In this document: one piece after another, positions 1 through 64,000 of the stretch | How the letters are laid out: every line of letters begins with the position of its first letter | How positions within the stretch are numbered: the first letter of the stretch is position 1 | NCBI GenBank assembly: GCA_002395925.1 | Contig: DGVM01000191.1 | Location: 63,886-127,885 of the forward strand | DNA length: 64,000 nucleotides | Reading direction: 5' to 3' | Origin: Bacteroidales bacterium UBA4284 | GTDB taxonomy: Bacteria > Bacteroidota > Bacteroidia > Bacteroidales > UBA932 | Position numbers and translations under genes: made by a program | The notes under the pieces: model-generated | Seen by the model: the letters and a program-made list of their open reading frames with translations, nothing else | What the model was told of the DNA's origin: nothing | Database searches by the model: none

Positions 1-436
1 CTTCGATTCCCCTCGACAGGTATTGGGGTATCAGTCCCAATGCCTCGAATCCTGTTGTGTCGAGCGATTCGAACTGTATAAGTGCGCGGGCCTCGTCGTG
101 CGACCATACGAGCAGCTGGATTTCTGCAAGCCTCGTGAGCAGTTCCTCCTTGCGGGAGGCTGCGAAATCGTGCATAAGGGTCACATAGCGTCCGGCGGAG
201 TCGGAGCTGTAATGCCTGTATGACTCGTAAAGGGACTCGGCACTCGACCATTTGCAGGAGTCGGGAGATTCCGACAGGCGCTGCCGCAGGAAATCGTTCT
301 TCTGCTCGAACGATTGCAGATAAACATTCCTTTGGGAAATGGCCTTGTCGAGCCGTTTGAGCTCCTGTGCGACCGGGTCAGGGGTGCAGGACGCAAGCGC
401 CATAAGCAGAACAAAGACAAGCCGATGCGTTTTCAT
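1..436 (-). CDS. DUF6377-like lipoprotein, N-terminal part (cut by window edge)
   Basis: The reading frame opens at an ATG at 436 and runs off the window start, so 145 residues are visible. It begins MKTHRLVFVLLMALASC, a lipoprotein signal with Cys17. The following part (ELKRLDKAISQRNVYLQSF, then DSCKWSSAESLYESYRHY and DSAGRY) has the pattern I associate with the N-terminus of DUF6377 proteins of Bacteroidota: a Leu-rich helix with a D-x-x-I-x-x-R-x-x-Y core followed by a TPR-like stretch. Family members are usually longer, with a membrane helix and a cytoplasmic part that may be regulatory; none of that is visible here. It diverges from the plus-strand locus starting at 669, the position expected of a regulator of that locus. 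The function is not established. Confidence is high that the frame is real, moderate for the family name. Confidence 0.72.
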   Translation of the reverse strand, partial: MKTHRLVFVLLMALASCTPDPVAQELKRLDKAISQRNVYLQSFEQKNDFLRQRLSESPDSCKWSSAESLYESYRHYSSDSAGRYVTLMHDFAASRKEELLTRLAEIQLLVWSHDEARALIQFESLDTTGFEALGLIPQYLSRGIE

Positions 437-446
437 CTTTTTTCTG

Positions 447-454
447 CAAAGGTA
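447..454 (-). promoter_or_regulatory. Possible -7 element (TACCTTTG) for the 436 gene
   Basis: On the minus strand TACCTTTG fits the Bacteroidota -7 consensus TAnnTTTG and ends 10 bases before the ATG at 436, which would give a leader of only a few bases. I see no well-spaced -33 TTTG upstream, so this is tentative. The whole 437-668 gap is AT-rich and otherwise holds no gene. Confidence 0.4.
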
Positions 455-628
455 TTAAAAATCCCAAATCAATGGTACAATAACTTATAAAACAACTTAT
501 AATTTTAATGTATGATAATCGGGCGAAAACCCGTTTCTGCGATTCTGTAAGGCATATTTTAGCTAATTTCACTTATCAATTTCATTTAGATTTTCTTTTA
601 CGCGCGTTCAAATGTGTATTTATCTTAA

Positions 629-636
629 TAAATTTG
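629..636 (+). promoter_or_regulatory. Possible -7 element (TAAATTTG) for the left locus
   Basis: TAAATTTG matches TAnnTTTG. Transcription would start near 643, about 26 bases before the short peptide ATG at 669. No clear -33 TTTG is seen at 19-21 bases upstream. It would drive the peptide and the beta-helix lipoprotein, and possibly the SusC operon beyond the hairpin at 3796. Confidence 0.45.
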
Positions 637-668
637 TGAAACGCGAAGCACTCTAATAACCCAAAAAT

Positions 669-845
669 ATGTTTATAAACAAAATTCTTTCATTAATGAA
701 GACCATTTTCAAAAAGCCGGACTATGTGGCGCCCACGGCCCGCATTAATGTCATCAGCGCTGAGAGGGTCCTCTGCGGCAGCAACAGCATGACTGTCACA
801 CTGGACGAAGAATTAGTCCAAGAAGAATACGGATGGGAGATTTAA
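669..845 (+). CDS. Short peptide (58 aa), member of the YxP-CxS-ExW family
   Basis: A 58-residue frame starts at ATG 669 and stops at TAA 843-845, two bases before the ATG of the next gene at 848. It has no signal peptide. Key parts are DYVAPTARI, VLCGS around Cys36, and an acidic end EELVQEEYGWEI. Two other short peptides in this window (42112-42243 and 44158-44295) share the order Y-[IV]-x-P, then [IL]-C-x-S, then acidic-acidic-aromatic-x-Trp at or near the C-terminus, and both also lie directly upstream of a lipoprotein with a fimbrillin-like N-terminus. That repeated context is the main reason to believe the gene. I recognise the general type from Bacteroidales genomes as unannotated small proteins but know no function. 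The stable spacing suggests translation coupled to the next gene. Confidence 0.7.
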   Translation: MFINKILSLMKTIFKKPDYVAPTARINVISAERVLCGSNSMTVTLDEELVQEEYGWEI

Positions 846-847
846 TC

Positions 848-3787
848 ATGAAAAAGACTGTTTTATTCGCATTCGCGGCTGCAGCAGCTGCCTTTGTTGT
901 CGCTTCATGTGACAAGACTTCCCTGATTGACACTCCTGTTGATCCTGAGCAGGAGGTCAAAGAATCCGAAGATCCCGCAAATACCGGGCAGGATGTCCCC
1001 GAAGGCATGGTTCGCCTCACCTTCAATGTGATTACCGAAGGAGAGCAGACCCGTACCGGCTGGGACGGTGCGACCCATTCCTGGAGCGACGGCGACAAGA
1101 TTCGCATCATCTGGGGCGCAGGAGATTCCGATTATGTCGATGCGGCTGTGAGCGAAGGTAAAGTTACCGCTAACGTCGGACAGGCCGACAATTATTATGC
1201 TGTATATCCCACGACGGCAGGCTATGCACTGGATGCAAGCGCCGGCAGCATCACCATTACCATTCCCCGCTATCAGACCGGCAAGTTCGAGGACGCCGAC
1301 ATCATGGCCGCAAAGACCAGTGCCGCCGATCTCAAACTGGGCTTCAAGAGCATGGTGAGCATTATTAAGTTCACTACCGGAAGCACATACAGCTACAATT
1401 CCGTGTCCTTCATGGCGAACGACCAGACCAAACTCACCGGTACCGTTTCTACGACCTTCCCTGCATCGTTCGAGGTTACTCCTGCCAACGGTTCCGAGTC
1501 CATCGTCTGCATCCAGAAGGGCAATCCTTCCGGCAATGAGGGCGTAAGCGCTGGCGAAACCTATTATCTCGCTATGCTCCCCGGAGCGGCGATCAACGAT
1601 GGCGTCGGATTCAAGATCGAGCAGCGTGGCAGCAGCACCGACCTCCTGGGCGGCGGCATTTCAAAGTCCTCTTTCGCCCGCGAGCGTGCGAAGATATATG
1701 ATATGGGTACTCTGGATTCCCGTATCGTCAAGGACTGGTATATTTCCGAAAGCGGCACCGGCAAAGGAGCAAGCTCTGCCGATCCCGCTGGCCCCGAAAG
1801 GCTCATGGACCTTCTCAATCCTTCATACTCCACCAACAACACCACCGCAGGCTGGCGTCTCACCGGTGCAACCATCCACGTTCTTCCCGGTACCTACAAC
1901 CTCCAGGCCCTCAATGGCGGCGAGGTGTTCGATCCTCACTACAACCTCAGCAACAACAAGGTTTATATAAAAGGTGAGGGAACTGCTGCGAATCCCGCCA
2001 AGTTCATCTGCAACCAGACAGCCACCACCGACCATATATTCTCGCTCAGCGGCACAAACCGCGTAGGCGAATTCACCTTTGAGAATATCACCTTCACAGC
2101 AAATCCGGCTGCAAGTGAAACCAATATCGATGGCGTTGCATTCAGCTATACCGGCACCAATGCTTCCCAGATTACTTTCAAAGATTGCGTTTTCACTGCA
2201 ATAACCGGTTCCACAGGCACGGCCAACTTTAACGGGGGCGCTGCAGTAAACTTCAATTCCGAGGCCGGAGCTACAATACTGTTCGACGGCTGTACCTTCT
2301 CCGACAACACGTCAGCCCGCGGCGGTGCTGTAGCCCTGCATAACACTGACGCCAACAGCGACATCCAGTTCAAGGACTGTGCTTTCTCAAATAACGTCGC
2401 CAGCAGCAATCAGGGCGGTTCTGTATATGTGTATGCCAATGCTGCCCCTGTAATCTTTGACGGAACATCCTTCGTCGGAGACGGCAGCACGAACAATGCA
2501 GTCAACGGTGCGGCCATGTGTGTCGTTGCAAGTGGTTCCGTGACCATCCAGAACGGCTGCTCTTTCTCCAATCTCGTTACAACCGGTAATGGCGGTGCTA
2601 TTTTCAACCACGGAACGGTTGTAATTGACAATTCCTCCATCTCAAATTGCAAGGCAAAGCAAGGCGGCGCCATCTACTCCGACAAAACTGTCGAAATCCG
2701 TAACGGATCTACTTTTACCGCTAACGATGCCTCTACTAACGGTGGTGCCATCTATAACGCCAAAGACCTGAGCATCGATGCCAGTACCATTACAGGAAAG
2801 GGAATGGGTACAGATATGACGGCTGCGCTTGGTGGCGGTATCTACAACACCAAAGCCGGAACCGTAACAATTACCGGAGGTAGCGTCATTGAGGAATGCG
2901 CACTCACCGGTGACAGCCACCACGGTGCCGCCATTTGGAATGCAGGCGTCCTCAATATCGACGGCAGCACGCTGCGCAACAATAAGAATACGCAGAGGGG
3001 CGCGGCTATTTACGGTGCGAATACTGATTGCGCGATCAGCCTTACCAATACTGTCATAAGCGGCAACGAGGCATCAAACGGCGCAGGTATCCATCTGGAC
3101 GATGGTGCAGCGGCATTCCTTAATGGATGCACGATAAGTGGCAACACTGCTACGAACGGCTCTGCATTAAGAACTGCCAATAATAGCACGACAACTAACA
3201 GTAAGTTTATCGTATTCAACACGTTGATAAGCGAGAATACATCTGGAACCAGCTCCGGCAATCAGAACGGCGCTACCGTTCAGGCCACCGGTTACGGCAG
3301 GATACTGCTTGCCAACTGCACAATCCGTAAGAATACCACCCCTGGAACAACAGCAGCCCTTACGGTCAACGGAGCCAACGGCAAAGCCTATGTCGTGAGC
3401 TGCACCATGAACGAGAATGATGCTGATATCCGGCGTACACATGTCTCCCTTGAAGTCCATAACTCCATCCTCATGGGGCTGGCAGATGATCCGCTCAACG
3501 TAGTAAGGGAAAAGAGCTGGTGGTATGGCCACCTCTACGGAGAAAGCAAAGACGTCAAGCAGGATGTAGCATTTGACCTCTCGGGATTTGATTCCGCCAA
3601 GGGAGTATATCCTCTTTCCGGTGCTTATTCAAGCGTTTACACACAAGGCATGTCGGCTTCTGAGCTTCAGGCCCTGAGCTTCGACAACATCACCCTCACC
3701 GACGAGCAGAAAGCCCTCCTTGCAAAAGACCAGAAGGGTAACGACCGCACCGGCACTGTAATGGGTGCATACATACTCAACCAGTAG
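848..3787 (+). CDS. Fimbrillin-like / right-handed beta-helix surface lipoprotein
   Basis: The protein has 979 residues. I use ATG 848 (MKKTVLFAF) rather than the in-frame ATG at 833, because it gives a clean lipoprotein signal with Cys21. Residues about 45-285 resemble the fimbrillin (Mfa-like) family: a TRTGW motif, W-x-x-GD-x-I-x-I, and NYYAVYP. From about 300 to 900 runs a right-handed beta-helix with many GGAIYN / GGAVALHN / GGGIYN turns like those of Pmp-type adhesin repeats. The end (DQKGNDRTGTVMGAYILNQ) resembles the choice-of-anchor-Q type of C-terminus. Similar beta-helix proteins can be lyases or binding proteins. No lyase catalytic motif was found, so surface glycan binding or adhesion is as likely. 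A paralogue is at 11229-13358. Confidence 0.75.
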   Translation: MKKTVLFAFAAAAAAFVVASCDKTSLIDTPVDPEQEVKESEDPANTGQDVPEGMVRLTFNVITEGEQTRTGWDGATHSWSDGDKIRIIWGAGDSDYVDAAVSEGKVTANVGQADNYYAVYPTTAGYALDASAGSITITIPRYQTGKFEDADIMAAKTSAADLKLGFKSMVSIIKFTTGSTYSYNSVSFMANDQTKLTGTVSTTFPASFEVTPANGSESIVCIQKGNPSGNEGVSAGETYYLAMLPGAAINDGVGFKIEQRGSSTDLLGGGISKSSFARERAKIYDMGTLDSRIVKDWYISESGTGKGASSADPAGPERLMDLLNPSYSTNNTTAGWRLTGATIHVLPGTYNLQALNGGEVFDPHYNLSNNKVYIKGEGTAANPAKFICNQTATTDHIFSLSGTNRVGEFTFENITFTANPAASETNIDGVAFSYTGTNASQITFKDCVFTAITGSTGTANFNGGAAVNFNSEAGATILFDGCTFSDNTSARGGAVALHNTDANSDIQFKDCAFSNNVASSNQGGSVYVYANAAPVIFDGTSFVGDGSTNNAVNGAAMCVVASGSVTIQNGCSFSNLVTTGNGGAIFNHGTVVIDNSSISNCKAKQGGAIYSDKTVEIRNGSTFTANDASTNGGAIYNAKDLSIDASTITGKGMGTDMTAALGGGIYNTKAGTVTITGGSVIEECALTGDSHHGAAIWNAGVLNIDGSTLRNNKNTQRGAAIYGANTDCAISLTNTVISGNEASNGAGIHLDDGAAAFLNGCTISGNTATNGSALRTANNSTTTNSKFIVFNTLISENTSGTSSGNQNGATVQATGYGRILLANCTIRKNTTPGTTAALTVNGANGKAYVVSCTMNENDADIRRTHVSLEVHNSILMGLADDPLNVVREKSWWYGHLYGESKDVKQDVAFDLSGFDSAKGVYPLSGAYSSVYTQGMSASELQALSFDNITLTDEQKALLAKDQKGNDRTGTVMGAYILNQ

Positions 3788-3795
3788 TTTTTCCG

Positions 3796-3831
3796 ATACC
3801 GCCGTACAGTATTGCGTCTGTACGGCGGTAT
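3796..3831 (+). terminator. Strong hairpin between beta-helix gene and SusC
   Basis: ATACCGCCGTACAG (3796-3809) is perfectly complementary to CTGTACGGCGGTAT (3818-3831), a 14-bp stem with an 8-base loop, eight bases after the stop codon at 3787. Only a weak T-rich run (TATATTTA) follows. It could be a terminator, a partial terminator lowering downstream expression, or an RNA 3'-end stabiliser. It ends 14 bases before the SusC ATG at 3846. Confidence 0.65.
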
Positions 3832-3845
3832 TATATTTACCATAG

Positions 3846-6800
3846 ATGCAGCAGATGAAACGTTTCTTACTATCCCTTGCTCTCCTGCTTGCCGCGGCGA
3901 CGGCCGCCTTTGCGCAGATCAAGGTCGGGGGCACCGTAAAAGACGAGCTCGGAGCGCCTCTTCCCGGAGCTACCGTATCTGTAGAGGGCACCTCCACGGG
4001 AGCCGTAACCGATGCGGGCGGAGCCTTCAGCCTGAGCGTACCCTCGGAAGAATCGGTCCTGGTGTTCGAGTCGCTTGGATTCAAGACCGTCCGCATGAAG
4101 GTCGGAAGACTCCGCAACTTCGAAGCGGTCCTTGCCGAGGATGCCGAATTCCTCGACGAGGTCGTAGTCATCGGCTTCGGAGAACAGAAGAAGCAGGACC
4201 TTACCGGTTCGGTGGCTACCGTCAAGATGCAGGACGTGGAGAACGGTGCTTCCCTCTCGGTTGACCAGGCACTGCAGGGCCGCGTGGCCGGAGCCGACAT
4301 CATGAGCGTCTCGGGCGATCCCACGGAAGGGACGTCGATCCGTATTCGCGGCGCACGTTCAATCACGGCGGGCAACGAACCGCTCATCGTGGTGGACGGC
4401 GTGATGAATGCCGTACAGGACCTCGGCGACCTCAATTCATCCGACATCGAGTCCATTTCCGTCCTCAAGGACGCTTCGTCCACTGCAATCTACGGTTCCC
4501 AGGGCGCCAACGGCGTAATCATAGTGACCACCAAGGCGGGCAGCACGACCACCGGGGCAAAGCCTACCGTCACGCTTACGACCAAATGGGGCGTTTCCGC
4601 TCTTGCACGCAGCCTGGACTACATGAATGCGGCAGAATTCGCAAGCTACAACAACGACCGCATAGACTTCAGCAAATCGGCGCACGGTGACGTATATCCC
4701 GTTACGCCGAGTTACACCCAGAAATACTCCGACCCCGAAGCGCTCGGCGAGGGAACCGACTGGCTCAAGGCCATAACCCGCACCGCACTGTTCCAGGAGC
4801 ATGCCCTCTCGGTATCGGGCAACAGCAAGCAGACCAACTATTTCGCCTCCCTTTCCTATGCCGACGACGAGGGTATCATTCTCGACTCCGGAGCCAGCAG
4901 GCTCATAGGGCGCCTCAACCTTGGACACCGCTTCAACAAGTGGCTCAAGCTGGATTACAGCGCGAACGTACTCTACCGCAACAACAATAACAACAAGACC
5001 AGTATAGGCGGCACCGCGGTATGGTCCGGCGCCGTCTATATCTCTCCTGTGCTGGGGATCGACAGCGAGGTCAACGACCTGTACAACTACGGACAGGGCT
5101 CGCCGTTCAACAACCCCTACATCACCATCATGCAGAGCGTCAACCAGCGCAAGACCTGGTCCAACACCCAGACGCTCGCTCTCACCCTTACGCCGGTCAA
5201 AGGACTCACGATAAAGAGCCGCAACACCTATTACAAATACGATTCTCACCTATACAAATATCTTCCCGGCACGCTCCCGGCACGCCGTCTCGCGGCTACC
5301 GGAGGCGAAGTGACCCGTCAGGACGGCGACCTGGTGCAGATCAACACCGACAATACCGCAACTTACAAGACCGATATAGCCCACAAGCACCATCTGGACG
5401 TGATGGCCGGCATGTCGATGTATTACAAGCTGTCCGGCAACCAGAACATAGTCGGCAAAGGGATGCTTGTGGACGAACTCCTTTGGAACGACCTGTCCGC
5501 AATCGGCGACAAAGACAATTACACCATCACTTCTTCGAACCAGGAAGTACGGAAACTGAGTTTCCTGGGGCGCCTCAATTACAATTACAAGCAGCGTTAC
5601 TACCTTACCGTAACCGGACGCGCCGACGCATCCTCCAACTTCGCGGCCAACAACAAGTGGGGCTTCTTCCCCTCCGCCGCCGTCAAATGGAATATCGCCA
5701 ACGAGCCCTGGCTCAAGCGCACCCGCATATTCAAGGAACTCTCTCTGCGATTGAGCGCCGGACGCACCGGCAACGACGCCATCGCGCCCTACAGCTCCCT
5801 GCAGCGCCTGAGTTCCTCCACAGGCGGTTACCTCATCGGCGACGGACAGGTTACCTATTACTATCCCAGCCGTCTGGACAGCCCCGACCTCACCTGGGAA
5901 AAGACCGACCTGTACAATGCCGCTCTCGACGTCGCCGTGCTCAAAGGGCGCATAAAGATGACCGTCGAAGGCTATATGGCCAACACCCGCGACCTGCTCC
6001 TGAGCGTGCAGAAGGCACAGCAGACCGGCTACAGCAGCTATACCCAGAATCTCGGCCGCACCTCCAACAAGGGCGTCGAGCTGTCGCTGGAGACCCAGAA
6101 CGTGGTGCACCGCAACTTCTCCTGGACAAGCTCATTTACAATCTCCCACAACAAGCAAATGGTGGAAGACATCGGCGGCGAGAGCGAAGTGGTCGCCATG
6201 AAGGACCAGAAGGGTTACATGATCTACGGCTACAGGGCGGGCTACCCGCTCAACTCCCTCTGGGGATTCCAGTACGGAGGCGTGTGGCACAACCAGCAGG
6301 AGATAGCCGACAACGACATTACCCATCAGTATGTGGACTACTACGCAAAGCCCTACAAATGCGGAAGGCCCAAGTACGTGGACCAGAATCATGACGGCAT
6401 ACTCGACAACCAGGACCTCACCTACCTGGGCAATGCCGATCCCATAGTTTACGGAGGCTTGCAGAACAACTTCCATATCTTCGGCTTCGACCTCGGAATC
6501 TTCTTCGCCTACTCGCTGGGCGGCAGCATCTACAATTATTCCGAATTCTTCATGGCCGGAACATATTGTTCCAACCAGTACCGATACATGCTCAACGGCT
6601 GGCATCCGTACCGCAATCCGGAATCCAATTTCCCGGCGGCGGGCGCAAGCGGTTCCAGCATGCTCCCCAGCGATTTCATGGTACACGACGCCTCGTACCT
6701 CAGGCTCAAGACTGTCAAGCTGTCTTATAAATTCGACCTCGACAAGAGCGTCAAATGGATACGGAGCGTGTCGGTCGGCGTGACTGCCGACAACCTCTGG

Positions 6801-6938
6801 CTCTGGACACGCTACAACGGCTTCGATCCCGACGTCTCGTCCAAGGTTGAGGACCAGGAGTCCACGATACGTCGCGCCGACATCGGGGCCTATCCCCGTC
6901 CGCGCAAGATAATTGGCATGGTGCAAATCAAATTCTAA
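3846..6938 (+). CDS. SusC-like TonB-dependent outer-membrane transporter
   Basis: The 1030-residue protein has a signal peptide ending at about AAFAQ, a carboxypeptidase-regulatory-like domain (KVGGTVKDELGAPLPGATVSV, about 27-105), a plug domain with the typical SusC text (LVFESLGFKT, EVVVIGFGEQKKQDLTGSV, ADIESIS-type SSDIESISVLKDASSTAIYG) and a long beta-barrel ending in an aromatic (MVQIKF). It should import oligomers across the outer membrane with energy from TonB. SusD follows after 6 bases. A second ATG at 3855 (MKRFLLSLA) is a possible start. No strong ribosome-binding site is seen, which is usual in this phylum. Substrate cannot be read from the sequence. Confidence 0.95.
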   Translation: MQQMKRFLLSLALLLAAATAAFAQIKVGGTVKDELGAPLPGATVSVEGTSTGAVTDAGGAFSLSVPSEESVLVFESLGFKTVRMKVGRLRNFEAVLAEDAEFLDEVVVIGFGEQKKQDLTGSVATVKMQDVENGASLSVDQALQGRVAGADIMSVSGDPTEGTSIRIRGARSITAGNEPLIVVDGVMNAVQDLGDLNSSDIESISVLKDASSTAIYGSQGANGVIIVTTKAGSTTTGAKPTVTLTTKWGVSALARSLDYMNAAEFASYNNDRIDFSKSAHGDVYPVTPSYTQKYSDPEALGEGTDWLKAITRTALFQEHALSVSGNSKQTNYFASLSYADDEGIILDSGASRLIGRLNLGHRFNKWLKLDYSANVLYRNNNNNKTSIGGTAVWSGAVYISPVLGIDSEVNDLYNYGQGSPFNNPYITIMQSVNQRKTWSNTQTLALTLTPVKGLTIKSRNTYYKYDSHLYKYLPGTLPARRLAATGGEVTRQDGDLVQINTDNTATYKTDIAHKHHLDVMAGMSMYYKLSGNQNIVGKGMLVDELLWNDLSAIGDKDNYTITSSNQEVRKLSFLGRLNYNYKQRYYLTVTGRADASSNFAANNKWGFFPSAAVKWNIANEPWLKRTRIFKELSLRLSAGRTGNDAIAPYSSLQRLSSSTGGYLIGDGQVTYYYPSRLDSPDLTWEKTDLYNAALDVAVLKGRIKMTVEGYMANTRDLLLSVQKAQQTGYSSYTQNLGRTSNKGVELSLETQNVVHRNFSWTSSFTISHNKQMVEDIGGESEVVAMKDQKGYMIYGYRAGYPLNSLWGFQYGGVWHNQQEIADNDITHQYVDYYAKPYKCGRPKYVDQNHDGILDNQDLTYLGNADPIVYGGLQNNFHIFGFDLGIFFAYSLGGSIYNYSEFFMAGTYCSNQYRYMLNGWHPYRNPESNFPAAGASGSSMLPSDFMVHDASYLRLKTVKLSYKFDLDKSVKWIRSVSVGVTADNLWLWTRYNGFDPDVSSKVEDQESTIRRADIGAYPRPRKIIGMVQIKF

Positions 6939-6944
6939 GGGCTT

Positions 6945-8504
6945 ATGAAAAGGACAATCATTCTTCTCGCTACCCTGGCCCTTAGCCTGGGATGCAACAA
7001 ATTCCTCGAAGAGCATCCAACCTCTTTCGTGGAGAGGGGCGACTTCTACAAAAGCGACGCCCAGTGCCGCAGCGCAGTGAATTCCTGCTACGAGGGACTT
7101 CGTACCGTTTATTCCACGACGCTGTTCACTCATCTGGAAGGGACGACCGATCTTGTGTACGTGCCTTCGGTTTCTGACGTCAATGCCATCCTCGACATCA
7201 ACCCTTCGCAGTGCAACATATCCAAAACCCTTTGGAGCGCATCGTACAAGGCGGTAATGTACTGCAATGCGGCGATTGCCGGAATAGAGGGCTCGGAGAC
7301 CATCAGCGAAGAGTCCCGCCGGGATTTCCTCGCCGAGGCGAAGACCATGAGGGCCTTCTGGTACTACCTGCTGACAAGCTGTTTCGGCGACGTGCCGTTC
7401 TACCTCGACGATGTGGTGGACCAGCTGACCATGGATAAGGTCGCACACCTCGGGCGCATGAGCGCGGTCGAGACCCGAAAAATCCTGATAGAGGACCTCC
7501 AGGGCTGTTTTACCTACGACGACGAGGGCAATTATACCGGAGCCCTGTCGCAGGTGCGCGCCAATGACGGGGCCGAGAAAGGACGTGCCGGCTGGGCAAT
7601 GGGCATGATGCTCATAGGCAAGATGGCCCTGTGGAATGCCTGCACCGACAAGGATTCGGGCACCGACTGGTATGCCGTAGCCGCCGGGGCGCTCGAAAAG
7701 CTGGTTCCGGTGTACGGCGAGCTGTCTTCCTATCCGCTGAGCGATTTGCTTTTCAGCGTCAAGGACGCGCCGGAACGCATATTCGAGGTGCGCCATTACT
7801 ATGAGCAGGGAACCTTGTCCTACGCCGGCACCCTCGCCCAGAACTGCATGCCCTCCTACAATGTGAACTCGAATCTGTTCGACGGGGTCTCCATCCCCAT
7901 GCTGGGAACGGACGCCAAGGTGGGCACATGCAACCGTCCGACCTCTTATTTCTACACCATTCTGCAGCCCGACAACGGCAAGGACGCCCGCGTGGATATC
8001 AATCAGGGCCGCAGGTACAACGGACAAGCGTTCAACAACGGTCTGGGCAAGCCCTGGATGGGCCCCAAGTTCTGGTGTCCCAATATGTACACCACCCACG
8101 ATTCCAACAATTATCCCTTGTTCCGCTATGCCGACGCCTTGCTGATGCTTGCGGAATGCAGCTGCGCGGCCCGCGACAAGGCGGGATTCGAGCGCTACAT
8201 CAACGAGGTGCGCCAGCGTGCCGGGCTCGATGTGTACAGCGTAGGCAACTGGAGCGATGCCGAGCTGGAACTGCGCGCCGAGAGGGCGAGGGAGCTTTTC
8301 GGCGAATTCCAACGCAAATTCGACCTCGTCCGCTGGGGCGTCTGGTACGATACCGTACGCGAGTACTGGAAGGCGGAGATGGACGCCAGGTCCATACCGG
8401 TCCACGTCCGGCCTTGCCACCGCTACCTTCCAATCCCTTCCGAGCAGGTAGTCAATTCGGGATATGCCCTGGACAACAAAGAATACAACGAAAATGGCCT
8501 GTAG
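6945..8504 (+). CDS. SusD/RagB-like glycan-binding lipoprotein
   Basis: The protein has 519 residues and a lipoprotein signal with Cys17 (LALSLGCNKFLEEHPTSF); the C-N-x-F-L-x-x-x-P pattern is classic for SusD. The N-terminal helical region (SAVNSCYEGLRTVYS; AEAKTMRAFWYYLLTSCFGDVPFYLDD) and the C-terminal part (RYADALLMLAECSC; INEVRQRAG; FQRKFDLVRWGVWYD) match the RagB/SusD family along the whole length. It should cap the SusC barrel and bind the imported oligomer on the cell surface. It lies 6 bases after SusC and 1 base before the BACON lipoprotein start at 8506. Confidence 0.95.
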   Translation: MKRTIILLATLALSLGCNKFLEEHPTSFVERGDFYKSDAQCRSAVNSCYEGLRTVYSTTLFTHLEGTTDLVYVPSVSDVNAILDINPSQCNISKTLWSASYKAVMYCNAAIAGIEGSETISEESRRDFLAEAKTMRAFWYYLLTSCFGDVPFYLDDVVDQLTMDKVAHLGRMSAVETRKILIEDLQGCFTYDDEGNYTGALSQVRANDGAEKGRAGWAMGMMLIGKMALWNACTDKDSGTDWYAVAAGALEKLVPVYGELSSYPLSDLLFSVKDAPERIFEVRHYYEQGTLSYAGTLAQNCMPSYNVNSNLFDGVSIPMLGTDAKVGTCNRPTSYFYTILQPDNGKDARVDINQGRRYNGQAFNNGLGKPWMGPKFWCPNMYTTHDSNNYPLFRYADALLMLAECSCAARDKAGFERYINEVRQRAGLDVYSVGNWSDAELELRAERARELFGEFQRKFDLVRWGVWYDTVREYWKAEMDARSIPVHVRPCHRYLPIPSEQVVNSGYALDNKEYNENGL

Positions 8505-8505
8505 T

Positions 8506-8853
8506 ATGAAACGATTATTGATAATGCTTGCCTTCCTGCTGCTTGCAGCCGGGTGTACGCAGAGGTATGAGCTTTCGCTGCCCCTCGCCCTCAACCGGGT
8601 GGAACTCAGGCTCACTTCCGGCGAAGGCTCTTCGTATGTGTTGGTGTATAGCCAGGGCCCCTGGACGGCCACCCTGGCCGAGTCCGCACCCTGGGTGACG
8701 CTTTCGCGTACGGAAGGTTCCGGCAACAGCCAGATCAACGTCAGCGTTGAGGCAAATCCCGGATTCAACCGCAGTGTGGTCCTTACGGTCAGCAATGCCG
8801 CCGGCAGCAAGGACATGCTGATTTCACAACTGGGCGATGCAGAAGAACAATAA
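8506..8853 (+). CDS. Small single-BACON-domain lipoprotein
   Basis: I start this 115-residue protein at ATG 8506 (MKRLLIMLAFLLLAAGC, Cys17), not at the upstream in-frame ATG inside the susD end. The mature part is a single BACON domain: WTATLAESAPWVTLSRTEGSG, then a V-x-V-x-x-N-x-x-x-x-R core and an ending in LISQLGDAEEQ, the usual I-x-Q strand. BACON domains sit on secreted enzymes and surface proteins and probably mediate carbohydrate or protein contact. Standing alone after susD it is in the SusE-like position. The next gene starts 12 bases on and also carries BACON modules. Confidence 0.8.
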   Translation: MKRLLIMLAFLLLAAGCTQRYELSLPLALNRVELRLTSGEGSSYVLVYSQGPWTATLAESAPWVTLSRTEGSGNSQINVSVEANPGFNRSVVLTVSNAAGSKDMLISQLGDAEEQ

Positions 8854-8865
8854 ACCAGAGAATCC

Positions 8866-11229
8866 ATGAGAGCAATCCATATACCGGCATTTGCGGCGCT
8901 CGCAGCCTTCATCTGTTCCTGCAGCACCGACATGTTCGAACGCACGATAAACATCGGCTCCGGACTCGGCTTCCCCGAGAAGGTCGTGACCCTCGAGGCT
9001 GCGGAGGGCGAACGTACGATTGCGGTGCTCGCGACCCAGGAGTACACCATATCTTCCGATGCGTCCTGGCTGAACTGTCCCGCTACCGGGCAGGAGGGGC
9101 GCGAGGGCTTTGTGATGCATTATTCGGCCAACGACAGCTTCCCCAGGGTGGCTACGGTCGTCGTCGCCATAGATGAACACTCCCACTTCGACACCCTTAC
9201 GGTCCGCCAGCGTGGAGCGGTGGCTCCTGCGCTGACGGTCAAGTCTCCTTCCATTACCGTACGCGGTTCGTCCGGCGGGGAGTTTCAGCTGTCTCTCGAC
9301 ACCAATCTGCCCGACGACGCCATTTCGCTTACCTGGGCTTATGACGAGGGTGCTGCCTGGTTCGAAGAGCCCCAAATCAAGGGTTCGGCGCTGCATTTCA
9401 AGTATTCCGCCAATCCCGAAAGCCATACGCGCAGGGGCAGCATAACCGCCAGCTACAGCGACGCTTTCGGGAACCTTCTTACCATTCCCTTCCAGCTCAT
9501 TCAGCTCTCCAATTCCGACAGTGCCGGAAAGGACTTCAGCCTGCAGGAATTCTGCAGCCTCGCCTCGGAGGAGGGAACGCCTATAGTCGAAGACGCTACC
9601 ATCGAAGGTATCGTAGTGAGCGACAAGGAGAACGGCAACTGTGGCGACAACACCCAGACTTCCACGACGACAATCGACTACAGCGTCTGCCGGAGGACCG
9701 TCTATCTGGAATCGACGGACGGGTCCAGGGGCCTGTGCCTGATTACCGTATCGCCGGACGACAATATCTTCCGGCAGGGTGACCGGGTGAAGCTCTCCGT
9801 GCGCGGTGCGACTCTTTACCGCAGCACCGTAGTGGACGCGCTGTCGGATCCTGTATTCTACACCCTCAAGGGGGTCAAGGGTAGCATGGCGCTGGAGACC
9901 GAACATCTGGGAAGAAGCGGTATCCCGGTGAAAGAGAAATACATAGGAGCGCTGACCGATGACGACATCTTTACCTACGTCACCATCAAGGACTGCGAAC
10001 TCCCCGTACGCAAGGGGCCTCTTACTCCCGTTTCCGAGCAGTTTACTTCCGAAGGCGGTTCCGACAAGGTGAGCAAGTTCGGAATACTGCTGCACGACGT
10101 GTGCGGGGGCAGCATGTACCTGTACACCAACACCACCTGCCCGTACCGCCGCGACGGCTCTGTGCTGCCGCAGGGCAGCGGTACCGTGAGCGGAGTGGTG
10201 GTCCACGAACTGTATCCCCGTTTCAGCTACATGGACAACAGTTCCTCGGACTCCGGAACTTGGGGCAACATAGGCCGCTATCAGCTTCGTCACACCACCC
10301 GGGAAGACATCAATCTTGCCCGGACCATGCAGGAGAGGAGCTTCTCCGCCATCCTGTGCGAGTGGCGTTACGTGCCCGACAAGAATCTCCAGCGCTACTA
10401 TGCGACGGACGGTGACACGCAGGCTTACTTCGAGTACAGTTTCGTGTATCCCGACTCCTATACCGACGGCCGCGCCGGCACACTCCCCATAAACAAACGT
10501 ACCGATTACAGCTATCTTGGACCCGTAGGCGCCTCCAACGCAGGCAACAGGTCCGGACTCGGAGTGACGCTTGCCGACGGTACCGACTGGATGGGTCCGG
10601 AATACAACGGATTCAACAGTGAATTCGCCGCAAACATCAATTCCGACGGCCTCGGAAAGGTGCCTGCCGACGTCGGTTCGGCCTGGAGCACCAATCTTAC
10701 TGCCCGTAACGGCAAGCCGATGTACACGCAGCTGGTCTTCTCCACCAAGGGCATCACGAGCTCCCTGATGAGCATGCAGATCAGTTCGATGAATTTCTTC
10801 TACGGTTCCACTCAGAAGATCAACGGGGTTCCCATGTACCTTCAGGGTCCCCGCTACTGGGAGGTCCAGTATTCTACAGACGGCACGACCTGGAAGAAGG
10901 CCGGCGGCTACAACCTGCCCGAGTTCTGCCAGACGACTCCCATGACCCAGCTCTGGCAGACCGCAGGCTTCAAACCGGTCAACATCCCCCTGCCGGCCGC
11001 GGAGCTGCTCGACCGCGACAAGGTTTGGATACGCATCATTCCGGAGGAATCGATGGTCAGCGGCAGCCAGACCGAGTATCTGGACTACAGCATCAAGTAT
11101 CCTTCCAGCGGCTCTTTCCCCACTGCCTGGAATTACATAGGCATACGTTACAATACTGTCGAGCCTGCCTCGAGCGATTTCGGCGGAGGCGGCATCGACC
11201 CTGTAAATCCTATAGACTATAACTGGTGA
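8866..11229 (+). CDS. Large BACON / DUF5689-like surface lipoprotein
   Basis: The protein has 787 residues and a lipoprotein signal with Cys19 (FAALAAFICSCSTDMFE). Residues about 40-130 form a BACON domain (YTISSDASWLNCPATGQEG to TLTVRQRG), and about 130-220 look like a second one. Residues about 225-480 resemble DUF5689, an OB-like domain: FSLQEFCSLASEEGT, then EGIVVSDKENGN and VYLESTDGSRGLCL. The C-terminal third (GPRYWEVQYSTDGTTWKKA; WNYIGIRYN) resembles jelly-roll binding domains. DUF5689 is known to me mainly from Bacteroidota proteins linked to extracellular nucleases, which is notable next to the EEP genes downstream. It sits in the surface-glycan-binding position of the PUL. No catalytic motif is seen. 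Confidence 0.7.
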   Translation: MRAIHIPAFAALAAFICSCSTDMFERTINIGSGLGFPEKVVTLEAAEGERTIAVLATQEYTISSDASWLNCPATGQEGREGFVMHYSANDSFPRVATVVVAIDEHSHFDTLTVRQRGAVAPALTVKSPSITVRGSSGGEFQLSLDTNLPDDAISLTWAYDEGAAWFEEPQIKGSALHFKYSANPESHTRRGSITASYSDAFGNLLTIPFQLIQLSNSDSAGKDFSLQEFCSLASEEGTPIVEDATIEGIVVSDKENGNCGDNTQTSTTTIDYSVCRRTVYLESTDGSRGLCLITVSPDDNIFRQGDRVKLSVRGATLYRSTVVDALSDPVFYTLKGVKGSMALETEHLGRSGIPVKEKYIGALTDDDIFTYVTIKDCELPVRKGPLTPVSEQFTSEGGSDKVSKFGILLHDVCGGSMYLYTNTTCPYRRDGSVLPQGSGTVSGVVVHELYPRFSYMDNSSSDSGTWGNIGRYQLRHTTREDINLARTMQERSFSAILCEWRYVPDKNLQRYYATDGDTQAYFEYSFVYPDSYTDGRAGTLPINKRTDYSYLGPVGASNAGNRSGLGVTLADGTDWMGPEYNGFNSEFAANINSDGLGKVPADVGSAWSTNLTARNGKPMYTQLVFSTKGITSSLMSMQISSMNFFYGSTQKINGVPMYLQGPRYWEVQYSTDGTTWKKAGGYNLPEFCQTTPMTQLWQTAGFKPVNIPLPAAELLDRDKVWIRIIPEESMVSGSQTEYLDYSIKYPSSGSFPTAWNYIGIRYNTVEPASSDFGGGGIDPVNPIDYNW

Positions 11230-13358
11230 TGCGTATGAAAAAGAATCTGACTGTTCTTGCCCTGCTTCTTGCTGCTGTTTCGTGCGGGAAGGGGGAACTT
11301 ACGGATTTGCCGCAGACAACTCTGGAGCTGACTTTTACAGCCGACGCAGTAGCGGCACATGCCGGCGGAAACGCCACCAGGACGTCCCTCGGCGCCGACT
11401 GGTCGGTCAGCTGGGTCGAAGGGGACCAGGTATCGATTCTCTGGAAGGGCGGCAGGGCCGTGAGTCAGGCCGTCCCCGAAGGCGGAAAGGTTTCCTTCGG
11501 TGCCGTGGTTGACGAGGCATCCGATTATTATGCCGTATATCCGGCCTCCGTTCCGGCCTCCGTGGACGCCGACGGCCGTCTTACCCTGCAGATTCCCTCA
11601 GTACAGGGCGGCAGTTTCGCCGACTGCGCCGTGATAGTTGCGCACACCACCCGCGAATCCCTCGACTTCGGCCGTTTCCACAGCGCCGTCTCCATGATAC
11701 GCTTCACGGTGGACAATCCGGGCGTGTCGCTCGTGCGCTTCGGCGCGGCGGACTCCGGGAATGTCTGCGGCCGCATTTCGTGCGACGAGTCGCTGGCAAC
11801 ATTCTCCGCAGAGGCGGAAACGGCGTCGATAGATGTCCGTACGAACGGGGCGGGTACGTATTACCTTGCCATGCTTCCCGGACTCTCCCTGCCGGGCCTC
11901 AGATTCTCTCTAGGCAACGAATCCGGCTGGAAAGGCACAGCCACGAGCACTGAGGCTGTATCCCTCGAGGCGGGAGACCTGCTGTGCATAAAGACTACGC
12001 TGGACAGCCACATAGAGGTGGAAGGCAATATCCACGTCAGCGTCGAGGGCTCCGGCAGCAAGGACGGTTCGTCGGCAGAGAATGCCGCAGATGCGGAGTT
12101 CCTTCGCACCCTGCTCGCTTCGTCCGCCGGCGGCAGCCAGCTCGACGGACGCACCGTCTTCGTAGCTTCCGGCACCTACGATCTGGCCGTCGGCGGCAAG
12201 GGCCTCAGCCTCGCATACGACGTTCCGGCACATATTACCATCCAGGGCGAAGAGGGGACGGTCTTTACCACCTCTCTCTCCGGAGCCGAAGGTTGCATAC
12301 TTACCGTGGCTTCCGAAGGGGTCAATCTTGTAGTCAAGGGCGTAAGCTTCACCGGAGCCTCTCATGACGGCACCGGCGGCGCAGTATGCCTCACGAAGGG
12401 ACATCATGTCTTCGAGGGCTGCAGCTTCAGCGGCAACGAGTGTACCTCCACCACCTCCGACCGCACCGGCGGAGCGGTTTACGTGGGCGGCAGCGCAACG
12501 GCCGACTTTGCCGCCTGCAGCTTCGACCATAACAAGGTTGCCGTCACCGGCGGGGGAGCCCTCGCATTCCATTCCTCCGGCCTGAGCACCGTGCTGGGCT
12601 GCCGTTTCACCGGAAACGGACTCGACACCGTAGGCAACGGAGGAGCCATTTTGCAGAAGGCAGAAGGCAGCCTGCTTTATGTTGTCGGCTGCTCCTTCGA
12701 TTCCAATGCCTGCAAGACCAACGGCTCCGACATCTTCTCGTCAAAGGGTGATGCGCTGATGCTTTACAACTGCACCGGCATCAATCCCGTCAACGGTTCT
12801 GCCGGAAACCTGGGATTCGTACGGGCCAATGCCCCCATGCTCATTGCCGGCTGTACCTATGCTGCCGAAAAGGTGGGAGAGGCCAACGGATGCGTTTCCT
12901 TCGGCGTGAGCGGGACCGACAAAAACATGGCGGTCGGCAATCTGGTTGTCTGCCAGGAGGGCAATTCCTTCAGCTCAGCATTCACTAACAGCAACCCCGA
13001 TCTCAAGCGGATCGTGGCTTCCGGAGGATTCAACGTCTTCAGCAAAGCACCCAATATCACATGGGAGGGAGAGGGCGTCGCCTCCGACCTTGCCGGGGTT
13101 GATTACAGTACCGTATTCTCCGCTCCCGCAGCACTTTCCGCAGACGGCGTGATGCTTTGGGAAGGCCCTGCTGCGGTGCTTCCTTCCTTCACTCCTGCGA
13201 GCGCCGCCGACATCGAGTCTGCCATCGGCGCCTATCCTCAGGGCGGGCAGGCATTCCTGCAGTGGCTCAAGGACAAGGATGTATTTGCAGTTGACGGTTG
13301 TGGTAATTCCCGCGGCAGCGCTTCCTGGTGGCCCGGGGCATATCAGAAAGCCGAATGA
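11229..13358 (+). CDS. Fimbrillin-like / beta-helix lipoprotein, paralogue of 848-3787
   Basis: I use ATG 11229, which overlaps the upstream TGA by one base (TGATG); ATG 11235 is the alternative. The 709-residue product starts MRMKKNLTVLALLLAAVSC. The N-terminal region to about 255 is fimbrillin-like (ATRTSLGADWSVSWVEGDQ, SDYYAVYPAS, YYLAMLPGLSLPG). After an SVEGSGSKDGSSAENA segment, which matches the ESGTGKGASSADPAGPE segment at the same place in 848-3787, comes a shorter right-handed beta-helix (GTGGAVCLTKGHHVFEGCSF; RTGGAVYVGGSA; GNGGAILQKAEGS). The two clearly share origin and architecture. Role: surface binding or cleavage of a polymer; no catalytic residues recognised. Confidence 0.75.
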   Translation: MRMKKNLTVLALLLAAVSCGKGELTDLPQTTLELTFTADAVAAHAGGNATRTSLGADWSVSWVEGDQVSILWKGGRAVSQAVPEGGKVSFGAVVDEASDYYAVYPASVPASVDADGRLTLQIPSVQGGSFADCAVIVAHTTRESLDFGRFHSAVSMIRFTVDNPGVSLVRFGAADSGNVCGRISCDESLATFSAEAETASIDVRTNGAGTYYLAMLPGLSLPGLRFSLGNESGWKGTATSTEAVSLEAGDLLCIKTTLDSHIEVEGNIHVSVEGSGSKDGSSAENAADAEFLRTLLASSAGGSQLDGRTVFVASGTYDLAVGGKGLSLAYDVPAHITIQGEEGTVFTTSLSGAEGCILTVASEGVNLVVKGVSFTGASHDGTGGAVCLTKGHHVFEGCSFSGNECTSTTSDRTGGAVYVGGSATADFAACSFDHNKVAVTGGGALAFHSSGLSTVLGCRFTGNGLDTVGNGGAILQKAEGSLLYVVGCSFDSNACKTNGSDIFSSKGDALMLYNCTGINPVNGSAGNLGFVRANAPMLIAGCTYAAEKVGEANGCVSFGVSGTDKNMAVGNLVVCQEGNSFSSAFTNSNPDLKRIVASGGFNVFSKAPNITWEGEGVASDLAGVDYSTVFSAPAALSADGVMLWEGPAAVLPSFTPASAADIESAIGAYPQGGQAFLQWLKDKDVFAVDGCGNSRGSASWWPGAYQKAE

Positions 13359-15115
13359 AAAGAATACTCGTCACATATCTCGCAGCCCTGTTGCTTCCGG
13401 TGCTGCTCTGTGGGCAACCCCAGCCTCGCTTCAAGGCGGGGACGTACAACGTGTTTACCAGCGACTCTCGCCTCAAGGCGGTAAACGGCAGCGGCGATGT
13501 GTCCCCGCAGAGGCTGTGGTGCAACAGTTACACGGCGGTCGGAGACATGCTGGTGCACATGGACTGCGACATTCTGGGCCTGCAGGAAATATGCGACAGC
13601 ATCTGGAACGGACCGAAGAACATCCGTGCCGACGTGGCTTCCAAGGGGTTGGAATACGAGTGGATACTGTATCCCAACACACGCCACGGGCATATTTCCT
13701 ACGACGATGCCATCGCTTACAAGCCCTCCGTGTTCGACTGTCTGGAGAATGGAATCTTCTGGCTCGGTGGAGTGTTCGACAAGCCGGAGTCGGCGCCGGA
13801 CGCTCCCAAGGGGACCATGCGTCCTGCCGTCTGGGGCCGTTTCCGTCATAAGCCCTCCGGTAAGGAATTCTATTTCATCAGCACCCACCTGCTGGTCTCC
13901 CAGAGGCAGGAAGACGGGAAATACAGCCACGAGGGCAATAAGTACAACGCCAAGCAGCTCCGGACGTGGCTGGAGGATAACCTGGACGATGATCTCCCTG
14001 CCATACTTGTCGGAGACATGAATGTGGACGACAAGGCCAAGCATTGGGGGAGCCTCGCCCAGGTCCCCATGATGGACACAAAGCTCTATTTCCTGCATTC
14101 GGGACGTCTGAGCGCCGACGCCAGGGAATGGGGTACGCAGGACCAGAAGAACGAAAGCGGCTTCAGCAAGTGGTGGCCCGACCACATCTTCCTGCAGGGA
14201 TTCCGTCCGCTCGACTATATAATCGAGCGGGGGAAGTTCCCAACCGCCGACGGCAGCCTCCATTATCCTTCAGACCATCTTCCGCTTACTTGCAACGTGG
14301 AATTCCGGGATTACACCCCGGGCGGACTGCCTACCCCTGCCCGTAAGAAAAAGGCTGTGAGGCTGATGTCCTTCAACATCCGCTACTGGAACAACAATGC
14401 GGATTACGAAAACGGCTGGGCGATGCGCAGGCGCGCCATTCCCGCCATGCTGGACGACGTGCGGCCCGATGTCTTCGGCACCCAGGAGATAACCCACATG
14501 CAGATTGAATACATGGACCGCAAGCTCCCCCGTTACAAGCATGTAGGCCTGTTCCGGGAAGGCGGAGAAACAGGAGAGTGTCCAAGCATCTTCTACGATA
14601 CCGAGAAAGTGAGCCTCGAAGACTGGGGCGGCTTCTGGCTGAGCGAAACTCCGACTGAGTGCTCCATCGGCTGGGATGCGCGTTACAAGCGCGTCGCCGT
14701 TTGGGCTCGCCTGAAGATGAAGGAAAGCGGCAAGGAGTTCATGTTCGTCAACACGCATCTCGACCACAGAGGGCAGCAGGCCAGGGTGAAAGGTCTTGAC
14801 CTGATACTGGATACGCTTGCGACAATCAATGCCAAGAAACTGCCCGTAGCCCTTGTCGGCGACCTCAACATGCTTCCCGACAACGAAGGCATGGAGCGCA
14901 TCTCGCGTACAATGAAAGACGCACGGGTTGAGGCCGCATCGTCCGACGACAAATACTCGTTCAACGGTTTCGGAAAGTCCTGGACCGGCATCATCGACTA
15001 TATATGGTATAACGGCTTCCGCAGGTGCACCGACTTCAAGGTCGTATGCAAGCCATACCTGCACATACCGTTCATTTCGGACCATTATCCCATTAGAGCA
15101 GACTTTGAGTTATGA
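13355..15115 (+). CDS. Secreted protein with two tandem EEP (DNase I-like) domains
   Basis: The start at ATG 13355 overlaps the upstream stop (ATGA). The signal peptide is MKRILVTYLAALLLPVLLCG. The 586-residue protein contains two endonuclease/exonuclease/phosphatase domains. Domain 1 (about 23-323) shows GTYNV, DILGLQEICD, ISTHLL, VGDMNVD, WWPDHI and PSDHLP. Domain 2 (about 334-586) shows MSFNIRYW, FGTQEITH, VNTHLDHRG, VGDLNMLP, IDYIWYN and SDHYP. Both have the metal-binding Glu, the catalytic His and Asp/Asn set, and the final SDH, so both should be active on phosphoester or phosphodiester bonds. The family includes nucleases, sphingomyelinases and inositol phosphatases, so the substrate is open. 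Tandem EEP domains in one secreted protein are uncommon. Confidence 0.85.
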   Translation: MKRILVTYLAALLLPVLLCGQPQPRFKAGTYNVFTSDSRLKAVNGSGDVSPQRLWCNSYTAVGDMLVHMDCDILGLQEICDSIWNGPKNIRADVASKGLEYEWILYPNTRHGHISYDDAIAYKPSVFDCLENGIFWLGGVFDKPESAPDAPKGTMRPAVWGRFRHKPSGKEFYFISTHLLVSQRQEDGKYSHEGNKYNAKQLRTWLEDNLDDDLPAILVGDMNVDDKAKHWGSLAQVPMMDTKLYFLHSGRLSADAREWGTQDQKNESGFSKWWPDHIFLQGFRPLDYIIERGKFPTADGSLHYPSDHLPLTCNVEFRDYTPGGLPTPARKKKAVRLMSFNIRYWNNNADYENGWAMRRRAIPAMLDDVRPDVFGTQEITHMQIEYMDRKLPRYKHVGLFREGGETGECPSIFYDTEKVSLEDWGGFWLSETPTECSIGWDARYKRVAVWARLKMKESGKEFMFVNTHLDHRGQQARVKGLDLILDTLATINAKKLPVALVGDLNMLPDNEGMERISRTMKDARVEAASSDDKYSFNGFGKSWTGIIDYIWYNGFRRCTDFKVVCKPYLHIPFISDHYPIRADFEL

Positions 15116-16107
15116 AAAAGATACTGACGGTATTGATGCTGCTGGCCATGGCTGCAGCCGCCTTGTCTGCGGCTCCCCGGGGGAAGACTTCCATCCGGGT
15201 GGGCACCTATGATGTGACCAATTCCTTCAACCGCCGCTCCCAATGCGAAAAGGGAACTATGCCCTCTCAGCGTATGTGGTGCAACAGCCGCGGGGCCGTC
15301 GCCGACGCCATAATCGAAGCGGACTGCGACATCATGGGTCTGCAGGACGTCTGCGACAGCGTTGCCGGAAGGCGTGAGGGCGTCAAACCTTTGATCGACA
15401 TCATCCGCGAGCGCGGAGGAGACTTCGACTGGCTGGTACTGAGCAACAAAAACCCCGATTTCCCTCTGGACGGCCAGCTGGTAAACGGCACCGGAATCAT
15501 CTGGAGGGCATCGCGCTTCGAGCTTCGTGACTGGGGCATCAACTGGCTCTCGGGCATCTACGACAAGCCGGGGCGTGCCAAGGCATACAAATACGGAGGC
15601 AACAACGCTTCCATGATGTGGGTGCGACTGTACGACAGGCAGGCGGAGCGCGAACTCATTTTCTCTTCTGCCGGAGTGAACGGTCCTACCCAGTACGACA
15701 AGGGCCAGAAGGTGGTTTATCACGAAATCAATGTGGCAAACTGCCGCAACGTGGTGAATTACATGCGCTACGACATCGTTCCTTCCGGCATGCCGTCGGT
15801 AATCGCCATCAACTCCCGTAACGCGCCCTCGCACGAGGGATACAAGGTTCTTACCGGTTCCCTGTGGTTCGACGCACACGACGTGCTCCACGAAGAAGGG
15901 GCCTTGAGCGAAGAAGCCATAAAAGTGAAAGATACATGCAACAACGCCAGCGGCGAAAAACTGCAGGGCGGCCGTCCCGACCATATACTCGAAGACGGGT
16001 TTGAAGTGAGGTCGTATATGGTTCTGAGGATGAAATACCCTACAGCCGATGGATCTCTCTTTTATCCTTCTCTGCATTTTCCGGTAGTTGCCGAATTAAG
16101 GTATTGA
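15112..16107 (+). CDS. Secreted EEP-fold protein lacking catalytic residues (pseudoenzyme)
   Basis: ATG 15112 overlaps the upstream TGA. The 331-residue protein has a signal peptide ending near LSAAPRG. It aligns along its length with EEP domain 1 of the upstream gene (IRVGTYDV, QRMWCNSRGAVADAI, MGLQDVCDSV, RPDHILEDGF, KYPTADGSLFYPS). The active-site positions have changed: the metal Glu of QE is Asp (QD), STHL is replaced by SSAGV, GDMNV by AINSRN, and SDHFP by SLHFP. The fold is well kept while the catalytic set is lost, so a binding or regulatory role is likely. The frame is intact and translationally coupled, so it is not a decaying pseudogene. Confidence in fold high, in loss of catalysis high. 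Confidence 0.8.
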   Translation: MKKILTVLMLLAMAAAALSAAPRGKTSIRVGTYDVTNSFNRRSQCEKGTMPSQRMWCNSRGAVADAIIEADCDIMGLQDVCDSVAGRREGVKPLIDIIRERGGDFDWLVLSNKNPDFPLDGQLVNGTGIIWRASRFELRDWGINWLSGIYDKPGRAKAYKYGGNNASMMWVRLYDRQAERELIFSSAGVNGPTQYDKGQKVVYHEINVANCRNVVNYMRYDIVPSGMPSVIAINSRNAPSHEGYKVLTGSLWFDAHDVLHEEGALSEEAIKVKDTCNNASGEKLQGGRPDHILEDGFEVRSYMVLRMKYPTADGSLFYPSLHFPVVAELRY

Positions 16108-16113
16108 TTTGTA

Positions 16114-16977
16114 ATGAAAAGCTTGAAATTCATACTGGGCGCGGCCTCATCGCTCCTGCTTTCCTGCACCGGCGGCGGAGACGCTCCGGCTCCCACGCAG
16201 GTGCACACAAGGATATGCGCCGGGACAACTAAAGCTGCCGCCGGTCCGCAGGATTCCGGTCTCTATCCCGTCCTGTGGCAGGAGGGAGACCGGATAAGCG
16301 TGAACGGCAAGCTGAGCCGGCCACTTGACGCCTCGTTCGCCGGCAGCGGCGAAGCTGTGTTTGCGCTCAGCGGTTTTTCGTCCGCGGCTCCGTTCAACAT
16401 GCTGTATCCCGGCACTACGGACGGTACTGTTGTGCTCGACGGCGCGACTCCTGCAATGTATGCGGTAAACCAGTCGCTGGACGAGGTGGCGCAGTTCCAT
16501 CAGCTCACGGCAGGCATCTATGTGGAGCTGTACGGTGAGCTGTCCCTGTCTTCGCTTACGCTTGAATCCCTTGGCGGAGAAGCTCCGGGAGGCACTTTTT
16601 CTGTGGCCTTCCCTTCGGGAGCCCTTTCTGCGGCAAGCAGTGTGGGGAGCCTCGAGCGTACTTTCGCCTCTCCTGCATCCCTTTCTATGGATGCTCCGCT
16701 GGCCGTTTGCTGGTTTATCAAGCCCGGCACCTATGCCAGCGGCCTGACTCTGCGTGCCGGAAGCCCTCAGGGGACCGTCTTAAGCTGGAGTTTCGGACGC
16801 GGCAAGACGCTGGAAACCGGCAAGATGTATAAGCTCGGACCGGTCTCTTTCGTGTCGCCGGTACCCAATCTTCCGGACGATACCGACGACCCCGATGACC
16901 CGTCTGACCCTGCCGACGACGGCATTCAGGTTACGCTTGAAGAAATGACCGAACTTGTTTACGGATACGGATTATGA
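16114..16977 (+). CDS. Fimbrillin-like lipoprotein without enzyme domain
   Basis: The 287-residue lipoprotein (MKSLKFILGAASSLLLSC, Cys18) is a free-standing version of the N-terminal module seen in its neighbours: YPVLWQEGDRISVNG, FNMLYPG, FIKPGTYASGLTL, ETGKMYKLGPVSF. It then has an Asp/Pro-rich linker (about 250-270) and a short tail (IQVTLEEMTELVYGYGL). It lies between the pseudoenzyme and another EEP protein and overlaps the latter by four bases (ATGA). In the next gene the same module is followed directly by an EEP domain, so this gene may be a module that lost or never gained its partner, or a surface protein that pairs with the unattached EEP proteins. Function unknown. Confidence 0.7.
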   Translation: MKSLKFILGAASSLLLSCTGGGDAPAPTQVHTRICAGTTKAAAGPQDSGLYPVLWQEGDRISVNGKLSRPLDASFAGSGEAVFALSGFSSAAPFNMLYPGTTDGTVVLDGATPAMYAVNQSLDEVAQFHQLTAGIYVELYGELSLSSLTLESLGGEAPGGTFSVAFPSGALSAASSVGSLERTFASPASLSMDAPLAVCWFIKPGTYASGLTLRAGSPQGTVLSWSFGRGKTLETGKMYKLGPVSFVSPVPNLPDDTDDPDDPSDPADDGIQVTLEEMTELVYGYGL

Positions 16978-18824
16978 AACAACGATACATTCTGATATTG
17001 CCAATCCTCCTTGCTGCATGCACCGGACCCGGTGACGTGCGGGATACGGAATTCCGTTTCGAGGCGGGCGTGCAGGAGCTTGATACCAAGGTCGGGCTGG
17101 GCGCCAGGAATGATGCCGGAAAGTATCCCCTCCTGTGGAGCGCTGCCGACAAGATACAGATTAATTCTTCTGTGTCGGAACCGCTCGACGCTGCTTATGA
17201 CGGGAAGCAGACCGCTACTTTTATATTCCGGCAGACTCCTGCTTCGGCAGCTTCTTATATTGTGACTTATCCTGCTGCAGGAGAGGGGATTATCCGTTTC
17301 CCCGGGCAGCAAGACCACGTTGAGGGTACAATCAGTCCGGGGGCCATGCCGCTCTGCGGGCGTACGGGCAGCCTCGATGGCGGAGTCTCTCTCCGTGCCT
17401 GTGGCGCCGTCGTAGGATTCGAATTCAAGGGGAGTGCGACTCTCCTTGGAATGGAATTCAGCTGCCCGGGAGGAGAGAAACTCAGCGGAGACTTTACCCT
17501 GAGCGGGTCCGCTGACGACCTGGTGCCCTCCGGCAGCGCTTCGGGCGGCATGAACTACAGTTTCGGCGACGGTCTTGCACTTTCGCAGGAGGGGACCGAT
17601 ATCCTTTTCACGGTGCCCCTCGGCTCTTATTCCAAAGGCATTAAGGCAATTGTGCGCAGCAGCGACGGGTCCAGCATGGCCTTGAGTTTCTTTACCTCCG
17701 GGGTTGAGCTTTCCACTACGCGCGTCTGCCGTTTTCCTGCGATCAGCTATCAGGCAGGCAAGGAAATAGCCTTCACTGCCGCCGATGCATTCAGTGCCGG
17801 GGAACTCGGGCTGGAAGGTTCGGCCGGCACTTCCGACATGGAGTCAAGAGACGCCTCTGCGGCCGCCTCCATAAAGGCCGGTACCTACAACATCTGGTCG
17901 CCGGAAGCCCGCAAAACCGTCATGGACGGTGACGCTACCGTATCGGAACAGCGCTCCTGGGCCAACAGTTACAGCGCCGTGGCCGACATGATCAAGTGGC
18001 TTGACTGCGACGTGATGGGCCTTCAGGAAATTACCAGCAGGGGCTTCAGGACTTCGATTACCAGCCCGCGCGAAGATTACGACGGCAACGTACATACCCT
18101 CAATTCCAAGCTCCCGGGATATTCCTGGGTCATTTACAACGGCGCCAACACCACCTACGACAGTCTGTTCCCCCGCAATACTACGGCAAACGGACTCAGC
18201 AACACCGAAGCCATAATCTACAAGAGCAGCGTCCTGACCCTGGTTTCCAGCGGACGGTACTGGCTTACGGGCAAAAGGACGGAAGCAGGCGCTCCCGCTG
18301 ACGGATACGGCACCAACAGGGTCGCAGTTTGGGCAAAGTTCACCCACAAGGCCAGCGGCAAGCAGTTCGTGTTCGTTTCTACGCATCTCGACCTGCCGAA
18401 TGCAGGATCGGCCGACGATCCATATCTGGCGCAGCGGCGCAATATCGAAGAGCTCATAGGCTGGGTGGCGCCGCAGGTATGCCCCGGGAATCTGCCCTCC
18501 GTCATCGTCGGCGACATGAATGTCGATGCCGGAGACGGCGGCGGCAACTACGACCGTCTTGTGAGCGGCCGTTGGAAGGATGTGTACGATATCATGCTCT
18601 CCGACGGAAGCCTCTCCTACAACGACCAGAGGCTCAAGGGAACCATGAACGCAAGCAAGAACGAAGAGGGTTGGAGCCTGTCTTCGTGGCGTGCCGACCA
18701 TGTTCTTGCCGATGGTTTTACCCCGTCCTATTACAAGGTCGGTCGCGAGACCTTTGCCACTGCCGACGGCACTCAGCACTGGCCTTCCGACCATTTCCCC
18801 ATAAAAGTCATACTTAACTTCTGA
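16974..18824 (+). CDS. Fimbrillin-like module fused to active-site-complete EEP domain
   Basis: ATG 16974 overlaps the upstream stop. The 616-residue lipoprotein (PILLAACTGPGDV) has a fimbrillin-like module at about 20-265 (KYPLLWSAADKIQINS, SYIVTYPAAG, SYSKGIKAIVRSSDGSS) and, after a short Ala/Ser linker, an EEP domain at about 298-616: IKAGTYNIWS, DVMGLQEITS, VSTHLDLP, VGDMNVDAGDGG, WRADHVLADGF, PSDHFP. All catalytic positions are present. The module probably displays the phosphodiesterase on the cell surface as a lipoprotein. It belongs to the same subgroup as the EEP domains at 13355 and 20653 (shared CNSYTAV/ANSYSAV and TADGT motifs). Confidence 0.82.
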   Translation: MKQRYILILPILLAACTGPGDVRDTEFRFEAGVQELDTKVGLGARNDAGKYPLLWSAADKIQINSSVSEPLDAAYDGKQTATFIFRQTPASAASYIVTYPAAGEGIIRFPGQQDHVEGTISPGAMPLCGRTGSLDGGVSLRACGAVVGFEFKGSATLLGMEFSCPGGEKLSGDFTLSGSADDLVPSGSASGGMNYSFGDGLALSQEGTDILFTVPLGSYSKGIKAIVRSSDGSSMALSFFTSGVELSTTRVCRFPAISYQAGKEIAFTAADAFSAGELGLEGSAGTSDMESRDASAAASIKAGTYNIWSPEARKTVMDGDATVSEQRSWANSYSAVADMIKWLDCDVMGLQEITSRGFRTSITSPREDYDGNVHTLNSKLPGYSWVIYNGANTTYDSLFPRNTTANGLSNTEAIIYKSSVLTLVSSGRYWLTGKRTEAGAPADGYGTNRVAVWAKFTHKASGKQFVFVSTHLDLPNAGSADDPYLAQRRNIEELIGWVAPQVCPGNLPSVIVGDMNVDAGDGGGNYDRLVSGRWKDVYDIMLSDGSLSYNDQRLKGTMNASKNEEGWSLSSWRADHVLADGFTPSYYKVGRETFATADGTQHWPSDHFPIKVILNF

Positions 18825-20656
18825 TGCGTATGAGAAAGAGTTTTGTGATAGCCGTTTCGCTTGCGACCCTCGTCGCCCTGTCGTGCGCAAAAGAAGAACC
18901 ACACCAGGCCGTGGTCTATACGCTCGAGGCTTCCATGCCTTTCGATGGCCAGACCAGGACGGCGCTCGGTCCCAAGTCTGGCGAAGCCTATCCGGTTTTC
19001 TGGAGCGAAGGTGATGTCATAACGGTCAACGGCGTCCGTTCCAATCCTCTGACCTCCTCCCAGGCCGGCGGACGCACCGCCAGCTTCAGCTTCCCCGGCG
19101 GCGTGCTTGCGCCTTTCCGCATCGAGTATGGCAACGGCATTCCGTCCAGTCAGGAATACATTTCCGACAATGTGTACAGCGGCTACATGATCATGGCGGC
19201 CGAAAGCTCCCAGACTTCGTTTACCATGAAGCACCAGAGCAGCATAGTGTCGTTTACGCTGACAGGTTCGGTGAACGTAGCCGGGCTGTCGCTCCGTTCG
19301 CTCGACGGCAGCCCCGTCAGCAGTATCGCTGACTGCGTGCAGATGACGGTACCTTCCGGCGGAATCAGCCTCAGCGGCGGAAAGACTTTCCGTTTCGTGG
19401 TCGCTCCCGGCATCCGGGCCAAGGGCCTCAGCCTCGATGTTTATACCAACGACGGCAGCTGCATGAACCTTACCGCCTTTGTGGGCAAGAGGCTCGCTGC
19501 CGGCCGTATCTACGAACTTGGTTCCGTTGAGTTCGCAGCCAACGTCGAACCGGTCATCGCAATAGCGTCCCGATCCGACTTGCTGGCCTTCGCCGCACGC
19601 GTGGCTGCTGGCGAAAAGGCTCTCCGGGCCCGTCTGGTGGCCGATATCGACCTCAGCGCAGGATGGACTCCCCTGGAGGGATTCACCGGAGAACTCGACG
19701 GCGGAGGACACAGGGTGACCGGTTTGAAGAGGGCCTTCGTTCAGGAACTCACCGGCTGTGTGAGGAATCTTACTGTACAAGGGAACGTCAGCATCGGCAG
19801 CGCCTCCGACATTGCCGGCGACGAGAGCAAATACTGGGCTGGAATACTTGCCAACCGCGTCTATACCGGAGGCCTCATAGCCAATTGCGCCTCCGAGGGT
19901 TCGCTGTCCTACAGCCAGTGGGGCAAAAGCGTCGCGGCAGCGGGAATTGCAGGCTATGCCTCCCGAGGCACGATACAGGGCAGCGTCAACCGGGCTTCGG
20001 TCTCGGTGACGGGAGACGGCTCGGCCGTGGTTTACGCCGGCGGAATCGTGGGCTACACCTATGCCAGCAGCGATGTTGTCTCGGTTAAAGGGTGCCGCAA
20101 CGAGGGAAGTGTTTCCCTTCTGGGCAGCCTCAAGAGCGTCAACGCCGGCGGCATTGTAGGCAATATGGGAACCGCGCATACGAGCGTAATCGAGAGCAAT
20201 GTGAATGTCGGCAGCGTTACTGTCGAGGCATCGGCCAAGGTGCTTGGAAACATAAATCTTGGAGGTATTGCCGGCAGCAGCCAGAACGACATATCTGCCT
20301 GCTCCAACGAGGGCTCGATACATCAGGCCGCATCTACTTCGCACATCCAGAACATAGGCGGCATCGCCGGCAGCGTGGTCACCGGGAGTGTGGAGGCCTG
20401 CAGCAACGGCGGCAGCATCCTGCTGGACGGATCTCCCTCGACGGGAGCCATACGCTGCGGAGGCATACTCGGTTTTGCCTCGGGCGACGCCTCAGTAAAT
20501 ACCATAGCCCTTGTGGATTGCTCCTTCGGCGGCGGGATATTGGTGGATATCGCCGCTCATTCGGCAGTTTACGCCAAGCCTTTCACCGGGCTTTACTCCA
20601 TTGCAAATTATTCGGAAACCGGATGCGTTTCCACAGGAACCGTGACGCAGAGATGA
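18824..20656 (+). CDS. Fimbrillin-like / GLUG-repeat lipoprotein
   Basis: The start ATG 18824 overlaps the upstream TGA by one base in the same context (TGATGCGTATGA) as at 11227. The 610-residue lipoprotein (Cys21) has a fimbrillin-like part to about 245 (QTRTALGPKSGEAYPVFW, RFVVAPGIRAKGLSLDVY), then repeats typical of GLUG-type beta-helix proteins at about 270-600: TPLEGFTGELDGGGHRVTG, TGGLIANCAS, AGGIVGYTYA, AGGIVGNMG, LGGIAGSSQ, IGGIAGSVV, CGGILGFAS. Such proteins are exported adhesins or binding proteins. It is followed by the EEP-GH97 gene with a four-base overlap. Confidence 0.75.
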   Translation: MRMRKSFVIAVSLATLVALSCAKEEPHQAVVYTLEASMPFDGQTRTALGPKSGEAYPVFWSEGDVITVNGVRSNPLTSSQAGGRTASFSFPGGVLAPFRIEYGNGIPSSQEYISDNVYSGYMIMAAESSQTSFTMKHQSSIVSFTLTGSVNVAGLSLRSLDGSPVSSIADCVQMTVPSGGISLSGGKTFRFVVAPGIRAKGLSLDVYTNDGSCMNLTAFVGKRLAAGRIYELGSVEFAANVEPVIAIASRSDLLAFAARVAAGEKALRARLVADIDLSAGWTPLEGFTGELDGGGHRVTGLKRAFVQELTGCVRNLTVQGNVSIGSASDIAGDESKYWAGILANRVYTGGLIANCASEGSLSYSQWGKSVAAAGIAGYASRGTIQGSVNRASVSVTGDGSAVVYAGGIVGYTYASSDVVSVKGCRNEGSVSLLGSLKSVNAGGIVGNMGTAHTSVIESNVNVGSVTVEASAKVLGNINLGGIAGSSQNDISACSNEGSIHQAASTSHIQNIGGIAGSVVTGSVEACSNGGSILLDGSPSTGAIRCGGILGFASGDASVNTIALVDCSFGGGILVDIAAHSAVYAKPFTGLYSIANYSETGCVSTGTVTQR

Positions 20657-23562
20657 GAAAGTTTTTAGTTTTATTCCTTCTGTCGGCAAGCATAAGTGCT
20701 TATGCTTCAGAGCCAATCAAGGTCGGCAGCTTTAACCTGTGCACATCCGGGTCCCGAAAATCTTTTATCGAGAAGGGCAAGGCGGGTGTTGTTGCCGGGC
20801 CTCAGAGATATTGGTGCAACAGCGCCACGGCCGTTGCGGACATGATAGCCGCGATGGACTGCGACGCTCTGGGCGTGCAGGAAGTGTGCGACAGCATCTG
20901 GGGGGTAAAAGGTGACTTTGACATACGCCGGCTGGTGGCGCAGCGCAAGGACGTTTACGACTGGATACTGTACCCCAACACCGACAAAGGCATATCCTAC
21001 GACGTGGCTATTGCCTACCGCCGCGACAGGCTGGATACCCTCAGAACCGGTATATTCTGGACCGGAGGCATTCCCGGAAAGGCCCGCACCCGGGCGGGGG
21101 AGCCCAAACACATCTGCAAGCCTTGCGTCTGGGCGCTGTTCCGCGACAAGGCGAGCGGCCGGGAATTCTATTTCCTGAACACGCATACCGTCGTGCCCCA
21201 GAAATACAAGGATGACGAATGGCCCCGCAACAGGGGGAACATACTCAACCTCCAGGAAATCCGCCGCTGCGCCGAAGCGCTGGTGCCCGAAGACGTCCCG
21301 TCCATCCTGGTTGGTGACCTCAATGTCTCGCACAAGTCAGCCGACTGGGTAAACATATCCGCGGGCCGCTGGGAGGATGTCTATTCCCGCTTCTACGCCG
21401 AGAATATGCTCGAATTCGAAGACCGCGAATGGGGCACCCAGAACACCAAGGACGAGAAGGACTGGACCAAATGGCATCCCGACCATATAATGCTCGACGG
21501 CTTCAGTGCCGTGGATTACAGGGTCAGGCGCGACAAATTCCCCACGGCCGACGGCACCCGCCATTATCCTTCCGACCATTTCCCGCTTACGGCTACGGTG
21601 CGTTTTGAGGACGCCCCGGAGCGCCTTGCATGGGAGAAGGCGGTCTCTGCCGACGGAAGCATCAGCCTTGAACTTCAGGAAAGGCAGGAAGGCGTTTTCT
21701 ACAGGGTCGTATGCGACGGCAAGGAGGTTATAGCACCGTCGCGCATATCGATGACCCTCTCCGACGGAACGGTTTTCGGCACCGGAAGGCTGCTGGAGAC
21801 AAAAAAGGCCCCCGGATGCGTGACTATGCTTTTTGCGGGCTGCTCACTCGAGGCAAGGGCCTTCGATGACGGAGTGGCCTGGCGCTGGTCTTCTGCCGCC
21901 AGAGCGCCTTACACCGTCGTTTCCGAACAGGCCGGCTTTGGTTTCGACGCCCTGGCAAAGGCCACCATTTCCTATACCCACAAGAACAAAGATCCCTATC
22001 AGGACGACTTCCAAAACCTCTATTCTCGTCAAGGATTCCCCATCTGGGGTACCGGAAAGCCCCTTCTTGACGTGAAGCCCGGCAAGTACGACAAACCTGT
22101 GGACATGAGCCATCTGTCCAAGACGCCGCTCGTTGTCACCCCGGCCCTTGTGGAGAGCAAGGGAGTTCGCTTGGTAATTGCTGAATCGGATGTAAATGCC
22201 TATCCCGGAATGTTTCTCAAGCCTTTCGGCAGCGGTTTTCAGGCTGATTTCGCGCCCTATCCGGCGACTCTGCAGCAGGGAGGCAAACGCAACCTGCAGA
22301 TGATTGTGACGTCCCGTGAGCCGTATATCGCAAGATGCAACGGGCGGGCCAGGAACTTCCCCTGGAGAGTGGTCTGCATTGCGCGCGACGACAAGTCCCT
22401 GGCTACCAACGACCTGGTGACGCGTCTCGCCCCGCCTGCCAAAAACGATTTTTCCTGGGTCAGGCCCGGGAAGGTGGCGTGGGAATGGTGGAGCCAGTTT
22501 GCCATCGGGAACGTGGATTTTACGCCGGGGGTCAACACTCAGACGTACAAGGCCTACATCGATTTTGCTTCCCGGCACGGGATAGAGTATGTGCTTATGG
22601 ATGAAGGCTGGGCCGTGCGGTATGCCGACGATCTCTTCGAGGTGGTACCCGACATAGACCTTGCCGAGATTATCCGTTATGGAGCCGAAAAAAACGTCGG
22701 AATAATCCTCTGGGCGGGCTACACCGCCATAATGAAGGACCTGGAAAGGGTGTGCATGCATTATGCGTCCATGGGCGTGAAGGGCCTCAAGATAGACTTT
22801 TTTGAGCGCAACGACCAGATTGTTCAGGAGGATATGAGGCGCATAGCGGAAACGTCCGCACGCTATCGCCTGCTGGTGGACCTGCATGGCTGTCCTCCTC
22901 CTACGGGACTTCAGAAGCAATACCCCAACATCCTCAATTATGAGGGAATCTTTGGGCTGGAGCAGATGAGGAACCGTCCGTATCCGCAGTATGACATGGT
23001 CACCCACGATGTTACGCTGCCCTTCATCCGCTTCGTCGCGGGCCCCGGAGACTATACCCCCGGAGCTTTCCTCAACGGCACCCGGGAGACCTTCGTCCCC
23101 TGCAAGCCTGCACCTATGTCGCAGGGTACACGCTGCCGCCAGCTTGCCCAGTACGTGGTTTTCGACGGCCCGATGCAGATGATTTCCGACGGTCCCTGCC
23201 GGTATGAGGCGGAACCGGAGTGTGCGGAATTCATCTACCGTGTCCCCACAGTCTGGGACGAAACCCGTGTGCTGGATGGCCGGATAGGGGAGTACATCGT
23301 CACGGCACGGCGTAAGGGGGATGTCTGGTACATCGGCGCCATGACCGACTGGACGGCAAGGGAGCTGACCATCGACCTTTCTTCTCTCTATCGACCGGGC
23401 GAAGCGAGCGGAGAGGCGCGGGTCGAAGCCTGGGAAGACGGCCCCGACGCATCCCGGAACGCGCAGTCCTGGCAGAAGCGTATCTATGAGAACGCTTCCA
23501 GTCTTAAAATACAAATAGCACCCGGCGGAGGCTGGGCGGGAATTATTAAATTTGCTGAATGA
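20653..23562 (+). CDS. Secreted EEP-GH97 fusion (phosphodiesterase plus alpha-glycosidase)
   Basis: I start at ATG 20653 (MRKFLVLFLLSASISAYASE), which overlaps the upstream stop; frame upstream of this is a shadow inside the GLUG gene. The 969-residue protein has an EEP domain at about 22-315 (KVGSFNL, LGVQEVCD, LNTHTVV, VGDLNVS, HPDHIMLDGF, PSDHFP) and a full GH97 enzyme at about 320-969. GH97 features are the N-terminal sandwich, EWWSQFAIGNVDF, YVLMDEGW, GVKGLKIDFFERNDQ with Asp715, LNYEGIFGLE and FVAGPGDYTPG. The Asp in KIDFF is where retaining GH97 enzymes (alpha-galactosidase type) keep their nucleophile, so a retaining alpha-glycosidase is more likely than a SusB-like inverting one. The fusion ties phosphoester cleavage to removal of an alpha-linked sugar. 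Confidence 0.88.
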   Translation: MRKFLVLFLLSASISAYASEPIKVGSFNLCTSGSRKSFIEKGKAGVVAGPQRYWCNSATAVADMIAAMDCDALGVQEVCDSIWGVKGDFDIRRLVAQRKDVYDWILYPNTDKGISYDVAIAYRRDRLDTLRTGIFWTGGIPGKARTRAGEPKHICKPCVWALFRDKASGREFYFLNTHTVVPQKYKDDEWPRNRGNILNLQEIRRCAEALVPEDVPSILVGDLNVSHKSADWVNISAGRWEDVYSRFYAENMLEFEDREWGTQNTKDEKDWTKWHPDHIMLDGFSAVDYRVRRDKFPTADGTRHYPSDHFPLTATVRFEDAPERLAWEKAVSADGSISLELQERQEGVFYRVVCDGKEVIAPSRISMTLSDGTVFGTGRLLETKKAPGCVTMLFAGCSLEARAFDDGVAWRWSSAARAPYTVVSEQAGFGFDALAKATISYTHKNKDPYQDDFQNLYSRQGFPIWGTGKPLLDVKPGKYDKPVDMSHLSKTPLVVTPALVESKGVRLVIAESDVNAYPGMFLKPFGSGFQADFAPYPATLQQGGKRNLQMIVTSREPYIARCNGRARNFPWRVVCIARDDKSLATNDLVTRLAPPAKNDFSWVRPGKVAWEWWSQFAIGNVDFTPGVNTQTYKAYIDFASRHGIEYVLMDEGWAVRYADDLFEVVPDIDLAEIIRYGAEKNVGIILWAGYTAIMKDLERVCMHYASMGVKGLKIDFFERNDQIVQEDMRRIAETSARYRLLVDLHGCPPPTGLQKQYPNILNYEGIFGLEQMRNRPYPQYDMVTHDVTLPFIRFVAGPGDYTPGAFLNGTRETFVPCKPAPMSQGTRCRQLAQYVVFDGPMQMISDGPCRYEAEPECAEFIYRVPTVWDETRVLDGRIGEYIVTARRKGDVWYIGAMTDWTARELTIDLSSLYRPGEASGEARVEAWEDGPDASRNAQSWQKRIYENASSLKIQIAPGGGWAGIIKFAE

Positions 23563-24626
23563 GAAAGGTATTATCCATAGTTTTGTTCTGCCTTCTTGCA
23601 ATCGAAGTGCAGGCGCAGCGCAGTTACACAGATGCTCTGAGTCTCACCGTAGTTGGAAAATACACTCAGACCGCTCATCCGTGGGACCGTCTCGATGAAC
23701 GGGAGGGCATGACAGCCGGAGAAAAAGGCCAGGCCAAGCATTCAGCCGGCCTCGCAATCGCGTTTTCCACCAACTCAAAGAGCATAGGCGTGCGTGTCGT
23801 ATGGCGTGCAAAGGCTGCAAACGGCGGCAACATGGGCCCTATATCGGCCCGAGGCTTCGACCTTTACATGCAGAAGGACGGGCAGTGGCTTTGGGCCGGC
23901 AACGGATATCCGGGCAAGAATACGCCCGACGAGCCTCATGAAGTGGAACTCATCTCGGACTGCGGCAACGCCGAAAAGCACTGTCTGCTGTATCTGCCGC
24001 TCTTCTCCCAAATTGAATCCCTGGATATCGTAACTACTGAGGAAAGCTGGATTGAGGCTGATTCTCAGCCCTTCAAGGGCCGTATTGCCGTCTGGGGCTC
24101 CTCCTACACCCACGGCTCCGGAGCCGGGCGCTGCGCCATGACCTGGGAAGCCCAGCTCGCGCGTGCCACCGGGTACAACTTCATCAACCTTGGTTTCAGC
24201 GGCAACTGCAAGCTCCAGCCTTATTTTGCCGACGCACTGCTTGCCGGGGAACCTGTAGATGCATTCATCTTTGATGCCTTCTCCAATCCCTCACCGAAGG
24301 AAGTGCAGGAGCGCCTCGAACCCTTCATCCAGCGCTTCGTCAAGGAGCGTCCCGGCATTCCGCTCATCTTCCTTCAGACCATAAGGCGCGAAAAACGCAA
24401 TTTCAGCGCTTCCTACGACGCCCGCGAACACGCCAAACGCGCTACGGCCGAAGAACTTATGCAGCAGATGGTTGCCAAGTATCCCAACGTCTATTGGATA
24501 AACACCACCAACGCCAGCGCTCCCAGCCACGAGGCTACTTCCGACGGCTCCCATCCCGATTCCTACGGCTACACCCTGTGGATGCAGTCGGTCAAGGACC
24601 CTATAATGGAAATCCTGACAAAATGA
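23559..24626 (+). CDS. Secreted SGNH/GDSL-family esterase
   Basis: ATG 23559 overlaps the GH97 stop. The 355-residue protein has a signal peptide ending at VQAQ. Residues about 20-165 form a beta-sandwich-like N-terminal domain found in Bacteroidota SGNH esterases. The catalytic part has AVWGSSYTHGSG (nucleophile Ser), INLGFSGNCKL (block II Gly), a block III-like DAFSN, and DGSHPDSYGY with the Asp-x-x-His pair. It probably removes acyl groups such as acetyl from the glycan before glycosidase action. Confidence 0.82.
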   Translation: MRKVLSIVLFCLLAIEVQAQRSYTDALSLTVVGKYTQTAHPWDRLDEREGMTAGEKGQAKHSAGLAIAFSTNSKSIGVRVVWRAKAANGGNMGPISARGFDLYMQKDGQWLWAGNGYPGKNTPDEPHEVELISDCGNAEKHCLLYLPLFSQIESLDIVTTEESWIEADSQPFKGRIAVWGSSYTHGSGAGRCAMTWEAQLARATGYNFINLGFSGNCKLQPYFADALLAGEPVDAFIFDAFSNPSPKEVQERLEPFIQRFVKERPGIPLIFLQTIRREKRNFSASYDAREHAKRATAEELMQQMVAKYPNVYWINTTNASAPSHEATSDGSHPDSYGYTLWMQSVKDPIMEILTK

Positions 24627-26575
24627 GAGCGCTTGCACATATCATCCTGCTGGGCGGCGTGTGGCTGTCGGCACTTTCGTGCGTGGAGCAGTATGATGTG
24701 TGCATATACGGCGGTACGTCGGCCGGTGTGGTGGCTGCAAGAAGTGCAGCCCTGGAGGGATGCAATGTGGTCGTGGTAGAACCTTCAGCACATATAGGCG
24801 GGCTCACCACCGGCGGTCTCGGCCTCACCGACATCGGAAACAAACAGGTGGTTCAAGGGCTTTCCAGGCAGTTCTATCGGGAGCTTGGAAAGCGTTACGG
24901 CAAGTTGGAAAGCTGGGTGTTCGAGCCTCATATGGCGCAGGAGGTGATGGATACGTATCTGGAGCATCCCCGCATAAGCGTTTTGCGCCATACCGGCATG
25001 GACAGACTTCGCAAACGCGGCAAGCACATCACCCTCATGCATACAATACGCCTCGATGGAGAGGGACGGGTGCTTGGGCGGGGGCCGCTGATCCGGGCCA
25101 AGGTGTTTATCGATGCCAGCTATGAAGGGGACCTGCTGCCTGCCGCCGGCGTGAGTTATGCCGTCGGGAGGGAATCGTCGGCACAATACGGAGAAAGCTG
25201 GAACGGCCGCCATATCGCCACAGGCCATCAGTTCCCGGACGGCGTGGACCCGTATGTAGTACCGGGAGACCCTTCAAGCGGGCTTCTTCCCGGTATGATG
25301 GAAGGGCCGGCAGGAGAAGAAGGCGAAGGAGACAGTTTGCTGCAGGCATACAACCTGCGCCTCTGTCTCACGGATTCGTTGGAAAACCGGATTCCGCTTA
25401 CAAGGCCTTCCGGCTATGATTCTACGCGCTATGAGCTGCTTGCACGCCTGGTTGCCGCGCAGCCGGAATCGGCTAAATATTTCATTTGGAGCCCGATGCC
25501 CGGGCGCAAGACCGATGTTAACAATTACGGTGGCTTTTCAACCGATTATATCGGCGGGAATGCCGGCTATTTGGAAGTCTCTTATGAGTGGCGCTACAAG
25601 ATATATCAGGCACACACTGACTACACGCTGGGCCTGCTCTGGTTTATGATGACGGACCCGCGCGTCCCGTCTGCGACCCGGGAGGAACTCGCGCGATGGG
25701 GCCTTCCCAAGGACGAGTATCCCGAAAACGGCCACTGGACGCCGCAGCTTTATGTGCGGGAAGGACGCCGGATGGTGTCGGATTATGTCGTTACCCAGAA
25801 GGACTGTGAGGGACTTACAGACGTGCCGGACGGCATTGCTTATGCCGCCTACAAGATGGATTCCCATAACTGCCGGCGCATCGTGGAGGACGGCATGGTG
25901 AAGAACGAGGGCAATGTTGAGGAGAAGATTCCGGGGCCGTGGCCCATCCCTTACAGGAGCATTGTTCCCGCCGGGAAAGAGTGCGACAACCTCCTTGTGC
26001 CGGTCTGCGTGTCGGCCAGCCATATCGCTTTCGGCTCCCTGAGGATGGAACCCGTGTTCATGTCCCTCGGGCAGGTGGCCGGCCTGGCAGCCGCCATGTC
26101 GCTTCGGCTGGGCGTTCCGGTTCAGGACGTGTCGGCAGGGGATTTGATGTCGAGCCTGGCCCGGGACCCGTTGCAGGACGGATCCGTCCCCGATCTGTTT
26201 ATGGATGACGCCCTGATGGACGTTCCTTCCGGCTGGACGCGTGTGAGGTCCAAGCGAGGATACGGCCCCTCCTATCTGGAGTCATCGGCTCCGGGCGCGT
26301 CCGTTACCTTCGGTGCGCGGGTGCCTTCGCCGGGATTATATGATGTGTATTCCTATGTAAATCTGGTGGATGATGTGGAGCCGCTGATGTATTATGTCAT
26401 TGATGGAGTGAACGTTACGGTAGATTCTAGGGAAATCCCGCTCGATGGTCAGATGAAAGGTGACTGGGCGCCGCTCGGCACTTTTGAACTCTCCGACAGC
26501 GTTTCCGTGACGGTCTGTGGCGGCGGCAGCGGAAAGCCTTTGCGGGCCGACTGCATCCTTCTTGTGAAACGATAA
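24623..26575 (+). CDS. FAD-dependent oxidoreductase (FAD_oxidored family), lipoprotein
   Basis: The true start is ATG 24623, overlapping the SGNH stop by four bases. The 650-residue protein carries a signal with Cys20 (LGGVWLSALSCVEQYD), then directly a Rossmann FAD motif (DVCIYGGTSAGVVAARSAAL, about 25-44) with VVVVEPSAHIGGLTTGGLG, and AKVFIDASYEGDLLPAAGV further on, as in the PF12831 family common in Bacteroidota PULs. The C-terminal part (about 535-650) is a sandwich-like domain (PSPGLYDVYSYVNL). These proteins are thought to act in the periplasm or on the surface in sugar oxidation, but the reaction is not established. Confidence 0.82.
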   Translation: MRALAHIILLGGVWLSALSCVEQYDVCIYGGTSAGVVAARSAALEGCNVVVVEPSAHIGGLTTGGLGLTDIGNKQVVQGLSRQFYRELGKRYGKLESWVFEPHMAQEVMDTYLEHPRISVLRHTGMDRLRKRGKHITLMHTIRLDGEGRVLGRGPLIRAKVFIDASYEGDLLPAAGVSYAVGRESSAQYGESWNGRHIATGHQFPDGVDPYVVPGDPSSGLLPGMMEGPAGEEGEGDSLLQAYNLRLCLTDSLENRIPLTRPSGYDSTRYELLARLVAAQPESAKYFIWSPMPGRKTDVNNYGGFSTDYIGGNAGYLEVSYEWRYKIYQAHTDYTLGLLWFMMTDPRVPSATREELARWGLPKDEYPENGHWTPQLYVREGRRMVSDYVVTQKDCEGLTDVPDGIAYAAYKMDSHNCRRIVEDGMVKNEGNVEEKIPGPWPIPYRSIVPAGKECDNLLVPVCVSASHIAFGSLRMEPVFMSLGQVAGLAAAMSLRLGVPVQDVSAGDLMSSLARDPLQDGSVPDLFMDDALMDVPSGWTRVRSKRGYGPSYLESSAPGASVTFGARVPSPGLYDVYSYVNLVDDVEPLMYYVIDGVNVTVDSREIPLDGQMKGDWAPLGTFELSDSVSVTVCGGGSGKPLRADCILLVKR

Positions 26576-26584
26576 GTCCTATTT

Positions 26585-28042
26585 ATGAAACGATTCTTCA
26601 TACTGCTGTCATTTGCCTTTGTGCTGGTTTCTTGTGCACAGCGCGGGGCCGCTCCTGCCCTCTTGTGGGGCGGTGAGATGCACAATTCCAACGCCTCCAC
26701 GCCGGAGTCGATAGATGCATCGCTGGACCTGGCCGCGGAGCTTGGTTACAATACTGTGCTTGCGCCCGTAAGCTGGGAGCTGTTGGAGCCGGTGCAGGGC
26801 CGGTTTGACTTTTCGCTGGTGGATTATCTCTTGAAGGCGGCAGACAAACGGAATCTGTATCTGGGCCTTCTGTGGTTTGGCACGTGGAAGAACGGTGAGT
26901 CCTCCTACCCGCCGCTTTGGGTCAAGGGCGATACCGCCACCTATTTCCGGGCGCCGACCGATGTGGCGGAGAAGACTGGTCCCATCTCGCCTTTCTGCGA
27001 AGCAGCCCGTGAGGCCGACGCTACTGCTTTCAAGGCCCTGATGGCACATCTTAAAAAGGCCGATACAGCCCGTCGCGTCCTCTGCGTCCAGGTAGAAAAT
27101 GAAGTGGGAGTATTTGCCGAACGGGATTATTCTCCCGCCGGCATCAAGGCATGGGAGGAGAGCTCCTGGAGCCGCTCCGACGATCCGCTGGCCCCGCAAT
27201 ACTTTATGGCTGAGGCCTATGCGCGCTATGTGGATGCAGTTGCCGCCGCCGGAAAGGAAGCTTACGACATTCCCCTTTTCACCAACGCCTGGCTGGCCGA
27301 TGCCGACAAGGCCTACGGCAAATACCCCAACGGAGGCCCCCGCGTGGCCGTTCTGGACGTCTGGAAAAAGAACACTCCTCACCTGGACTGGCTCTCTCCG
27401 GATATCTACGGCCCGGATTTGAGGGAAATGTGCGCGGCGTACGCCGACGGCCAGCCCCTCTTTATTCCGGAAACCAATTGTAAGGCCGGGCGATACTGGT
27501 ATGCCTTGGGAGAAGCCGGCGCGAAGGGCGTATTCGGCTTCGGCTATGAGGAACACTTCGATGACCCTTATTTCACCGCCGAGTGCAAGGTGATTTCCGA
27601 GATGATGCCGCTTGTCTGTGAAGGGCACCCCATGCGCGGCTTTGTGCGTATCGACAAAAAGGACGCCCCCGACTCGGTATTCGCCCTGTCTTTGGGCAAT
27701 TACACTTTCTGCGTCCACTGCATAGAAGGGGAGAAAAACGCTCACGGTATCATTGTCCAGACTGCTCCGGACGAATTTACCGTCGCCGGCGTCGGAGCCT
27801 GGATAGACTTCGGCCCGTCGGCGAGAATCGCCTTCTGCGAGGAACTGCGTGACGGCCGGCGCTGGCAGGTGCTCAACGGCGACGAAACCGGCCACCACAA
27901 CATGCTCTACCTCCGCGGCCGGCTTGACCTCCCGGATGGCGCCCCCTGCTACGGTCTCAGCTTCCAGCGCCGCTTCCGTCCCGCCTGCCAGGAACTCTTC
28001 AAAGTCTCCGGCATCTACCGGATCAAACTCTATAACTTATGA
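26585..28042 (+). CDS. GH35-like glycosidase lipoprotein (beta-galactosidase type)
   Basis: The 485-residue lipoprotein (VLVSCAQRG, Cys17) has a GH-A TIM barrel beginning with LLWGGEMHNSNASTPESID. It has LGYNTVLAPVSWELLEPVQG, the acid/base Glu in VLCVQVENEVGV, and a nucleophile candidate in LFIPETNC. The layout matches GH35-like enzymes that carry a DUF5597-type C-terminal domain (here about 345-485). beta-Galactosidase is the most common activity of the group, not proven here. It starts 9 bases after the oxidoreductase, one of the few non-overlapping junctions, and overlaps the next gene by four bases. Confidence 0.75.
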   Translation: MKRFFILLSFAFVLVSCAQRGAAPALLWGGEMHNSNASTPESIDASLDLAAELGYNTVLAPVSWELLEPVQGRFDFSLVDYLLKAADKRNLYLGLLWFGTWKNGESSYPPLWVKGDTATYFRAPTDVAEKTGPISPFCEAAREADATAFKALMAHLKKADTARRVLCVQVENEVGVFAERDYSPAGIKAWEESSWSRSDDPLAPQYFMAEAYARYVDAVAAAGKEAYDIPLFTNAWLADADKAYGKYPNGGPRVAVLDVWKKNTPHLDWLSPDIYGPDLREMCAAYADGQPLFIPETNCKAGRYWYALGEAGAKGVFGFGYEEHFDDPYFTAECKVISEMMPLVCEGHPMRGFVRIDKKDAPDSVFALSLGNYTFCVHCIEGEKNAHGIIVQTAPDEFTVAGVGAWIDFGPSARIAFCEELRDGRRWQVLNGDETGHHNMLYLRGRLDLPDGAPCYGLSFQRRFRPACQELFKVSGIYRIKLYNL

Positions 28043-29457
28043 AAAAGAGCCTTCTGACACTATGCGTTCTGGCCTTTATCCTGCCTTTGAGCGCGCAGGT
28101 GGGCCCCTCCGTCACGTACGAGAAGTTCCTGCAGGCCGCGCCGCCCCTCACGCAGGTGGGATTTCTCGAGGCCGATGCTTCGCTTCGCGCAGGGCGCTGG
28201 TCTATAGGTTGCGAATGCCTGGACAGGGATATGGCCATCTTCGATGAATACAAGCAGTATGTGGGGCAGTTGGGAGTCGGTTACGCCCGCATCCAGAGCG
28301 GCTGGGCCAAGACGGAGACGGAGAAGGGCAAATATGACTTTGCATGGCTCGACGCCATTGTGGACGGCCTCTTGGAGCAGAATGTCCAACCTTGGATGTG
28401 CCTTTGCTATGGCAATCCTATTTATGGAGACGGCAACACCCTTGGCAATGCAATTCCCTCGGACCTCGGTCCCTGGAAAAAGTATGTGCAGGCCGTCGTG
28501 GAGCACTTCAAGGGTCGTGTGCACTGTTACGAAGTCTGGAACGAGCCCAACATTTCCGTGAATGCCGGGCATCCAGAGCGTTATGTAAAACTTCTCAAGG
28601 CCACTTCCCCCATTATCCGCAAGGCCGATCCGTCGGCAAAGATTGCAGCCTTTGCCCTGGCATCGCTGGATTACGCGTTTCTGGACGAGGCCCTCAAGGC
28701 GCTGAGCCCGGGGCTCTTTGATATCGTGAGCCTTCACAAGTATTTTGAAAACCCGGACGAGGGGGACTACGATTTCCGCCTCCTCACCGAAAGGGTGCAT
28801 GCCTTCGACCCTTCCGTGAAGGTCGTGATGGGCGAAAGCGGCTGTCCGTCGGAACTGGGCTGGGCGCATGCGCTCAAATTCAATGAATGGACGGAGTATT
28901 CCCAGGCGAAGGTGATTCTCAGGCGCATGGCCTGCGACTTTGCGCTGGGCCAGCCGTCTTCCATCTTCACCATGGTGGACCTGGTGTATCCGGATTTCCG
29001 CCAGTCCTTCGGCCTTCTTTGCACCAGCCTCAAGGGCAAGGTGATTTACAAAAAGCCCTCGTTCTACGCCGTCAGGAACATGGTGAACCTGCTGCCGGAC
29101 ACAGTGGAACCTGTTGAAGTATCCTTTACTTCCTCCATCAAGGAGCCGGTTAAGGTGACCGGGCTTCAGAAAGACGGCAAACTCATCGGCGCCATGCTGT
29201 ATCTTTCCGGGAACAAGCCGTCATCGGCCTTGGAATGGCAGAAGGCACGTATTGCCATAGAAGGGCTCAAACTCGATAACCCTGTCCTGGTGGAACCCGT
29301 CACCGGGCGCATCTTCTCCCTGGACCGCTACCACTACTCGCCCAACAACCCTACCAGAACCTACAGCCTCCCCGTATGGGACAGCCCGGTGTTCTTGCTG
29401 GAGCGTAGTGCTGTAATATCGACTTCCTCCAATACAGAATGGCATCATGAGTGGTAA
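28039..29457 (+). CDS. GH39-like clan-A glycosidase
   Basis: The 472-residue protein has a signal peptide (LAFILPLSAQVG). The barrel shows GVGYARIQSGWAKTETEKGK, the acid/base motif YEVWNEPN and the nucleophile motif VVMGESGCPSE, with VSLHKYFENPDEG between them. This is clan GH-A, closest in appearance to GH39-type or unassigned cellulase-like enzymes. A C-terminal sandwich follows from about 365. beta-Xylosidase or a related exo-activity is possible; I cannot choose. The start overlaps the GH35-like stop (ATGA) and its end overlaps the GH3 start by 11 bases. Confidence 0.65.
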   Translation: MKKSLLTLCVLAFILPLSAQVGPSVTYEKFLQAAPPLTQVGFLEADASLRAGRWSIGCECLDRDMAIFDEYKQYVGQLGVGYARIQSGWAKTETEKGKYDFAWLDAIVDGLLEQNVQPWMCLCYGNPIYGDGNTLGNAIPSDLGPWKKYVQAVVEHFKGRVHCYEVWNEPNISVNAGHPERYVKLLKATSPIIRKADPSAKIAAFALASLDYAFLDEALKALSPGLFDIVSLHKYFENPDEGDYDFRLLTERVHAFDPSVKVVMGESGCPSELGWAHALKFNEWTEYSQAKVILRRMACDFALGQPSSIFTMVDLVYPDFRQSFGLLCTSLKGKVIYKKPSFYAVRNMVNLLPDTVEPVEVSFTSSIKEPVKVTGLQKDGKLIGAMLYLSGNKPSSALEWQKARIAIEGLKLDNPVLVEPVTGRIFSLDRYHYSPNNPTRTYSLPVWDSPVFLLERSAVISTSSNTEWHHEW

Positions 29458-31600
29458 ATGGTTATTGTGGACTTCGCTCGTGCTTGTCGCCTGCACGGCT
29501 GTTGAAACCAAGGACGGCTATCAGGAGCTTGTCCAGAAGGGCGGGGCCACGCTCACTTATACAGATGTTCCGCTACTGCGTGAGGGCGTCAAAAGCTTCA
29601 AAGACCACAATCGCAACGGGGTGCTGGACCCTTATGAGGACTGGCGGCTCTCACCGGAGGAACGGGCGGCCGATCTGGCGGCCAAACTGCCGCCGGAGTA
29701 TCTTTCCGGCCTGATGACCATCGGCCATACCGTGAATGTGCCCGGCATTTCGTCCATGAGCGTGAGCGGCATCACCTATAACGGAAAGCCCTATCAGGAG
29801 AGCGGTGCCGAGCCGTCGGATATCTGCGACAGGCTGCACGACGCCCTCGTGAACTTTGATACCCGCCAGATTCTGCTGGCTCATTCCGACGGGCCCGAAA
29901 CCATCGCCCGCTGGAACAACAAGGTGCAGGCGCTTTGCGAGAGCCTGCCATGGGGTATTCCCTCCCTCAACTGTACAGACCCGCGCAATGAAATCAAGGC
30001 TACCGACGAGTTCAACGCCGGTTCCGGGGGCATCTGTTCACAGTGGCCAACGCCGCTTGGACTTGCTGCAACATTCGATACTACCATTGTCATCAACTTC
30101 GCACGGACCGTCAAGCGAGAATATCGCGCCCTGGGCTTTGGGACGGCGCTTTCTCCCCAGGCCGACCTGGCCACAGATCCACGCTGGAGACGTGTGTCGG
30201 GCACTTTCGGGGAGAATCCGGAGCTAGTCCGGCAGCTGTCATCGGCATACATCCATGCCATGCAACCCGAGGTGAACTGCATAGTCAAGCACTGGCCGGG
30301 TGGCGGAGCAGGTGAGGGCGGAAGGGACGCTCATCTTTCCATCGGCAAGTATGCCGTATTCCCGGGCGGACGGCTCAAAACGCACATGGACGTTTTCTGC
30401 CTGGAGGCAGGCGGCGTAATGCCGTATTATACTGTTTCTTACGGGCAGGATCCTTCTGGTGAGAATGTGGGAAACAGTTACAGCAGCTATATCATCGATA
30501 CACTTCTAAAGAAACAATACGGATACGAAGGGATTGTCTGTACGGACTGGGGCATCGTTGCGGACTACAACGGCGACCCTCTCACCACCGGCGGCAAATG
30601 CTATGGCGTGGAGGCGCTTACCAAAGGAGAACGCATCCTGAAGGCGCTGGAAGCGGGTGTGGACGAGTTTGGCGGGACCGTTTATGCTTCCTGGATTATG
30701 GAGGCATATCAACTCTGGTGCGATAAATACGGAGCGGCTTCGGCACGGACGCGCTGGGAAGACTCGGCGCGGAAAAACCTTGTTTCCTTCTTCCGTAGCG
30801 GCGTTTTTGAGAATCCTTACCGGGATCCTGCAGTGGCTCTAGACGTGCTTTCTGACCCAGAGGCACAGGCGCTCGGGGAGGAAGCCCAGCGGAGAAGCGT
30901 CGTGATGCTTAAAAACCGTGGGGGCTCACTTCCCGTACAGACTGGCGCCAAGGTATATATCCCGCAGCGCAAAATCCCCGGCGTCTATTCCATGACCGGT
31001 CGCCTGAAGAAAGCGCCGTATGTTGGCTATTCCATAGATACTGCGGAAGTCGCCCGGCATTATACACTGGTTGAAGACCCTTCAGAGGCCGATTTTGCGC
31101 TGGTAGCGATTACAGAACCTGAAGGAGGCATTGGCTACAAGGATGGTCAGTACATGCCCATCTCCTTGCAGTATTCGGCCTATACCGCTACCCGGGCCAG
31201 AGCCGTTTCCATTGCCGGCGGCGACCCGGCGGAGCAGAGTACCAACCGCAGCTACAGAGGACGGCGCATTGATGTGGAAAACGCATCGGATCTTTCCCTT
31301 GTGAAAGAAACCAAAGCGCTGATGGGAGAAAGGCCGGTTGTCGTCCTTCTTCAGACCACCCGTCCTATAGTGATGGAGTTTGAACCCTGGGCCGATGCCA
31401 TCCTCGTTGCGTTCGGGGTGCGGAGCAAGGCTTTTCTGGAAGTTGCCTCCGGCGTCTACAGGCCCACGGGCCGCCTTCCCATGCAGTTCCCCGCATCAAT
31501 GGACGAGGTAGAAATGCAACGGGAAGATGTCCCTGAGGATATGACCCCTTGGCAGGACACCGAGGGAAACACTTATGATTTTGGATTTGGGTTATTATGA
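29447..31600 (+). CDS. GH3 family beta-glycosidase lipoprotein (first of two)
   Basis: The 717-residue lipoprotein (SLVLVACTAV, Cys16) has the GH3 N-terminal barrel with KHWPGGGAGEGGRDAH and the nucleophile Asp367 in VCTDWGIVADY, then the alpha/beta sandwich (RRSVVMLKNRGGSLPV). A calcium-loop-like stretch, DHNRNGVLDPYEDW, precedes the barrel, as in many Bacteroidota GH3 enzymes. beta-Glucosidase or beta-xylosidase activity on imported or surface oligomers is expected. It is clearly related to the second GH3 at 34304 (shared GQDPSGENVGN, IAGGDP and STNRSYRG), so the two may come from duplication with GH10 and the symporter in between. Confidence 0.88.
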   Translation: MSGKWLLWTSLVLVACTAVETKDGYQELVQKGGATLTYTDVPLLREGVKSFKDHNRNGVLDPYEDWRLSPEERAADLAAKLPPEYLSGLMTIGHTVNVPGISSMSVSGITYNGKPYQESGAEPSDICDRLHDALVNFDTRQILLAHSDGPETIARWNNKVQALCESLPWGIPSLNCTDPRNEIKATDEFNAGSGGICSQWPTPLGLAATFDTTIVINFARTVKREYRALGFGTALSPQADLATDPRWRRVSGTFGENPELVRQLSSAYIHAMQPEVNCIVKHWPGGGAGEGGRDAHLSIGKYAVFPGGRLKTHMDVFCLEAGGVMPYYTVSYGQDPSGENVGNSYSSYIIDTLLKKQYGYEGIVCTDWGIVADYNGDPLTTGGKCYGVEALTKGERILKALEAGVDEFGGTVYASWIMEAYQLWCDKYGAASARTRWEDSARKNLVSFFRSGVFENPYRDPAVALDVLSDPEAQALGEEAQRRSVVMLKNRGGSLPVQTGAKVYIPQRKIPGVYSMTGRLKKAPYVGYSIDTAEVARHYTLVEDPSEADFALVAITEPEGGIGYKDGQYMPISLQYSAYTATRARAVSIAGGDPAEQSTNRSYRGRRIDVENASDLSLVKETKALMGERPVVVLLQTTRPIVMEFEPWADAILVAFGVRSKAFLEVASGVYRPTGRLPMQFPASMDEVEMQREDVPEDMTPWQDTEGNTYDFGFGLL

Positions 31601-33138
31601 AAAGATTCGTGTTATTGACCCTTGCTTTATTGTGTGCATCCCTAGCCTTTGCTCAGCCGGCCATACCGCACCGGGCGTCGGAAGATACGCAAGGGGTGAT
31701 GAGCCCTGCCTACTGGGCTTTGTGGAACGATGAGGTCCAGGCGCGGATCGATGCCGACATCGAGCGCAACCGTAAGGCCGATGGCTTTGTCAAAATCCCC
31801 GGCCTCAAGCGTGGTACGCCGGTTCAGGTGGAACAGGTCTCATCGGCTTTCCTCTTTGGCGCCTCCACGTTCAACTTTAACCAATTGGGGACGCCGGAGG
31901 CAAATGAGCGCTATCGGGAGCTATTCGGGACGCTGTTCAACCGGGCTACGGTGGGGCTTTATTGGCGCGATTTCCAATGGTTCCGTGAGTCGCCCATGCG
32001 TTACAGTGGCGAATTCCGTGATAGCGAAGAATACTGGAATACGTTCAAGAAGAAACCGTTTGCCCAACCACATTGGCGGCGTCCGGCTTCAGACCCCATC
32101 GTGGAGTGGTGCGCCGCGCATGGGGTTGCCGTGCACTTGCATCCCCTGGCCTGGGGCAGCGGCACCAACAATCCCCGTTGGTTGCACCAGTTGGCGCCAT
32201 ATTCCGAACGGTCCCTGTTGGATTCCCTGGAAGACGTTTCCCTGTTTGAAAGCAAGGTCCCGCGCTCTGCGCGCTATGAGTCCCTTTCCCCTGCGGAACT
32301 CTCACAGCTGCTTCCCGGATACGGGAAGGCTCTTGGAGACACCTTTGACGCCCATGTGCGTAATATAATTGACCATTACAAAGACCATCCGGCAGTGACC
32401 AGCTATGACGTGGTGAACGAAAGTTGCAAGGACTGGCGTGCGGGCGTACAGGTTCCAGGGGACCTTTTTACCAAAAGCCGCTATATGCTGCTCCCCGGAG
32501 ATTATACCCGCCGGACTTGGCGCATCGCGGATGAGATGATTCCGCAAACCCAGCTGAAATGCATCAACGACTATGTAGATACGGACGACTATACCCGCCA
32601 GGTGCAGACGCTGCTGGAGGAGGGGTATGGTGTACAGGCCATCGGCTCCCAGATGCATCTTTATGACCCGGATCAGTGCCGCCAGATTGCCGAAGGCGCC
32701 GCCATTCAGACACCGGAGTACGTTTGGGACCTCATGAAACGGCTCTCCGCACCGGATCTTCCCATTTGCATCAGTGAAATTACCATTACAGCCCCCACGG
32801 AAGGGAATCGCGGAGAGATGATTCAGGCCATCATCGCCCGAAACCTTTACCGTCTGTGGTTCAGTGGCGAAAAAATGTTCGCCATCACCTGGTGGAACCT
32901 GGTGGACGGTTGCGGTTTCCCGGGAGAGCCCTCTACGTCGGGCCTTTTTCACCGGGATATGCGCCCCAAAGCGGCCTATAATGCGCTGGAAGAATTGATT
33001 CTTCACGAGTGGCGTACCCGTCTCGAAGTGAAGGCCGGCCGGAGCGGTGAGGTGCGTTGGCGCGGCTTTAAAGGAACTTATCGCTTGAGTTGGAAAGACA
33101 GCCGTGGCGAAGAACATACTGCAATTGTTGACTTATGA
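31597..33138 (+). CDS. GH10 endo-xylanase-like enzyme
   Basis: ATG 31597 overlaps the GH3 stop. The 513-residue protein has a cleaved signal (LLCASLAFAQ). The GH10 barrel has HLHPLAWGSG, the acid/base Glu275 in SYDVVNESCKD, and the nucleophile Glu394 in PICISEITIT, followed by ITWWNLVDGCG. The first motif is standard. The second differs from the usual TELD-type text of xylanases, so substrate may differ from plain xylan. No carbohydrate-binding module is seen. The C-terminal about 50 residues form a short extra strand-rich part. Confidence 0.85.
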   Translation: MKRFVLLTLALLCASLAFAQPAIPHRASEDTQGVMSPAYWALWNDEVQARIDADIERNRKADGFVKIPGLKRGTPVQVEQVSSAFLFGASTFNFNQLGTPEANERYRELFGTLFNRATVGLYWRDFQWFRESPMRYSGEFRDSEEYWNTFKKKPFAQPHWRRPASDPIVEWCAAHGVAVHLHPLAWGSGTNNPRWLHQLAPYSERSLLDSLEDVSLFESKVPRSARYESLSPAELSQLLPGYGKALGDTFDAHVRNIIDHYKDHPAVTSYDVVNESCKDWRAGVQVPGDLFTKSRYMLLPGDYTRRTWRIADEMIPQTQLKCINDYVDTDDYTRQVQTLLEEGYGVQAIGSQMHLYDPDQCRQIAEGAAIQTPEYVWDLMKRLSAPDLPICISEITITAPTEGNRGEMIQAIIARNLYRLWFSGEKMFAITWWNLVDGCGFPGEPSTSGLFHRDMRPKAAYNALEELILHEWRTRLEVKAGRSGEVRWRGFKGTYRLSWKDSRGEEHTAIVDL

Positions 33139-34307
33139 AAAAGATAAAACTTTCCCTCTTTGTAAAGGTCCTTATCGCCATTGCCATCGGTTCGCTTCTC
33201 GGACTCATCGCTCCGGACTGGCTTGTGCGGCTTTTCAAGACCTTCAACGTGCTGTTTGCGCAGCTTCTCAAGTTCATCGTCCCGCTCCTGGTGCTTGGTC
33301 TGGTGACGCCGGCCATTTACGGGCTCGGCAAGGGTGCCGGAAAGATGCTGCTCGTCGTGGTGGGCGTGGCTTACGTGTCCACCGTCCTGGCGGGGCTCTT
33401 CGCATACGGCAGCGCATCCGCCCTGTTCCCGCATATCCTCGGGGTGGGCGACCTGCAGACCGATGCTGCGACTGCAAAGACCTTCGAACCCTATATTGAC
33501 CTCAAGATAAAGCCGCTCTGCGATATGCTCACGGCCCTGTGCCTATCTTTCATGATTGGCATCTGCTGCATCTACATCAAGGGCGACACCCTCAGAAACT
33601 GGTTCAATGAGTTTGGCGAGGTGGTCAAGATGACCATCGAGAAGGCCATCATCCCCCTGATGCCGCTTTACATCCTTACCATGATGTGCGAGATGAGCGC
33701 ATCCGGCAAGATGGCGGTGGTGATGGGCTCCGGAGTGAAGGTCATCGCAACGGGCGTCGTACTTTCCATACTCTATCTTGTCGTCCAGTATGTGATTGCG
33801 GGCATCATTGCGGGTAAAAACCCCTTCAAATGCCTCTGGAATATGTTCCCGGCATATCTGACGGGCTTTTCAATCTGTTCGTCTTCGGCAGTGATTCCGG
33901 TAACCACCAAATGCACACTTAAGAACGGCGTATCGGAAGAAGTCGCCGATTTCGTGGTGCCGCTCTGTTCCAACGTGCACATGTGCGGCTCCGTAATCAA
34001 GCTTGCCACTACGGCCGTTGCGGTCGCCCTCATGGTGGGACAGCCCATTTCCTTCGGCCTGTTCTTTAACTTCATGCTTATACTTGCAGTGGCTACCGTT
34101 GCTTCGCCGGGCGTCATGAGCGGTGTCCTCATGGCCTCCGTCGGCTTCCTCGAGAGCATGCTGGGATTCACTCCCGAGATGACGGCTCTCCTCATGACCA
34201 TCTACCTTGCCCTGGACGGCTACGGCCCTGCCTGCAACGTTACCGGCGACGGTGCCATCGCCCTTGGCGTGGATCGTTTTTTCAAAAAACAAATGCCCGC
34301 ACAATGA
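33135..34307 (+). CDS. Sodium:dicarboxylate (DAACS/SLC1-type) symporter
   Basis: The 390-residue protein has about eight hydrophobic segments and the re-entrant loop features of the family: CSSSAVIPVTTKC (serine-rich hairpin 1 motif), VPLCSNVHMCGSVIKL (the motif that follows) and DGYGPACNVTGDGAIA (the NxxGD motif near the C-terminus). It should be an inner-membrane symporter of a small organic anion or sugar acid. It is coupled by ATGA overlaps to GH10 and the second GH3, which suggests it carries a product of this locus, perhaps a sugar acid made by the FAD oxidoreductase; that link is inference. Confidence 0.88.
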   Translation: MKKIKLSLFVKVLIAIAIGSLLGLIAPDWLVRLFKTFNVLFAQLLKFIVPLLVLGLVTPAIYGLGKGAGKMLLVVVGVAYVSTVLAGLFAYGSASALFPHILGVGDLQTDAATAKTFEPYIDLKIKPLCDMLTALCLSFMIGICCIYIKGDTLRNWFNEFGEVVKMTIEKAIIPLMPLYILTMMCEMSASGKMAVVMGSGVKVIATGVVLSILYLVVQYVIAGIIAGKNPFKCLWNMFPAYLTGFSICSSSAVIPVTTKCTLKNGVSEEVADFVVPLCSNVHMCGSVIKLATTAVAVALMVGQPISFGLFFNFMLILAVATVASPGVMSGVLMASVGFLESMLGFTPEMTALLMTIYLALDGYGPACNVTGDGAIALGVDRFFKKQMPAQ

Positions 34308-36559
34308 AGAAGTCCTGCCTCTTGATTCCGGTCTTGATCTGCCTTGCCGCATGCGGCAGAAACGAGATAAACTATCAGCCCGGAGAGGGATATACGATTG
34401 TCAATCAGACTAAAGGCCCCGCCCTTGGATTTACGTCTGCACCCATCCTCACCATAGACGGATATGCCTTCAAGGATCTCAGCAGGGACGGTAAGCTTGA
34501 CGTTTACGAGGACTGGAGGAAGGATGCAAAGACAAGGGCGAAGGACTTAGCTTCGAAGCTGACACTGGAAGAGATTTGCGGCCTGATGCTCTATTCCAGC
34601 GCCGTCGATGCTTTTTCTCCGGAGCTGACGGACAAGCAGAAATCCCTTCTCACAGACGACCACATCCGCCACATGCTGGTGCGGGAGGTCGCCACCCCGT
34701 CCACTGGTGCCGCATGGTCCAACAACGTCCAGGCGCTTTGTGAGCAGGCACGGCTCGGAATTCCGTCAAACAATTCATCGGACCCTCGCAACTACACGAA
34801 CGGCACGGCGAACGTCAACAATTACAAGCCCGAGCCCGACGGCGAGTACGATCCCTCCGGAACCAGCAATATCTCCAAATGGCCTCGCGAGATGGGGCTG
34901 GCCGCCACTTTCGACATGGACGTCATACGCAAGCATGGCGAAATGGTTTCGGCAGAATATCGCGCCCTCGGCATCACGACCGCTCTTTCCCCTCAGGTGG
35001 ATATGGCTTCCGACCCCCGCTGGCGCCGTTTCTACGGTACTTTCAGCGAGGATCCGGCTCTCTGCCGCGACATCGCCCGCACCTACTGCGAGGCCTTCCA
35101 GACTACGCCCGGCAGCAAGACCGGCTGGGGCAACCAATCCGTGAACTGCATGGTCAAGCACTGGCCCGGCGGCGGCTCCGGCGAAGGCGGCAGGGATGCC
35201 CACTTCGGAACAGGAAAATATGCCGTGTACCCTGGGAACAACTTTGCCCAGGGGCTTGTCCCTTTTACCGAGGGAGCGTTCAAGCTGCCCGGAAAGACCC
35301 GTATGGCATCGGCTGTAATGCCTTATTACACCATATCTTACGGGCAGGACCCCAGCGGGGAGAACGTAGGCAACGGATTCTCCAAATACATCATCGGGGA
35401 TCTTCTGAGAGACAGATACAAGTACGAGGGCGTTGTCTGTACGGACTGGGGCATAGTGGGGGAATACAACGTTCCCTGGGAGCATAAGGGCACCCCGTGG
35501 GGTGTGGAGACCCTTTCTCCTGCAGAGAAGCGTCTCAAATGCTTCGAGGCCGGGGTTGACCAGCTCGGAGGGGCGAAAGACAATGCCGTGAGCATTGAAG
35601 CCTATCGCCTCTGGGAGGCCAAATACGGCGAACGGAGCGCCCGCGAGAGGTTTGAGCTGAGCGCCTGCAGGATACTTGTAAACATCTTCAATACCGGCCT
35701 TTTCGAGAACCCCTACGTGAGTCCGCAGAAGGCAGATCAAATCGTTGGGTGCAAAGAGTTTACGGCTGCCGGTTACGATGCCCAGCTAAAGAGCGTCGTG
35801 ATGCTCAAGAATGTTGCCGGAGTCCTTCCCAAGGCCAGCCGGCTCAAGGTGTACGAGCCTCTGCGTCACGTACCTGCAGGCTTGTCACACTGGCAGAAAC
35901 CCACTCCGGAATACGACGAGTATCCGATTTCCAAGGAGCTGCTTGGCAGGTATTACGAGGTCGTAGAATCCCCGTCGGAAGCCGACTTTGCCATCGTATG
36001 CATCAAGAGTCCGGTGGGACACTGGGGCTACGTTCAGCCCGATGAAGAGTATCCTGAGGGTCACTACAACCCGATAAGCCTGCAATGGGGCCCTTACAAG
36101 GCCGTAAATGCAAGGGAGCAAAGCATCGCCGGCGGAGATCCCAAGGAATCATCGACCAACCGCAGCTATCGCGGCTTCGAAGAGACATCCTCCAACGCCA
36201 CCGACGCCATCCTGGTCAGGGATACAAAACTGGCGATGGGAGAAAAGCCCGTTGTGGTGGTGGTTGCGATGGAACGTCCGTTCGTGCCCGCCGAAATCGA
36301 GCCCTGGGCCGACGCACTGCTTACCGTCTGCGGCGTTTCCAACAACGCGATTCTGGACATAGTGAGCGGAGCGGCAGAGCCTTACGGCCTTCTTCCGTGC
36401 CAGCTTCCTGCCGACATGGAAACCGTTGAATCTCAGTGCGAAGACGTTCCCCGCGACATGCGGTGCTACAAGGATTCCGAAGGCAATACCTACGATTTTG
36501 CCTACGGCCTCAACTGGTCGGGAGTCATTGATGATGCCCGCGTGAGAGAATACCGCTAA
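34304..36559 (+). CDS. GH3 family beta-glycosidase lipoprotein (second of two)
   Basis: The 751-residue lipoprotein (VLICLAACGRN, Cys17) is a full GH3 enzyme: KHWPGGGSGEGGRDAH, nucleophile Asp381 in VCTDWGIVGEY, and the sandwich domain with KSVVMLKNVAGVLPK. A calcium-loop-like DLSRDGKLDVYEDW precedes the barrel. It is the last gene of the plus-strand run and its TAA overlaps, tail to tail, the stop of the gntR gene by four bases; I see no terminator between the two. Confidence 0.88.
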   Translation: MKKSCLLIPVLICLAACGRNEINYQPGEGYTIVNQTKGPALGFTSAPILTIDGYAFKDLSRDGKLDVYEDWRKDAKTRAKDLASKLTLEEICGLMLYSSAVDAFSPELTDKQKSLLTDDHIRHMLVREVATPSTGAAWSNNVQALCEQARLGIPSNNSSDPRNYTNGTANVNNYKPEPDGEYDPSGTSNISKWPREMGLAATFDMDVIRKHGEMVSAEYRALGITTALSPQVDMASDPRWRRFYGTFSEDPALCRDIARTYCEAFQTTPGSKTGWGNQSVNCMVKHWPGGGSGEGGRDAHFGTGKYAVYPGNNFAQGLVPFTEGAFKLPGKTRMASAVMPYYTISYGQDPSGENVGNGFSKYIIGDLLRDRYKYEGVVCTDWGIVGEYNVPWEHKGTPWGVETLSPAEKRLKCFEAGVDQLGGAKDNAVSIEAYRLWEAKYGERSARERFELSACRILVNIFNTGLFENPYVSPQKADQIVGCKEFTAAGYDAQLKSVVMLKNVAGVLPKASRLKVYEPLRHVPAGLSHWQKPTPEYDEYPISKELLGRYYEVVESPSEADFAIVCIKSPVGHWGYVQPDEEYPEGHYNPISLQWGPYKAVNAREQSIAGGDPKESSTNRSYRGFEETSSNATDAILVRDTKLAMGEKPVVVVVAMERPFVPAEIEPWADALLTVCGVSNNAILDIVSGAAEPYGLLPCQLPADMETVESQCEDVPRDMRCYKDSEGNTYDFAYGLNWSGVIDDARVREYR

Positions 36560-37272
36560 AGCCTCATGTGAATCATTTCGCTGCGTTCGGCGGCGAATTC
36601 CGTGATGGCGGTGAAGTGGTTGCGGATTTCGCGCTCGGCTCCGTCGGGGTCGCGGAGGCTTATCATTTCAAATATGCGCCTATGTTCGTCGATAACACCT
36701 TCGGGGGGCATCGCACAGGCGTTCAGACGATGGTAATAGTCGAGTACGTCGGGGCCTATCGTCAGCAGCAGGGAGTAGATGACGGGGTTGTGGCAGCAGC
36801 GTGCGATGGTGGTGTGGAAAGCTATGTCTTTCTCGTTGCGGAGGGGTGTGTGTGCGTTTTCGATGAATTCTTCAAGCGCGGCCCTGACGATTTTCAATTC
36901 TTCTTCCGTGTGGTTGACTGCGCACAGGCGCACAGCCTCTACTTCGAGCAGTGTTCTGACATGTACAAGGGAAGAAAAGTCGTATGCTCTGCCTTCTTCG
37001 AGAGAGGATATCTGTTTAGCCAGTATTGTCCGGGAATGGTTGGACAGGACAGAACCACTTTGCGGGAGTATCCTTACGACTCCGTACGATTCCATGCGTT
37101 CCAGGGCCAGGCGCACCTTGGCACGGCTGACTCCTGCTTCCTGGGCAATCCTGCGCTCTGCCGGCAGGCGCTTGCCGGGAGCGACGGCTTCGGTTTCAAT
37201 CAGCGTGCGTATGTATCGAAATACGCACTGCAGCTCCTTCTCAATGCTTTTCTTTCCTTTGTATTCAGTCAT
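36556..37272 (-). CDS. GntR-family (FadR/FCD type) regulator of the alginate locus
   Basis: The 238-residue protein has a GntR winged helix at about 10-75 (GKRLPAERRIAQEAGVSRA, ALERMESYGVVRILPQSG) and an FCD ligand-binding domain at about 90-225. Metal-site residues typical of FCD are visible in DIAFHTTIA, VIDEHRRIF and EIRNHF. It is the last gene of a two-gene unit, 2 bases after the jelly-roll lyase. FCD regulators of hexuronate genes bind TGGT/ACCA-type palindromes, and two copies of AATTGGTTAACCAATT lie at 38255 and 60518, so I infer that it represses both promoters and responds to an alginate-derived sugar acid such as KDG. Confidence 0.9.
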   Translation of the reverse strand: MTEYKGKKSIEKELQCVFRYIRTLIETEAVAPGKRLPAERRIAQEAGVSRAKVRLALERMESYGVVRILPQSGSVLSNHSRTILAKQISSLEEGRAYDFSSLVHVRTLLEVEAVRLCAVNHTEEELKIVRAALEEFIENAHTPLRNEKDIAFHTTIARCCHNPVIYSLLLTIGPDVLDYYHRLNACAMPPEGVIDEHRRIFEMISLRDPDGAEREIRNHFTAITEFAAERSEMIHMRL

Positions 37273-37274
37273 TC

Positions 37275-38219
37275 TTATTTAAGTTTGCGTATGTCGAAAT
37301 CCGCGAACTTGAGCACCTCGTCCCTCAGCTGGGAGGCCAGGGAACGTCCTTCGCCGAAGTTGCGGTACAGGCCCCATTTGGGACGCATGCCGGTACAGCC
37401 CGTGCGCCACAAGTCCAGCTCTGCTCCATCCACCTTCGCCAGTTGCTTGCCGTCGCGTATCCTCGTGACGATGACCGAGTAGCGGCCATTGTCGGCGAAG
37501 TTGACGGTTTCCGTTACCGATACCCATTCGCCGAGGAAGCCAGACAGGTCGGCCCTTGCGAGATAGGTGGACTTGCCGTCGCTCTCGACTTTGGACGCGG
37601 TATAAAGCACCTGGAACTGCTGCTTGCCGTTGGATAGGGTGCGGCAGGTAAAGGTGATGGCGGGGAGCGCTACATCGGCGTTGCCCTCTTTATTGTCGAT
37701 GCCCTTGAGCTGATGTATGTGGGCGAACTTGTTGGTGGTCTGCATTCCTTCGGGCAGGCGGAATTTCCAGGTCATACGGAGGCTTTCGCCGTACTGGGCC
37801 ACGAGGGAGTCGGGCGAGTGCGCGTCGGTCTTGATTTCGTTGCGCTGGCGGTCGGTCACGTCCGCCTTCCCGCGGTCATCGTCGTTCTCTATGTGAAGGT
37901 AGAAGTCGAATACATACTTCCCGAGGGCTTTGTCAAAGCTCTGGCGGATGTGGCGGAACGGGGCTTCGGAATGGGCGCCGGAGTTGTCGGGGGTCTCATA
38001 GTTGTAGCCCTTGGAAAGGATAAGGGCATATGTATCTGAATCGTTGCCGTCTGCCGCGAGGCCCGGCTGCCGCTCGGGCTCTGCAGCGGGTTCTTCGGTC
38101 TGTTGGGTGCCGGGTTGCGTCTTGCCTCCTGCACCCGGAACGGGGTCGGGGATAATGAAGGCCGAACTGCAAGCTGCCACCAGTGCGAGGACCCAAATAA
38201 CAGCGAAATTTTTTTTCAT
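37275..38219 (-). CDS. Jelly-roll polysaccharide lyase lipoprotein (PL7-like)
   Basis: The 314-residue lipoprotein (VLALVAACSSAF, Cys17) has a Pro/Glu-rich linker at about 25-60 and a beta-jelly-roll domain. Candidate catalytic motifs are DRQRNEIK (126-128 RNE, matching the R-x-E-x-R strand of PL7), HIHQLKG (167-173, matching Q-I-H) and MRPKWGLYR near 275 (matching Y-F-K-A-G-x-Y). PL7 fits the alginate context, but heparin-lyase-I-like or PL20-like families share the fold and similar motifs. It should cut alginate at the cell surface. It is cotranscribed with gntR and faces the esterase. A second copy of the domain is at 39357-40172. Confidence 0.72.
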   Translation of the reverse strand: MKKNFAVIWVLALVAACSSAFIIPDPVPGAGGKTQPGTQQTEEPAAEPERQPGLAADGNDSDTYALILSKGYNYETPDNSGAHSEAPFRHIRQSFDKALGKYVFDFYLHIENDDDRGKADVTDRQRNEIKTDAHSPDSLVAQYGESLRMTWKFRLPEGMQTTNKFAHIHQLKGIDNKEGNADVALPAITFTCRTLSNGKQQFQVLYTASKVESDGKSTYLARADLSGFLGEWVSVTETVNFADNGRYSVIVTRIRDGKQLAKVDGAELDLWRTGCTGMRPKWGLYRNFGEGRSLASQLRDEVLKFADFDIRKLK

Positions 38220-38235
38220 ATCTACAAGATTTAGT

Positions 38236-38243
38236 TATATTTG
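38236..38243 (+). promoter_or_regulatory. Possible -7 element (TATATTTG) for the esterase gene
   Basis: TATATTTG fits TAnnTTTG on the plus strand; transcription would start near 38250, about 70 bases before the ATG at 38321. The -33 position holds only a T run. The palindrome at 38255-38270 would lie at the very start of this transcript. Confidence 0.5.
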
Positions 38244-38254
38244 CAAAAGCGGGA

Positions 38255-38270
38255 AATTGGTTAACCAATT
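38255..38270. promoter_or_regulatory. Operator palindrome AATTGGTTAACCAATT, copy 1
   Basis: This is a perfect 16-bp palindrome in the 101-base gap between the lyase-gntR unit and the esterase gene. It is flanked on both sides at similar distance by outward-start -7 elements (38236-38243 plus, 38279-38286 minus), so a bound protein would block both transcripts. The core TTGGTTAACCAA resembles FadR-subfamily operators, notably those of UxuR/ExuR. The same sequence recurs at the SusC promoter. Confidence 0.75.
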
Positions 38271-38278
38271 GTGCCATG

Positions 38279-38286
38279 CAAATGTA
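38279..38286 (-). promoter_or_regulatory. Possible -7 element (TACATTTG) for the lyase-gntR unit
   Basis: On the minus strand TACATTTG fits TAnnTTTG and is 8 bases upstream of the palindrome, so transcription would begin at its edge and reach the ATG at 38219 after about 50 bases. No clear -33 element at the right distance. Confidence 0.5.
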
Positions 38287-38320
38287 ACAAACAAAAATAG
38301 TAAATAAAACACTATAACAA

Positions 38321-39298
38321 ATGAAACCACAGTTTTTTTATGCTTTGTTTGCAGGCTTGCTCCTGACGGCTTCCGGCGCATTTGCCCAGCAGGCCGTGCC
38401 TACCAACCGCTATGCCATGAAGCTGGAGCAGAAGCCCGACGGCAGCTATGCCCTCCAAAAGGAGAACCGCTATGCCAAGATTCTCAATCTCAGCGAAATA
38501 CCCGACCTGTACACTCCCTATACCCATGTCAACGACCGCCTTTCCGGCAAGCTGTACAACAAGGTGGAAACGGTGGAAGTCGAGTATAAAGGCACCCTCA
38601 AGATAGCCATAGACAAGGCTATCTCCGACGTCCCTTCCCCCGTCCTCTTTTTCTGCCACGGCGGAGGCTGGGCAAGGGGTAACTTCGACGCTTCCCGTTC
38701 CCTGACCAAATATCTCGCCCAGAATCACGGCATCACCGGCGTCCGTATCGAGTACACCCTCGCTCCGGAGCCCGGCGCCAACGTTCAGGTCTCCATACAG
38801 GATATCCTGGATGCCGTTCAGTATATCCGCGACCACGCAGAGGAACTTAATATCGATGCTTCCCGGATGGCCTTCGGCGGCACGTCCGCAGGCGCACACC
38901 TTGCGGCCTGTGCTGCGATGAAGACGGCAGAAGCCAAAGTATTCGTCGGCTATTCAGGTATTTACGATCTCACCACCGCAGCTATCGTCCAGCGATCGAA
39001 GGACGAACAGCGCATCCGGTACTTCGGGGACCGCGAAGAAAAGTACCTCAGGGACGCATCTCCGGTGTATCTGATTCCCAAGAAGACCAAAATAGCGGCC
39101 CAGCTGTTCTGCGGCACCGGAGACATCACGGTGGAATACAGCCAGAGCGAAGCCTTCGCGCAGGAACTCAAGCGCCACAAGGCAAAGGTTGACCTCCAGG
39201 TGTACAAGTACTACGACCACGGGCTCAACGCCAAGGCCTCCGACAAGATGGAGGAAATCTTCTTCAAGACCGTCGATTTCGTAGCGTCGAACATTTGA
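38321..39298 (+). CDS. Secreted alpha/beta-hydrolase (carboxylesterase)
   Basis: The 325-residue protein has a cleavable signal (TASGAFAQQ). The fold is alpha/beta hydrolase of the HSL/esterase type: oxyanion motif CHGGGWARG, nucleophile Ser189 in FGGTSAGAHLAA, an Asp in FCGTGDITVEYS, and His300 in YYDHGLNAK. Acetylated alginate is common in bacteria, so deacetylation before lyase action is a plausible role, though not shown. It is the only plus-strand gene of the alginate region, divergent from the lyase-gntR unit and under the same operator, and it ends at a shared terminator. Confidence 0.8.
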   Translation: MKPQFFYALFAGLLLTASGAFAQQAVPTNRYAMKLEQKPDGSYALQKENRYAKILNLSEIPDLYTPYTHVNDRLSGKLYNKVETVEVEYKGTLKIAIDKAISDVPSPVLFFCHGGGWARGNFDASRSLTKYLAQNHGITGVRIEYTLAPEPGANVQVSIQDILDAVQYIRDHAEELNIDASRMAFGGTSAGAHLAACAAMKTAEAKVFVGYSGIYDLTTAAIVQRSKDEQRIRYFGDREEKYLRDASPVYLIPKKTKIAAQLFCGTGDITVEYSQSEAFAQELKRHKAKVDLQVYKYYDHGLNAKASDKMEEIFFKTVDFVASNI

Positions 39299-39325
39299 CA
39301 AAACTACAGTCAGCATCAAAAAACA

Positions 39326-39358
39326 ACGGCGCCCTTTCCGGGCGCCGTCGTTTTTTTT
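39326..39358. terminator. Bidirectional intrinsic terminator
   Basis: ACGGCGCCC (39326-39334) pairs with GGGCGCCGT (39340-39348) around a TTTCC loop, followed by T8 at 39351-39358 for the plus strand and preceded by an A6 run at 39318-39323 that gives a T run on the minus strand. It ends both the esterase transcript and the long alginate operon. Confidence 0.88.
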
Positions 39359-40172
39359 AATGACTCGTAACATAGAAGTCGGCAAACAGCAGGGTCTCGT
39401 CCCTGAGCTGGGATGCAGCTGAGCGTCCGTCTCCGAACCAGCGGTAGATTCCCCATTTTGGCCTCATTCCGGGAGAGCCGCTGCGCCACATACACAGCGG
39501 GGCGTCCTGAATGTTCACAAGCTGCTTACCGTCCCGTACGCGCATTATGCTAACCGAATATGAACCGCTCGTGGAGCAGGTCATCCGTTCTTCGACTTTC
39601 ACCCACTCGCCAAGCAGGTCGGACAGGGGCACCTTGGCCAGATAGCTGAGGGTGCTTCCTTGGGACGACGGCGCCACGTGGATTACCTGGAACTCCTGCC
39701 TGGAACCTGTGCTGCGGCAGGTGAAGGTAATGACCGGCTGGCTGACGTCCGCCGTGCCCGCCTTGTTGTCGAGGCCCTTTATCTGGTGCACGTGGGTGAA
39801 GGACGATGTGGTCTTCATCCCCTCAGGCAGACGGAACAGCCAGCTGTCTTCCAGTTCCTGTCCTTGCGTGGCGACCATCGATGCGGGAGAATTGTTGTCG
39901 GTTTTGAGCTCGTTTCGCTGGCGGTCAGCCTCTTCTCCCTTGTTGGTATCGGTGGCGATGTGTATGTCCATGGCAAACACATAGGAGCCAAGCGTGGCGT
40001 CGTACTGCTGGCGTATATGCCGCACGGAGGGCGAGTGGTCGTCGTCCGGCGACTCGTAATTGTAGCCCTTGGACGTAATCAGAGCATAGGTTCCCCCGTC
40101 GTCACCATTGGCGACGAGGGTCCCTTCTGCTGCCGGGTCGATTGACGGATCCGCCGGCGGGGCCTCTGTCCT
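39357..40172 (-). pseudogene. Second PL7-like jelly-roll lyase domain, no own start, in frame after TGA
   Basis: Reading minus strand from 40172, the frame runs without stop to 39357 and encodes a Pro/Glu-rich linker (RTEAPPADPS) and a whole jelly-roll domain: GTYALITSKGYNYE, DRQRNELK, HVHQIKG, MRPKWGIYRW. It is a clear paralogue of 37275-38219, including the linker. It has no signal peptide and no ATG; the first usable start, GTG at 40025, lies inside the domain after the first conserved strand. The codon just upstream (40175-40173) is the TGA that ends the beta-helix lipoprotein, in the same frame. So this is either the C-terminal half of a lipoprotein-lyase fusion cut by one nonsense codon, or a product of stop readthrough, or a decayed gene. 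I list it as pseudogene with that caution. Confidence 0.65.
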
Positions 40173-42092
40173 TCACTGCGGTTGGATCTGGGGCCCGAAA
40201 GCCTTGTATGCGCTGACCAGCTCGAATTCGCCGGTGGCGGCATTGAAGCTTGCGATGGGGGTCGAATCCAGGATGGTGACGTCTGTGAGCGGTCCGCGGC
40301 AGACTTGATCGCTGATCGTCCAGGTCTTTTCACCGAGGTCGCCGAAGCAGTAGTTGTCGGAGGATGAGCCTTCGAATTCAGCCGGTTTCTCTTCAGTGCC
40401 TATGTTGGCCTTGAACATTTTGATGTTGCTGCCGTAGGAGCCGTCTTTTGCCCATAGAACGTTGTTCTTGATGCTGATCGATTTGAGGGTGTGCGTCCTG
40501 AAAATGCCGCTGCTTGCAGCGATGTTGTAGAACAGGTTGTTGTCCATCACCACTACCTGCTGGCAGGAAGCCGCATCAATGCCGGCTGCCGATGTTGCGA
40601 ACACATAAGTCTGAAGGGCGTCTCCGGTAGAACTGTAAAGAACGTTGTTGGTGAAGGTGAAGTCCTTGTAGCCTTTGAGCGTCGTGGCTCCGGAGTTGAT
40701 GGTGAAGAGCTGCACGTTGGCACCGGTACCTATACGGTTGCCGTTCATCGTGACGCTGGTTATACCGTATTCCAAGGAGGAGCTGTTGGGTGCGAAGAAT
40801 GGTCTCTTGACGTTCCTGATGTCGCACTGGCTGACGGTAAGGGAGCCGAAGCTGCCGTTGTTGTCCTTTTTGGTCATGAACTGACCGGAAGTCATTGCGG
40901 CCATATCGATGATGAGGTTGTCGAACACGAGAGTGCCTGACTCCAGCACGAACGATTTGCTGAGGGTGCCCGCATAGGTTGCGGGATGAGCCAGGTCGTT
41001 GCTGGCCAGGACAACGTCCGAGGTGATTTTTGCTTCAGAGGTATTGGTTACGGTTGCGGAAGCGTCCAGGAAGATGAGTCCGGACATGCTGGATGTCTTG
41101 AAGACCTCTCCGTCTTTAAGCAGTGTCGCCTCGCCGTCCTTCGCCTTGTTGTAGGTCTTTCCGGCGATGGTCACATCGAACCCTGCGTTATACACGGCGC
41201 ACCTGTCGTAAGCGAACGTCACGTTGCCGCTGCTGAACTTGCCAAGGGGATGGAGGTTCTTGCGGACAATCTGGAGGGGATTGTCAGCTACCCTGCTGGC
41301 CACCTTTGCATCGGCGGTGATGAGTTTCGCAGTGAATCCTTCCTGGGAGTTGCTGCCGGTGTGGCGTACGCTCACGTAATAGGTCTCACCCTTGGTAAGG
41401 GGACTGCCGTCGGCATTGCTGAGGGTAACGCTCTTGTAGTTCGGGGTGCCGGTCGCCACGCTGGTGGGGCCGGTGGCCTCGACTGCATTGGTGAAGGTAA
41501 CGTCTCCCGACATGGGGCGGCTGCCCGAGAATTCCACGAACACTACGTCGTCGAAGTCAACGGAGAAGCTCAACAGCGAGCCGATGAGGCGGAAACGGAT
41601 GGAGGGATTCTCGGCGGTTGCGGATCCGACGGTCACGAGCGCCTCGGGATCGAAGCTGCCCGCCACGGCATGCTGGTTTTGGGGGAAGTCGATTTCGCAG
41701 GCACCGGTGGCTACATCGACGCTCTTTGCTGCCGAATAAGGGTAGATGGCGATGAACTGGCTTGCACCGGCGGTGACGGTGCCGGAGAAGGAGACCTTCT
41801 CTCCGTCGGAATTGGCTACGAATACATTGGGGGCTGAGGATTTGTCATCGAAGACGGCAATCTTGTCGCCGGCTTTCCAAGTGAGCTTGAGAAGGGTCTG
41901 CTCCTCCTGGGTATAGGTGGAGCCGACGGCTACCTTCGTGCCAGCGTCAAGCCCTTCGCCGGACTCGAAAGAGGCGTTGAATGTCATCTCCACTTTCTGG
42001 AAATCTTCCCCTGCGGGGTCTTCGGTTTCTATGGTCTGGCAGGAAATGAATGCCGAAAGAGCCATAGCGCTGAGCAAATTAATCTTTTTCAT
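40173..42092 (-). CDS. Fimbrillin-like / beta-helix lipoprotein A (DUF5123-like C-terminus)
   Basis: I use ATG 42092 (MKKINLLSAMALSAFISC) rather than 42104; it gives the same 19-base gap to the short peptide as in the paralogue. The 639-residue lipoprotein has a fimbrillin-like module (about 25-290: EEQTLLKLTWKAGDKIAVFD, AIYPYSAAK) and a beta-helix with DNLIIDMAAMTSGQF, FTFTNNVLYSS and IKNNVLWAKDGSYGS, ending in a DUF5123-like strand (SFNAATGEFELVSAYKAFGP). PL6-related folds look like this, but no Lys/Arg catalytic pair is seen; binding or a divergent lyase is possible. Its TGA is followed in the same frame by the PL7-like domain. Paralogue B is directly upstream. Confidence 0.75.
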   Translation of the reverse strand: MKKINLLSAMALSAFISCQTIETEDPAGEDFQKVEMTFNASFESGEGLDAGTKVAVGSTYTQEEQTLLKLTWKAGDKIAVFDDKSSAPNVFVANSDGEKVSFSGTVTAGASQFIAIYPYSAAKSVDVATGACEIDFPQNQHAVAGSFDPEALVTVGSATAENPSIRFRLIGSLLSFSVDFDDVVFVEFSGSRPMSGDVTFTNAVEATGPTSVATGTPNYKSVTLSNADGSPLTKGETYYVSVRHTGSNSQEGFTAKLITADAKVASRVADNPLQIVRKNLHPLGKFSSGNVTFAYDRCAVYNAGFDVTIAGKTYNKAKDGEATLLKDGEVFKTSSMSGLIFLDASATVTNTSEAKITSDVVLASNDLAHPATYAGTLSKSFVLESGTLVFDNLIIDMAAMTSGQFMTKKDNNGSFGSLTVSQCDIRNVKRPFFAPNSSSLEYGITSVTMNGNRIGTGANVQLFTINSGATTLKGYKDFTFTNNVLYSSTGDALQTYVFATSAAGIDAASCQQVVVMDNNLFYNIAASSGIFRTHTLKSISIKNNVLWAKDGSYGSNIKMFKANIGTEEKPAEFEGSSSDNYCFGDLGEKTWTISDQVCRGPLTDVTILDSTPIASFNAATGEFELVSAYKAFGPQIQPQ

Positions 42093-42111
42093 AATTGCAT
42101 TCATTTTCGGG

Positions 42112-42243
42112 TTACCATTGAAAATCTTCTGTGACTATCAGGTCTTCGGTGACGCTGCCACTGAATTCGCTTTCGCAGATGATCTGGGACGGCAGGGCTT
42201 CAATCTGCCGTTCGCAGTCAGGACGGATATAATTCTTTTTCAT
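42112..42243 (-). CDS. Short peptide (43 aa), YxP-CxS-ExW family
   Basis: The frame runs from ATG 42243 to TAA 42112-42114. It starts 11 bases after lipoprotein B and ends 19 bases before lipoprotein A. Key parts are NYIRPDC near the start, QIICES with Cys23, and a C-terminal VTEDFQW. The ending Trp and acidic-aromatic pair match the peptide at 44158 and, loosely, the one at 669. No signal peptide or membrane segment. Too short for most gene callers, yet spacing and motif conservation with its neighbour argue for a real product. Confidence 0.75.
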   Translation of the reverse strand: MKKNYIRPDCERQIEALPSQIICESEFSGSVTEDLIVTEDFQW

Positions 42244-42254
42244 ACTCGAGATTA

Positions 42255-44138
42255 TTAAAGCTGAGGGCCGTAGGCGGCATATTCGCTGACGAGCGTGAAC
42301 TCGCCGGTGGCAGTATCAAAGCTTGCGATGGGGTTGGAATCCAAAGTGGTTACTTCGGTCAGCGGTCCGCGGCATGCGGAATCGGAGATGGTCCATTTCT
42401 TGGTGCCAAGGTTGCCATAACAGTAGTTGTCTGAGGATGCGCCTGCAAATTCGGCCGCAGCACTTGCAACGGCAAGATTCGCCTTGAACATCTTGGCATT
42501 TGAACTATAAGTGCCGTCCGCTGCCCAGAGAATATTATTGCGGATGTAAATGGATTTCAGATAATGTGTCCTGAAAAGGCCGTTGCCGTTCGGCATATTG
42601 TAGAACAGGTTGTTGTCCATTATGACTTCCTGGTTGCAGGTGCTTTCCGCGATACCCGAAGCGGTGGTATAGAACACATAAGTACCAGTCTGTGCGGCTG
42701 GGGCGTACAGGACATTGTTGGTGAAAGTGAAGTCCTTGTATCCGGCCAGGGTAGTGGCTCCGGAACCGATGGAAAACAGCTGCACGTTAGTGGTAGTGGC
42801 GATACGGTTGCCATTCATCCTGATGCTGTTGATGCCATTTGTCAAGTAAGCACTGTTGGGTGCGTAGAACGGTCTTGCGACGTTCCTGATATCGCAGTTC
42901 TCGACGGTAAGGGAAGTGAAGTCGCCGTCGCTGTCTTTTTTCGCCAGGAACTGGCCGCTGGTCATCGCGGACATATCTATGATGAGGTTGTCCAGCACGA
43001 GGGAGCCGGATTTCACCAGAATCGACTTGCCGTTTGTGCCTTTGTAAGTCGCAGGATGGTCGGGATCGTTGCTTGTAATCACCACGTCCGAGGTAATGGC
43101 GGCCTCCGATGTGTTGGTGACGGTAGCGGAGGCGTCAAGGAAGATGAGTCCGCTCATTCCGGACGCAAAGATATCTCCATCATTAAGCAACGTGGCATTT
43201 CCGTCCGTTGCTTTATTGTAGGTCTTTCCGGCGATTGTCACGTCGAATCCGGCGTTATACACGGCGCATCTGTCATAGGCCAATGTGACATTGCTGCTGC
43301 TGAAAAGTCCAAGCGGGTAGAGAGTTTTCCTTGCAATCTGAAGGGGATTGCTTCCGGTCCTGCTGGCTACCTTTGCGTCTGCGGTGATAAGTTTTGCCGT
43401 AAATCCTTCCTGGGAATTGCTTCCGGTATGGCGGACGCATACATAATATGTTTCACCCTTAGTCAGAGGGCTTCCGTCAGCATTCTTTATGCTTACATCC
43501 TTGTAGTTTGGAGTGCCTGTGCTCACACTTGAGGGACCGCTTGCCGTAGAGTTGAAACTGAGCTGTCCCGACATCGGTCTGCTTCCGGAGAACTCCACAT
43601 AAACGACATCGTCGAAGTCCACCTTGAAGCTCAGAAGGCTGCCAAGAAGGCGGAAGCGGAGGTTTACGTCAGTAGCCTCGGCATAGGCGGTCGCCACGAG
43701 AGCTTCGGGGTCGAAACTGCCGGCAACGGCTGTCTGCTCCCTGGGGAAAGACGCAACGCAAGCACCGGTTTCGGCATCGGCGCTTTCGGCGGCAGAATAA
43801 GGATATATGGCGACGAATTTGGTCGCGCCTTCCGTTACGCTTCCGGAGAAAGCGACTGATGCTCCGTCTGCGGTTGCGGTAAACAGGTTGGGCGTGGAGG
43901 ACAGGTTGTCGTAAACGGCAATCTCGTCACCGGCTTTCCAGGTGAATTTCAGTTTTTTGTTTGCCATGTCAACTTCATCGACGGCAACCTTGGAGTCGGA
44001 TTCATCCATTTCGAGGGATGCGACAAAGGTCATGGGGACCTTTGCGTTATCATTCTCGGATGGGACCTCGGTTTCGATATTCTGGCAGGCAGTAAATGCC
44101 ATCAAGGCCATAGCTCCAAACAAATAAATCTTTTTCAT
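42255..44138 (-). CDS. Fimbrillin-like / beta-helix lipoprotein B, paralogue of A
   Basis: I use ATG 44138 (MKKIYLFGAMALMAFTAC) instead of the upstream in-frame ATGs that run through the short peptide. The 627-residue lipoprotein matches lipoprotein A over its full length with long identical stretches such as GETYYV-RHTGSNSQEGF and AVYNAGFDVTIAGKTYNKA. It has the fimbrillin-like module (AVDEVDMANKKLKFTWKAGD) and the beta-helix with DUF5123-like end (FDTATGEFTLVSEYAAYGP), finishing at PQL with a normal stop and no lyase domain behind it. A and B, each with its peptide, form a tandem duplication. Confidence 0.78.
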   Translation of the reverse strand: MKKIYLFGAMALMAFTACQNIETEVPSENDNAKVPMTFVASLEMDESDSKVAVDEVDMANKKLKFTWKAGDEIAVYDNLSSTPNLFTATADGASVAFSGSVTEGATKFVAIYPYSAAESADAETGACVASFPREQTAVAGSFDPEALVATAYAEATDVNLRFRLLGSLLSFKVDFDDVVYVEFSGSRPMSGQLSFNSTASGPSSVSTGTPNYKDVSIKNADGSPLTKGETYYVCVRHTGSNSQEGFTAKLITADAKVASRTGSNPLQIARKTLYPLGLFSSSNVTLAYDRCAVYNAGFDVTIAGKTYNKATDGNATLLNDGDIFASGMSGLIFLDASATVTNTSEAAITSDVVITSNDPDHPATYKGTNGKSILVKSGSLVLDNLIIDMSAMTSGQFLAKKDSDGDFTSLTVENCDIRNVARPFYAPNSAYLTNGINSIRMNGNRIATTTNVQLFSIGSGATTLAGYKDFTFTNNVLYAPAAQTGTYVFYTTASGIAESTCNQEVIMDNNLFYNMPNGNGLFRTHYLKSIYIRNNILWAADGTYSSNAKMFKANLAVASAAAEFAGASSDNYCYGNLGTKKWTISDSACRGPLTEVTTLDSNPIASFDTATGEFTLVSEYAAYGPQL

Positions 44139-44157
44139 ACTTATAGCCTTTTGATGT

Positions 44158-44295
44158 TTACCAATCATATTCATCTGCGATATCCACGTCTTCCACGGCA
44201 TTGTTTTTCCGGAAATCGCTTGCGCATATCATATTGATGTTCTTCAGCTGGTTGATGCTGCAGCTCGGAACTATGTAATATTCACTTAACTTCAT
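44158..44295 (-). CDS. Short peptide (45 aa), YxP-CxS-ExW family
   Basis: The frame runs from ATG 44295 to TAA 44158-44160, 13 bases after the SDR stop and 19 bases before lipoprotein B. Key parts are EYYIVPSC, MICASDF with Cys24, and the C-terminal DIADEYDW. Same order of motifs and similar length as the peptide at 42112, although the rest of the sequence differs, which suggests selection on the motif. No signal peptide. Confidence 0.75.
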   Translation of the reverse strand: MKLSEYYIVPSCSINQLKNINMICASDFRKNNAVEDVDIADEYDW

Positions 44296-44308
44296 ATTTC
44301 ACACTTTT

Positions 44309-45067
44309 TTAGCTGAACAGCACACCGCCGTTGATGTCGATGCCGGTTCCGGTGATGTAGGATGATTCGTCGCAGGCGAGGAAGCACACGAGGTCGGCGA
44401 CTTCGGAGGCCTCTCCCTCACGGCGGAGGGGTGCGCTGGCATGAAGGTTCTCGCGGGCTGCGGGTTTGGTGAAGCGGTCGTGGAACGAAGTGTTGATCAT
44501 TCCGGGAGTGACAGCATTGACCCTGATTCCTGCAGGGCCGAGTTCTTTGGCCATCGCGCGGGTGTAGCAGAGCACGGCGGCCTTGGAGGTTGCATACAGG
44601 GAAGCGCCGGGGCCGCCGCCGTCGCGTGCAGCCTGGGAAGAGAAGTTGACGATAGCTCCGCCTTCGGTCATGGCGGGAACGGCCTCGCGGGTGCAGAGCC
44701 AGACGCTCTTGAAGTTGACGTCCATCAGCAGGTTGTACCAGTCTTCGTCCTGCTCGGTGACGGTCTTGCGGCCCATGATGCCGCCAACCACGTTCACGAG
44801 AACGTGCACTACGGGACCGAAGGCCTCGCGGGTCTTCTCGAACAGGTTCTTGACGTCTGCGGCCTTGGTCATGTCGCCTTTCACGATGATGGCCTCACCG
44901 CCTTCGGCTTTGATAAGACGCAGGGTTTCCTGCGCATCTTCTTCGCTCCCGCGGTAATTGACGCAGACCTTTGCGCCTTCGCGGGCAAGTTTGATCGAAA
45001 CGGCGCGTCCCAGGTCGCGGGAACCGCCGGTAACTACAGCTACTTTTCCTTCAAGTTTCTTACTCAT
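44309..45067 (-). CDS. SDR-family reductase, probable DEH reductase
   Basis: The 252-residue protein is a classical short-chain dehydrogenase: cofactor motif TGGSRDLGRA (13-22), NVVGG (92-96, NNAG position), catalytic Ser143, Tyr158 and Lys162 (SLYATSKA), and the end SYITGTGIDINGG. In alginate pathways such an enzyme reduces 4-deoxy-L-erythro-5-hexoseulose uronate (DEH) to 2-keto-3-deoxygluconate with NAD(P)H in the cytoplasm. Arg39 after the second strand (VNYRGS) hints at NADPH preference. Its place between KdgF, transporter and lyases supports the role. Confidence 0.85.
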   Translation of the reverse strand: MSKKLEGKVAVVTGGSRDLGRAVSIKLAREGAKVCVNYRGSEEDAQETLRLIKAEGGEAIIVKGDMTKAADVKNLFEKTREAFGPVVHVLVNVVGGIMGRKTVTEQDEDWYNLLMDVNFKSVWLCTREAVPAMTEGGAIVNFSSQAARDGGGPGASLYATSKAAVLCYTRAMAKELGPAGIRVNAVTPGMINTSFHDRFTKPAARENLHASAPLRREGEASEVADLVCFLACDESSYITGTGIDINGGVLFS

Positions 45068-45073
45068 AATACG

Positions 45074-46396
45074 TTATTTATTAGTGTTGTTTTCGGTGAG
45101 GGCTTCGTGTTCGATCTTTCCGCCGAACAGGAAGACGCAAATCAGGCTGAGCGGCACCAGGGATGCGCCCATGATGAAGAAAGGAGTCCAGTTGTCACCC
45201 GCCGTAAGCATGGGGATGAAGAGCATGCTGAGGATGGTGCCGAGGGTTGCCGCGGCGCCGCCGAGTCCGGCAAGCGAACCTATGCTCTTGCCGGTGTACA
45301 TGTCTCCGGGCAGGGTTTGGATGTTGTTGATAGTGAACTGGTATCCGAAGAGGATGATGGCCATCACGGTCACTGCGACCATGGCGTCCTGAACGAACGC
45401 CACGAAGATGAGGGACGGCAGCAGTATGGCCGCACCTATGACGATGGATGCCTTGCGGGCGAATCCTACGCTGCGTCCCTTGCGGATGAAGAAGCTGGAA
45501 ACCCAGCCTCCGGCGAGCGACCCGAGGGCGGCGCCCACGTAGGGAATCCACATGTGGGCGGCGAGCTGCTTGATGTCCATGCCGTACTTTTGGCCGAGGT
45601 AGATGGGCAGCCAGGTTACGAACATCCACCAGATAGGGTCGAGGAAGAAGCGGCCAAGGATGACGGCGTAACTCTTGCGCCTGGAAAGCAGCTGTCCCCA
45701 GCTGAGGCCTTTGTCGTTCACGACCTTGCACTCCGGCTGGCCGCTCAGGATATAATCTTTTTCCTTGTCGGTGATCCAGGGGTGCTCCTTTGGCCCTTTC
45801 TTGTTGATGATGAGCCAGGGGATAATCCAGAGGGGCGCCAGGATACCTATTGCCACGAAGGTCAGCTTCCAGCCGAAAGCGGAATAGATGAGCGCGATTA
45901 GGATAGGCGCCAGGATGGCACCGATCGACGCCCCTGCGTTGAAGAAACCCTGAGCCATGGCCCTCTCTTTCTGAGGGAACCATTCGGCATTGCTCTTCAC
46001 GGCACCGGGCCAGGGGCCGGCGACACCGAGTCCGAGACCTGCACGGAACGCACCGATGGACTTGAAACCTCCGGCGATGGAGGTGAGCATGTCGGAAATG
46101 CCCCACAGGAGTGCTGAGAACGTGAATCCGCGGCGGGTGCCGAACTTGTCGTACAGCTTCCCGGAGAACATCTGCGACAGGCCGTAGGCAATCATGAACA
46201 CCATATTGATGTCGCGGAACATCTTCTTGCTGAGGTCGTTGAACTCAGCCTCCGACAACCCTTCGGTGTTGATGAGGCCAAGGTCTTCCACGATCTTGGC
46301 CCACATGATTCCAAGGGTGTTGCGGTCCAGATAGTTGATGATGGTCACCAGGACGATGAGTCCCAGCACCCACCAGCGCATGCCTTTGACTTTCAT
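45074..46396 (-). CDS. MFS transporter, hexuronate/alginate-product type
   Basis: The 440-residue protein has 12 likely membrane helices and starts RWWVLGLIVLVTIINYLDRN, the signature of the anion:cation symporter branch (ExuT/GudP-like), with DKFGTRRGF in the 2-3 loop. It should import unsaturated monouronates or DEH from the periplasm. It starts 3 bases after kdgF and ends 6 bases before the SDR gene, placing uptake, ring opening and reduction in one unit. Confidence 0.88.
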   Translation of the reverse strand: MKVKGMRWWVLGLIVLVTIINYLDRNTLGIMWAKIVEDLGLINTEGLSEAEFNDLSKKMFRDINMVFMIAYGLSQMFSGKLYDKFGTRRGFTFSALLWGISDMLTSIAGGFKSIGAFRAGLGLGVAGPWPGAVKSNAEWFPQKERAMAQGFFNAGASIGAILAPILIALIYSAFGWKLTFVAIGILAPLWIIPWLIINKKGPKEHPWITDKEKDYILSGQPECKVVNDKGLSWGQLLSRRKSYAVILGRFFLDPIWWMFVTWLPIYLGQKYGMDIKQLAAHMWIPYVGAALGSLAGGWVSSFFIRKGRSVGFARKASIVIGAAILLPSLIFVAFVQDAMVAVTVMAIILFGYQFTINNIQTLPGDMYTGKSIGSLAGLGGAAATLGTILSMLFIPMLTAGDNWTPFFIMGASLVPLSLICVFLFGGKIEHEALTENNTNK

Positions 46397-46399
46397 AAC

Positions 46400-46744
46400 T
46401 TATTTCTTGAGGAAATCCGCACGGTGGGGGGAGAATACGTCGATGAGCACGCCCTCTTCCAGGCACACGCATCCGTGAAGCTCGTCCGGAGCCACGTAGT
46501 AGCCGTCACCGCCTACGAGGACCTTCTTCTTGCGTCCTATGGTGAGTTCGAACTTACCGCTTACTACGTAGGTCGCCTGGCTGTGGAAATGCTCGTGCAG
46601 ATTGCCTACGGCGCCTTTCTCGAAGTGCACCTTGACAATCATCAACTGGCCGTCGTAGCCCATGATCTGGCGTTTTACGCCTTCGCCGGCAGGCTCCCAG
46701 GGGAGCTTCTTGCCGATTTGGAATGTTTCGCTTCTGGTTTTCAT
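46400..46744 (-). CDS. kdgF: KdgF-like cupin, linearises unsaturated uronates
   Basis: The 114-residue single cupin has the metal site HEHFHSQ (His50, His52, Gln56) and His90 in ELHG, with TYVVSGKFEL between, which is the KdgF pattern. KdgF speeds conversion of 4,5-unsaturated monouronates from alginate or pectin into the open-chain ketone DEH. No signal peptide, so cytoplasmic. It begins 1 base after the PL17 stop. Confidence 0.9.
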   Translation of the reverse strand: MKTRSETFQIGKKLPWEPAGEGVKRQIMGYDGQLMIVKVHFEKGAVGNLHEHFHSQATYVVSGKFELTIGRKKKVLVGGDGYYVAPDELHGCVCLEEGVLIDVFSPHRADFLKK

Positions 46745-46745
46745 A

Positions 46746-48887
46746 TCAATTGTAGTTTACTGTTGCCGTGTGTGTGGGGCTCACGGTGAGCGTAACGCTG
46801 TGGGAGCCGATGAAATCGTATCTTACGGTGATGCCTTCCTTATCGTCGGAAAGGACCGTGACACCCTTGCAGGAGTGTACGAGGTTGGCGGACTGCTCAA
46901 CCTGCAGGTCATATTTTCCGTGGGTCTCGAGGCAGGAGGCGAAGATGTGACCTCCGGCGTTCTTTTCGCGGACGATGTACATGGGCTCGTTGCGGAGGTT
47001 GAAGTCCGGGTCCGAGGCGCCGCTGCGGCAAATGTATATCTCCGAGGCGGGAGTCGTGGCCGTGGAGACAGTGTACATCCTGTAGCCGGTGAGCCATGTG
47101 TATGATGTCGTACCGTCTGCTCCGCGGGCCTTGGCCTCCGTCCATATGTGCTGGTAGCCGTTGGCGTTACCAAGCGTGGACATGGAGGTGAGAGCCCTTT
47201 CGTAAGGTACGGAGAGGGATATCATGTGCCCGTTGTAATGGATGGGATAATCGTACTGATGCCTGCCGTCGCTCTCGGCCTTGAGTACGTCCATGATCAG
47301 CGGATACTCCAGGAATGGTACGTCGGCATAGACGAGGTAGCGGGTGAAGGACACGCCCTCATAGGCGTTGTCTTCCCTTGCCGCCACGCACTGCAGGCCG
47401 TCTTCGAAACTGTGCCAGAGTACGGTGGGATGGTATTTCTGGGACTCGCGCCACTTGCCTCCGAACATGTTCTTGCCATCCACGACAAGCGTGTTGTGGG
47501 CGATGGAACTCTTGGCCCAGCTCTCGTTCTCGTGGGTGTAGTGGCCGTTGTATTTCGCCTCTATGTTGAGGAAGCGGGCGGCGCCGTAATCGGTCACGAT
47601 CTCGTTGCCGGCATCGTAGTAGGCGAACGTCAGCTTGTCGAAGTGCCCGTGGCTCAGGCCGTGGGACGTGGCCTTGAAGGTGACGGCGCTGTTGAGCTTT
47701 TCGGATGCGGGACGCATGATGCAGAATGCACCCTCGGTACCGTCGCCGCCGTCGCGAAGCCACATGCTGTGGAGTTTCAAGGCTTCGGCCTCTCCTGCCG
47801 CCAGTCCCTTTGCAACCGCAAAACCGGCGTCGGATACAAGCACTTTGTGCTGATAGTCCCGGACTACGGAGAGTAGGCTCTTGTCGGCGGGATTGGCGTT
47901 GTAGGCAATATCTACCGCGGAAATGAGTTCCTGTGCGCTGTATCCTTTTTCGAGGGCGTCGTTGAAGTGCATGAATTCACCGTCATAAGCCATCTGTAGC
48001 AGGGCGTCCACAGCTTTGAGGAGGATGCCGTCGCGGTATTCGAATATCTTCAGTCCGGGGTTGTAAACGTCGAGGCACTGGGCGAACGTTACGAACGGCC
48101 AGATGGCGTACCTCAGATAGTAGGCGCCCTCCGTAAAGTAGCCGTCGGGAGAGAAGAGGACGTCCATCTGCTTGAGAAATCCTCCCTCGCCGCTCAAGTC
48201 GCTGCCGTACAGGGCTTTCTGCACCAGCGAATCGTCTCCCATCGCAATTCCTATCATGCCCACTCCCGCGCAGGCCCAGGTAGCCCAGTTGTTGATGTTG
48301 TTGAACATCTGGGTGTTGGCCCTGTTGTGAGGCAGACCGTGCATGATGAAATCGGTGTAAGGATAGAAGAACTCCTTTTCGATGGTCGAACGGTCTTCCG
48401 CCGACAGGAAATCATACACGCAGTCGTATGCAACGGCGGTATGTACCAGGAAGACGCTTTCGTTGAGCGTCTGCCAGAAGATGCGCCCCGGATTTCCCGA
48501 CAAGCCCAGCGGATGGAAGTCAAGCGTAGGGTAGAAATCAACATAAGCAAGGAGGATGTCCCTGACTTTCTGCGCATATTTTTCCTCTCCGCTAAGCTGC
48601 CAGGCAATGCCCAGGTTGTACATATCGTAGTAGTTGAGCTTGTGCATTTCGTGGCTGTATCCTCCTCCTCCGTCCTTGGGGGCAGGAAGGCAGAGCTCAC
48701 GCTCCACTGCGGCATCGGCATCCTTTAGGAGTTGCTCCCAAGACGCGTCAAAGACGGGCAGCTTCCCCTTGTGGGTGCGTATCTGCCTGACGCCGTCGGC
48801 GGTCAGCAGGAGGCTGGGATGAGCGGTCCGGTCTGTCTGTGTGCAGGCGCAGAGGGCCAGGGTAAGAAATATGGCCAATTTTCTCAT
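46746..48887 (-). CDS. PL17 oligoalginate lyase
   Basis: The 713-residue lipoprotein (LALCACTQT, Cys15) has an alpha/alpha-toroid domain (about 25-340: FHPLGLSGNPGRIFWQTLNE, FNNINNWATWACAG, GYFTEGAYYLRYA) and a C-terminal heparinase-II/III-like sandwich from about 360 (ATSHGLSHGHFDKLTFAYYD). The Asn in NNINNW, the Tyr in EGAYYLRY and the His in SHGHFDK fit the catalytic set of PL17. It releases unsaturated monomers from oligomers made by the PL6 and PL7-like enzymes, in the periplasm. The start overlaps the PL6 stop. Confidence 0.92.
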   Translation of the reverse strand: MRKLAIFLTLALCACTQTDRTAHPSLLLTADGVRQIRTHKGKLPVFDASWEQLLKDADAAVERELCLPAPKDGGGGYSHEMHKLNYYDMYNLGIAWQLSGEEKYAQKVRDILLAYVDFYPTLDFHPLGLSGNPGRIFWQTLNESVFLVHTAVAYDCVYDFLSAEDRSTIEKEFFYPYTDFIMHGLPHNRANTQMFNNINNWATWACAGVGMIGIAMGDDSLVQKALYGSDLSGEGGFLKQMDVLFSPDGYFTEGAYYLRYAIWPFVTFAQCLDVYNPGLKIFEYRDGILLKAVDALLQMAYDGEFMHFNDALEKGYSAQELISAVDIAYNANPADKSLLSVVRDYQHKVLVSDAGFAVAKGLAAGEAEALKLHSMWLRDGGDGTEGAFCIMRPASEKLNSAVTFKATSHGLSHGHFDKLTFAYYDAGNEIVTDYGAARFLNIEAKYNGHYTHENESWAKSSIAHNTLVVDGKNMFGGKWRESQKYHPTVLWHSFEDGLQCVAAREDNAYEGVSFTRYLVYADVPFLEYPLIMDVLKAESDGRHQYDYPIHYNGHMISLSVPYERALTSMSTLGNANGYQHIWTEAKARGADGTTSYTWLTGYRMYTVSTATTPASEIYICRSGASDPDFNLRNEPMYIVREKNAGGHIFASCLETHGKYDLQVEQSANLVHSCKGVTVLSDDKEGITVRYDFIGSHSVTLTVSPTHTATVNYN

Positions 48888-50827
48888 AAGGCTCTGTTTG
48901 ATAAAATTTTACCACTGTTGCGGAAACTGTTGCCCGATACTGAGATTTTCTCCCAGGGAGCATCGTCGAGGCGTATCGAGTAACCGCCACGCCCGCTTCC
49001 GTTGAAACTGTTGCCGGAGATTTCCAGGACCTGCGCTCCGATGATCCTCAGGACGGATCCGCGGACCTTGTTGCAGCAGTCGTCGAAGGTGCAGCCGCGT
49101 ACGGTCACGTAAGGGCCGGCGGTGGATTCATCGCTGCCGTTCCTGGCAATCTGCACCGGTATGCCGAGGATGCGCTTGAAGGTGCAGTCCTCGATGAGGA
49201 TGTCGTCGCCGTTGTAGCGTCCCTTGTCTTCCGTTTCGGCGGCGTAGTTGATTGCGTCTCCGGACAGGGCCTCGAATGAGCAGCCGCGAATGGTGACGCT
49301 CTCTGCGAAAGTGCCCTTGAGTCCCCTTATGGGCACGAATCCGCTTTCTCCGCAATTGGAGAAACAGCAGTTTTCGACCGTCAGCGTGTATGGCTTGACC
49401 ATGTTGTCGTCGGTCGAAATGATGCCTTTGGCGAGGCTGCGCCCGGGGGTGAGCCTTCCGTTGAATCGGATGCCCCGCACTGTCAGGGAGCCCCCGTCGC
49501 AGATGGTAATCATGTTCTGGCTCTTCCTGCCGGCGAAAATCACCTCGGGAGAGCATCCTTCCTGGGCCCGGATCAGCGTTGGACGGCAGATTCGCATGCT
49601 TTCTTCGAGCACGTACAGGCTGTCCTTGAGGATGATTTCCTCGACTTCGCCGGGGCCTTCCTGAGCCAGTCTGAACCAGGACGCGCCGCGCCCCGCCGCC
49701 AGTTCTTCGTAAGAGGGCTCGGCGCAGGTCTGAATGTCAGTGACCTTGTTGTCCTTCCACATGGTGCCGACAGGTGCGAGAGTGCGTTCAAAATCCTGTC
49801 CCGTAGTGAATTCAATGCTGCGGCAGGCCTCGAAAACATTGTTCTCGACCGTGGTGTTCCTGACCTGCATGTAGCGGTTGGGCAGGGAGTTGGGCACGCC
49901 GTACATCAGGGCGAGGGCGGAGAAGAAGCGCTCGCCCGACAGGCCCAGGAAAGTGTTTCCCGAGACGACCTGGTCTTCGCCGACGATGCGCACACCGCCT
50001 GTATTGCGCACACCGTGTCCTATGAACAGATTGTCCAGCGCCTTGTTGCGGTCGCCGTGGCGCAGGGCCAGCACGCCCTGGCACTCATAGAACACATTGC
50101 GCTCGATGACGTTTTCGGAAGACTTGATGGATACGACCTCCACCTCGCCGTTGCAACGGTTGAACAGGTTGTCGCAGATGTGCGTGCGGGAGTTCTGCAT
50201 GCATTGCTGGGACGTGCCCACACGTATGGTCTCGGCTCCGTTGGAACCATATACCGGCCTGGGACCGAAGTAGTTATGGTCTATGCTGTGATGATTGTCG
50301 TCGCAGCCGTCATAGTTAAGCATGACGATGAGCGTCACACCCAGGTTGAGTTTTCCGGTGAATGAACAGTGGTCCACGCGGTTGCCCCGGCCGTAGAGAT
50401 GCACGTAGCTGTAGGATATGTCCCGGCGGGCGGGGTTGCAGGAATCAATGACGCAGTCGGTCAGGCGGCATCCGCCGGCAAGCGAGTCGCCGTCGCGGAA
50501 CTCCACAATCGTGCCTTTGTCGGCCGTGCAGCCCCTGAACATCAGTCCGCTGACCACGAGCCCGCTGCCGCTGATGTGAAGGGACGAACGTCCTTCGACT
50601 GTCACTTGCCCGGGGTGCTCGGGGACGACCACGACGGGGTTCCCGGCGTCTGCCTTGCCGCACCAGCGCAGGTCCACGTCGTTCCAGACCCCGTCCCTGA
50701 CAAACAGGGTATCTCCGGGCCCGGCGGTCTGCAGGGCCTTCCCGACATCCTCAAGCCCGAGGGCCCGGGGAGCGCAGGAACATACTGCCGTAAGAAACAG
50801 AAGGATATATGTGCAGTGCTTGATCAT
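48884..50827 (-). CDS. PL6 alginate lyase, two beta-helix domains
   Basis: The true start is ATG 50827 (MIKHCTYILLFLTAVCSC), overlapping the upstream TGA; the longer frame to 51199 is an artefact inside the neighbouring gene. The 647-residue lipoprotein has an N-terminal PL6 beta-helix (about 20-380) with NGAETIRVGTS, the Bronsted-base Lys235 in VVSIKSSEN and the Arg256 in LALRHGDRN; the 21-residue spacing equals that of chondroitinase B. A second beta-helix (about 400-640) follows, as in the long PL6 subgroup. Endo- or exo-action on alginate is expected. Confidence 0.92.
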   Translation of the reverse strand: MIKHCTYILLFLTAVCSCAPRALGLEDVGKALQTAGPGDTLFVRDGVWNDVDLRWCGKADAGNPVVVVPEHPGQVTVEGRSSLHISGSGLVVSGLMFRGCTADKGTIVEFRDGDSLAGGCRLTDCVIDSCNPARRDISYSYVHLYGRGNRVDHCSFTGKLNLGVTLIVMLNYDGCDDNHHSIDHNYFGPRPVYGSNGAETIRVGTSQQCMQNSRTHICDNLFNRCNGEVEVVSIKSSENVIERNVFYECQGVLALRHGDRNKALDNLFIGHGVRNTGGVRIVGEDQVVSGNTFLGLSGERFFSALALMYGVPNSLPNRYMQVRNTTVENNVFEACRSIEFTTGQDFERTLAPVGTMWKDNKVTDIQTCAEPSYEELAAGRGASWFRLAQEGPGEVEEIILKDSLYVLEESMRICRPTLIRAQEGCSPEVIFAGRKSQNMITICDGGSLTVRGIRFNGRLTPGRSLAKGIISTDDNMVKPYTLTVENCCFSNCGESGFVPIRGLKGTFAESVTIRGCSFEALSGDAINYAAETEDKGRYNGDDILIEDCTFKRILGIPVQIARNGSDESTAGPYVTVRGCTFDDCCNKVRGSVLRIIGAQVLEISGNSFNGSGRGGYSIRLDDAPWEKISVSGNSFRNSGKILSNRAL

Positions 50828-52179
50828 TTCCAGGAAGTTCCAGCGTTTGCGCGTATGGCGGATATGGCATCCGTGCGGTCTTCGTAATCGGGCTTGCTGC
50901 CTGTCGTTCCAAGGGATACGCCCTTCTGTGAGCCTCCCCAGATGATATTGTCTTCCCAGGTGACTGCATCCTTTGGGGTGCCCTCCAGCACATTCACGGG
51001 AATCATGTAGTTCTTGCCGGAGATGATCGTGTTGCCTTTGATCAGCAGGTTGACGGGCGCGCTGTCCTGGCTGTCCCGCTGGCCGTAATTTACCACGATG
51101 CCGTTGCGGCAGTCCACGAAAAGGTTGTTCCGGACTATGCAGTCCTTGACCGTCCAATAACCGTTCAGCGCGGCTCCGGATTCCCCCTTCACCACGCACA
51201 GGGCGCTCTTGTAGTTGCTTCCGGTGAGCTTGAAGAAGAAGTTGTCTTCGACGATGTGGCGCTCACCGATTATGCGTACTCCGCCGACCTCGGTCTTGCC
51301 TCCGGAGAGGAAATAGTTTCCCCTGACGGTGCAGGCGTTGCCATGACGCAGGGTAAGCGAGCCCTCTCCCTCTTCGAAAAGATTGCCTTCGAAGAGATTG
51401 CCGCAGCTCTTGTTGGAGATTATTTCCGCCCGTTCGCCGTCGCAGCGGTAGAAGTGGTTGCCGCGTACGACGCAGAGGGCGTCGGACATCGAGAAGTCGC
51501 TTGTGCCTATGCGGATGGACTCCTGTCCGTTGCGTGCCTTGCCTTTGTCGTCGTAATGGGTGTAGGGGCGGGTGAAGTAGTTGTCTGCAATCACGTGTGC
51601 GGGAACGATTCCGGCCTCCATCCAGACTACGAGCAGGCAGCCCATGTTCTTCTTATCCAGGAAGGTACAGTGTGATATCTCGTTGTGCGTACCGTACATC
51701 GACACCCATTTGGTATCGACTTCGGAGGGCTTGCTGACGCGTCCGTCGATTTTGCAGTCGGATATGCGGCAGTTGCTGCTGCCCTTGGCGAACGTGAGTA
51801 CGGAACCCTTTACGGAAGTATCGAGCCCGGTGAAGGAAAAGCCTTCGGCGACCAGCCAGCTGCCCTGCAGCTGTATGGAAGAAACTCCTTTGAACACCAC
51901 TTTCCCAGGCGTCTGGGCCCTGAGCGTAATGGGGGAGCCTTCGCTGCCGTTTGCCGACATCTTGACGCTTACATTCTCGTATTCGCCGTCAGCCCAGACG
52001 ATTGTGTCACCGGGCTTTGTAAGCTGGAGAGCGGCACGGAATGACTCCGTGTCGCTCACCAATACCCCTGCTTCCTGTTTGGAGGGAAGCGGATCCGGTA
52101 TTACGAAGCGCTCCGAGCATCCCGCCGGAGCGGCGAGCGCAATGAGCACTGCAAGTTCTGTTGGCAGCATCTTATTCAT
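50824..52179 (-). CDS. PL6 alginate lyase, single beta-helix domain
   Basis: The 451-residue lipoprotein (AAPAGCSERF, Cys21) is a single-domain PL6 enzyme with NGQESIRIGTSDF, Lys257 in IISNKSCGN and Arg278 in SLTLRHGN, again 21 residues apart. The mature start SERFVIPDP resembles SSAFIIPDP of the lyase at 37275, perhaps a shared surface-sorting signal. It overlaps the TIG protein stop by 8 bases and the longer PL6 by 4. The two PL6 enzymes probably differ in M/G preference. Confidence 0.92.
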   Translation of the reverse strand: MNKMLPTELAVLIALAAPAGCSERFVIPDPLPSKQEAGVLVSDTESFRAALQLTKPGDTIVWADGEYENVSVKMSANGSEGSPITLRAQTPGKVVFKGVSSIQLQGSWLVAEGFSFTGLDTSVKGSVLTFAKGSSNCRISDCKIDGRVSKPSEVDTKWVSMYGTHNEISHCTFLDKKNMGCLLVVWMEAGIVPAHVIADNYFTRPYTHYDDKGKARNGQESIRIGTSDFSMSDALCVVRGNHFYRCDGERAEIISNKSCGNLFEGNLFEEGEGSLTLRHGNACTVRGNYFLSGGKTEVGGVRIIGERHIVEDNFFFKLTGSNYKSALCVVKGESGAALNGYWTVKDCIVRNNLFVDCRNGIVVNYGQRDSQDSAPVNLLIKGNTIISGKNYMIPVNVLEGTPKDAVTWEDNIIWGGSQKGVSLGTTGSKPDYEDRTDAISAIRANAGTSWK

Positions 52180-54088
52180 TAATTACATTTGACCAATACA
52201 GATCTACTTCGATGTAGCCTTCCCTGGACTCGAGGGCAAGTCCGGTCGCGGGATCGCCGCAAGTGACTTCGCGGATGTACATGAATCCGGTCTTGTGCAC
52301 GTCGGAGATGTCCGCAGCCTTGCCGCCGGTCGTGGAGGCGTGATCGTAAGTGAGGTACTGCAGGCAGATTACGCTGCCCTTGACCCAGGTGCTGCCCTCG
52401 GCTGTTCCGAAGGCCGGGGCGCTGGTGCCGGCAGGGTCCTGTTCGCACAGGATGTCCGTAAGCGTGCCGGCCGCCACGTTCGTCTTGGTATCGCCGTCAC
52501 CCATTATCTTCATGAAGATTATGGGCGTTCCGAAGGTGCTGGGCAGAGAGGTGCTCAGGTCGGAGAGGCGGTGAGTCTTGAGCTGCGAGGCTGAGTTCGC
52601 GGGATTGTTGAACGCCAGCTTGTGGGCGCTTGACGCGCTTGCGAACATGTAAGGCTTGGCCGAATAGTAGTCTTCCTTGCTGCCGCCGGTGACCTTGTTG
52701 GACTGCGAGACTACGGCGTTGGAGCCCGCCTTGGCGTTGGCGTCCACGGGCATGTCGTTCCACTCGTCGGCCGAGATTACCCGTCCCTCGTCGAGAAGGA
52801 TGAAGGCATTCTGGTTGTTGTAGGCGGGATAAGTGCTCTTGGAGTTGGAGCCGGTGCCTATTCTCAGCCCCTTGGTGTAGTAGAACGGATGTACTGTGAC
52901 GGTGCCGAAGTCGGCGCGGTTGCCGCCGTTCCAGATTGCCACGAGGCTGACTTCCCTGGCTGCGGTGCCGGTGATGCCGGAGGGCACTACGAACTGCGCC
53001 TGAATATCGGTAGGTGCAGATGCGAGCGCCGCTTCCAGACCGTCGATTTCGAATTTCTCGATGGAGGCCATGTTTTCGCCCTTCACGGTGACTGTCCTGC
53101 CAAGGTAGAGGCCGCTGTAGCCTTCGTCGGCAGGCACTGCGCTTGCGAATACGGGCGCTGCGGGACCGATGGGGGAGGTGTCCACCTTGAAGTCGGCAAG
53201 GATTGTTACTGCCTGCTCGGCAGGGATGCCGAAGTATGCGGTCAGTGCATTTCCGACGATGGCGGGATTCTGTTCGGCGATTCCGGAAGGAATCTTGACG
53301 GTGATGGAGTTGTCGGAGGCTTCGGCTATCAGCAACTCCTCGTCTCCCCATTTGACAGAGGACACCAGGGTGAGGTTGCTGCCGCTCAGGACGATTTCGT
53401 CGCCGAGCTTTGCCGGCTCAGTCTGCGAGAAGCCATCGAATACGGGAATGCTCAGCGTAAACTTGTCCTGCATGGAAATGGTTCCTCCGGGCCATACAGC
53501 TGCTACGTCCAGCTCTGTATCGGCTGCGGATACGTTCACTGCGGGCACGGTGACGACCACGGACGAAGCATCCTTGGAAACGAAACCGGCATCGGCTCCG
53601 CCGAAGGAAACGCTGCTGAGCTGATCCAGGTTGCGTCCGCTGATGGTCACTTTGGTGCCTACGGTGCCGCTCTTGGGCTCGAATCCGCTGATAAGCGCGT
53701 CGGTTACGGGGACGGTGACGAAATAGTCGTACTTGAAGACGACGGTCTGGGCGTCGGCGTCAAATACCTCAAGCAGAACCATATAAGGTTCGTCCTGCTG
53801 GGCCTTGTCCATGGCCGGTATTTCGAAGACGAGGGTCTTCATCGACTTCTCGACGACCGTCGCTTCCTTGCCATCGACTTTCACGGCTCCCACCTTGTCG
53901 AGGTTGAGGCCCTTGGCAGTGACAAGGGTGCCGGCGAAGGCCCTCACGGTGCCGCTTTCATCGGTGTTGGGGTCGAGTTTCTCCGTCGTTATGTTGATGG
54001 CTGGAGTGTTGACCAGGGTCTGCTTCTCCTTTTCGCAGGAGGCGAAGAGGACTGCGGCGGTCATCAGTATTCCAAATATCCTTTTCAT
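52172..54088 (-). CDS. TIG-domain surface glycan-binding lipoprotein (second)
   Basis: The 638-residue lipoprotein (LFASCEKEK, Cys18, with the acidic/Lys text of surface-exported lipoproteins) has about four IPT/TIG repeats at 35-390: SGFEPKSGTVGTKVTISGRN, DEIVLSGSNLTLVSSVKWGD, LYLGRTVTVKGENMASI. The C-terminal about 230 residues form a distinct domain (NAFILLDEGRVISADEWNDM), likely the glycan-binding part. It is in the SusE/F position and is related in layout to its neighbour. Confidence 0.82.
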   Translation of the reverse strand: MKRIFGILMTAAVLFASCEKEKQTLVNTPAINITTEKLDPNTDESGTVRAFAGTLVTAKGLNLDKVGAVKVDGKEATVVEKSMKTLVFEIPAMDKAQQDEPYMVLLEVFDADAQTVVFKYDYFVTVPVTDALISGFEPKSGTVGTKVTISGRNLDQLSSVSFGGADAGFVSKDASSVVVTVPAVNVSAADTELDVAAVWPGGTISMQDKFTLSIPVFDGFSQTEPAKLGDEIVLSGSNLTLVSSVKWGDEELLIAEASDNSITVKIPSGIAEQNPAIVGNALTAYFGIPAEQAVTILADFKVDTSPIGPAAPVFASAVPADEGYSGLYLGRTVTVKGENMASIEKFEIDGLEAALASAPTDIQAQFVVPSGITGTAAREVSLVAIWNGGNRADFGTVTVHPFYYTKGLRIGTGSNSKSTYPAYNNQNAFILLDEGRVISADEWNDMPVDANAKAGSNAVVSQSNKVTGGSKEDYYSAKPYMFASASSAHKLAFNNPANSASQLKTHRLSDLSTSLPSTFGTPIIFMKIMGDGDTKTNVAAGTLTDILCEQDPAGTSAPAFGTAEGSTWVKGSVICLQYLTYDHASTTGGKAADISDVHKTGFMYIREVTCGDPATGLALESREGYIEVDLYWSNVINE

Positions 54089-54100
54089 ATCCAGAGTCCG

Positions 54101-55798
54101 TTAAAGTTTGGAATAGTCGTAATCGTATTTCTGCCAGTAGCAGTTGAAGGTAACACGGGTGCTGCCGAAGTTGGAGTTGTTGTACACGCCCCAGTCGATG
54201 CCTGTGACGTGAAGTATGCCCAGGCGGCGTATGTTGCCGGCCGGCTGCTCTTTGCTGTAGCCGTTGTTGTTGTAGTAAGCTACGAGGAAGACGGCGTCGG
54301 TCTTGTATCCGGGCTCGTCCTTGAGCTCCGCCGTCTGGTGGTCGCACCATTTGTCGGACTTGATGGCTCCTGCGAACGACGCCACCGAGATGCCGGCGAT
54401 TGTGCCGGCGGCGGCATCGATGGGGAACAGGGTTTCGTTGATGTTGTCCAGTTTGCCGCTCAGTACCTTTTCGATGAGTGCCGTCTCGGCTTCCACCGTG
54501 GATGCGGGGTTGAGGTAGCGGAAGGCCAGGATAGGTGTTCCGGGCAGGTTGTTGTTGCTTCCCGGGACCCGGTAATCGTTGGCCGGAGTGCCGGCGAAAC
54601 TGACGTAGAAGTTCTTGAGCTGGCTGTTGGAGTTGGCCGGGGAATTGATCTGCAACACGTTGCCGCTTACGGCGGAGAAGAAGAAGTAAGGCAGCACGGA
54701 GTAGTACTCCTCGTCGGTCACCACTCCGGGCTTGGGAGTGTTGGCTGCCGCCCACTGGTCTCCGTTGTGACGCAGCGCCACAGGATCCAGCACATCTTTC
54801 CACTTGGCATTCTCGTAAGCGATTCCGGTTTCGGGCGAGAAGAAGGACACGTATTCGTTTGCCTCGGTGCGGCCCTGTGCCCAGGTGCGGACGTTTTCCC
54901 AATAGCGTACGAAGGGAACATACACCACGAACGAGTCGGAGAGGACGATGCTCTCATTGTTGTCGAAATACCAGGCGGTGAGCTTGACCGTGGTCTCGCC
55001 GTCCTTGAAGTCTCCTGCGGGGACGGTGAACGTGATCTGTCCGGCCTCCTTGAACAGGGGAGCCTCGAAATCACCGACCGTAATCCTGTCAATGTTGTTG
55101 AGGTAGGAACCCGTCAGCACGATGCTCTTGCCGACTGCCGTACGGTCGAGCGAGTACTCGTTGAATGTGGGGACATAGCGTATAACCTTGATGGAGGGCG
55201 CTTCGGAAAGCGGAGTGAAGGCTTCGCCGTTGCCGTCGAAGTAGCCGAGGGTGATTCTGGCGTTGGCGTCTTCCACATAAGGGACCTTCACTACGATTTC
55301 TTCCTCGGAAGCGACGACGATTTCTGCCTGATGCCCCTTGGTCTGGCCGTCTGCCGTGAACAGCACCGAGGTGACGGCGCCCAGGCCGGTGCCGGAGATA
55401 AGCACCTCGTCTCCCATCTCGGCCTCTGCCTGGAGCAGGGATGCGGCAATCGAGGGAACTGCGAAGGTGCAGTGGAAATCTGCAGCGGAGAGTCCTTCCC
55501 CTACGGTATTCACAAGCTTGATCTTGCCGGATGTGACGCCGCCTGCGACCCGGATGGACAGCCTGGTGTCGGATACCTTTTCCATGATATCCACCTTCAC
55601 CGAGCCTATGTAGGCCTCCGTCACGTTGTTGAGGCTCTTTCCGGTAACCCTGACCTCCGCTCCGACGGGCGCGGAAGCAGGAGTGAACTCCTCGATTACC
55701 GGTGCAGTCAGTTCCACCTCGTCGATGTGGACCTGGTCGCAGCCGTACGCTGCGAGGAGGGCGATGGACGAAAGGATGATATATTTGCTGATTCTCAT
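54101..55798 (-). CDS. TIG-domain surface glycan-binding lipoprotein (first)
   Basis: I choose ATG 55798 (MRISKYIILSSIALLAAYGC) over 55810, as it gives a standard lipoprotein signal. The 565-residue protein has three TIG repeats (EFTPASAPVGAEVRVTGKSL, GDEVLISGTGLGAVTSVLF, KSIVLTGSYLNNIDRI) and a C-terminal ligand domain from about 300 (ANSNSQLKNFYVSF), whose text echoes PANSASQLKTHRLSDLS of the next gene. The pair presents alginate to the SusCD complex. Confidence 0.82.
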   Translation of the reverse strand: MRISKYIILSSIALLAAYGCDQVHIDEVELTAPVIEEFTPASAPVGAEVRVTGKSLNNVTEAYIGSVKVDIMEKVSDTRLSIRVAGGVTSGKIKLVNTVGEGLSAADFHCTFAVPSIAASLLQAEAEMGDEVLISGTGLGAVTSVLFTADGQTKGHQAEIVVASEEEIVVKVPYVEDANARITLGYFDGNGEAFTPLSEAPSIKVIRYVPTFNEYSLDRTAVGKSIVLTGSYLNNIDRITVGDFEAPLFKEAGQITFTVPAGDFKDGETTVKLTAWYFDNNESIVLSDSFVVYVPFVRYWENVRTWAQGRTEANEYVSFFSPETGIAYENAKWKDVLDPVALRHNGDQWAAANTPKPGVVTDEEYYSVLPYFFFSAVSGNVLQINSPANSNSQLKNFYVSFAGTPANDYRVPGSNNNLPGTPILAFRYLNPASTVEAETALIEKVLSGKLDNINETLFPIDAAAGTIAGISVASFAGAIKSDKWCDHQTAELKDEPGYKTDAVFLVAYYNNNGYSKEQPAGNIRRLGILHVTGIDWGVYNNSNFGSTRVTFNCYWQKYDYDYSKL

Positions 55799-55809
55799 AA
55801 TCTTATGCA

Positions 55810-57318
55810 TCAATAGCCCGGATTCTGGGCGACACTCTTGTTAATGTTCAGAACGGACACCGGTATAGGCAGCAGCGTCTGCCATTCGGCGATAGGGTTC
55901 ACCACATAGTCGTATGCGGCGTAGAAGGGCTCGGAAGCGAGATACTCGTTGATGGTCGATACGGCCGTTTTCCACCTGAGCAGGTCGAAGAAGCGCTGGT
56001 TCTCGAATGCGAATTCGAGCCTGCGCTCGTTCCTGACAGCCTGGCGGAACGCATACTTGGAGGCCAGGTCCCCGAGTTCATAGACCGGGATGCCTGCGCG
56101 CTCGCGTATCGCGTTGAGCAGGACGAGGGCTTCGGCTGACGGGCCGCCCAGTTCGTTGTCAGCCTCGGCCTTGAGCAGCATCACGTCGGCGAGGCGGATA
56201 ACGGGGAAGTCGTTCTCGGCATCGTATTCGCTGGTCATGTCGGGATCGATGAACTTGCTGCAGTAGCGTGCGTTGGCGTTGTCAACCACGACTCCGGTGG
56301 TCTTGTTGAAGTAACTCTCTTGCAGACAGACGTCCTTTCGCAGGTCGCCGGGATTGGCGTTGAATGCGGAGATGATGCTGTTGCTGGGATAGTTGTACTG
56401 CTTGGGAGCGCCTATGGCCACGTTGCCTCCGTTGTTGACCGGGGCGTAAAGCGTCGTGAACGGGGAACCGATTCCGACGTTGCCGCTGCGGTACCTGACG
56501 GCGAAGATTATTTCGGCATTGCCTTCCTTGGTCTTGTCGAAGATGTCGGCGTAAGGCACGAGGGCGGAGCCGGAAGCTGGATTGCCGCATGCTTCCAGGA
56601 CTTCGCCGAGCAGGGCGGAAGCCTTGGCATACTTGGCTTCGGAGGGCTTGTATTCGGTCATGTAAACCTTGGCGAGGAGTGCCTTGGCGGCCTTCATGTC
56701 CGCCCGTCCGAGGTCTGCCGCCGGCATGGCGTCGGGCAGCAACTTGTTGTCCACGATTGCTTCGAGGTCTTCTTCAATCAGCGCCCACACGTCTTCTGCG
56801 GGGGAGCGTTGCATGTAGCGGGCCTCATCGGCTCCGGTCTTGCTCTTGACTATGAAGACGGGTCCCCAGAGGCGCACGAGGTCGAAATACATCCAGGCCC
56901 TGAGGAAACGGGCCTCGCCTTCGTACCGGGCGCGGAGAGCGTCATCCTTCACCACATCCAGGTTGGCCAGGACGGTGTTGGCCCTGTTGATCACCACGTA
57001 GAGGGCGTCCCAGTAATCCTGTACCCAGGCGTTGGCGGTAAGTACCACAAGCTGGTCGAGCTGCTCGATCAGCTTGGAATCCTGGGATGTGGAGTTGTTG
57101 ACGCGCATGCGGGCATTGTCGGAGCGGAGCTCGGTCATGGCCCATTCATTGTACAGCACGTCGTACAGACCATTGTAAACGCCTATAACCAGGTTGTTTA
57201 CTGATGTGGCATCCTTTACGTACTCGTTTGCCGCCACCTCGGAAAAGGGATACTTGTCGAGGTTGCAGGATGTGGCCGCCAGGACGGAAACCAGAATCGG
57301 TATTATATATCTTTTCAT
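55810..57318 (-). CDS. SusD-like alginate-oligomer-binding lipoprotein
   Basis: The 502-residue lipoprotein (AATSCNLDKYPFSEV, Cys18) matches SusD/RagB throughout: LVIGVYNGLYDVL, GEARFLRAWMYFDLVRLWG, RLADVMLLKAEADNEL, LNAIRERAGIPVYE, NERRLEFAFENQRFFDLLRW. It lies 12 bases after SusC and is the SusC partner for alginate oligomer uptake. Confidence 0.95.
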   Translation of the reverse strand: MKRYIIPILVSVLAATSCNLDKYPFSEVAANEYVKDATSVNNLVIGVYNGLYDVLYNEWAMTELRSDNARMRVNNSTSQDSKLIEQLDQLVVLTANAWVQDYWDALYVVINRANTVLANLDVVKDDALRARYEGEARFLRAWMYFDLVRLWGPVFIVKSKTGADEARYMQRSPAEDVWALIEEDLEAIVDNKLLPDAMPAADLGRADMKAAKALLAKVYMTEYKPSEAKYAKASALLGEVLEACGNPASGSALVPYADIFDKTKEGNAEIIFAVRYRSGNVGIGSPFTTLYAPVNNGGNVAIGAPKQYNYPSNSIISAFNANPGDLRKDVCLQESYFNKTTGVVVDNANARYCSKFIDPDMTSEYDAENDFPVIRLADVMLLKAEADNELGGPSAEALVLLNAIRERAGIPVYELGDLASKYAFRQAVRNERRLEFAFENQRFFDLLRWKTAVSTINEYLASEPFYAAYDYVVNPIAEWQTLLPIPVSVLNINKSVAQNPGY

Positions 57319-57330
57319 ACAGCGTCTCGA

Positions 57331-60300
57331 TTAAAATTTCACATCGACTCCAAAGGTAATCGTGGTAGTCACGGGGAAACCGCCACGCTGGTATCCTGAG
57401 ATCATCGGGGAAGAATATTGTCCGGAGAGCATCCTGGATTCGGGGTTCACGCCCTTGTAATCCTTGGACCAGAGGTATGCCAGATTATTACCCGTAAGAT
57501 AGATACGCAGTCCGTCGAGCTTGTTCTTGAGGTCCTTCTTGGAGAAGGTATAGCCCATGATGACATTGCGCAGGCAGATGTACGAACCGTCCTGGAGGGG
57601 ATAGTCGGTGAGGAGCATGTCGTAACCCACTTTCATGTAGGGAACCTTGCCGTTTCCGGGGTGCTCGGGGCTGACCCAGCGGTCCTTGAGGTACGCCGTG
57701 TTGTATTTGTGGGATTCGTTATAGAAAACGTCGCCGTTGAAGACCGTCACTCCCTGTACTCCCTGAAGCAGGAACGAAAGGTCGAACTTGCCGATCTTGA
57801 ACGTGTTGGTCATGCCGTAAGTAAAATCGGGATAAGGGTTTCCAAGAGCCACACGGTCCTCGTCGTTGAGTACGCCGTCGGGTTTGGCATCGACGATGCG
57901 CAGTCCTCCGGGCACGTCGGCTGCGAAGTGAGGGTTGGCCTGGATTTCCTCCGAGGAGTTCCAGACTCCGTCGGTCTTGAATCCGTAGTACTGGATGAGG
58001 GGTTCGCCCACTCGTGCGATATAATTCTCGTTACGCTCGCCCTGGGTGATGACTTCGCGCTCGCCGCCGATCTCGAGGAGCTTGTTCCTGGAGAGGGAGA
58101 AGTTGAAGTCGGTGGTCCAGGTGAAGTTGCGCCTTGTCACGTTCACGGTGTTCATCTGGATTTCCACGCCGGCGTTGCGGACGCGTCCGATGTTGTTCCA
58201 GTACTTGGTGAAGCCGGTGAAGGACTGGGTCGGCTGTTCGAAAAGGAGTGCGCGCGTGATGGAATAGTAGGCATCGACGCTCAGGTTGATGCGGTTCTTC
58301 ACGACGCTAAGGTCGAGACCGGCGTTGAATTCGTCCGTCTGTTCCCAGGTGATGTCGGCATTCGCCAGGGTGGAGGAATTGTTTGCGGTTCCGGAAACCA
58401 GGGCGCCGTTTCCCGCGCCGGTGGCGTAGTTGGCTCCTCCGAGCACTTCGAGGGCAGAGTAATAGTTTACGTTATTGTTGCCCGTCACACCGTAGGAAGC
58501 CCTGAGCTTAAGGGAGTTAAGCCAGTCGATATGTTGCATCCACGGCTCCTGTGAGATTCTCCATCCGGCCGAGACCGAAGGGAACCAGGCGTTGCGGTTG
58601 CCGCGGGTGAACAGGGACGAACGGTCGAGACGGAGGGATGCCGAGAGCAGGTATTTGTCGGCATAGCTGTAGGTTGCCCTGGCCAGACCGGACTCCAGGA
58701 TCTTGTCGGGATAACGGAAGGTTCCGGTTCCGGCGCCGTTGCCGTTGTTGTTGGCAGCCAGCGAGAATACGGTTGCGGCGTTGAGTGTGTGTATGTCGTC
58801 GGTCGGGAATCCCGTTCCGTCGAGAGCCACACGTTGAACGCGCGTGTTTTCGAGAGTGTAACCTGCAAGCAGGTCGAGCTTGTGACGTCCCTTGGTCAGA
58901 TTGTAGTTGAGGGTGTTCTCCGTCAGCAGGTCAACGTAGAGCGTGCTGTTGAAAGTCGCCTCGCTGGGCGTTCCGTCCTTGAGGGCGTTGAGGTTCTGGT
59001 AACTGTAGGAAGGTGAGTACCTCACGTTGAAGCCGTTTGAACTCTTGAACTTGAGCCCCTTGAGTATCGTAATCTCGATGTAGGCGTTGCCGAGGCCGGA
59101 GAAGGATTCGCTCCAGCGCTCGGTATTTGCCATGACGCTCTTTGGGTTGTTGTTGGCCGAGTTGAACGGACTTACCTTGCTGTCCCAGGTGGGGTTGCCG
59201 TACGAATCGGGGTCGCCCGTGGGAGTGGTGATCTGGTTGAAGTGGCTTCCGCGTGCGAATCCGGTGTATCCTCCGGTGAATTCGGTCGTCCAGTCGTTGT
59301 GGGTTACGGGGAGGAACGACGGTGTCCTGTAGAAGTCGATGAAGTTGTTGCGGGGACGCTCCGTCTTTGAGTAGTTTGCGGAAATGTTGTATCCGAACTT
59401 GATGCTGGGGCTCAGATCGACATCCAGACGGGTGCGGAACGAGAGCTTGTCCACGGAGTTCTGCAGCATGATACCCTGGTCCTTGGTGTAGGAAGCGGAG
59501 GTGTAGTAGCGCATGGTCTTGCGGCCGCCGCTTACGGTGAACTGGGCGTTGGTGATTCCGGTAAAGCCGCGCAGGCCTTCACGCTGCCAGTCGGTGGCGC
59601 CTATGTTCTTCTCGATCCAGGCTGCCGCCCTGTCCTGTCCCTTGACTGCAGGTCCGCCTACGGATTCCTCGAATTCTTGAAGCCTCAGGTAATCGGTGGC
59701 AGTGAGCAGGTCGTGCAGTTTGTATGCGTATTTCGTTCCCTGATAAACCTTTACGGAGTAATGAGGCTCGTCGGCCTTGCCGCTCTTGGTGGTAATCATG
59801 ATGACACCGTTCGCCGCACGCGAGCCGTAGATGGCGGCGGAAGCTGCATCCTTGAGGATTTCGATGGACTGGATGTCGTTGGCGTTGACGGTCGAGAGAC
59901 CTTCGGGTACCGGATATCCATCGACTATCACCAGAGGAGAACTGTCGGCTGATATGGAACCGGTTCCGCGTACCCTTATCGTCGGTACAACGCCGACTTC
60001 GGAAGTGTTGTTGTTGATGGTGAGGCCGGCGACTTGTCCCTGGAGTGCGGTCGTTACGTCGGACACCGGGATGTCGATAAGCGCACCGCCGCCCTCTATC
60101 TTGGAGATGGAGCCTGTGAGGTGCGACTTTGCCTGAGTTCCGTAACCTACGACCACGACATCCTCGAGCAGGTTGTCGTCGATGTTCAAGCGCACGTCAA
60201 TGTCGCGGGAATTGCCCACGGTGCGTTCTTCGGTCTTGTATCCGATGCAGGAAAAGACAAGTGCGGCATCTGCTGAAGGCACGGAGATGCTATAATGTCC

Positions 60301-60483
60301 GTCCAGGTCGGTAGCCGTTCCGACAGAGGTGCCCTTGATCATGACGGAAGCTCCGACAAGGGGGCCTTCATCATCGGTCACAACGCCTCTCACCTGCCGG
60401 TTCTGCGCGGTAAGCGCCATAGGCAGGAAAACAGCCAGCATGATTGCTAAAACTCTGAATTTTAGTAGATTGGCGAATTGCAT
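57331..60483 (-). CDS. SusC-like TonB-dependent transporter of the alginate locus
   Basis: The 1050-residue protein has a signal ending in PMALTAQ, the carboxypeptidase-regulatory-like domain (RQVRGVVTDDEGPLVGASV), the plug (EDVVVVGYGTQAKSHLTGS, IQSIEILKDAASAAIYGSRA) and a barrel ending TITFGVDVKF. It is the first gene of the alginate operon and follows the promoter and operator at 60517-60575. Confidence 0.95.
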   Translation of the reverse strand: MQFANLLKFRVLAIMLAVFLPMALTAQNRQVRGVVTDDEGPLVGASVMIKGTSVGTATDLDGHYSISVPSADAALVFSCIGYKTEERTVGNSRDIDVRLNIDDNLLEDVVVVGYGTQAKSHLTGSISKIEGGGALIDIPVSDVTTALQGQVAGLTINNNTSEVGVVPTIRVRGTGSISADSSPLVIVDGYPVPEGLSTVNANDIQSIEILKDAASAAIYGSRAANGVIMITTKSGKADEPHYSVKVYQGTKYAYKLHDLLTATDYLRLQEFEESVGGPAVKGQDRAAAWIEKNIGATDWQREGLRGFTGITNAQFTVSGGRKTMRYYTSASYTKDQGIMLQNSVDKLSFRTRLDVDLSPSIKFGYNISANYSKTERPRNNFIDFYRTPSFLPVTHNDWTTEFTGGYTGFARGSHFNQITTPTGDPDSYGNPTWDSKVSPFNSANNNPKSVMANTERWSESFSGLGNAYIEITILKGLKFKSSNGFNVRYSPSYSYQNLNALKDGTPSEATFNSTLYVDLLTENTLNYNLTKGRHKLDLLAGYTLENTRVQRVALDGTGFPTDDIHTLNAATVFSLAANNNGNGAGTGTFRYPDKILESGLARATYSYADKYLLSASLRLDRSSLFTRGNRNAWFPSVSAGWRISQEPWMQHIDWLNSLKLRASYGVTGNNNVNYYSALEVLGGANYATGAGNGALVSGTANNSSTLANADITWEQTDEFNAGLDLSVVKNRINLSVDAYYSITRALLFEQPTQSFTGFTKYWNNIGRVRNAGVEIQMNTVNVTRRNFTWTTDFNFSLSRNKLLEIGGEREVITQGERNENYIARVGEPLIQYYGFKTDGVWNSSEEIQANPHFAADVPGGLRIVDAKPDGVLNDEDRVALGNPYPDFTYGMTNTFKIGKFDLSFLLQGVQGVTVFNGDVFYNESHKYNTAYLKDRWVSPEHPGNGKVPYMKVGYDMLLTDYPLQDGSYICLRNVIMGYTFSKKDLKNKLDGLRIYLTGNNLAYLWSKDYKGVNPESRMLSGQYSSPMISGYQRGGFPVTTTITFGVDVKF

Positions 60484-60516
60484 ATAAAATAGTTGGTATT
60501 AGTTCGTGTTTGTTGT

Positions 60517-60534
60517 AAATTGGTTAACCAATTT
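60517..60534. promoter_or_regulatory. Operator palindrome, copy 2 (18 bp), in the SusC leader
   Basis: AAATTGGTTAACCAATTT is a perfect 18-bp palindrome whose 16-bp core is identical to that at 38255-38270. It lies 10 bases downstream of the -7 element, so at the start of the transcript, 33 bases before the SusC ATG. This is the same geometry as at copy 1. Confidence 0.8.
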
Positions 60535-60544
60535 TTGCCACACG

Positions 60545-60575
60545 CAAATATAACTATTTATGCGTTAAACGCAAT
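60545..60575 (-). promoter_or_regulatory. Promoter of the alginate operon
   Basis: On the minus strand ATTG (60575-60572) and TATATTTG (60552-60545) are 19 bases apart, a good match to the Bacteroidota TTTG / TAnnTTTG promoter. It is the best-formed promoter in the window. The gap 60484-60616 holds nothing else. Confidence 0.7.
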
Positions 60576-60616
60576 ACTAAAATTCAGTAGTTTGACAGAA
60601 TAGTATTTAGAATAAT

Positions 60617-61429
60617 TTACAGTGATGCCTCCATGGCCCTTGTGAGGATGACGAATTCCTCAACACCCAGGCGCTCGGCACGGAGGTCCATAAGGGCTGC
60701 GACCGCTTCGTTCCACTGAACCGGCCTCTCCGCCATGAGCGGCTTGAGGGCGTTACGCAACGTCTTCCGGCGCTGATTGAAAGCGGCCTTCACCACCTGC
60801 GTGAACAGCTTTTCGTCGCAGCCGAGCTGTGTGCGGCCGTTACGCCTCAGCCGGATTACTGCCGAGCGGACCTTGGGCGGCGGTGCAAAGGCTCCAGGCT
60901 CCACGGTAAACAGGTATTCGATGTCGTACCAGGCCTGCAGCAGCACGCTCAGAATGCCGTAGGTCTTGGTGCCGGGCTTCTCCGCGATCCGCTCCGCCAC
61001 CTCCTTCTGTATCATGCACACTACTTCCGGGATGCGGTCCTTGTCGTCGAGCACCTTGAAGAATATCTGGGAAGATATGTTATAGGGGAAGTTGCCGATG
61101 ATGCGATACGGCCCGGAGAAGACGCGATGCATGTCGAGGCGCAGAAAGTCGGCCTGCAGGAGTTTCCCCTGGATGCCGGGGAAATGCGTCAGCAGGTAGT
61201 CCACGCTCTCGCCGTCCAGCTCGACAGCCTTGAGGTCGATGTCCTGCCGCTGCAGCAGATACTGCGTCAGCACTCCCATGCCAGGTCCGATTTCCAAAAC
61301 CGGTGTTTTGGAAATCGGTCCCGGACAATCAGCGACATCCATTTCACGCAGGGAATCTACTATCCGCCTGGCGATTCCCTGATCCACCAGAAAATGCTGT
61401 CCCAAAGCCTTCTTTGCCCTTACTTCCAT
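60617..61429 (-). CDS. rsmA: 16S rRNA (adenine1518/1519-N6) dimethyltransferase
   Basis: I start at ATG 61429 (MEVRAKKALGQHFLVDQ), since upstream in-frame codons lie inside mrp. The 270-residue protein has the KsgA signatures ALGQHFL, the SAM motif LEIGPGMGVLT, and NFPYNISSQIFF. It dimethylates two adenines in the 3' hairpin of 16S rRNA during small-subunit assembly. It begins 4 bases after mrp and ends just before the alginate promoter region, marking the boundary between core genome and PUL. Confidence 0.95.
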   Translation of the reverse strand: MEVRAKKALGQHFLVDQGIARRIVDSLREMDVADCPGPISKTPVLEIGPGMGVLTQYLLQRQDIDLKAVELDGESVDYLLTHFPGIQGKLLQADFLRLDMHRVFSGPYRIIGNFPYNISSQIFFKVLDDKDRIPEVVCMIQKEVAERIAEKPGTKTYGILSVLLQAWYDIEYLFTVEPGAFAPPPKVRSAVIRLRRNGRTQLGCDEKLFTQVVKAAFNQRRKTLRNALKPLMAERPVQWNEAVAALMDLRAERLGVEEFVILTRAMEASL

Positions 61430-61433
61430 AGTC

Positions 61434-62477
61434 TTATCCAAGTTTTTCTGCAAGGCGGCCGGCGAGAGAGAGGAAGGCTTCGGCGTCGGGACGGGTGCCG
61501 AGGGCCGCGGGCTCACCAGCATCGCCGCTCTCGCGTATGCTCTGCACGAGGGGGATGCGTCCAAGGAGCTCGATTCCAAGGTCTTCTGCCATGCGGGCCC
61601 CGCCGTCACGTCCGAAAATGTAGTACTTCTCGTCGGGATGTTCAGCCGGAGTAAACCATGCCATATTCTCCACGAGGCCGAAGATTGGCCTCTCTATCTG
61701 CTTGTTGCGGAACATGTTGGCGCCTTTCTCCACGTCAGCCAGAGCTACCTCCTGAGGAGTTGTGACGAGGAGCGCACCCTCCATGGGAACCTCCTGCAGC
61801 AGGCTGATGTGGATGTCGCCAGTTCCCGGAGGCATGTCGATGAGCAGGAAATCGAGAGTACCCCATTTGACCTGCAGTATCATCTGCTTGAGGGCGTTGC
61901 TTGCCATGGGACCGCGCCAGATGAGAGCCTGTCCGCGGTCGGCAAAGTAACCTATGCTCATCCACTTCACGCCGAACTTCTCGAGCGGTACGATGAGTTC
62001 GTGTCCGTCCACCTCCTCCGCCATCGGGGACGCTCCCTCGGTGCCGGTCATCAGGGGTACGGAAGGGCCGTAAACGTCGGCGTCGGCAAGTCCCACCTTA
62101 TAACCGAGGCGGGCGAGGGCGCATGCGAGGTTGACGGCGACGGTGCTTTTGCCCACGCCGCCCTTGCCGGAGGCTATGCCCACTATATGGCGTACGTTGG
62201 TGAGGTTTTCGGTACTGAATTCGATGCCTTTCTTCTTGGGAGCGGCCTCTTCCAGCACCACCGTCCTGACTTCCGGATCCTGCATTCCGCCCCGGATTAG
62301 TGCTGCCATGGTGGCGCCGATAAGGTATTCGGCCAGCGGGTCGCGCTTGCGGGGGAATCCGAGCGTAACGGTGTTTCCTTCAATCGAATGTATCATTCCA
62401 AGCTCCTCGAGCGTGCGGTCGCCCTGTCCGGGGTGCCGCACGCTGCGGAGCAATTCGAGAATCTCTTCTTTAGTCAT
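61434..62477 (-). CDS. mrp: Mrp/ApbC iron-sulfur cluster carrier ATPase
   Basis: The 347-residue protein (start at ATG 62477, MTKEEILELL; ATG 62501 is an alternative that would overlap the peptidase gene more) has an N-terminal MIP18/DUF59 domain (about 1-85) and a deviant Walker A ASGKGGVGKST, then DADVYGPS and IDMPPGTGD. It loads or carries Fe-S clusters in the cytoplasm. The CxxC of some homologues is not seen. Confidence 0.93.
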   Translation of the reverse strand: MTKEEILELLRSVRHPGQGDRTLEELGMIHSIEGNTVTLGFPRKRDPLAEYLIGATMAALIRGGMQDPEVRTVVLEEAAPKKKGIEFSTENLTNVRHIVGIASGKGGVGKSTVAVNLACALARLGYKVGLADADVYGPSVPLMTGTEGASPMAEEVDGHELIVPLEKFGVKWMSIGYFADRGQALIWRGPMASNALKQMILQVKWGTLDFLLIDMPPGTGDIHISLLQEVPMEGALLVTTPQEVALADVEKGANMFRNKQIERPIFGLVENMAWFTPAEHPDEKYYIFGRDGGARMAEDLGIELLGRIPLVQSIRESGDAGEPAALGTRPDAEAFLSLAGRLAEKLG

Positions 62478-64000
62478 TATTTTCGCACTTTTCTTCTTCA
62501 CATTCCTTGTCGCAGGAAGGACGTACCAGCCTCATTTCGTCGAGCAGATAGCCTGCGCCGCCGAATTTATCCATCATCAGCAGCACGTAGCGTATATCTA
62601 CGCAGATGCACCTCTGAAGCTGGGGCTCGAACATGACGTCGCTGCTCATGGCCTCCCAATTGCCGTCGAAGGCGAGTCCGATGAGGTTGCCGTCGGCGTC
62701 GAGAACGGGGCTGCCGGAGTTGCCGCCGGTGATGTCGAGGTTGGTGAGGAAGCAGGTCACGAGCTCACCGTCGGCGTTGGCGTACTGGCCGTAGTCGCCC
62801 TTCTCATATATTTCCTTGAGCTTCGCAGGCACGCGAAACTCGTAATTGTCGGGGTCTTCCTTCTCCATGACGCCCTTGAGCGTCGTGTAGTACTTGTAGA
62901 GCACGCCGTCCTTGGGCTCGTAACTCTTTACGGTGCCGTAGGTAAAGCGGCAGGTGGAGTTTGCATCGGGGTAGGACGGTTCGCCCTTCTTCCATTCGAG
63001 CAGGGCTGCGGCGAAGTCTTTGGAGGCTCCGCGAAGCTTCTCGCGGCTGGCCATAACGGGCTCACGCAGAGGACCGTAGGCCTCAATCAAGGCGCGGGAA
63101 AGCTTGACGGCGGGATCGGCGTTCAGCATCTTTGCCGTGATGGGCTTTGCCGTAAGTTTTTCGTATGAAGTGAAGATGCTCTTGCGGAACATGTTGTCCA
63201 CCAGCTTGCGGGTGTCGGTCTTGAGGATGCTGCGGCCGTCCAGTTTGATGGCCTCTTCGGGCTTGACGTTCTTCTTGTAGAAGTCGATCATGGCGATGGC
63301 GGCATCGTGGTCAACAGTGGCGGAGAAATCTTCGTAATACTCCTTGAGAGCGGCCAGAAGCTGGTCCGTACTCTGCTGTGCGCCCGCTCCGGCAGTCACG
63401 CTGCGGTCCACGGCTCCGGCGAAATTGACTATCTCGATGCGTCCGAGGCTTTCGGAAAGCAGGGTGACGCTGTGGTTTGCGGATGAACCTTCGCTTACGG
63501 CCTCGCCTATGCGGGAGATTGCCGTGCCCCATACTGCGTTGCGTTCGGCATCGGCCTCAATCCATGTCTGGAGGTCTTTTTCTTTCTGCTCCTCGCGTCC
63601 GATGATGTCGAGGGCCTCGAAGGCTTCCTCCTCACCTATCCATTTCTTCCAGCCGTTGGAGGAGCCGGCGTACTTGCTGGCGTACTGCAGGCCCACTTTG
63701 TCGTCGGCGCGCATTGCCTTCCAGATGACGTCCTGCCATGCGGCGCGGGCCGCGATGCGTATGTTGTTGGTGGCGAGCATCTCTTCAAGCTGGGCGGCGG
63801 TCTGGAAGCGCTGGGTGCGTCCGGGATAGCCCATGATCATGGCGAAATCGCCCTCCTGCACGCCCTTGAGCGATACTCCGAGGAACTGACGGGGTACCAT
63901 GGGGACGTTTGCAGGGGAGTAGTCGGCCGGCTCGTTGTCGGCTCCGGCGTACACGCGGAACATCGAGAAGTCGCAGGTGTGACGGGGCCACATCCAGTTG
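62470..64000 (-). CDS. S46 dipeptidyl-peptidase (DPP7-like), N-terminus outside window
   Basis: About 510 C-terminal residues are visible. NWMWPRHTCDFSMF carries the catalytic Asp region (usually HTGDFS), and TGGNSGSPVLDADGNLIG the Ser. The S1-site text AFDGNWEAMSSD has Gly as in DPP7 rather than the Arg of DPP11, so a preference for hydrophobic P1 residues is expected. It acts in the periplasm on peptides. The C-terminus is odd: after the family's usual end it has a Cys-rich acidic tail RPSCDKECEEEKCENND. Its stop overlaps the mrp start by 8 bases. Confidence 0.92.
   Translation of the reverse strand, partial: NWMWPRHTCDFSMFRVYAGADNEPADYSPANVPMVPRQFLGVSLKGVQEGDFAMIMGYPGRTQRFQTAAQLEEMLATNNIRIAARAAWQDVIWKAMRADDKVGLQYASKYAGSSNGWKKWIGEEEAFEALDIIGREEQKEKDLQTWIEADAERNAVWGTAISRIGEAVSEGSSANHSVTLLSESLGRIEIVNFAGAVDRSVTAGAGAQQSTDQLLAALKEYYEDFSATVDHDAAIAMIDFYKKNVKPEEAIKLDGRSILKTDTRKLVDNMFRKSIFTSYEKLTAKPITAKMLNADPAVKLSRALIEAYGPLREPVMASREKLRGASKDFAAALLEWKKGEPSYPDANSTCRFTYGTVKSYEPKDGVLYKYYTTLKGVMEKEDPDNYEFRVPAKLKEIYEKGDYGQYANADGELVTCFLTNLDITGGNSGSPVLDADGNLIGLAFDGNWEAMSSDVMFEPQLQRCICVDIRYVLLMMDKFGGAGYLLDEMRLVRPSCDKECEEEKCENND

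Follow-up and report, generated by a model that had tools for sequence, protein, structure and literature searches.

A SusCD gene run with five EEP domains in Bacteroidales bacterium UBA4284, possibly directed at a glycan bearing phosphoesters and galactose

Organization of the locus

The window analysed here is a stretch of 64,000 nucleotides from Bacteroidales bacterium UBA4284. Pfam and NCBIfam profile scans identify in it, at positions 3846-36559, a SusCD sugar-harvesting gene run (Table 1). The predicted surface side is composed of SusC and SusD, DUF5689 and BACON lipoproteins and fimbrillin-like proteins, whereas the enzymes comprise GH97, GH35, GH39-like, GH10-like and GH3 proteins, an SGNH esterase and an FAD oxidoreductase. 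SusC and SusD are adjacent and the glycan-active enzymes (the glycosidases and the SGNH protein) lie in the same run, as in a polysaccharide utilization locus (PUL) of the SusCD type. All the features named in a preliminary description of this DNA are present, but its gene list was incomplete: GH3 occurs twice, an SDF symporter is encoded and one EEP domain is fused to GH97. Five EEP domains in four proteins, also described there, are confirmed; the four are not strictly adjacent, as two fimbrillin-like proteins (16114-16977 and 18824-20656) stand between them.

No linked regulator of the HTCS, ECF sigma or SusR-like type is recognised among the genes scanned in 833-36559. A GntR/FCD gene (36556-37272) is placed on the opposite strand, beside an alginate-type locus. 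At the other end, the counterpart of the flanking 833-3787 protein also adjoins SusC in the gene maps of two relatives (G001 and G284).

Table 1. Genes of the SusCD run and its left flank, with the evidence for each assignment
Feature	Position	Strand	Evidence
Lipoprotein-like, fimbrillin-like N-terminus (named by eye) and beta-helix; flanks locus	833..3787	+	PF13229
SusC-like TonB-dependent transporter	3846..6938	+	TIGR04056 805 bits, cut-off 368
SusD-like protein	6945..8504	+	PF07980, PF14322 above cut-off
Short BACON-like lipoprotein	8464..8853	+	Sequence; PF13004 in two long relatives
DUF5689 protein, probable surface binding lipoprotein	8866..11229	+	PF18942 31.8 bits, cut-off 28.6; PF13004 24.1, cut-off 25
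Fimbrillin-like N-terminus and repeat part, lipoprotein-like	11226..13358	+	No Pfam match; aligns with 833-3787 protein
Tandem EEP, D1 (own clade) and D2 (BT3783-like)	13355..15115	+	PF03372, two stretches; 3g6s, 4c1r
Conserved catalytically degenerate EEP (pseudo-enzyme), 331 aa	15112..16107	+	Site counts, predicted EEP fold, dN/dS
Fimbrillin-like lipoprotein without enzyme domain	16114..16977	+	Aligns with neighbours' N-termini; no Pfam match even at E 5
Fimbrillin-like N-terminus and EEP, lipoprotein-like	16974..18824	+	PF03372 33.1 bits, cut-off 24.5; lipobox-like pattern, Cys 16
Fimbrillin-like N-terminus and repeat-rich C-terminal part, lipoprotein-like	18824..20656	+	No Pfam match; aligns with neighbours; lipobox-like pattern, Cys 21
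EEP fused to GH97 (retaining alpha-galactosidase type)	20653..23562	+	PF03372, PF10566, PF14508, PF14509; NF053844; 3a24
SGNH esterase with GxDLY N-terminal domain	23559..24626	+	PF14606, PF14607
FAD-dependent oxidoreductase, lipoprotein-like	24623..26575	+	PF12831
GH35-type beta-galactosidase	26585..28042	+	8z47 1.8e-90; NF051902 369.8 bits, cut-off 500
GH39-like hydrolase	28039..29457	+	PF01229 36.2 bits, cut-off 26
GH3 (first)	29447..31600	+	PF00933, PF01915; 9ul7, SN243
Divergent GH10-like hydrolase	31597..33138	+	PF00331; 8b73 3.2e-16
SDF-family symporter, perhaps neutral amino acid type	33135..34307	+	PF00375; SstT model 66.7 bits, cut-off 308
GH3 (second)	34304..36559	+	PF00933, PF01915

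The short BACON-like lipoprotein has counterparts of 669-797 aa in five relatives (G389, G329, G396, G378 and G383) and of 224 aa in G284. The fimbrillin-like proteins 11226-13358, 16114-16977 and 18824-20656 align with neighbouring proteins. Pfam matches of the fimbrillin-like N-termini at E values up to 5 are no better than chance. The name fimbrillin-like comes from the sequence read by eye and from a PF13149 match below the cut-off (20.2 of 27 bits) in a related EEP protein.

EEP domains and their catalytic residues

All seven catalytic residues examined (motifs N, LQE, TH, GDxN and SDH) are present in four of the five EEP domains, including both D1 and D2 of the tandem protein, whose structure model has a pLDDT of 92.6. 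By sequence, fold and a shared stretch, D2 resembles the sugar phosphatase BT3783 and is a predicted phosphatase of its type. It aligns with this mannosyl-6-phosphatase (4c1r) at 7.8e-35 over 202 residues (Foldseek 6.6e-25), and the two have in common an H-x-D-H-x-G-x-x-A-R stretch that is absent from D1-type domains. The best 50 PDB matches listed by Foldseek for the tandem protein consist of BT3783/3mpr, uncharacterised EEPs, nocturnin, TDP2 and CNOT6L. Viral structures matched by the same model are giant-virus and phage EEPs, with nothing bearing on the substrate. The EEP motifs do not separate phosphodiester from monoester substrates.

The fifth domain, the 331-aa protein, carries D-D-G-N-R-L-H where the catalytic set is N-E-H-D-N-D-H, so that six of the seven residues are lost. 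At each of these sites taken singly, most of the family (78 members counted) has lost the residue as well. The protein has no Pfam match at E 0.001. Its recognition as an EEP comes from its resemblance to the neighbouring proteins, a weak NCBIfam match and the predicted fold (pLDDT 90.4), which is nearest to BT3783/3mpr and 3g6s. It is best described as a degenerate EEP homologue and is not classed as an enzyme. Nevertheless, it is found in 12/12 mapped relatives and is under strong purifying selection (dN/dS 0.076 versus 0.071 for the catalytic tandem EEP).

Glycosidases and accessory proteins

The EEP-GH97 protein scores 733 bits against NF053844, below the cut-off of 800, and is therefore treated as a close relative and not as a certified member of that family. 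It matches 3a24 at 2.2e-169, and the catalytic Asp and Glu of 3a24, which we take to be Asp415 and Glu470, are both kept in the aligned GH97 domain. The nearest solved relative of the GH35 protein is the beta-1,2-galactosidase Bxy_22780 (8z47). A beta-glucuronidase reading of the GH3 pair, after the presumed activity of SN243, was dropped: SN243 is a second-best match, and none of the texts listed by a literature search names it. The family of 553-572 aa beside GH3a gave no Pfam match for two members and no PDB match for one, and the part fused to GH3 in L006 likewise has no Pfam match. The FAD oxidoreductase is fused to DUF4886 in G378, and the SDF symporter has a Gly where the aligned aspartate transporter has Arg.

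The accessory glycosidases vary between relatives. The GH10-like gene is missing from the maps of several, and G389 contains GH78 and GH30. Because the sets differ, together they do not match any single known glycan.

Recurrence of the locus and EEP-alpha-galactosidase fusions

The EEP-GH97-SusCD neighbourhood, which the preliminary description proposed to seek in other genomes, recurs in 13 other genome records and is thus more than a chance arrangement. The locus looks recently transferred: its identity is 96%, versus 79% for one core block, and the block of 96% identity shared with G001 begins at 3632, near the end of the 833-3787 protein. The view that PULs rarely carry even one EEP agrees with the D2-type family, in which SusC/SusD accompany 3/20 matches (14-20 kb fetched around each; matches taken near the top of the list and not at random, several stretches being ended by contig ends). 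For the nearest genome, however, this view is wrong: 11 of its 17 PF03372 matches lie inside four SusC/SusD loci, and rarity was dropped as a general argument for this genus. Phosphoesterases of other families occur in loci of related or neighbouring type: G389 has PF16370, PF16371 and PF00149, and PF01663 proteins are encoded in both G369 and G363.

A second EEP-rich SusCD locus of the genus contains an EEP fused to a GH27 alpha-galactosidase. Altogether, three fusion types are found: EEP-GH97, EEP-GH27 and, in reverse order, GH27-EEP. A single clade for the three fused EEPs is rejected (p-AU 8.9e-54), as are common clades for the pairs (p-AU 5.1e-5, 3.9e-4 and 0.008), the tested clades having been named after viewing a first tree. 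EEP domains from three clades are therefore joined to predicted alpha-galactosidases, which belong to two GH families. In G004, the EEP grouping with GH27-EEP (100/99) sits near SusC/SusD and forms a fusion protein with a glycerophosphodiester phosphodiesterase (PF03009). In both G001 and G402, a histidine phosphatase gene (PF00328), possibly an unrelated neighbour, adjoins the EEP-GH27 locus.

Proposed function

A PUL is favored by a single gene run that combines SusCD with binding lipoproteins and six glycosidases. Four intact EEP domains, the alpha-galactosidase fusions and the other phosphoesterase families in related loci support a phosphoester-bearing glycan as the target. We give an even chance to the locus being a PUL for a glycan that bears both phosphoesters and galactose. 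The phosphodiester-linked glycan of the preliminary description survives in this broader form: one of the five EEPs is non-catalytic, and, since the nearest match of one domain is a sugar phosphatase, the bonds attacked may equally well be phosphomonoesters as phosphodiesters. Teichoic acid, capsule, lipid glycan and nucleic acid are not told apart by the sequence; our first guess is a galactosylated phosphopolymer made by Gram-positive neighbours, either a teichoic acid or a phosphorylated capsule. The GH10-like and GH39-like proteins could, as a counterpoint, indicate a plant polymer with incidental phosphate.

In the proposed scheme, whose activities, cellular locations, step order and substrate are all predictions, the fimbrillin-like, BACON and DUF5689 lipoproteins would retain the polymer on the outside of the cell, where the fimbrillin-EEP protein would cut phosphodiesters. 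SusCD would then import phospho-oligosaccharides. The tandem EEP would complete the dephosphorylation, D1 as a phosphodiesterase and D2 as a BT3783-like sugar phosphatase; its periplasmic place is uncertain because a lipobox-like pattern flags it too. The EEP-GH97 protein would take off phosphate and alpha-galactose together, and the SGNH, GH35, GH39-like, GH3 and GH10-like enzymes would dismantle the remainder. The 331-aa protein, with no catalysis expected by the usual residues, probably binds substrate or product.

A wider and tentative reading, somewhat unlikely as a whole, is that one Bacteroidales genus has a class of PULs degrading alpha-galactosylated phosphodiester polymers such as galactosyl glycerophosphate. 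EEPs and alpha-galactosidases would have been joined in several independent events because they attack adjacent bonds in the same substrate, the dead EEP would bind phosphoglycan, a surface set of fimbrillin-like proteins would display one EEP and several binding modules, and the 33-kb cassette would move between species.

Alternative explanations

The phosphate of the target may be present as monoesters alone, as in a phosphorylated galactoglycan from plants or fungi, the active EEPs all being BT3783-like phosphatases that cut no backbone phosphodiester. BT3783/3mpr and 3g6s are the nearest matches of D2 and, in fold, also of the degenerate EEP, but the D1-type domains lack the BT3783-like stretch, and the number of phosphoesterases (five EEPs, with PF01663, PF00149-type and GDPD proteins elsewhere in the genus) is high for simple monoester removal. 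We consider this explanation unlikely.

It is quite improbable that the locus serves nucleic acid use or general phosphate scavenging, with nuclease EEPs and a SusCD importing nucleotides or oligonucleotides. Phosphate-induced PusCD loci have been described (PMC8115612). However, this locus has six glycosidases and in the genus EEPs are fused directly to alpha-galactosidases, while nuclease models score far under their cut-offs (tandem protein: ExeM/NucH 24.7 of 300 bits, MnuA 27.7 of 185); the other EEP proteins are also below these cut-offs in the NCBIfam scan. The glycosidases and these low scores keep a nuclease reading from being the first choice and make DNA or RNA trapped in matrix, an early suggestion, a less likely substrate.

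Sphingomyelinases are EEP-fold enzymes, and the EEPs could be sphingomyelinase- or phospholipase C-like, acting on the head group of plant glycosyl inositol phosphorylceramide or another phospholipid glycan, with sugars and acyl groups being removed by GH97, GH35 and SGNH. An alpha- and a beta-galactosidase beside an SGNH esterase, the roe deer rumen label of two of the six named relatives (L002 and L004) and the histidine phosphatase near the EEP-GH27 locus would suit such a target. Against it, neither a sphingomyelinase nor a phospholipase C is among the best 50 PDB matches listed for the tandem EEP, and the histidine phosphatase may be unrelated; the probability is again low. Least probable is an ordinary PUL for plant galactan or a xylan-like polymer, in which phosphate plays no part, with EEP folds repurposed for binding or other hydrolysis, which would fit the EEP lacking six of seven catalytic residues and the GH10-like, GH39-like and GH3 genes, but not the four domains that keep every residue examined.

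Comparison with known systems

To our knowledge, there are few worked examples of phosphorylated glycan use. A locus in which EEPs stand beside CAZymes, and in which one EEP is joined to an alpha-galactosidase, would offer an entry point for studying how such glycans are used by gut bacteria, and the conserved pseudo-enzyme is a directly testable candidate binding protein. Among the titles and abstract openings listed by a narrow literature search, none names an EEP/alpha-galactosidase fusion.

BT3783 of B. thetaiotaomicron, which belongs to a yeast mannan PUL, shares with D2 the fold, the alignment and the conserved stretch. In contrast, D2 follows a second EEP within one fused protein, the remaining EEP domains of the locus form a separate clade, and no protein of the locus has a Pfam match to enzymes for mannan (GH38, GH76, GH92 or GH125, for example).

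In the parts of the sources available, phosphodiesterases (PF00149, PF01663) are reported in 576 SusCD loci without CAZymes (Lapebie 2019, PMC6499787), a survey that counts neither EEP (PF03372) nor loci also having CAZymes, and nucleotide or oligonucleotide import or phosphate scavenging is suggested for these and for PUS loci (PMC8115612). The present locus similarly combines SusCD with phosphoesterases; unlike those, as far as these texts describe them, it encodes six glycosidases together with phosphoesterases of the EEP type, one of which is fused to a glycosidase. The GH35 protein Bxy_22780 is likewise a member of a SusCD locus, which according to the available text (PMC11739564) includes GH144; none was seen in the present locus, where the GH35 specificity is a prediction.

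Within the genus, the EEP-GH27 SusCD locus (G001:C10, G363, G369 and G402) is a comparable system. It differs by its GH27 alpha-galactosidase, by EEPs of other clades, by GH2 in place of GH35 and by a hybrid two-component regulator adjoining it in G369. Both have SusCD, several EEPs and an EEP-alpha-galactosidase fusion, and GH39 is common to the present locus and three of these four loci (the G369 contig ends earlier).

Gene content of the locus

The genes of the SusCD polysaccharide utilisation locus form one run that opens with SusC, SusD, a short BACON-like lipoprotein, a DUF5689 protein and a fimbrillin-like/repeat protein. The tandem EEP (domains D1 and D2), the short EEP-like protein, a fimbrillin-like lipoprotein, the fimbrillin-EEP, a fimbrillin-like repeat protein and the EEP-GH97 follow, and then an SGNH esterase, an FAD oxidoreductase, GH35, GH39-like, GH3 and GH10-like proteins, an SDF symporter and a second GH3. 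The features named in the preliminary description are all present; its list was correct but left out the symporter, one of the two GH3 genes, the fusion of EEP to GH97 and the fimbrillin-like genes interspersed among those for the EEP proteins. Because signal sequences were judged by eye and with a crude lipobox pattern, which overlooked SusD and picked out the tandem EEP, the cellular locations of the locus proteins are putative. The BACON lipoprotein has only ~129 aa in the window, and five relatives carry a 669-797-aa protein at the same place.

Features of the window and of DNA stretches from relatives (prefix L)
Feature	Position	Strand	Content
EEP-rich locus	3846-36559	+	
BACON lipoprotein	8464-8853	+	
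Tandem EEP	13355-15115	+	D1 and D2
Degenerate EEP	15112-16107	+	331 aa
Fimbrillin-EEP	16974-18824	+	
EEP-GH97	20653-23562	+	
SDF symporter	33135-34307	+	
Alginate-type locus	36556-60483	-	GntR/FCD regulator, lyase-like protein (below cut-off), SDR, MFS, Hepar_II_III/alginate lyase, two chondroitinase-B-like proteins, TIG proteins, SusD, SusC
EEP-GH27 fusion	L140:17226-19565		
EEP-PF03009 fusion	L147:4675-6402		
553-572-aa family	L101:3376-5037		
553-572-aa family	L098:749-2416		
553-572-aa family	L105:2190-3908		
553-572-aa family	L006:12895-16626		C-terminal part
Genes adjoining the locus version of genome G329	L101:14467-19432		MFS transporter, RraA-like, SDR, mandelate-racemase-like

Catalytic residues and relationships of the EEP domains

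D1, D2, the fimbrillin-EEP and the EEP-GH97 each carry the complete set of seven catalytic residues that were checked (N, E, H, D, N, D, H). At these sites the short EEP-like protein reads D, D, G, N, R, L and H. In its family, counted over 78 members of 310 aa or longer with the protein from the window among them, the intact residues are kept, in the same order, by 9, 4, 0, 3, 7, 0 and 65 members, and the neighbouring PDH motif is mostly retained (Asp 76/78, His 66/78). These counts indicate loss of the usual metal and phosphate residues, with part of the site remaining. The fold is retained (predicted model pLDDT 90.4; best structure matches 3mpr, 4c1r and 3g6s). The dN/dS against the nearest genome, G001, is 0.076 (0.071 for the tandem EEP), which argues that the gene is not decaying. 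The degenerate EEP is present in 12/12 mapped relatives; of 398 family genomes 12 match at E ≤1e-15, nine of these at ≤1e-60, the weaker matches including cross-matches to other EEPs.

D2 aligns with 3g6s (4e-35), 4c1r (7.8e-35), titled mannosyl-6-phosphatase BT3783, and 3mpr (8.3e-35), and shares with all three an H-x-D-H-x-G-x-x-A-R stretch absent from D1-type domains. In a tree of 40 domains, whose deep branching beyond the D1 clade is poorly resolved, one clade (100/98) unites D1 with the fimbrillin-EEP, the EEP-GH97, two single EEPs and the degenerate EEPs, suggesting that the D1-type clade arose by duplication within this locus type. D2 falls outside this clade.

Fusions of EEP and alpha-galactosidase domains

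A second SusCD locus in G001 (SusD confirmed) encodes an EEP-GH27 alpha-galactosidase fusion, two more EEP proteins, GH39 and GH2. Its genes also occur in G402 and G363, where other genes intervene between EEP-GH27 and SusC; the G369 contig stops after the EEP genes. The EEP of this fusion has matches in 7/398 family genomes; five have an open frame of fusion length (in one of these, G392, a stop interrupts the match) and two, G408 and G410, a 325-aa open frame. In a third type, the database proteins P0259 and P0264, GH27 precedes EEP (order confirmed). This EEP is ~45% identical to D2, and in the 40-domain tree it groups (100/99) with the EEP of a G004 protein that also carries a glycerophosphodiester phosphodiesterase (PF03009) and is encoded a few genes away from SusC and SusD.

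Forcing the three fused-EEP kinds into one clade was rejected (p-AU 8.9e-54), as were the pairs EEP-GH97 with EEP-GH27 (5.1e-5), EEP-GH97 with GH27-EEP (3.9e-4) and, at a modest value, EEP-GH27 with GH27-EEP (0.008); in all these tests the groups were named with a first tree already in view. The EEP/alpha-galactosidase fusion is read, from these sequences, as convergent. Other database relatives (P0088, P0097, P0104) carry EEP in one protein with GH78 or SGNH domains. Related loci carry other phosphoesterase superfamilies, namely a calcineurin-like protein (G389) and PF01663 proteins (G363 and G369, the latter also above the sulfatase cut-off).

Conservation and probable transfer of the locus

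The locus has 13 relatives in other genome records (L002-L006, G001 (= L001), G378, G329, G284, G396, G383, G389 and G006), whose contigs all differ in length. EEP-GH97 matches occur in 12/12 mapped relatives and in L003, and the fusion is retained in 11/13 (in G383 as far as its contig reaches); GH97 stands on its own in G389 and is fused to GH3 in G284. Six loci with the fusion gene are in named records, L002 and L004 titled roe deer rumen and four uncultured Bacteroidia or Bacteroidales; the protein relative P0187 is named Candidatus Cryptobacteroides. The tandem EEP is full length in 7/398 family genomes and split across two contigs in one. The GH10-like, GH39-like, FAD oxidoreductase and second GH3 genes vary among relatives, partly from contig ends, and G389 has extra GH78 and GH30.

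A secreted 553-572-aa protein family adjoins or is fused to GH3 in relatives; the members compared with Pfam, and one compared with PDB, gave no match, and the family is a candidate new glycan-active one. The genes adjoining the G329 locus are perhaps for a sugar acid.

Positions 3632-36534 are 95.9% identical to G001 in one block of 32,904 columns stopping sharply at the locus borders (89.5-98.6% per 1.5 kb), whereas the core block 60617-63993 is 79% identical. This difference, from one core block and an incomplete G001 assembly, fits a likely recent horizontal transfer of the whole locus. In G001 the counterpart of the adjoining alginate-type locus sits on different contigs, with 87% identity along the longest match.

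Predicted substrate and comparison with known systems

Both positions that we take to be catalytic in the alpha-galactosidase 3a24 are conserved in the GH97 part, and EEP-GH97 scores 733 bits against the NCBIfam GH97 model, below the cut-off of 800. The GH35 is closest to the beta-1,2-galactosidase Bxy_22780. The SDF symporter, inside this sugar locus, carries Gly at the site occupied by Arg in the aligned aspartate transporter and may therefore import neutral amino acids; it retains the Asp that we take to bind the amino group. With D-alanylated teichoic acids in mind, such a symporter is suggestive, no more. The favoured target, at an even chance, is a phosphoester-bearing galactose-rich glycan; a galactosylated bacterial phosphopolymer would be a first guess.

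The preliminary description called EEP genes rare in such loci, which agrees with the near-top D2-type matches (3/20 with SusC or SusD in the stretch examined, one a co-directional pair upstream) but not with G001, where 11 of 17 PF03372 matches lie inside four SusC/SusD loci: four on contig C3, three on C10, two on C26 and two on C51 (SusD alone seen, at the contig end). The count leaves out C11, C30 and C77; C120 is too short to judge, and on C50 SusC/SusD were not found within 13.8 kb. Further cases occur at G005:C61, G006:C17 and G004:C56, which makes the pairing of EEP and SusCD no rarity in this genus. Published work describes precedents in SusCD loci that have phosphodiesterases and lack CAZymes (PMC6499787) and in phosphate-induced phosphate utilisation system loci (PMC8115612). 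The distinctive feature is the combination of EEP and SusCD with six glycosidases and alpha-galactosidase fusions.
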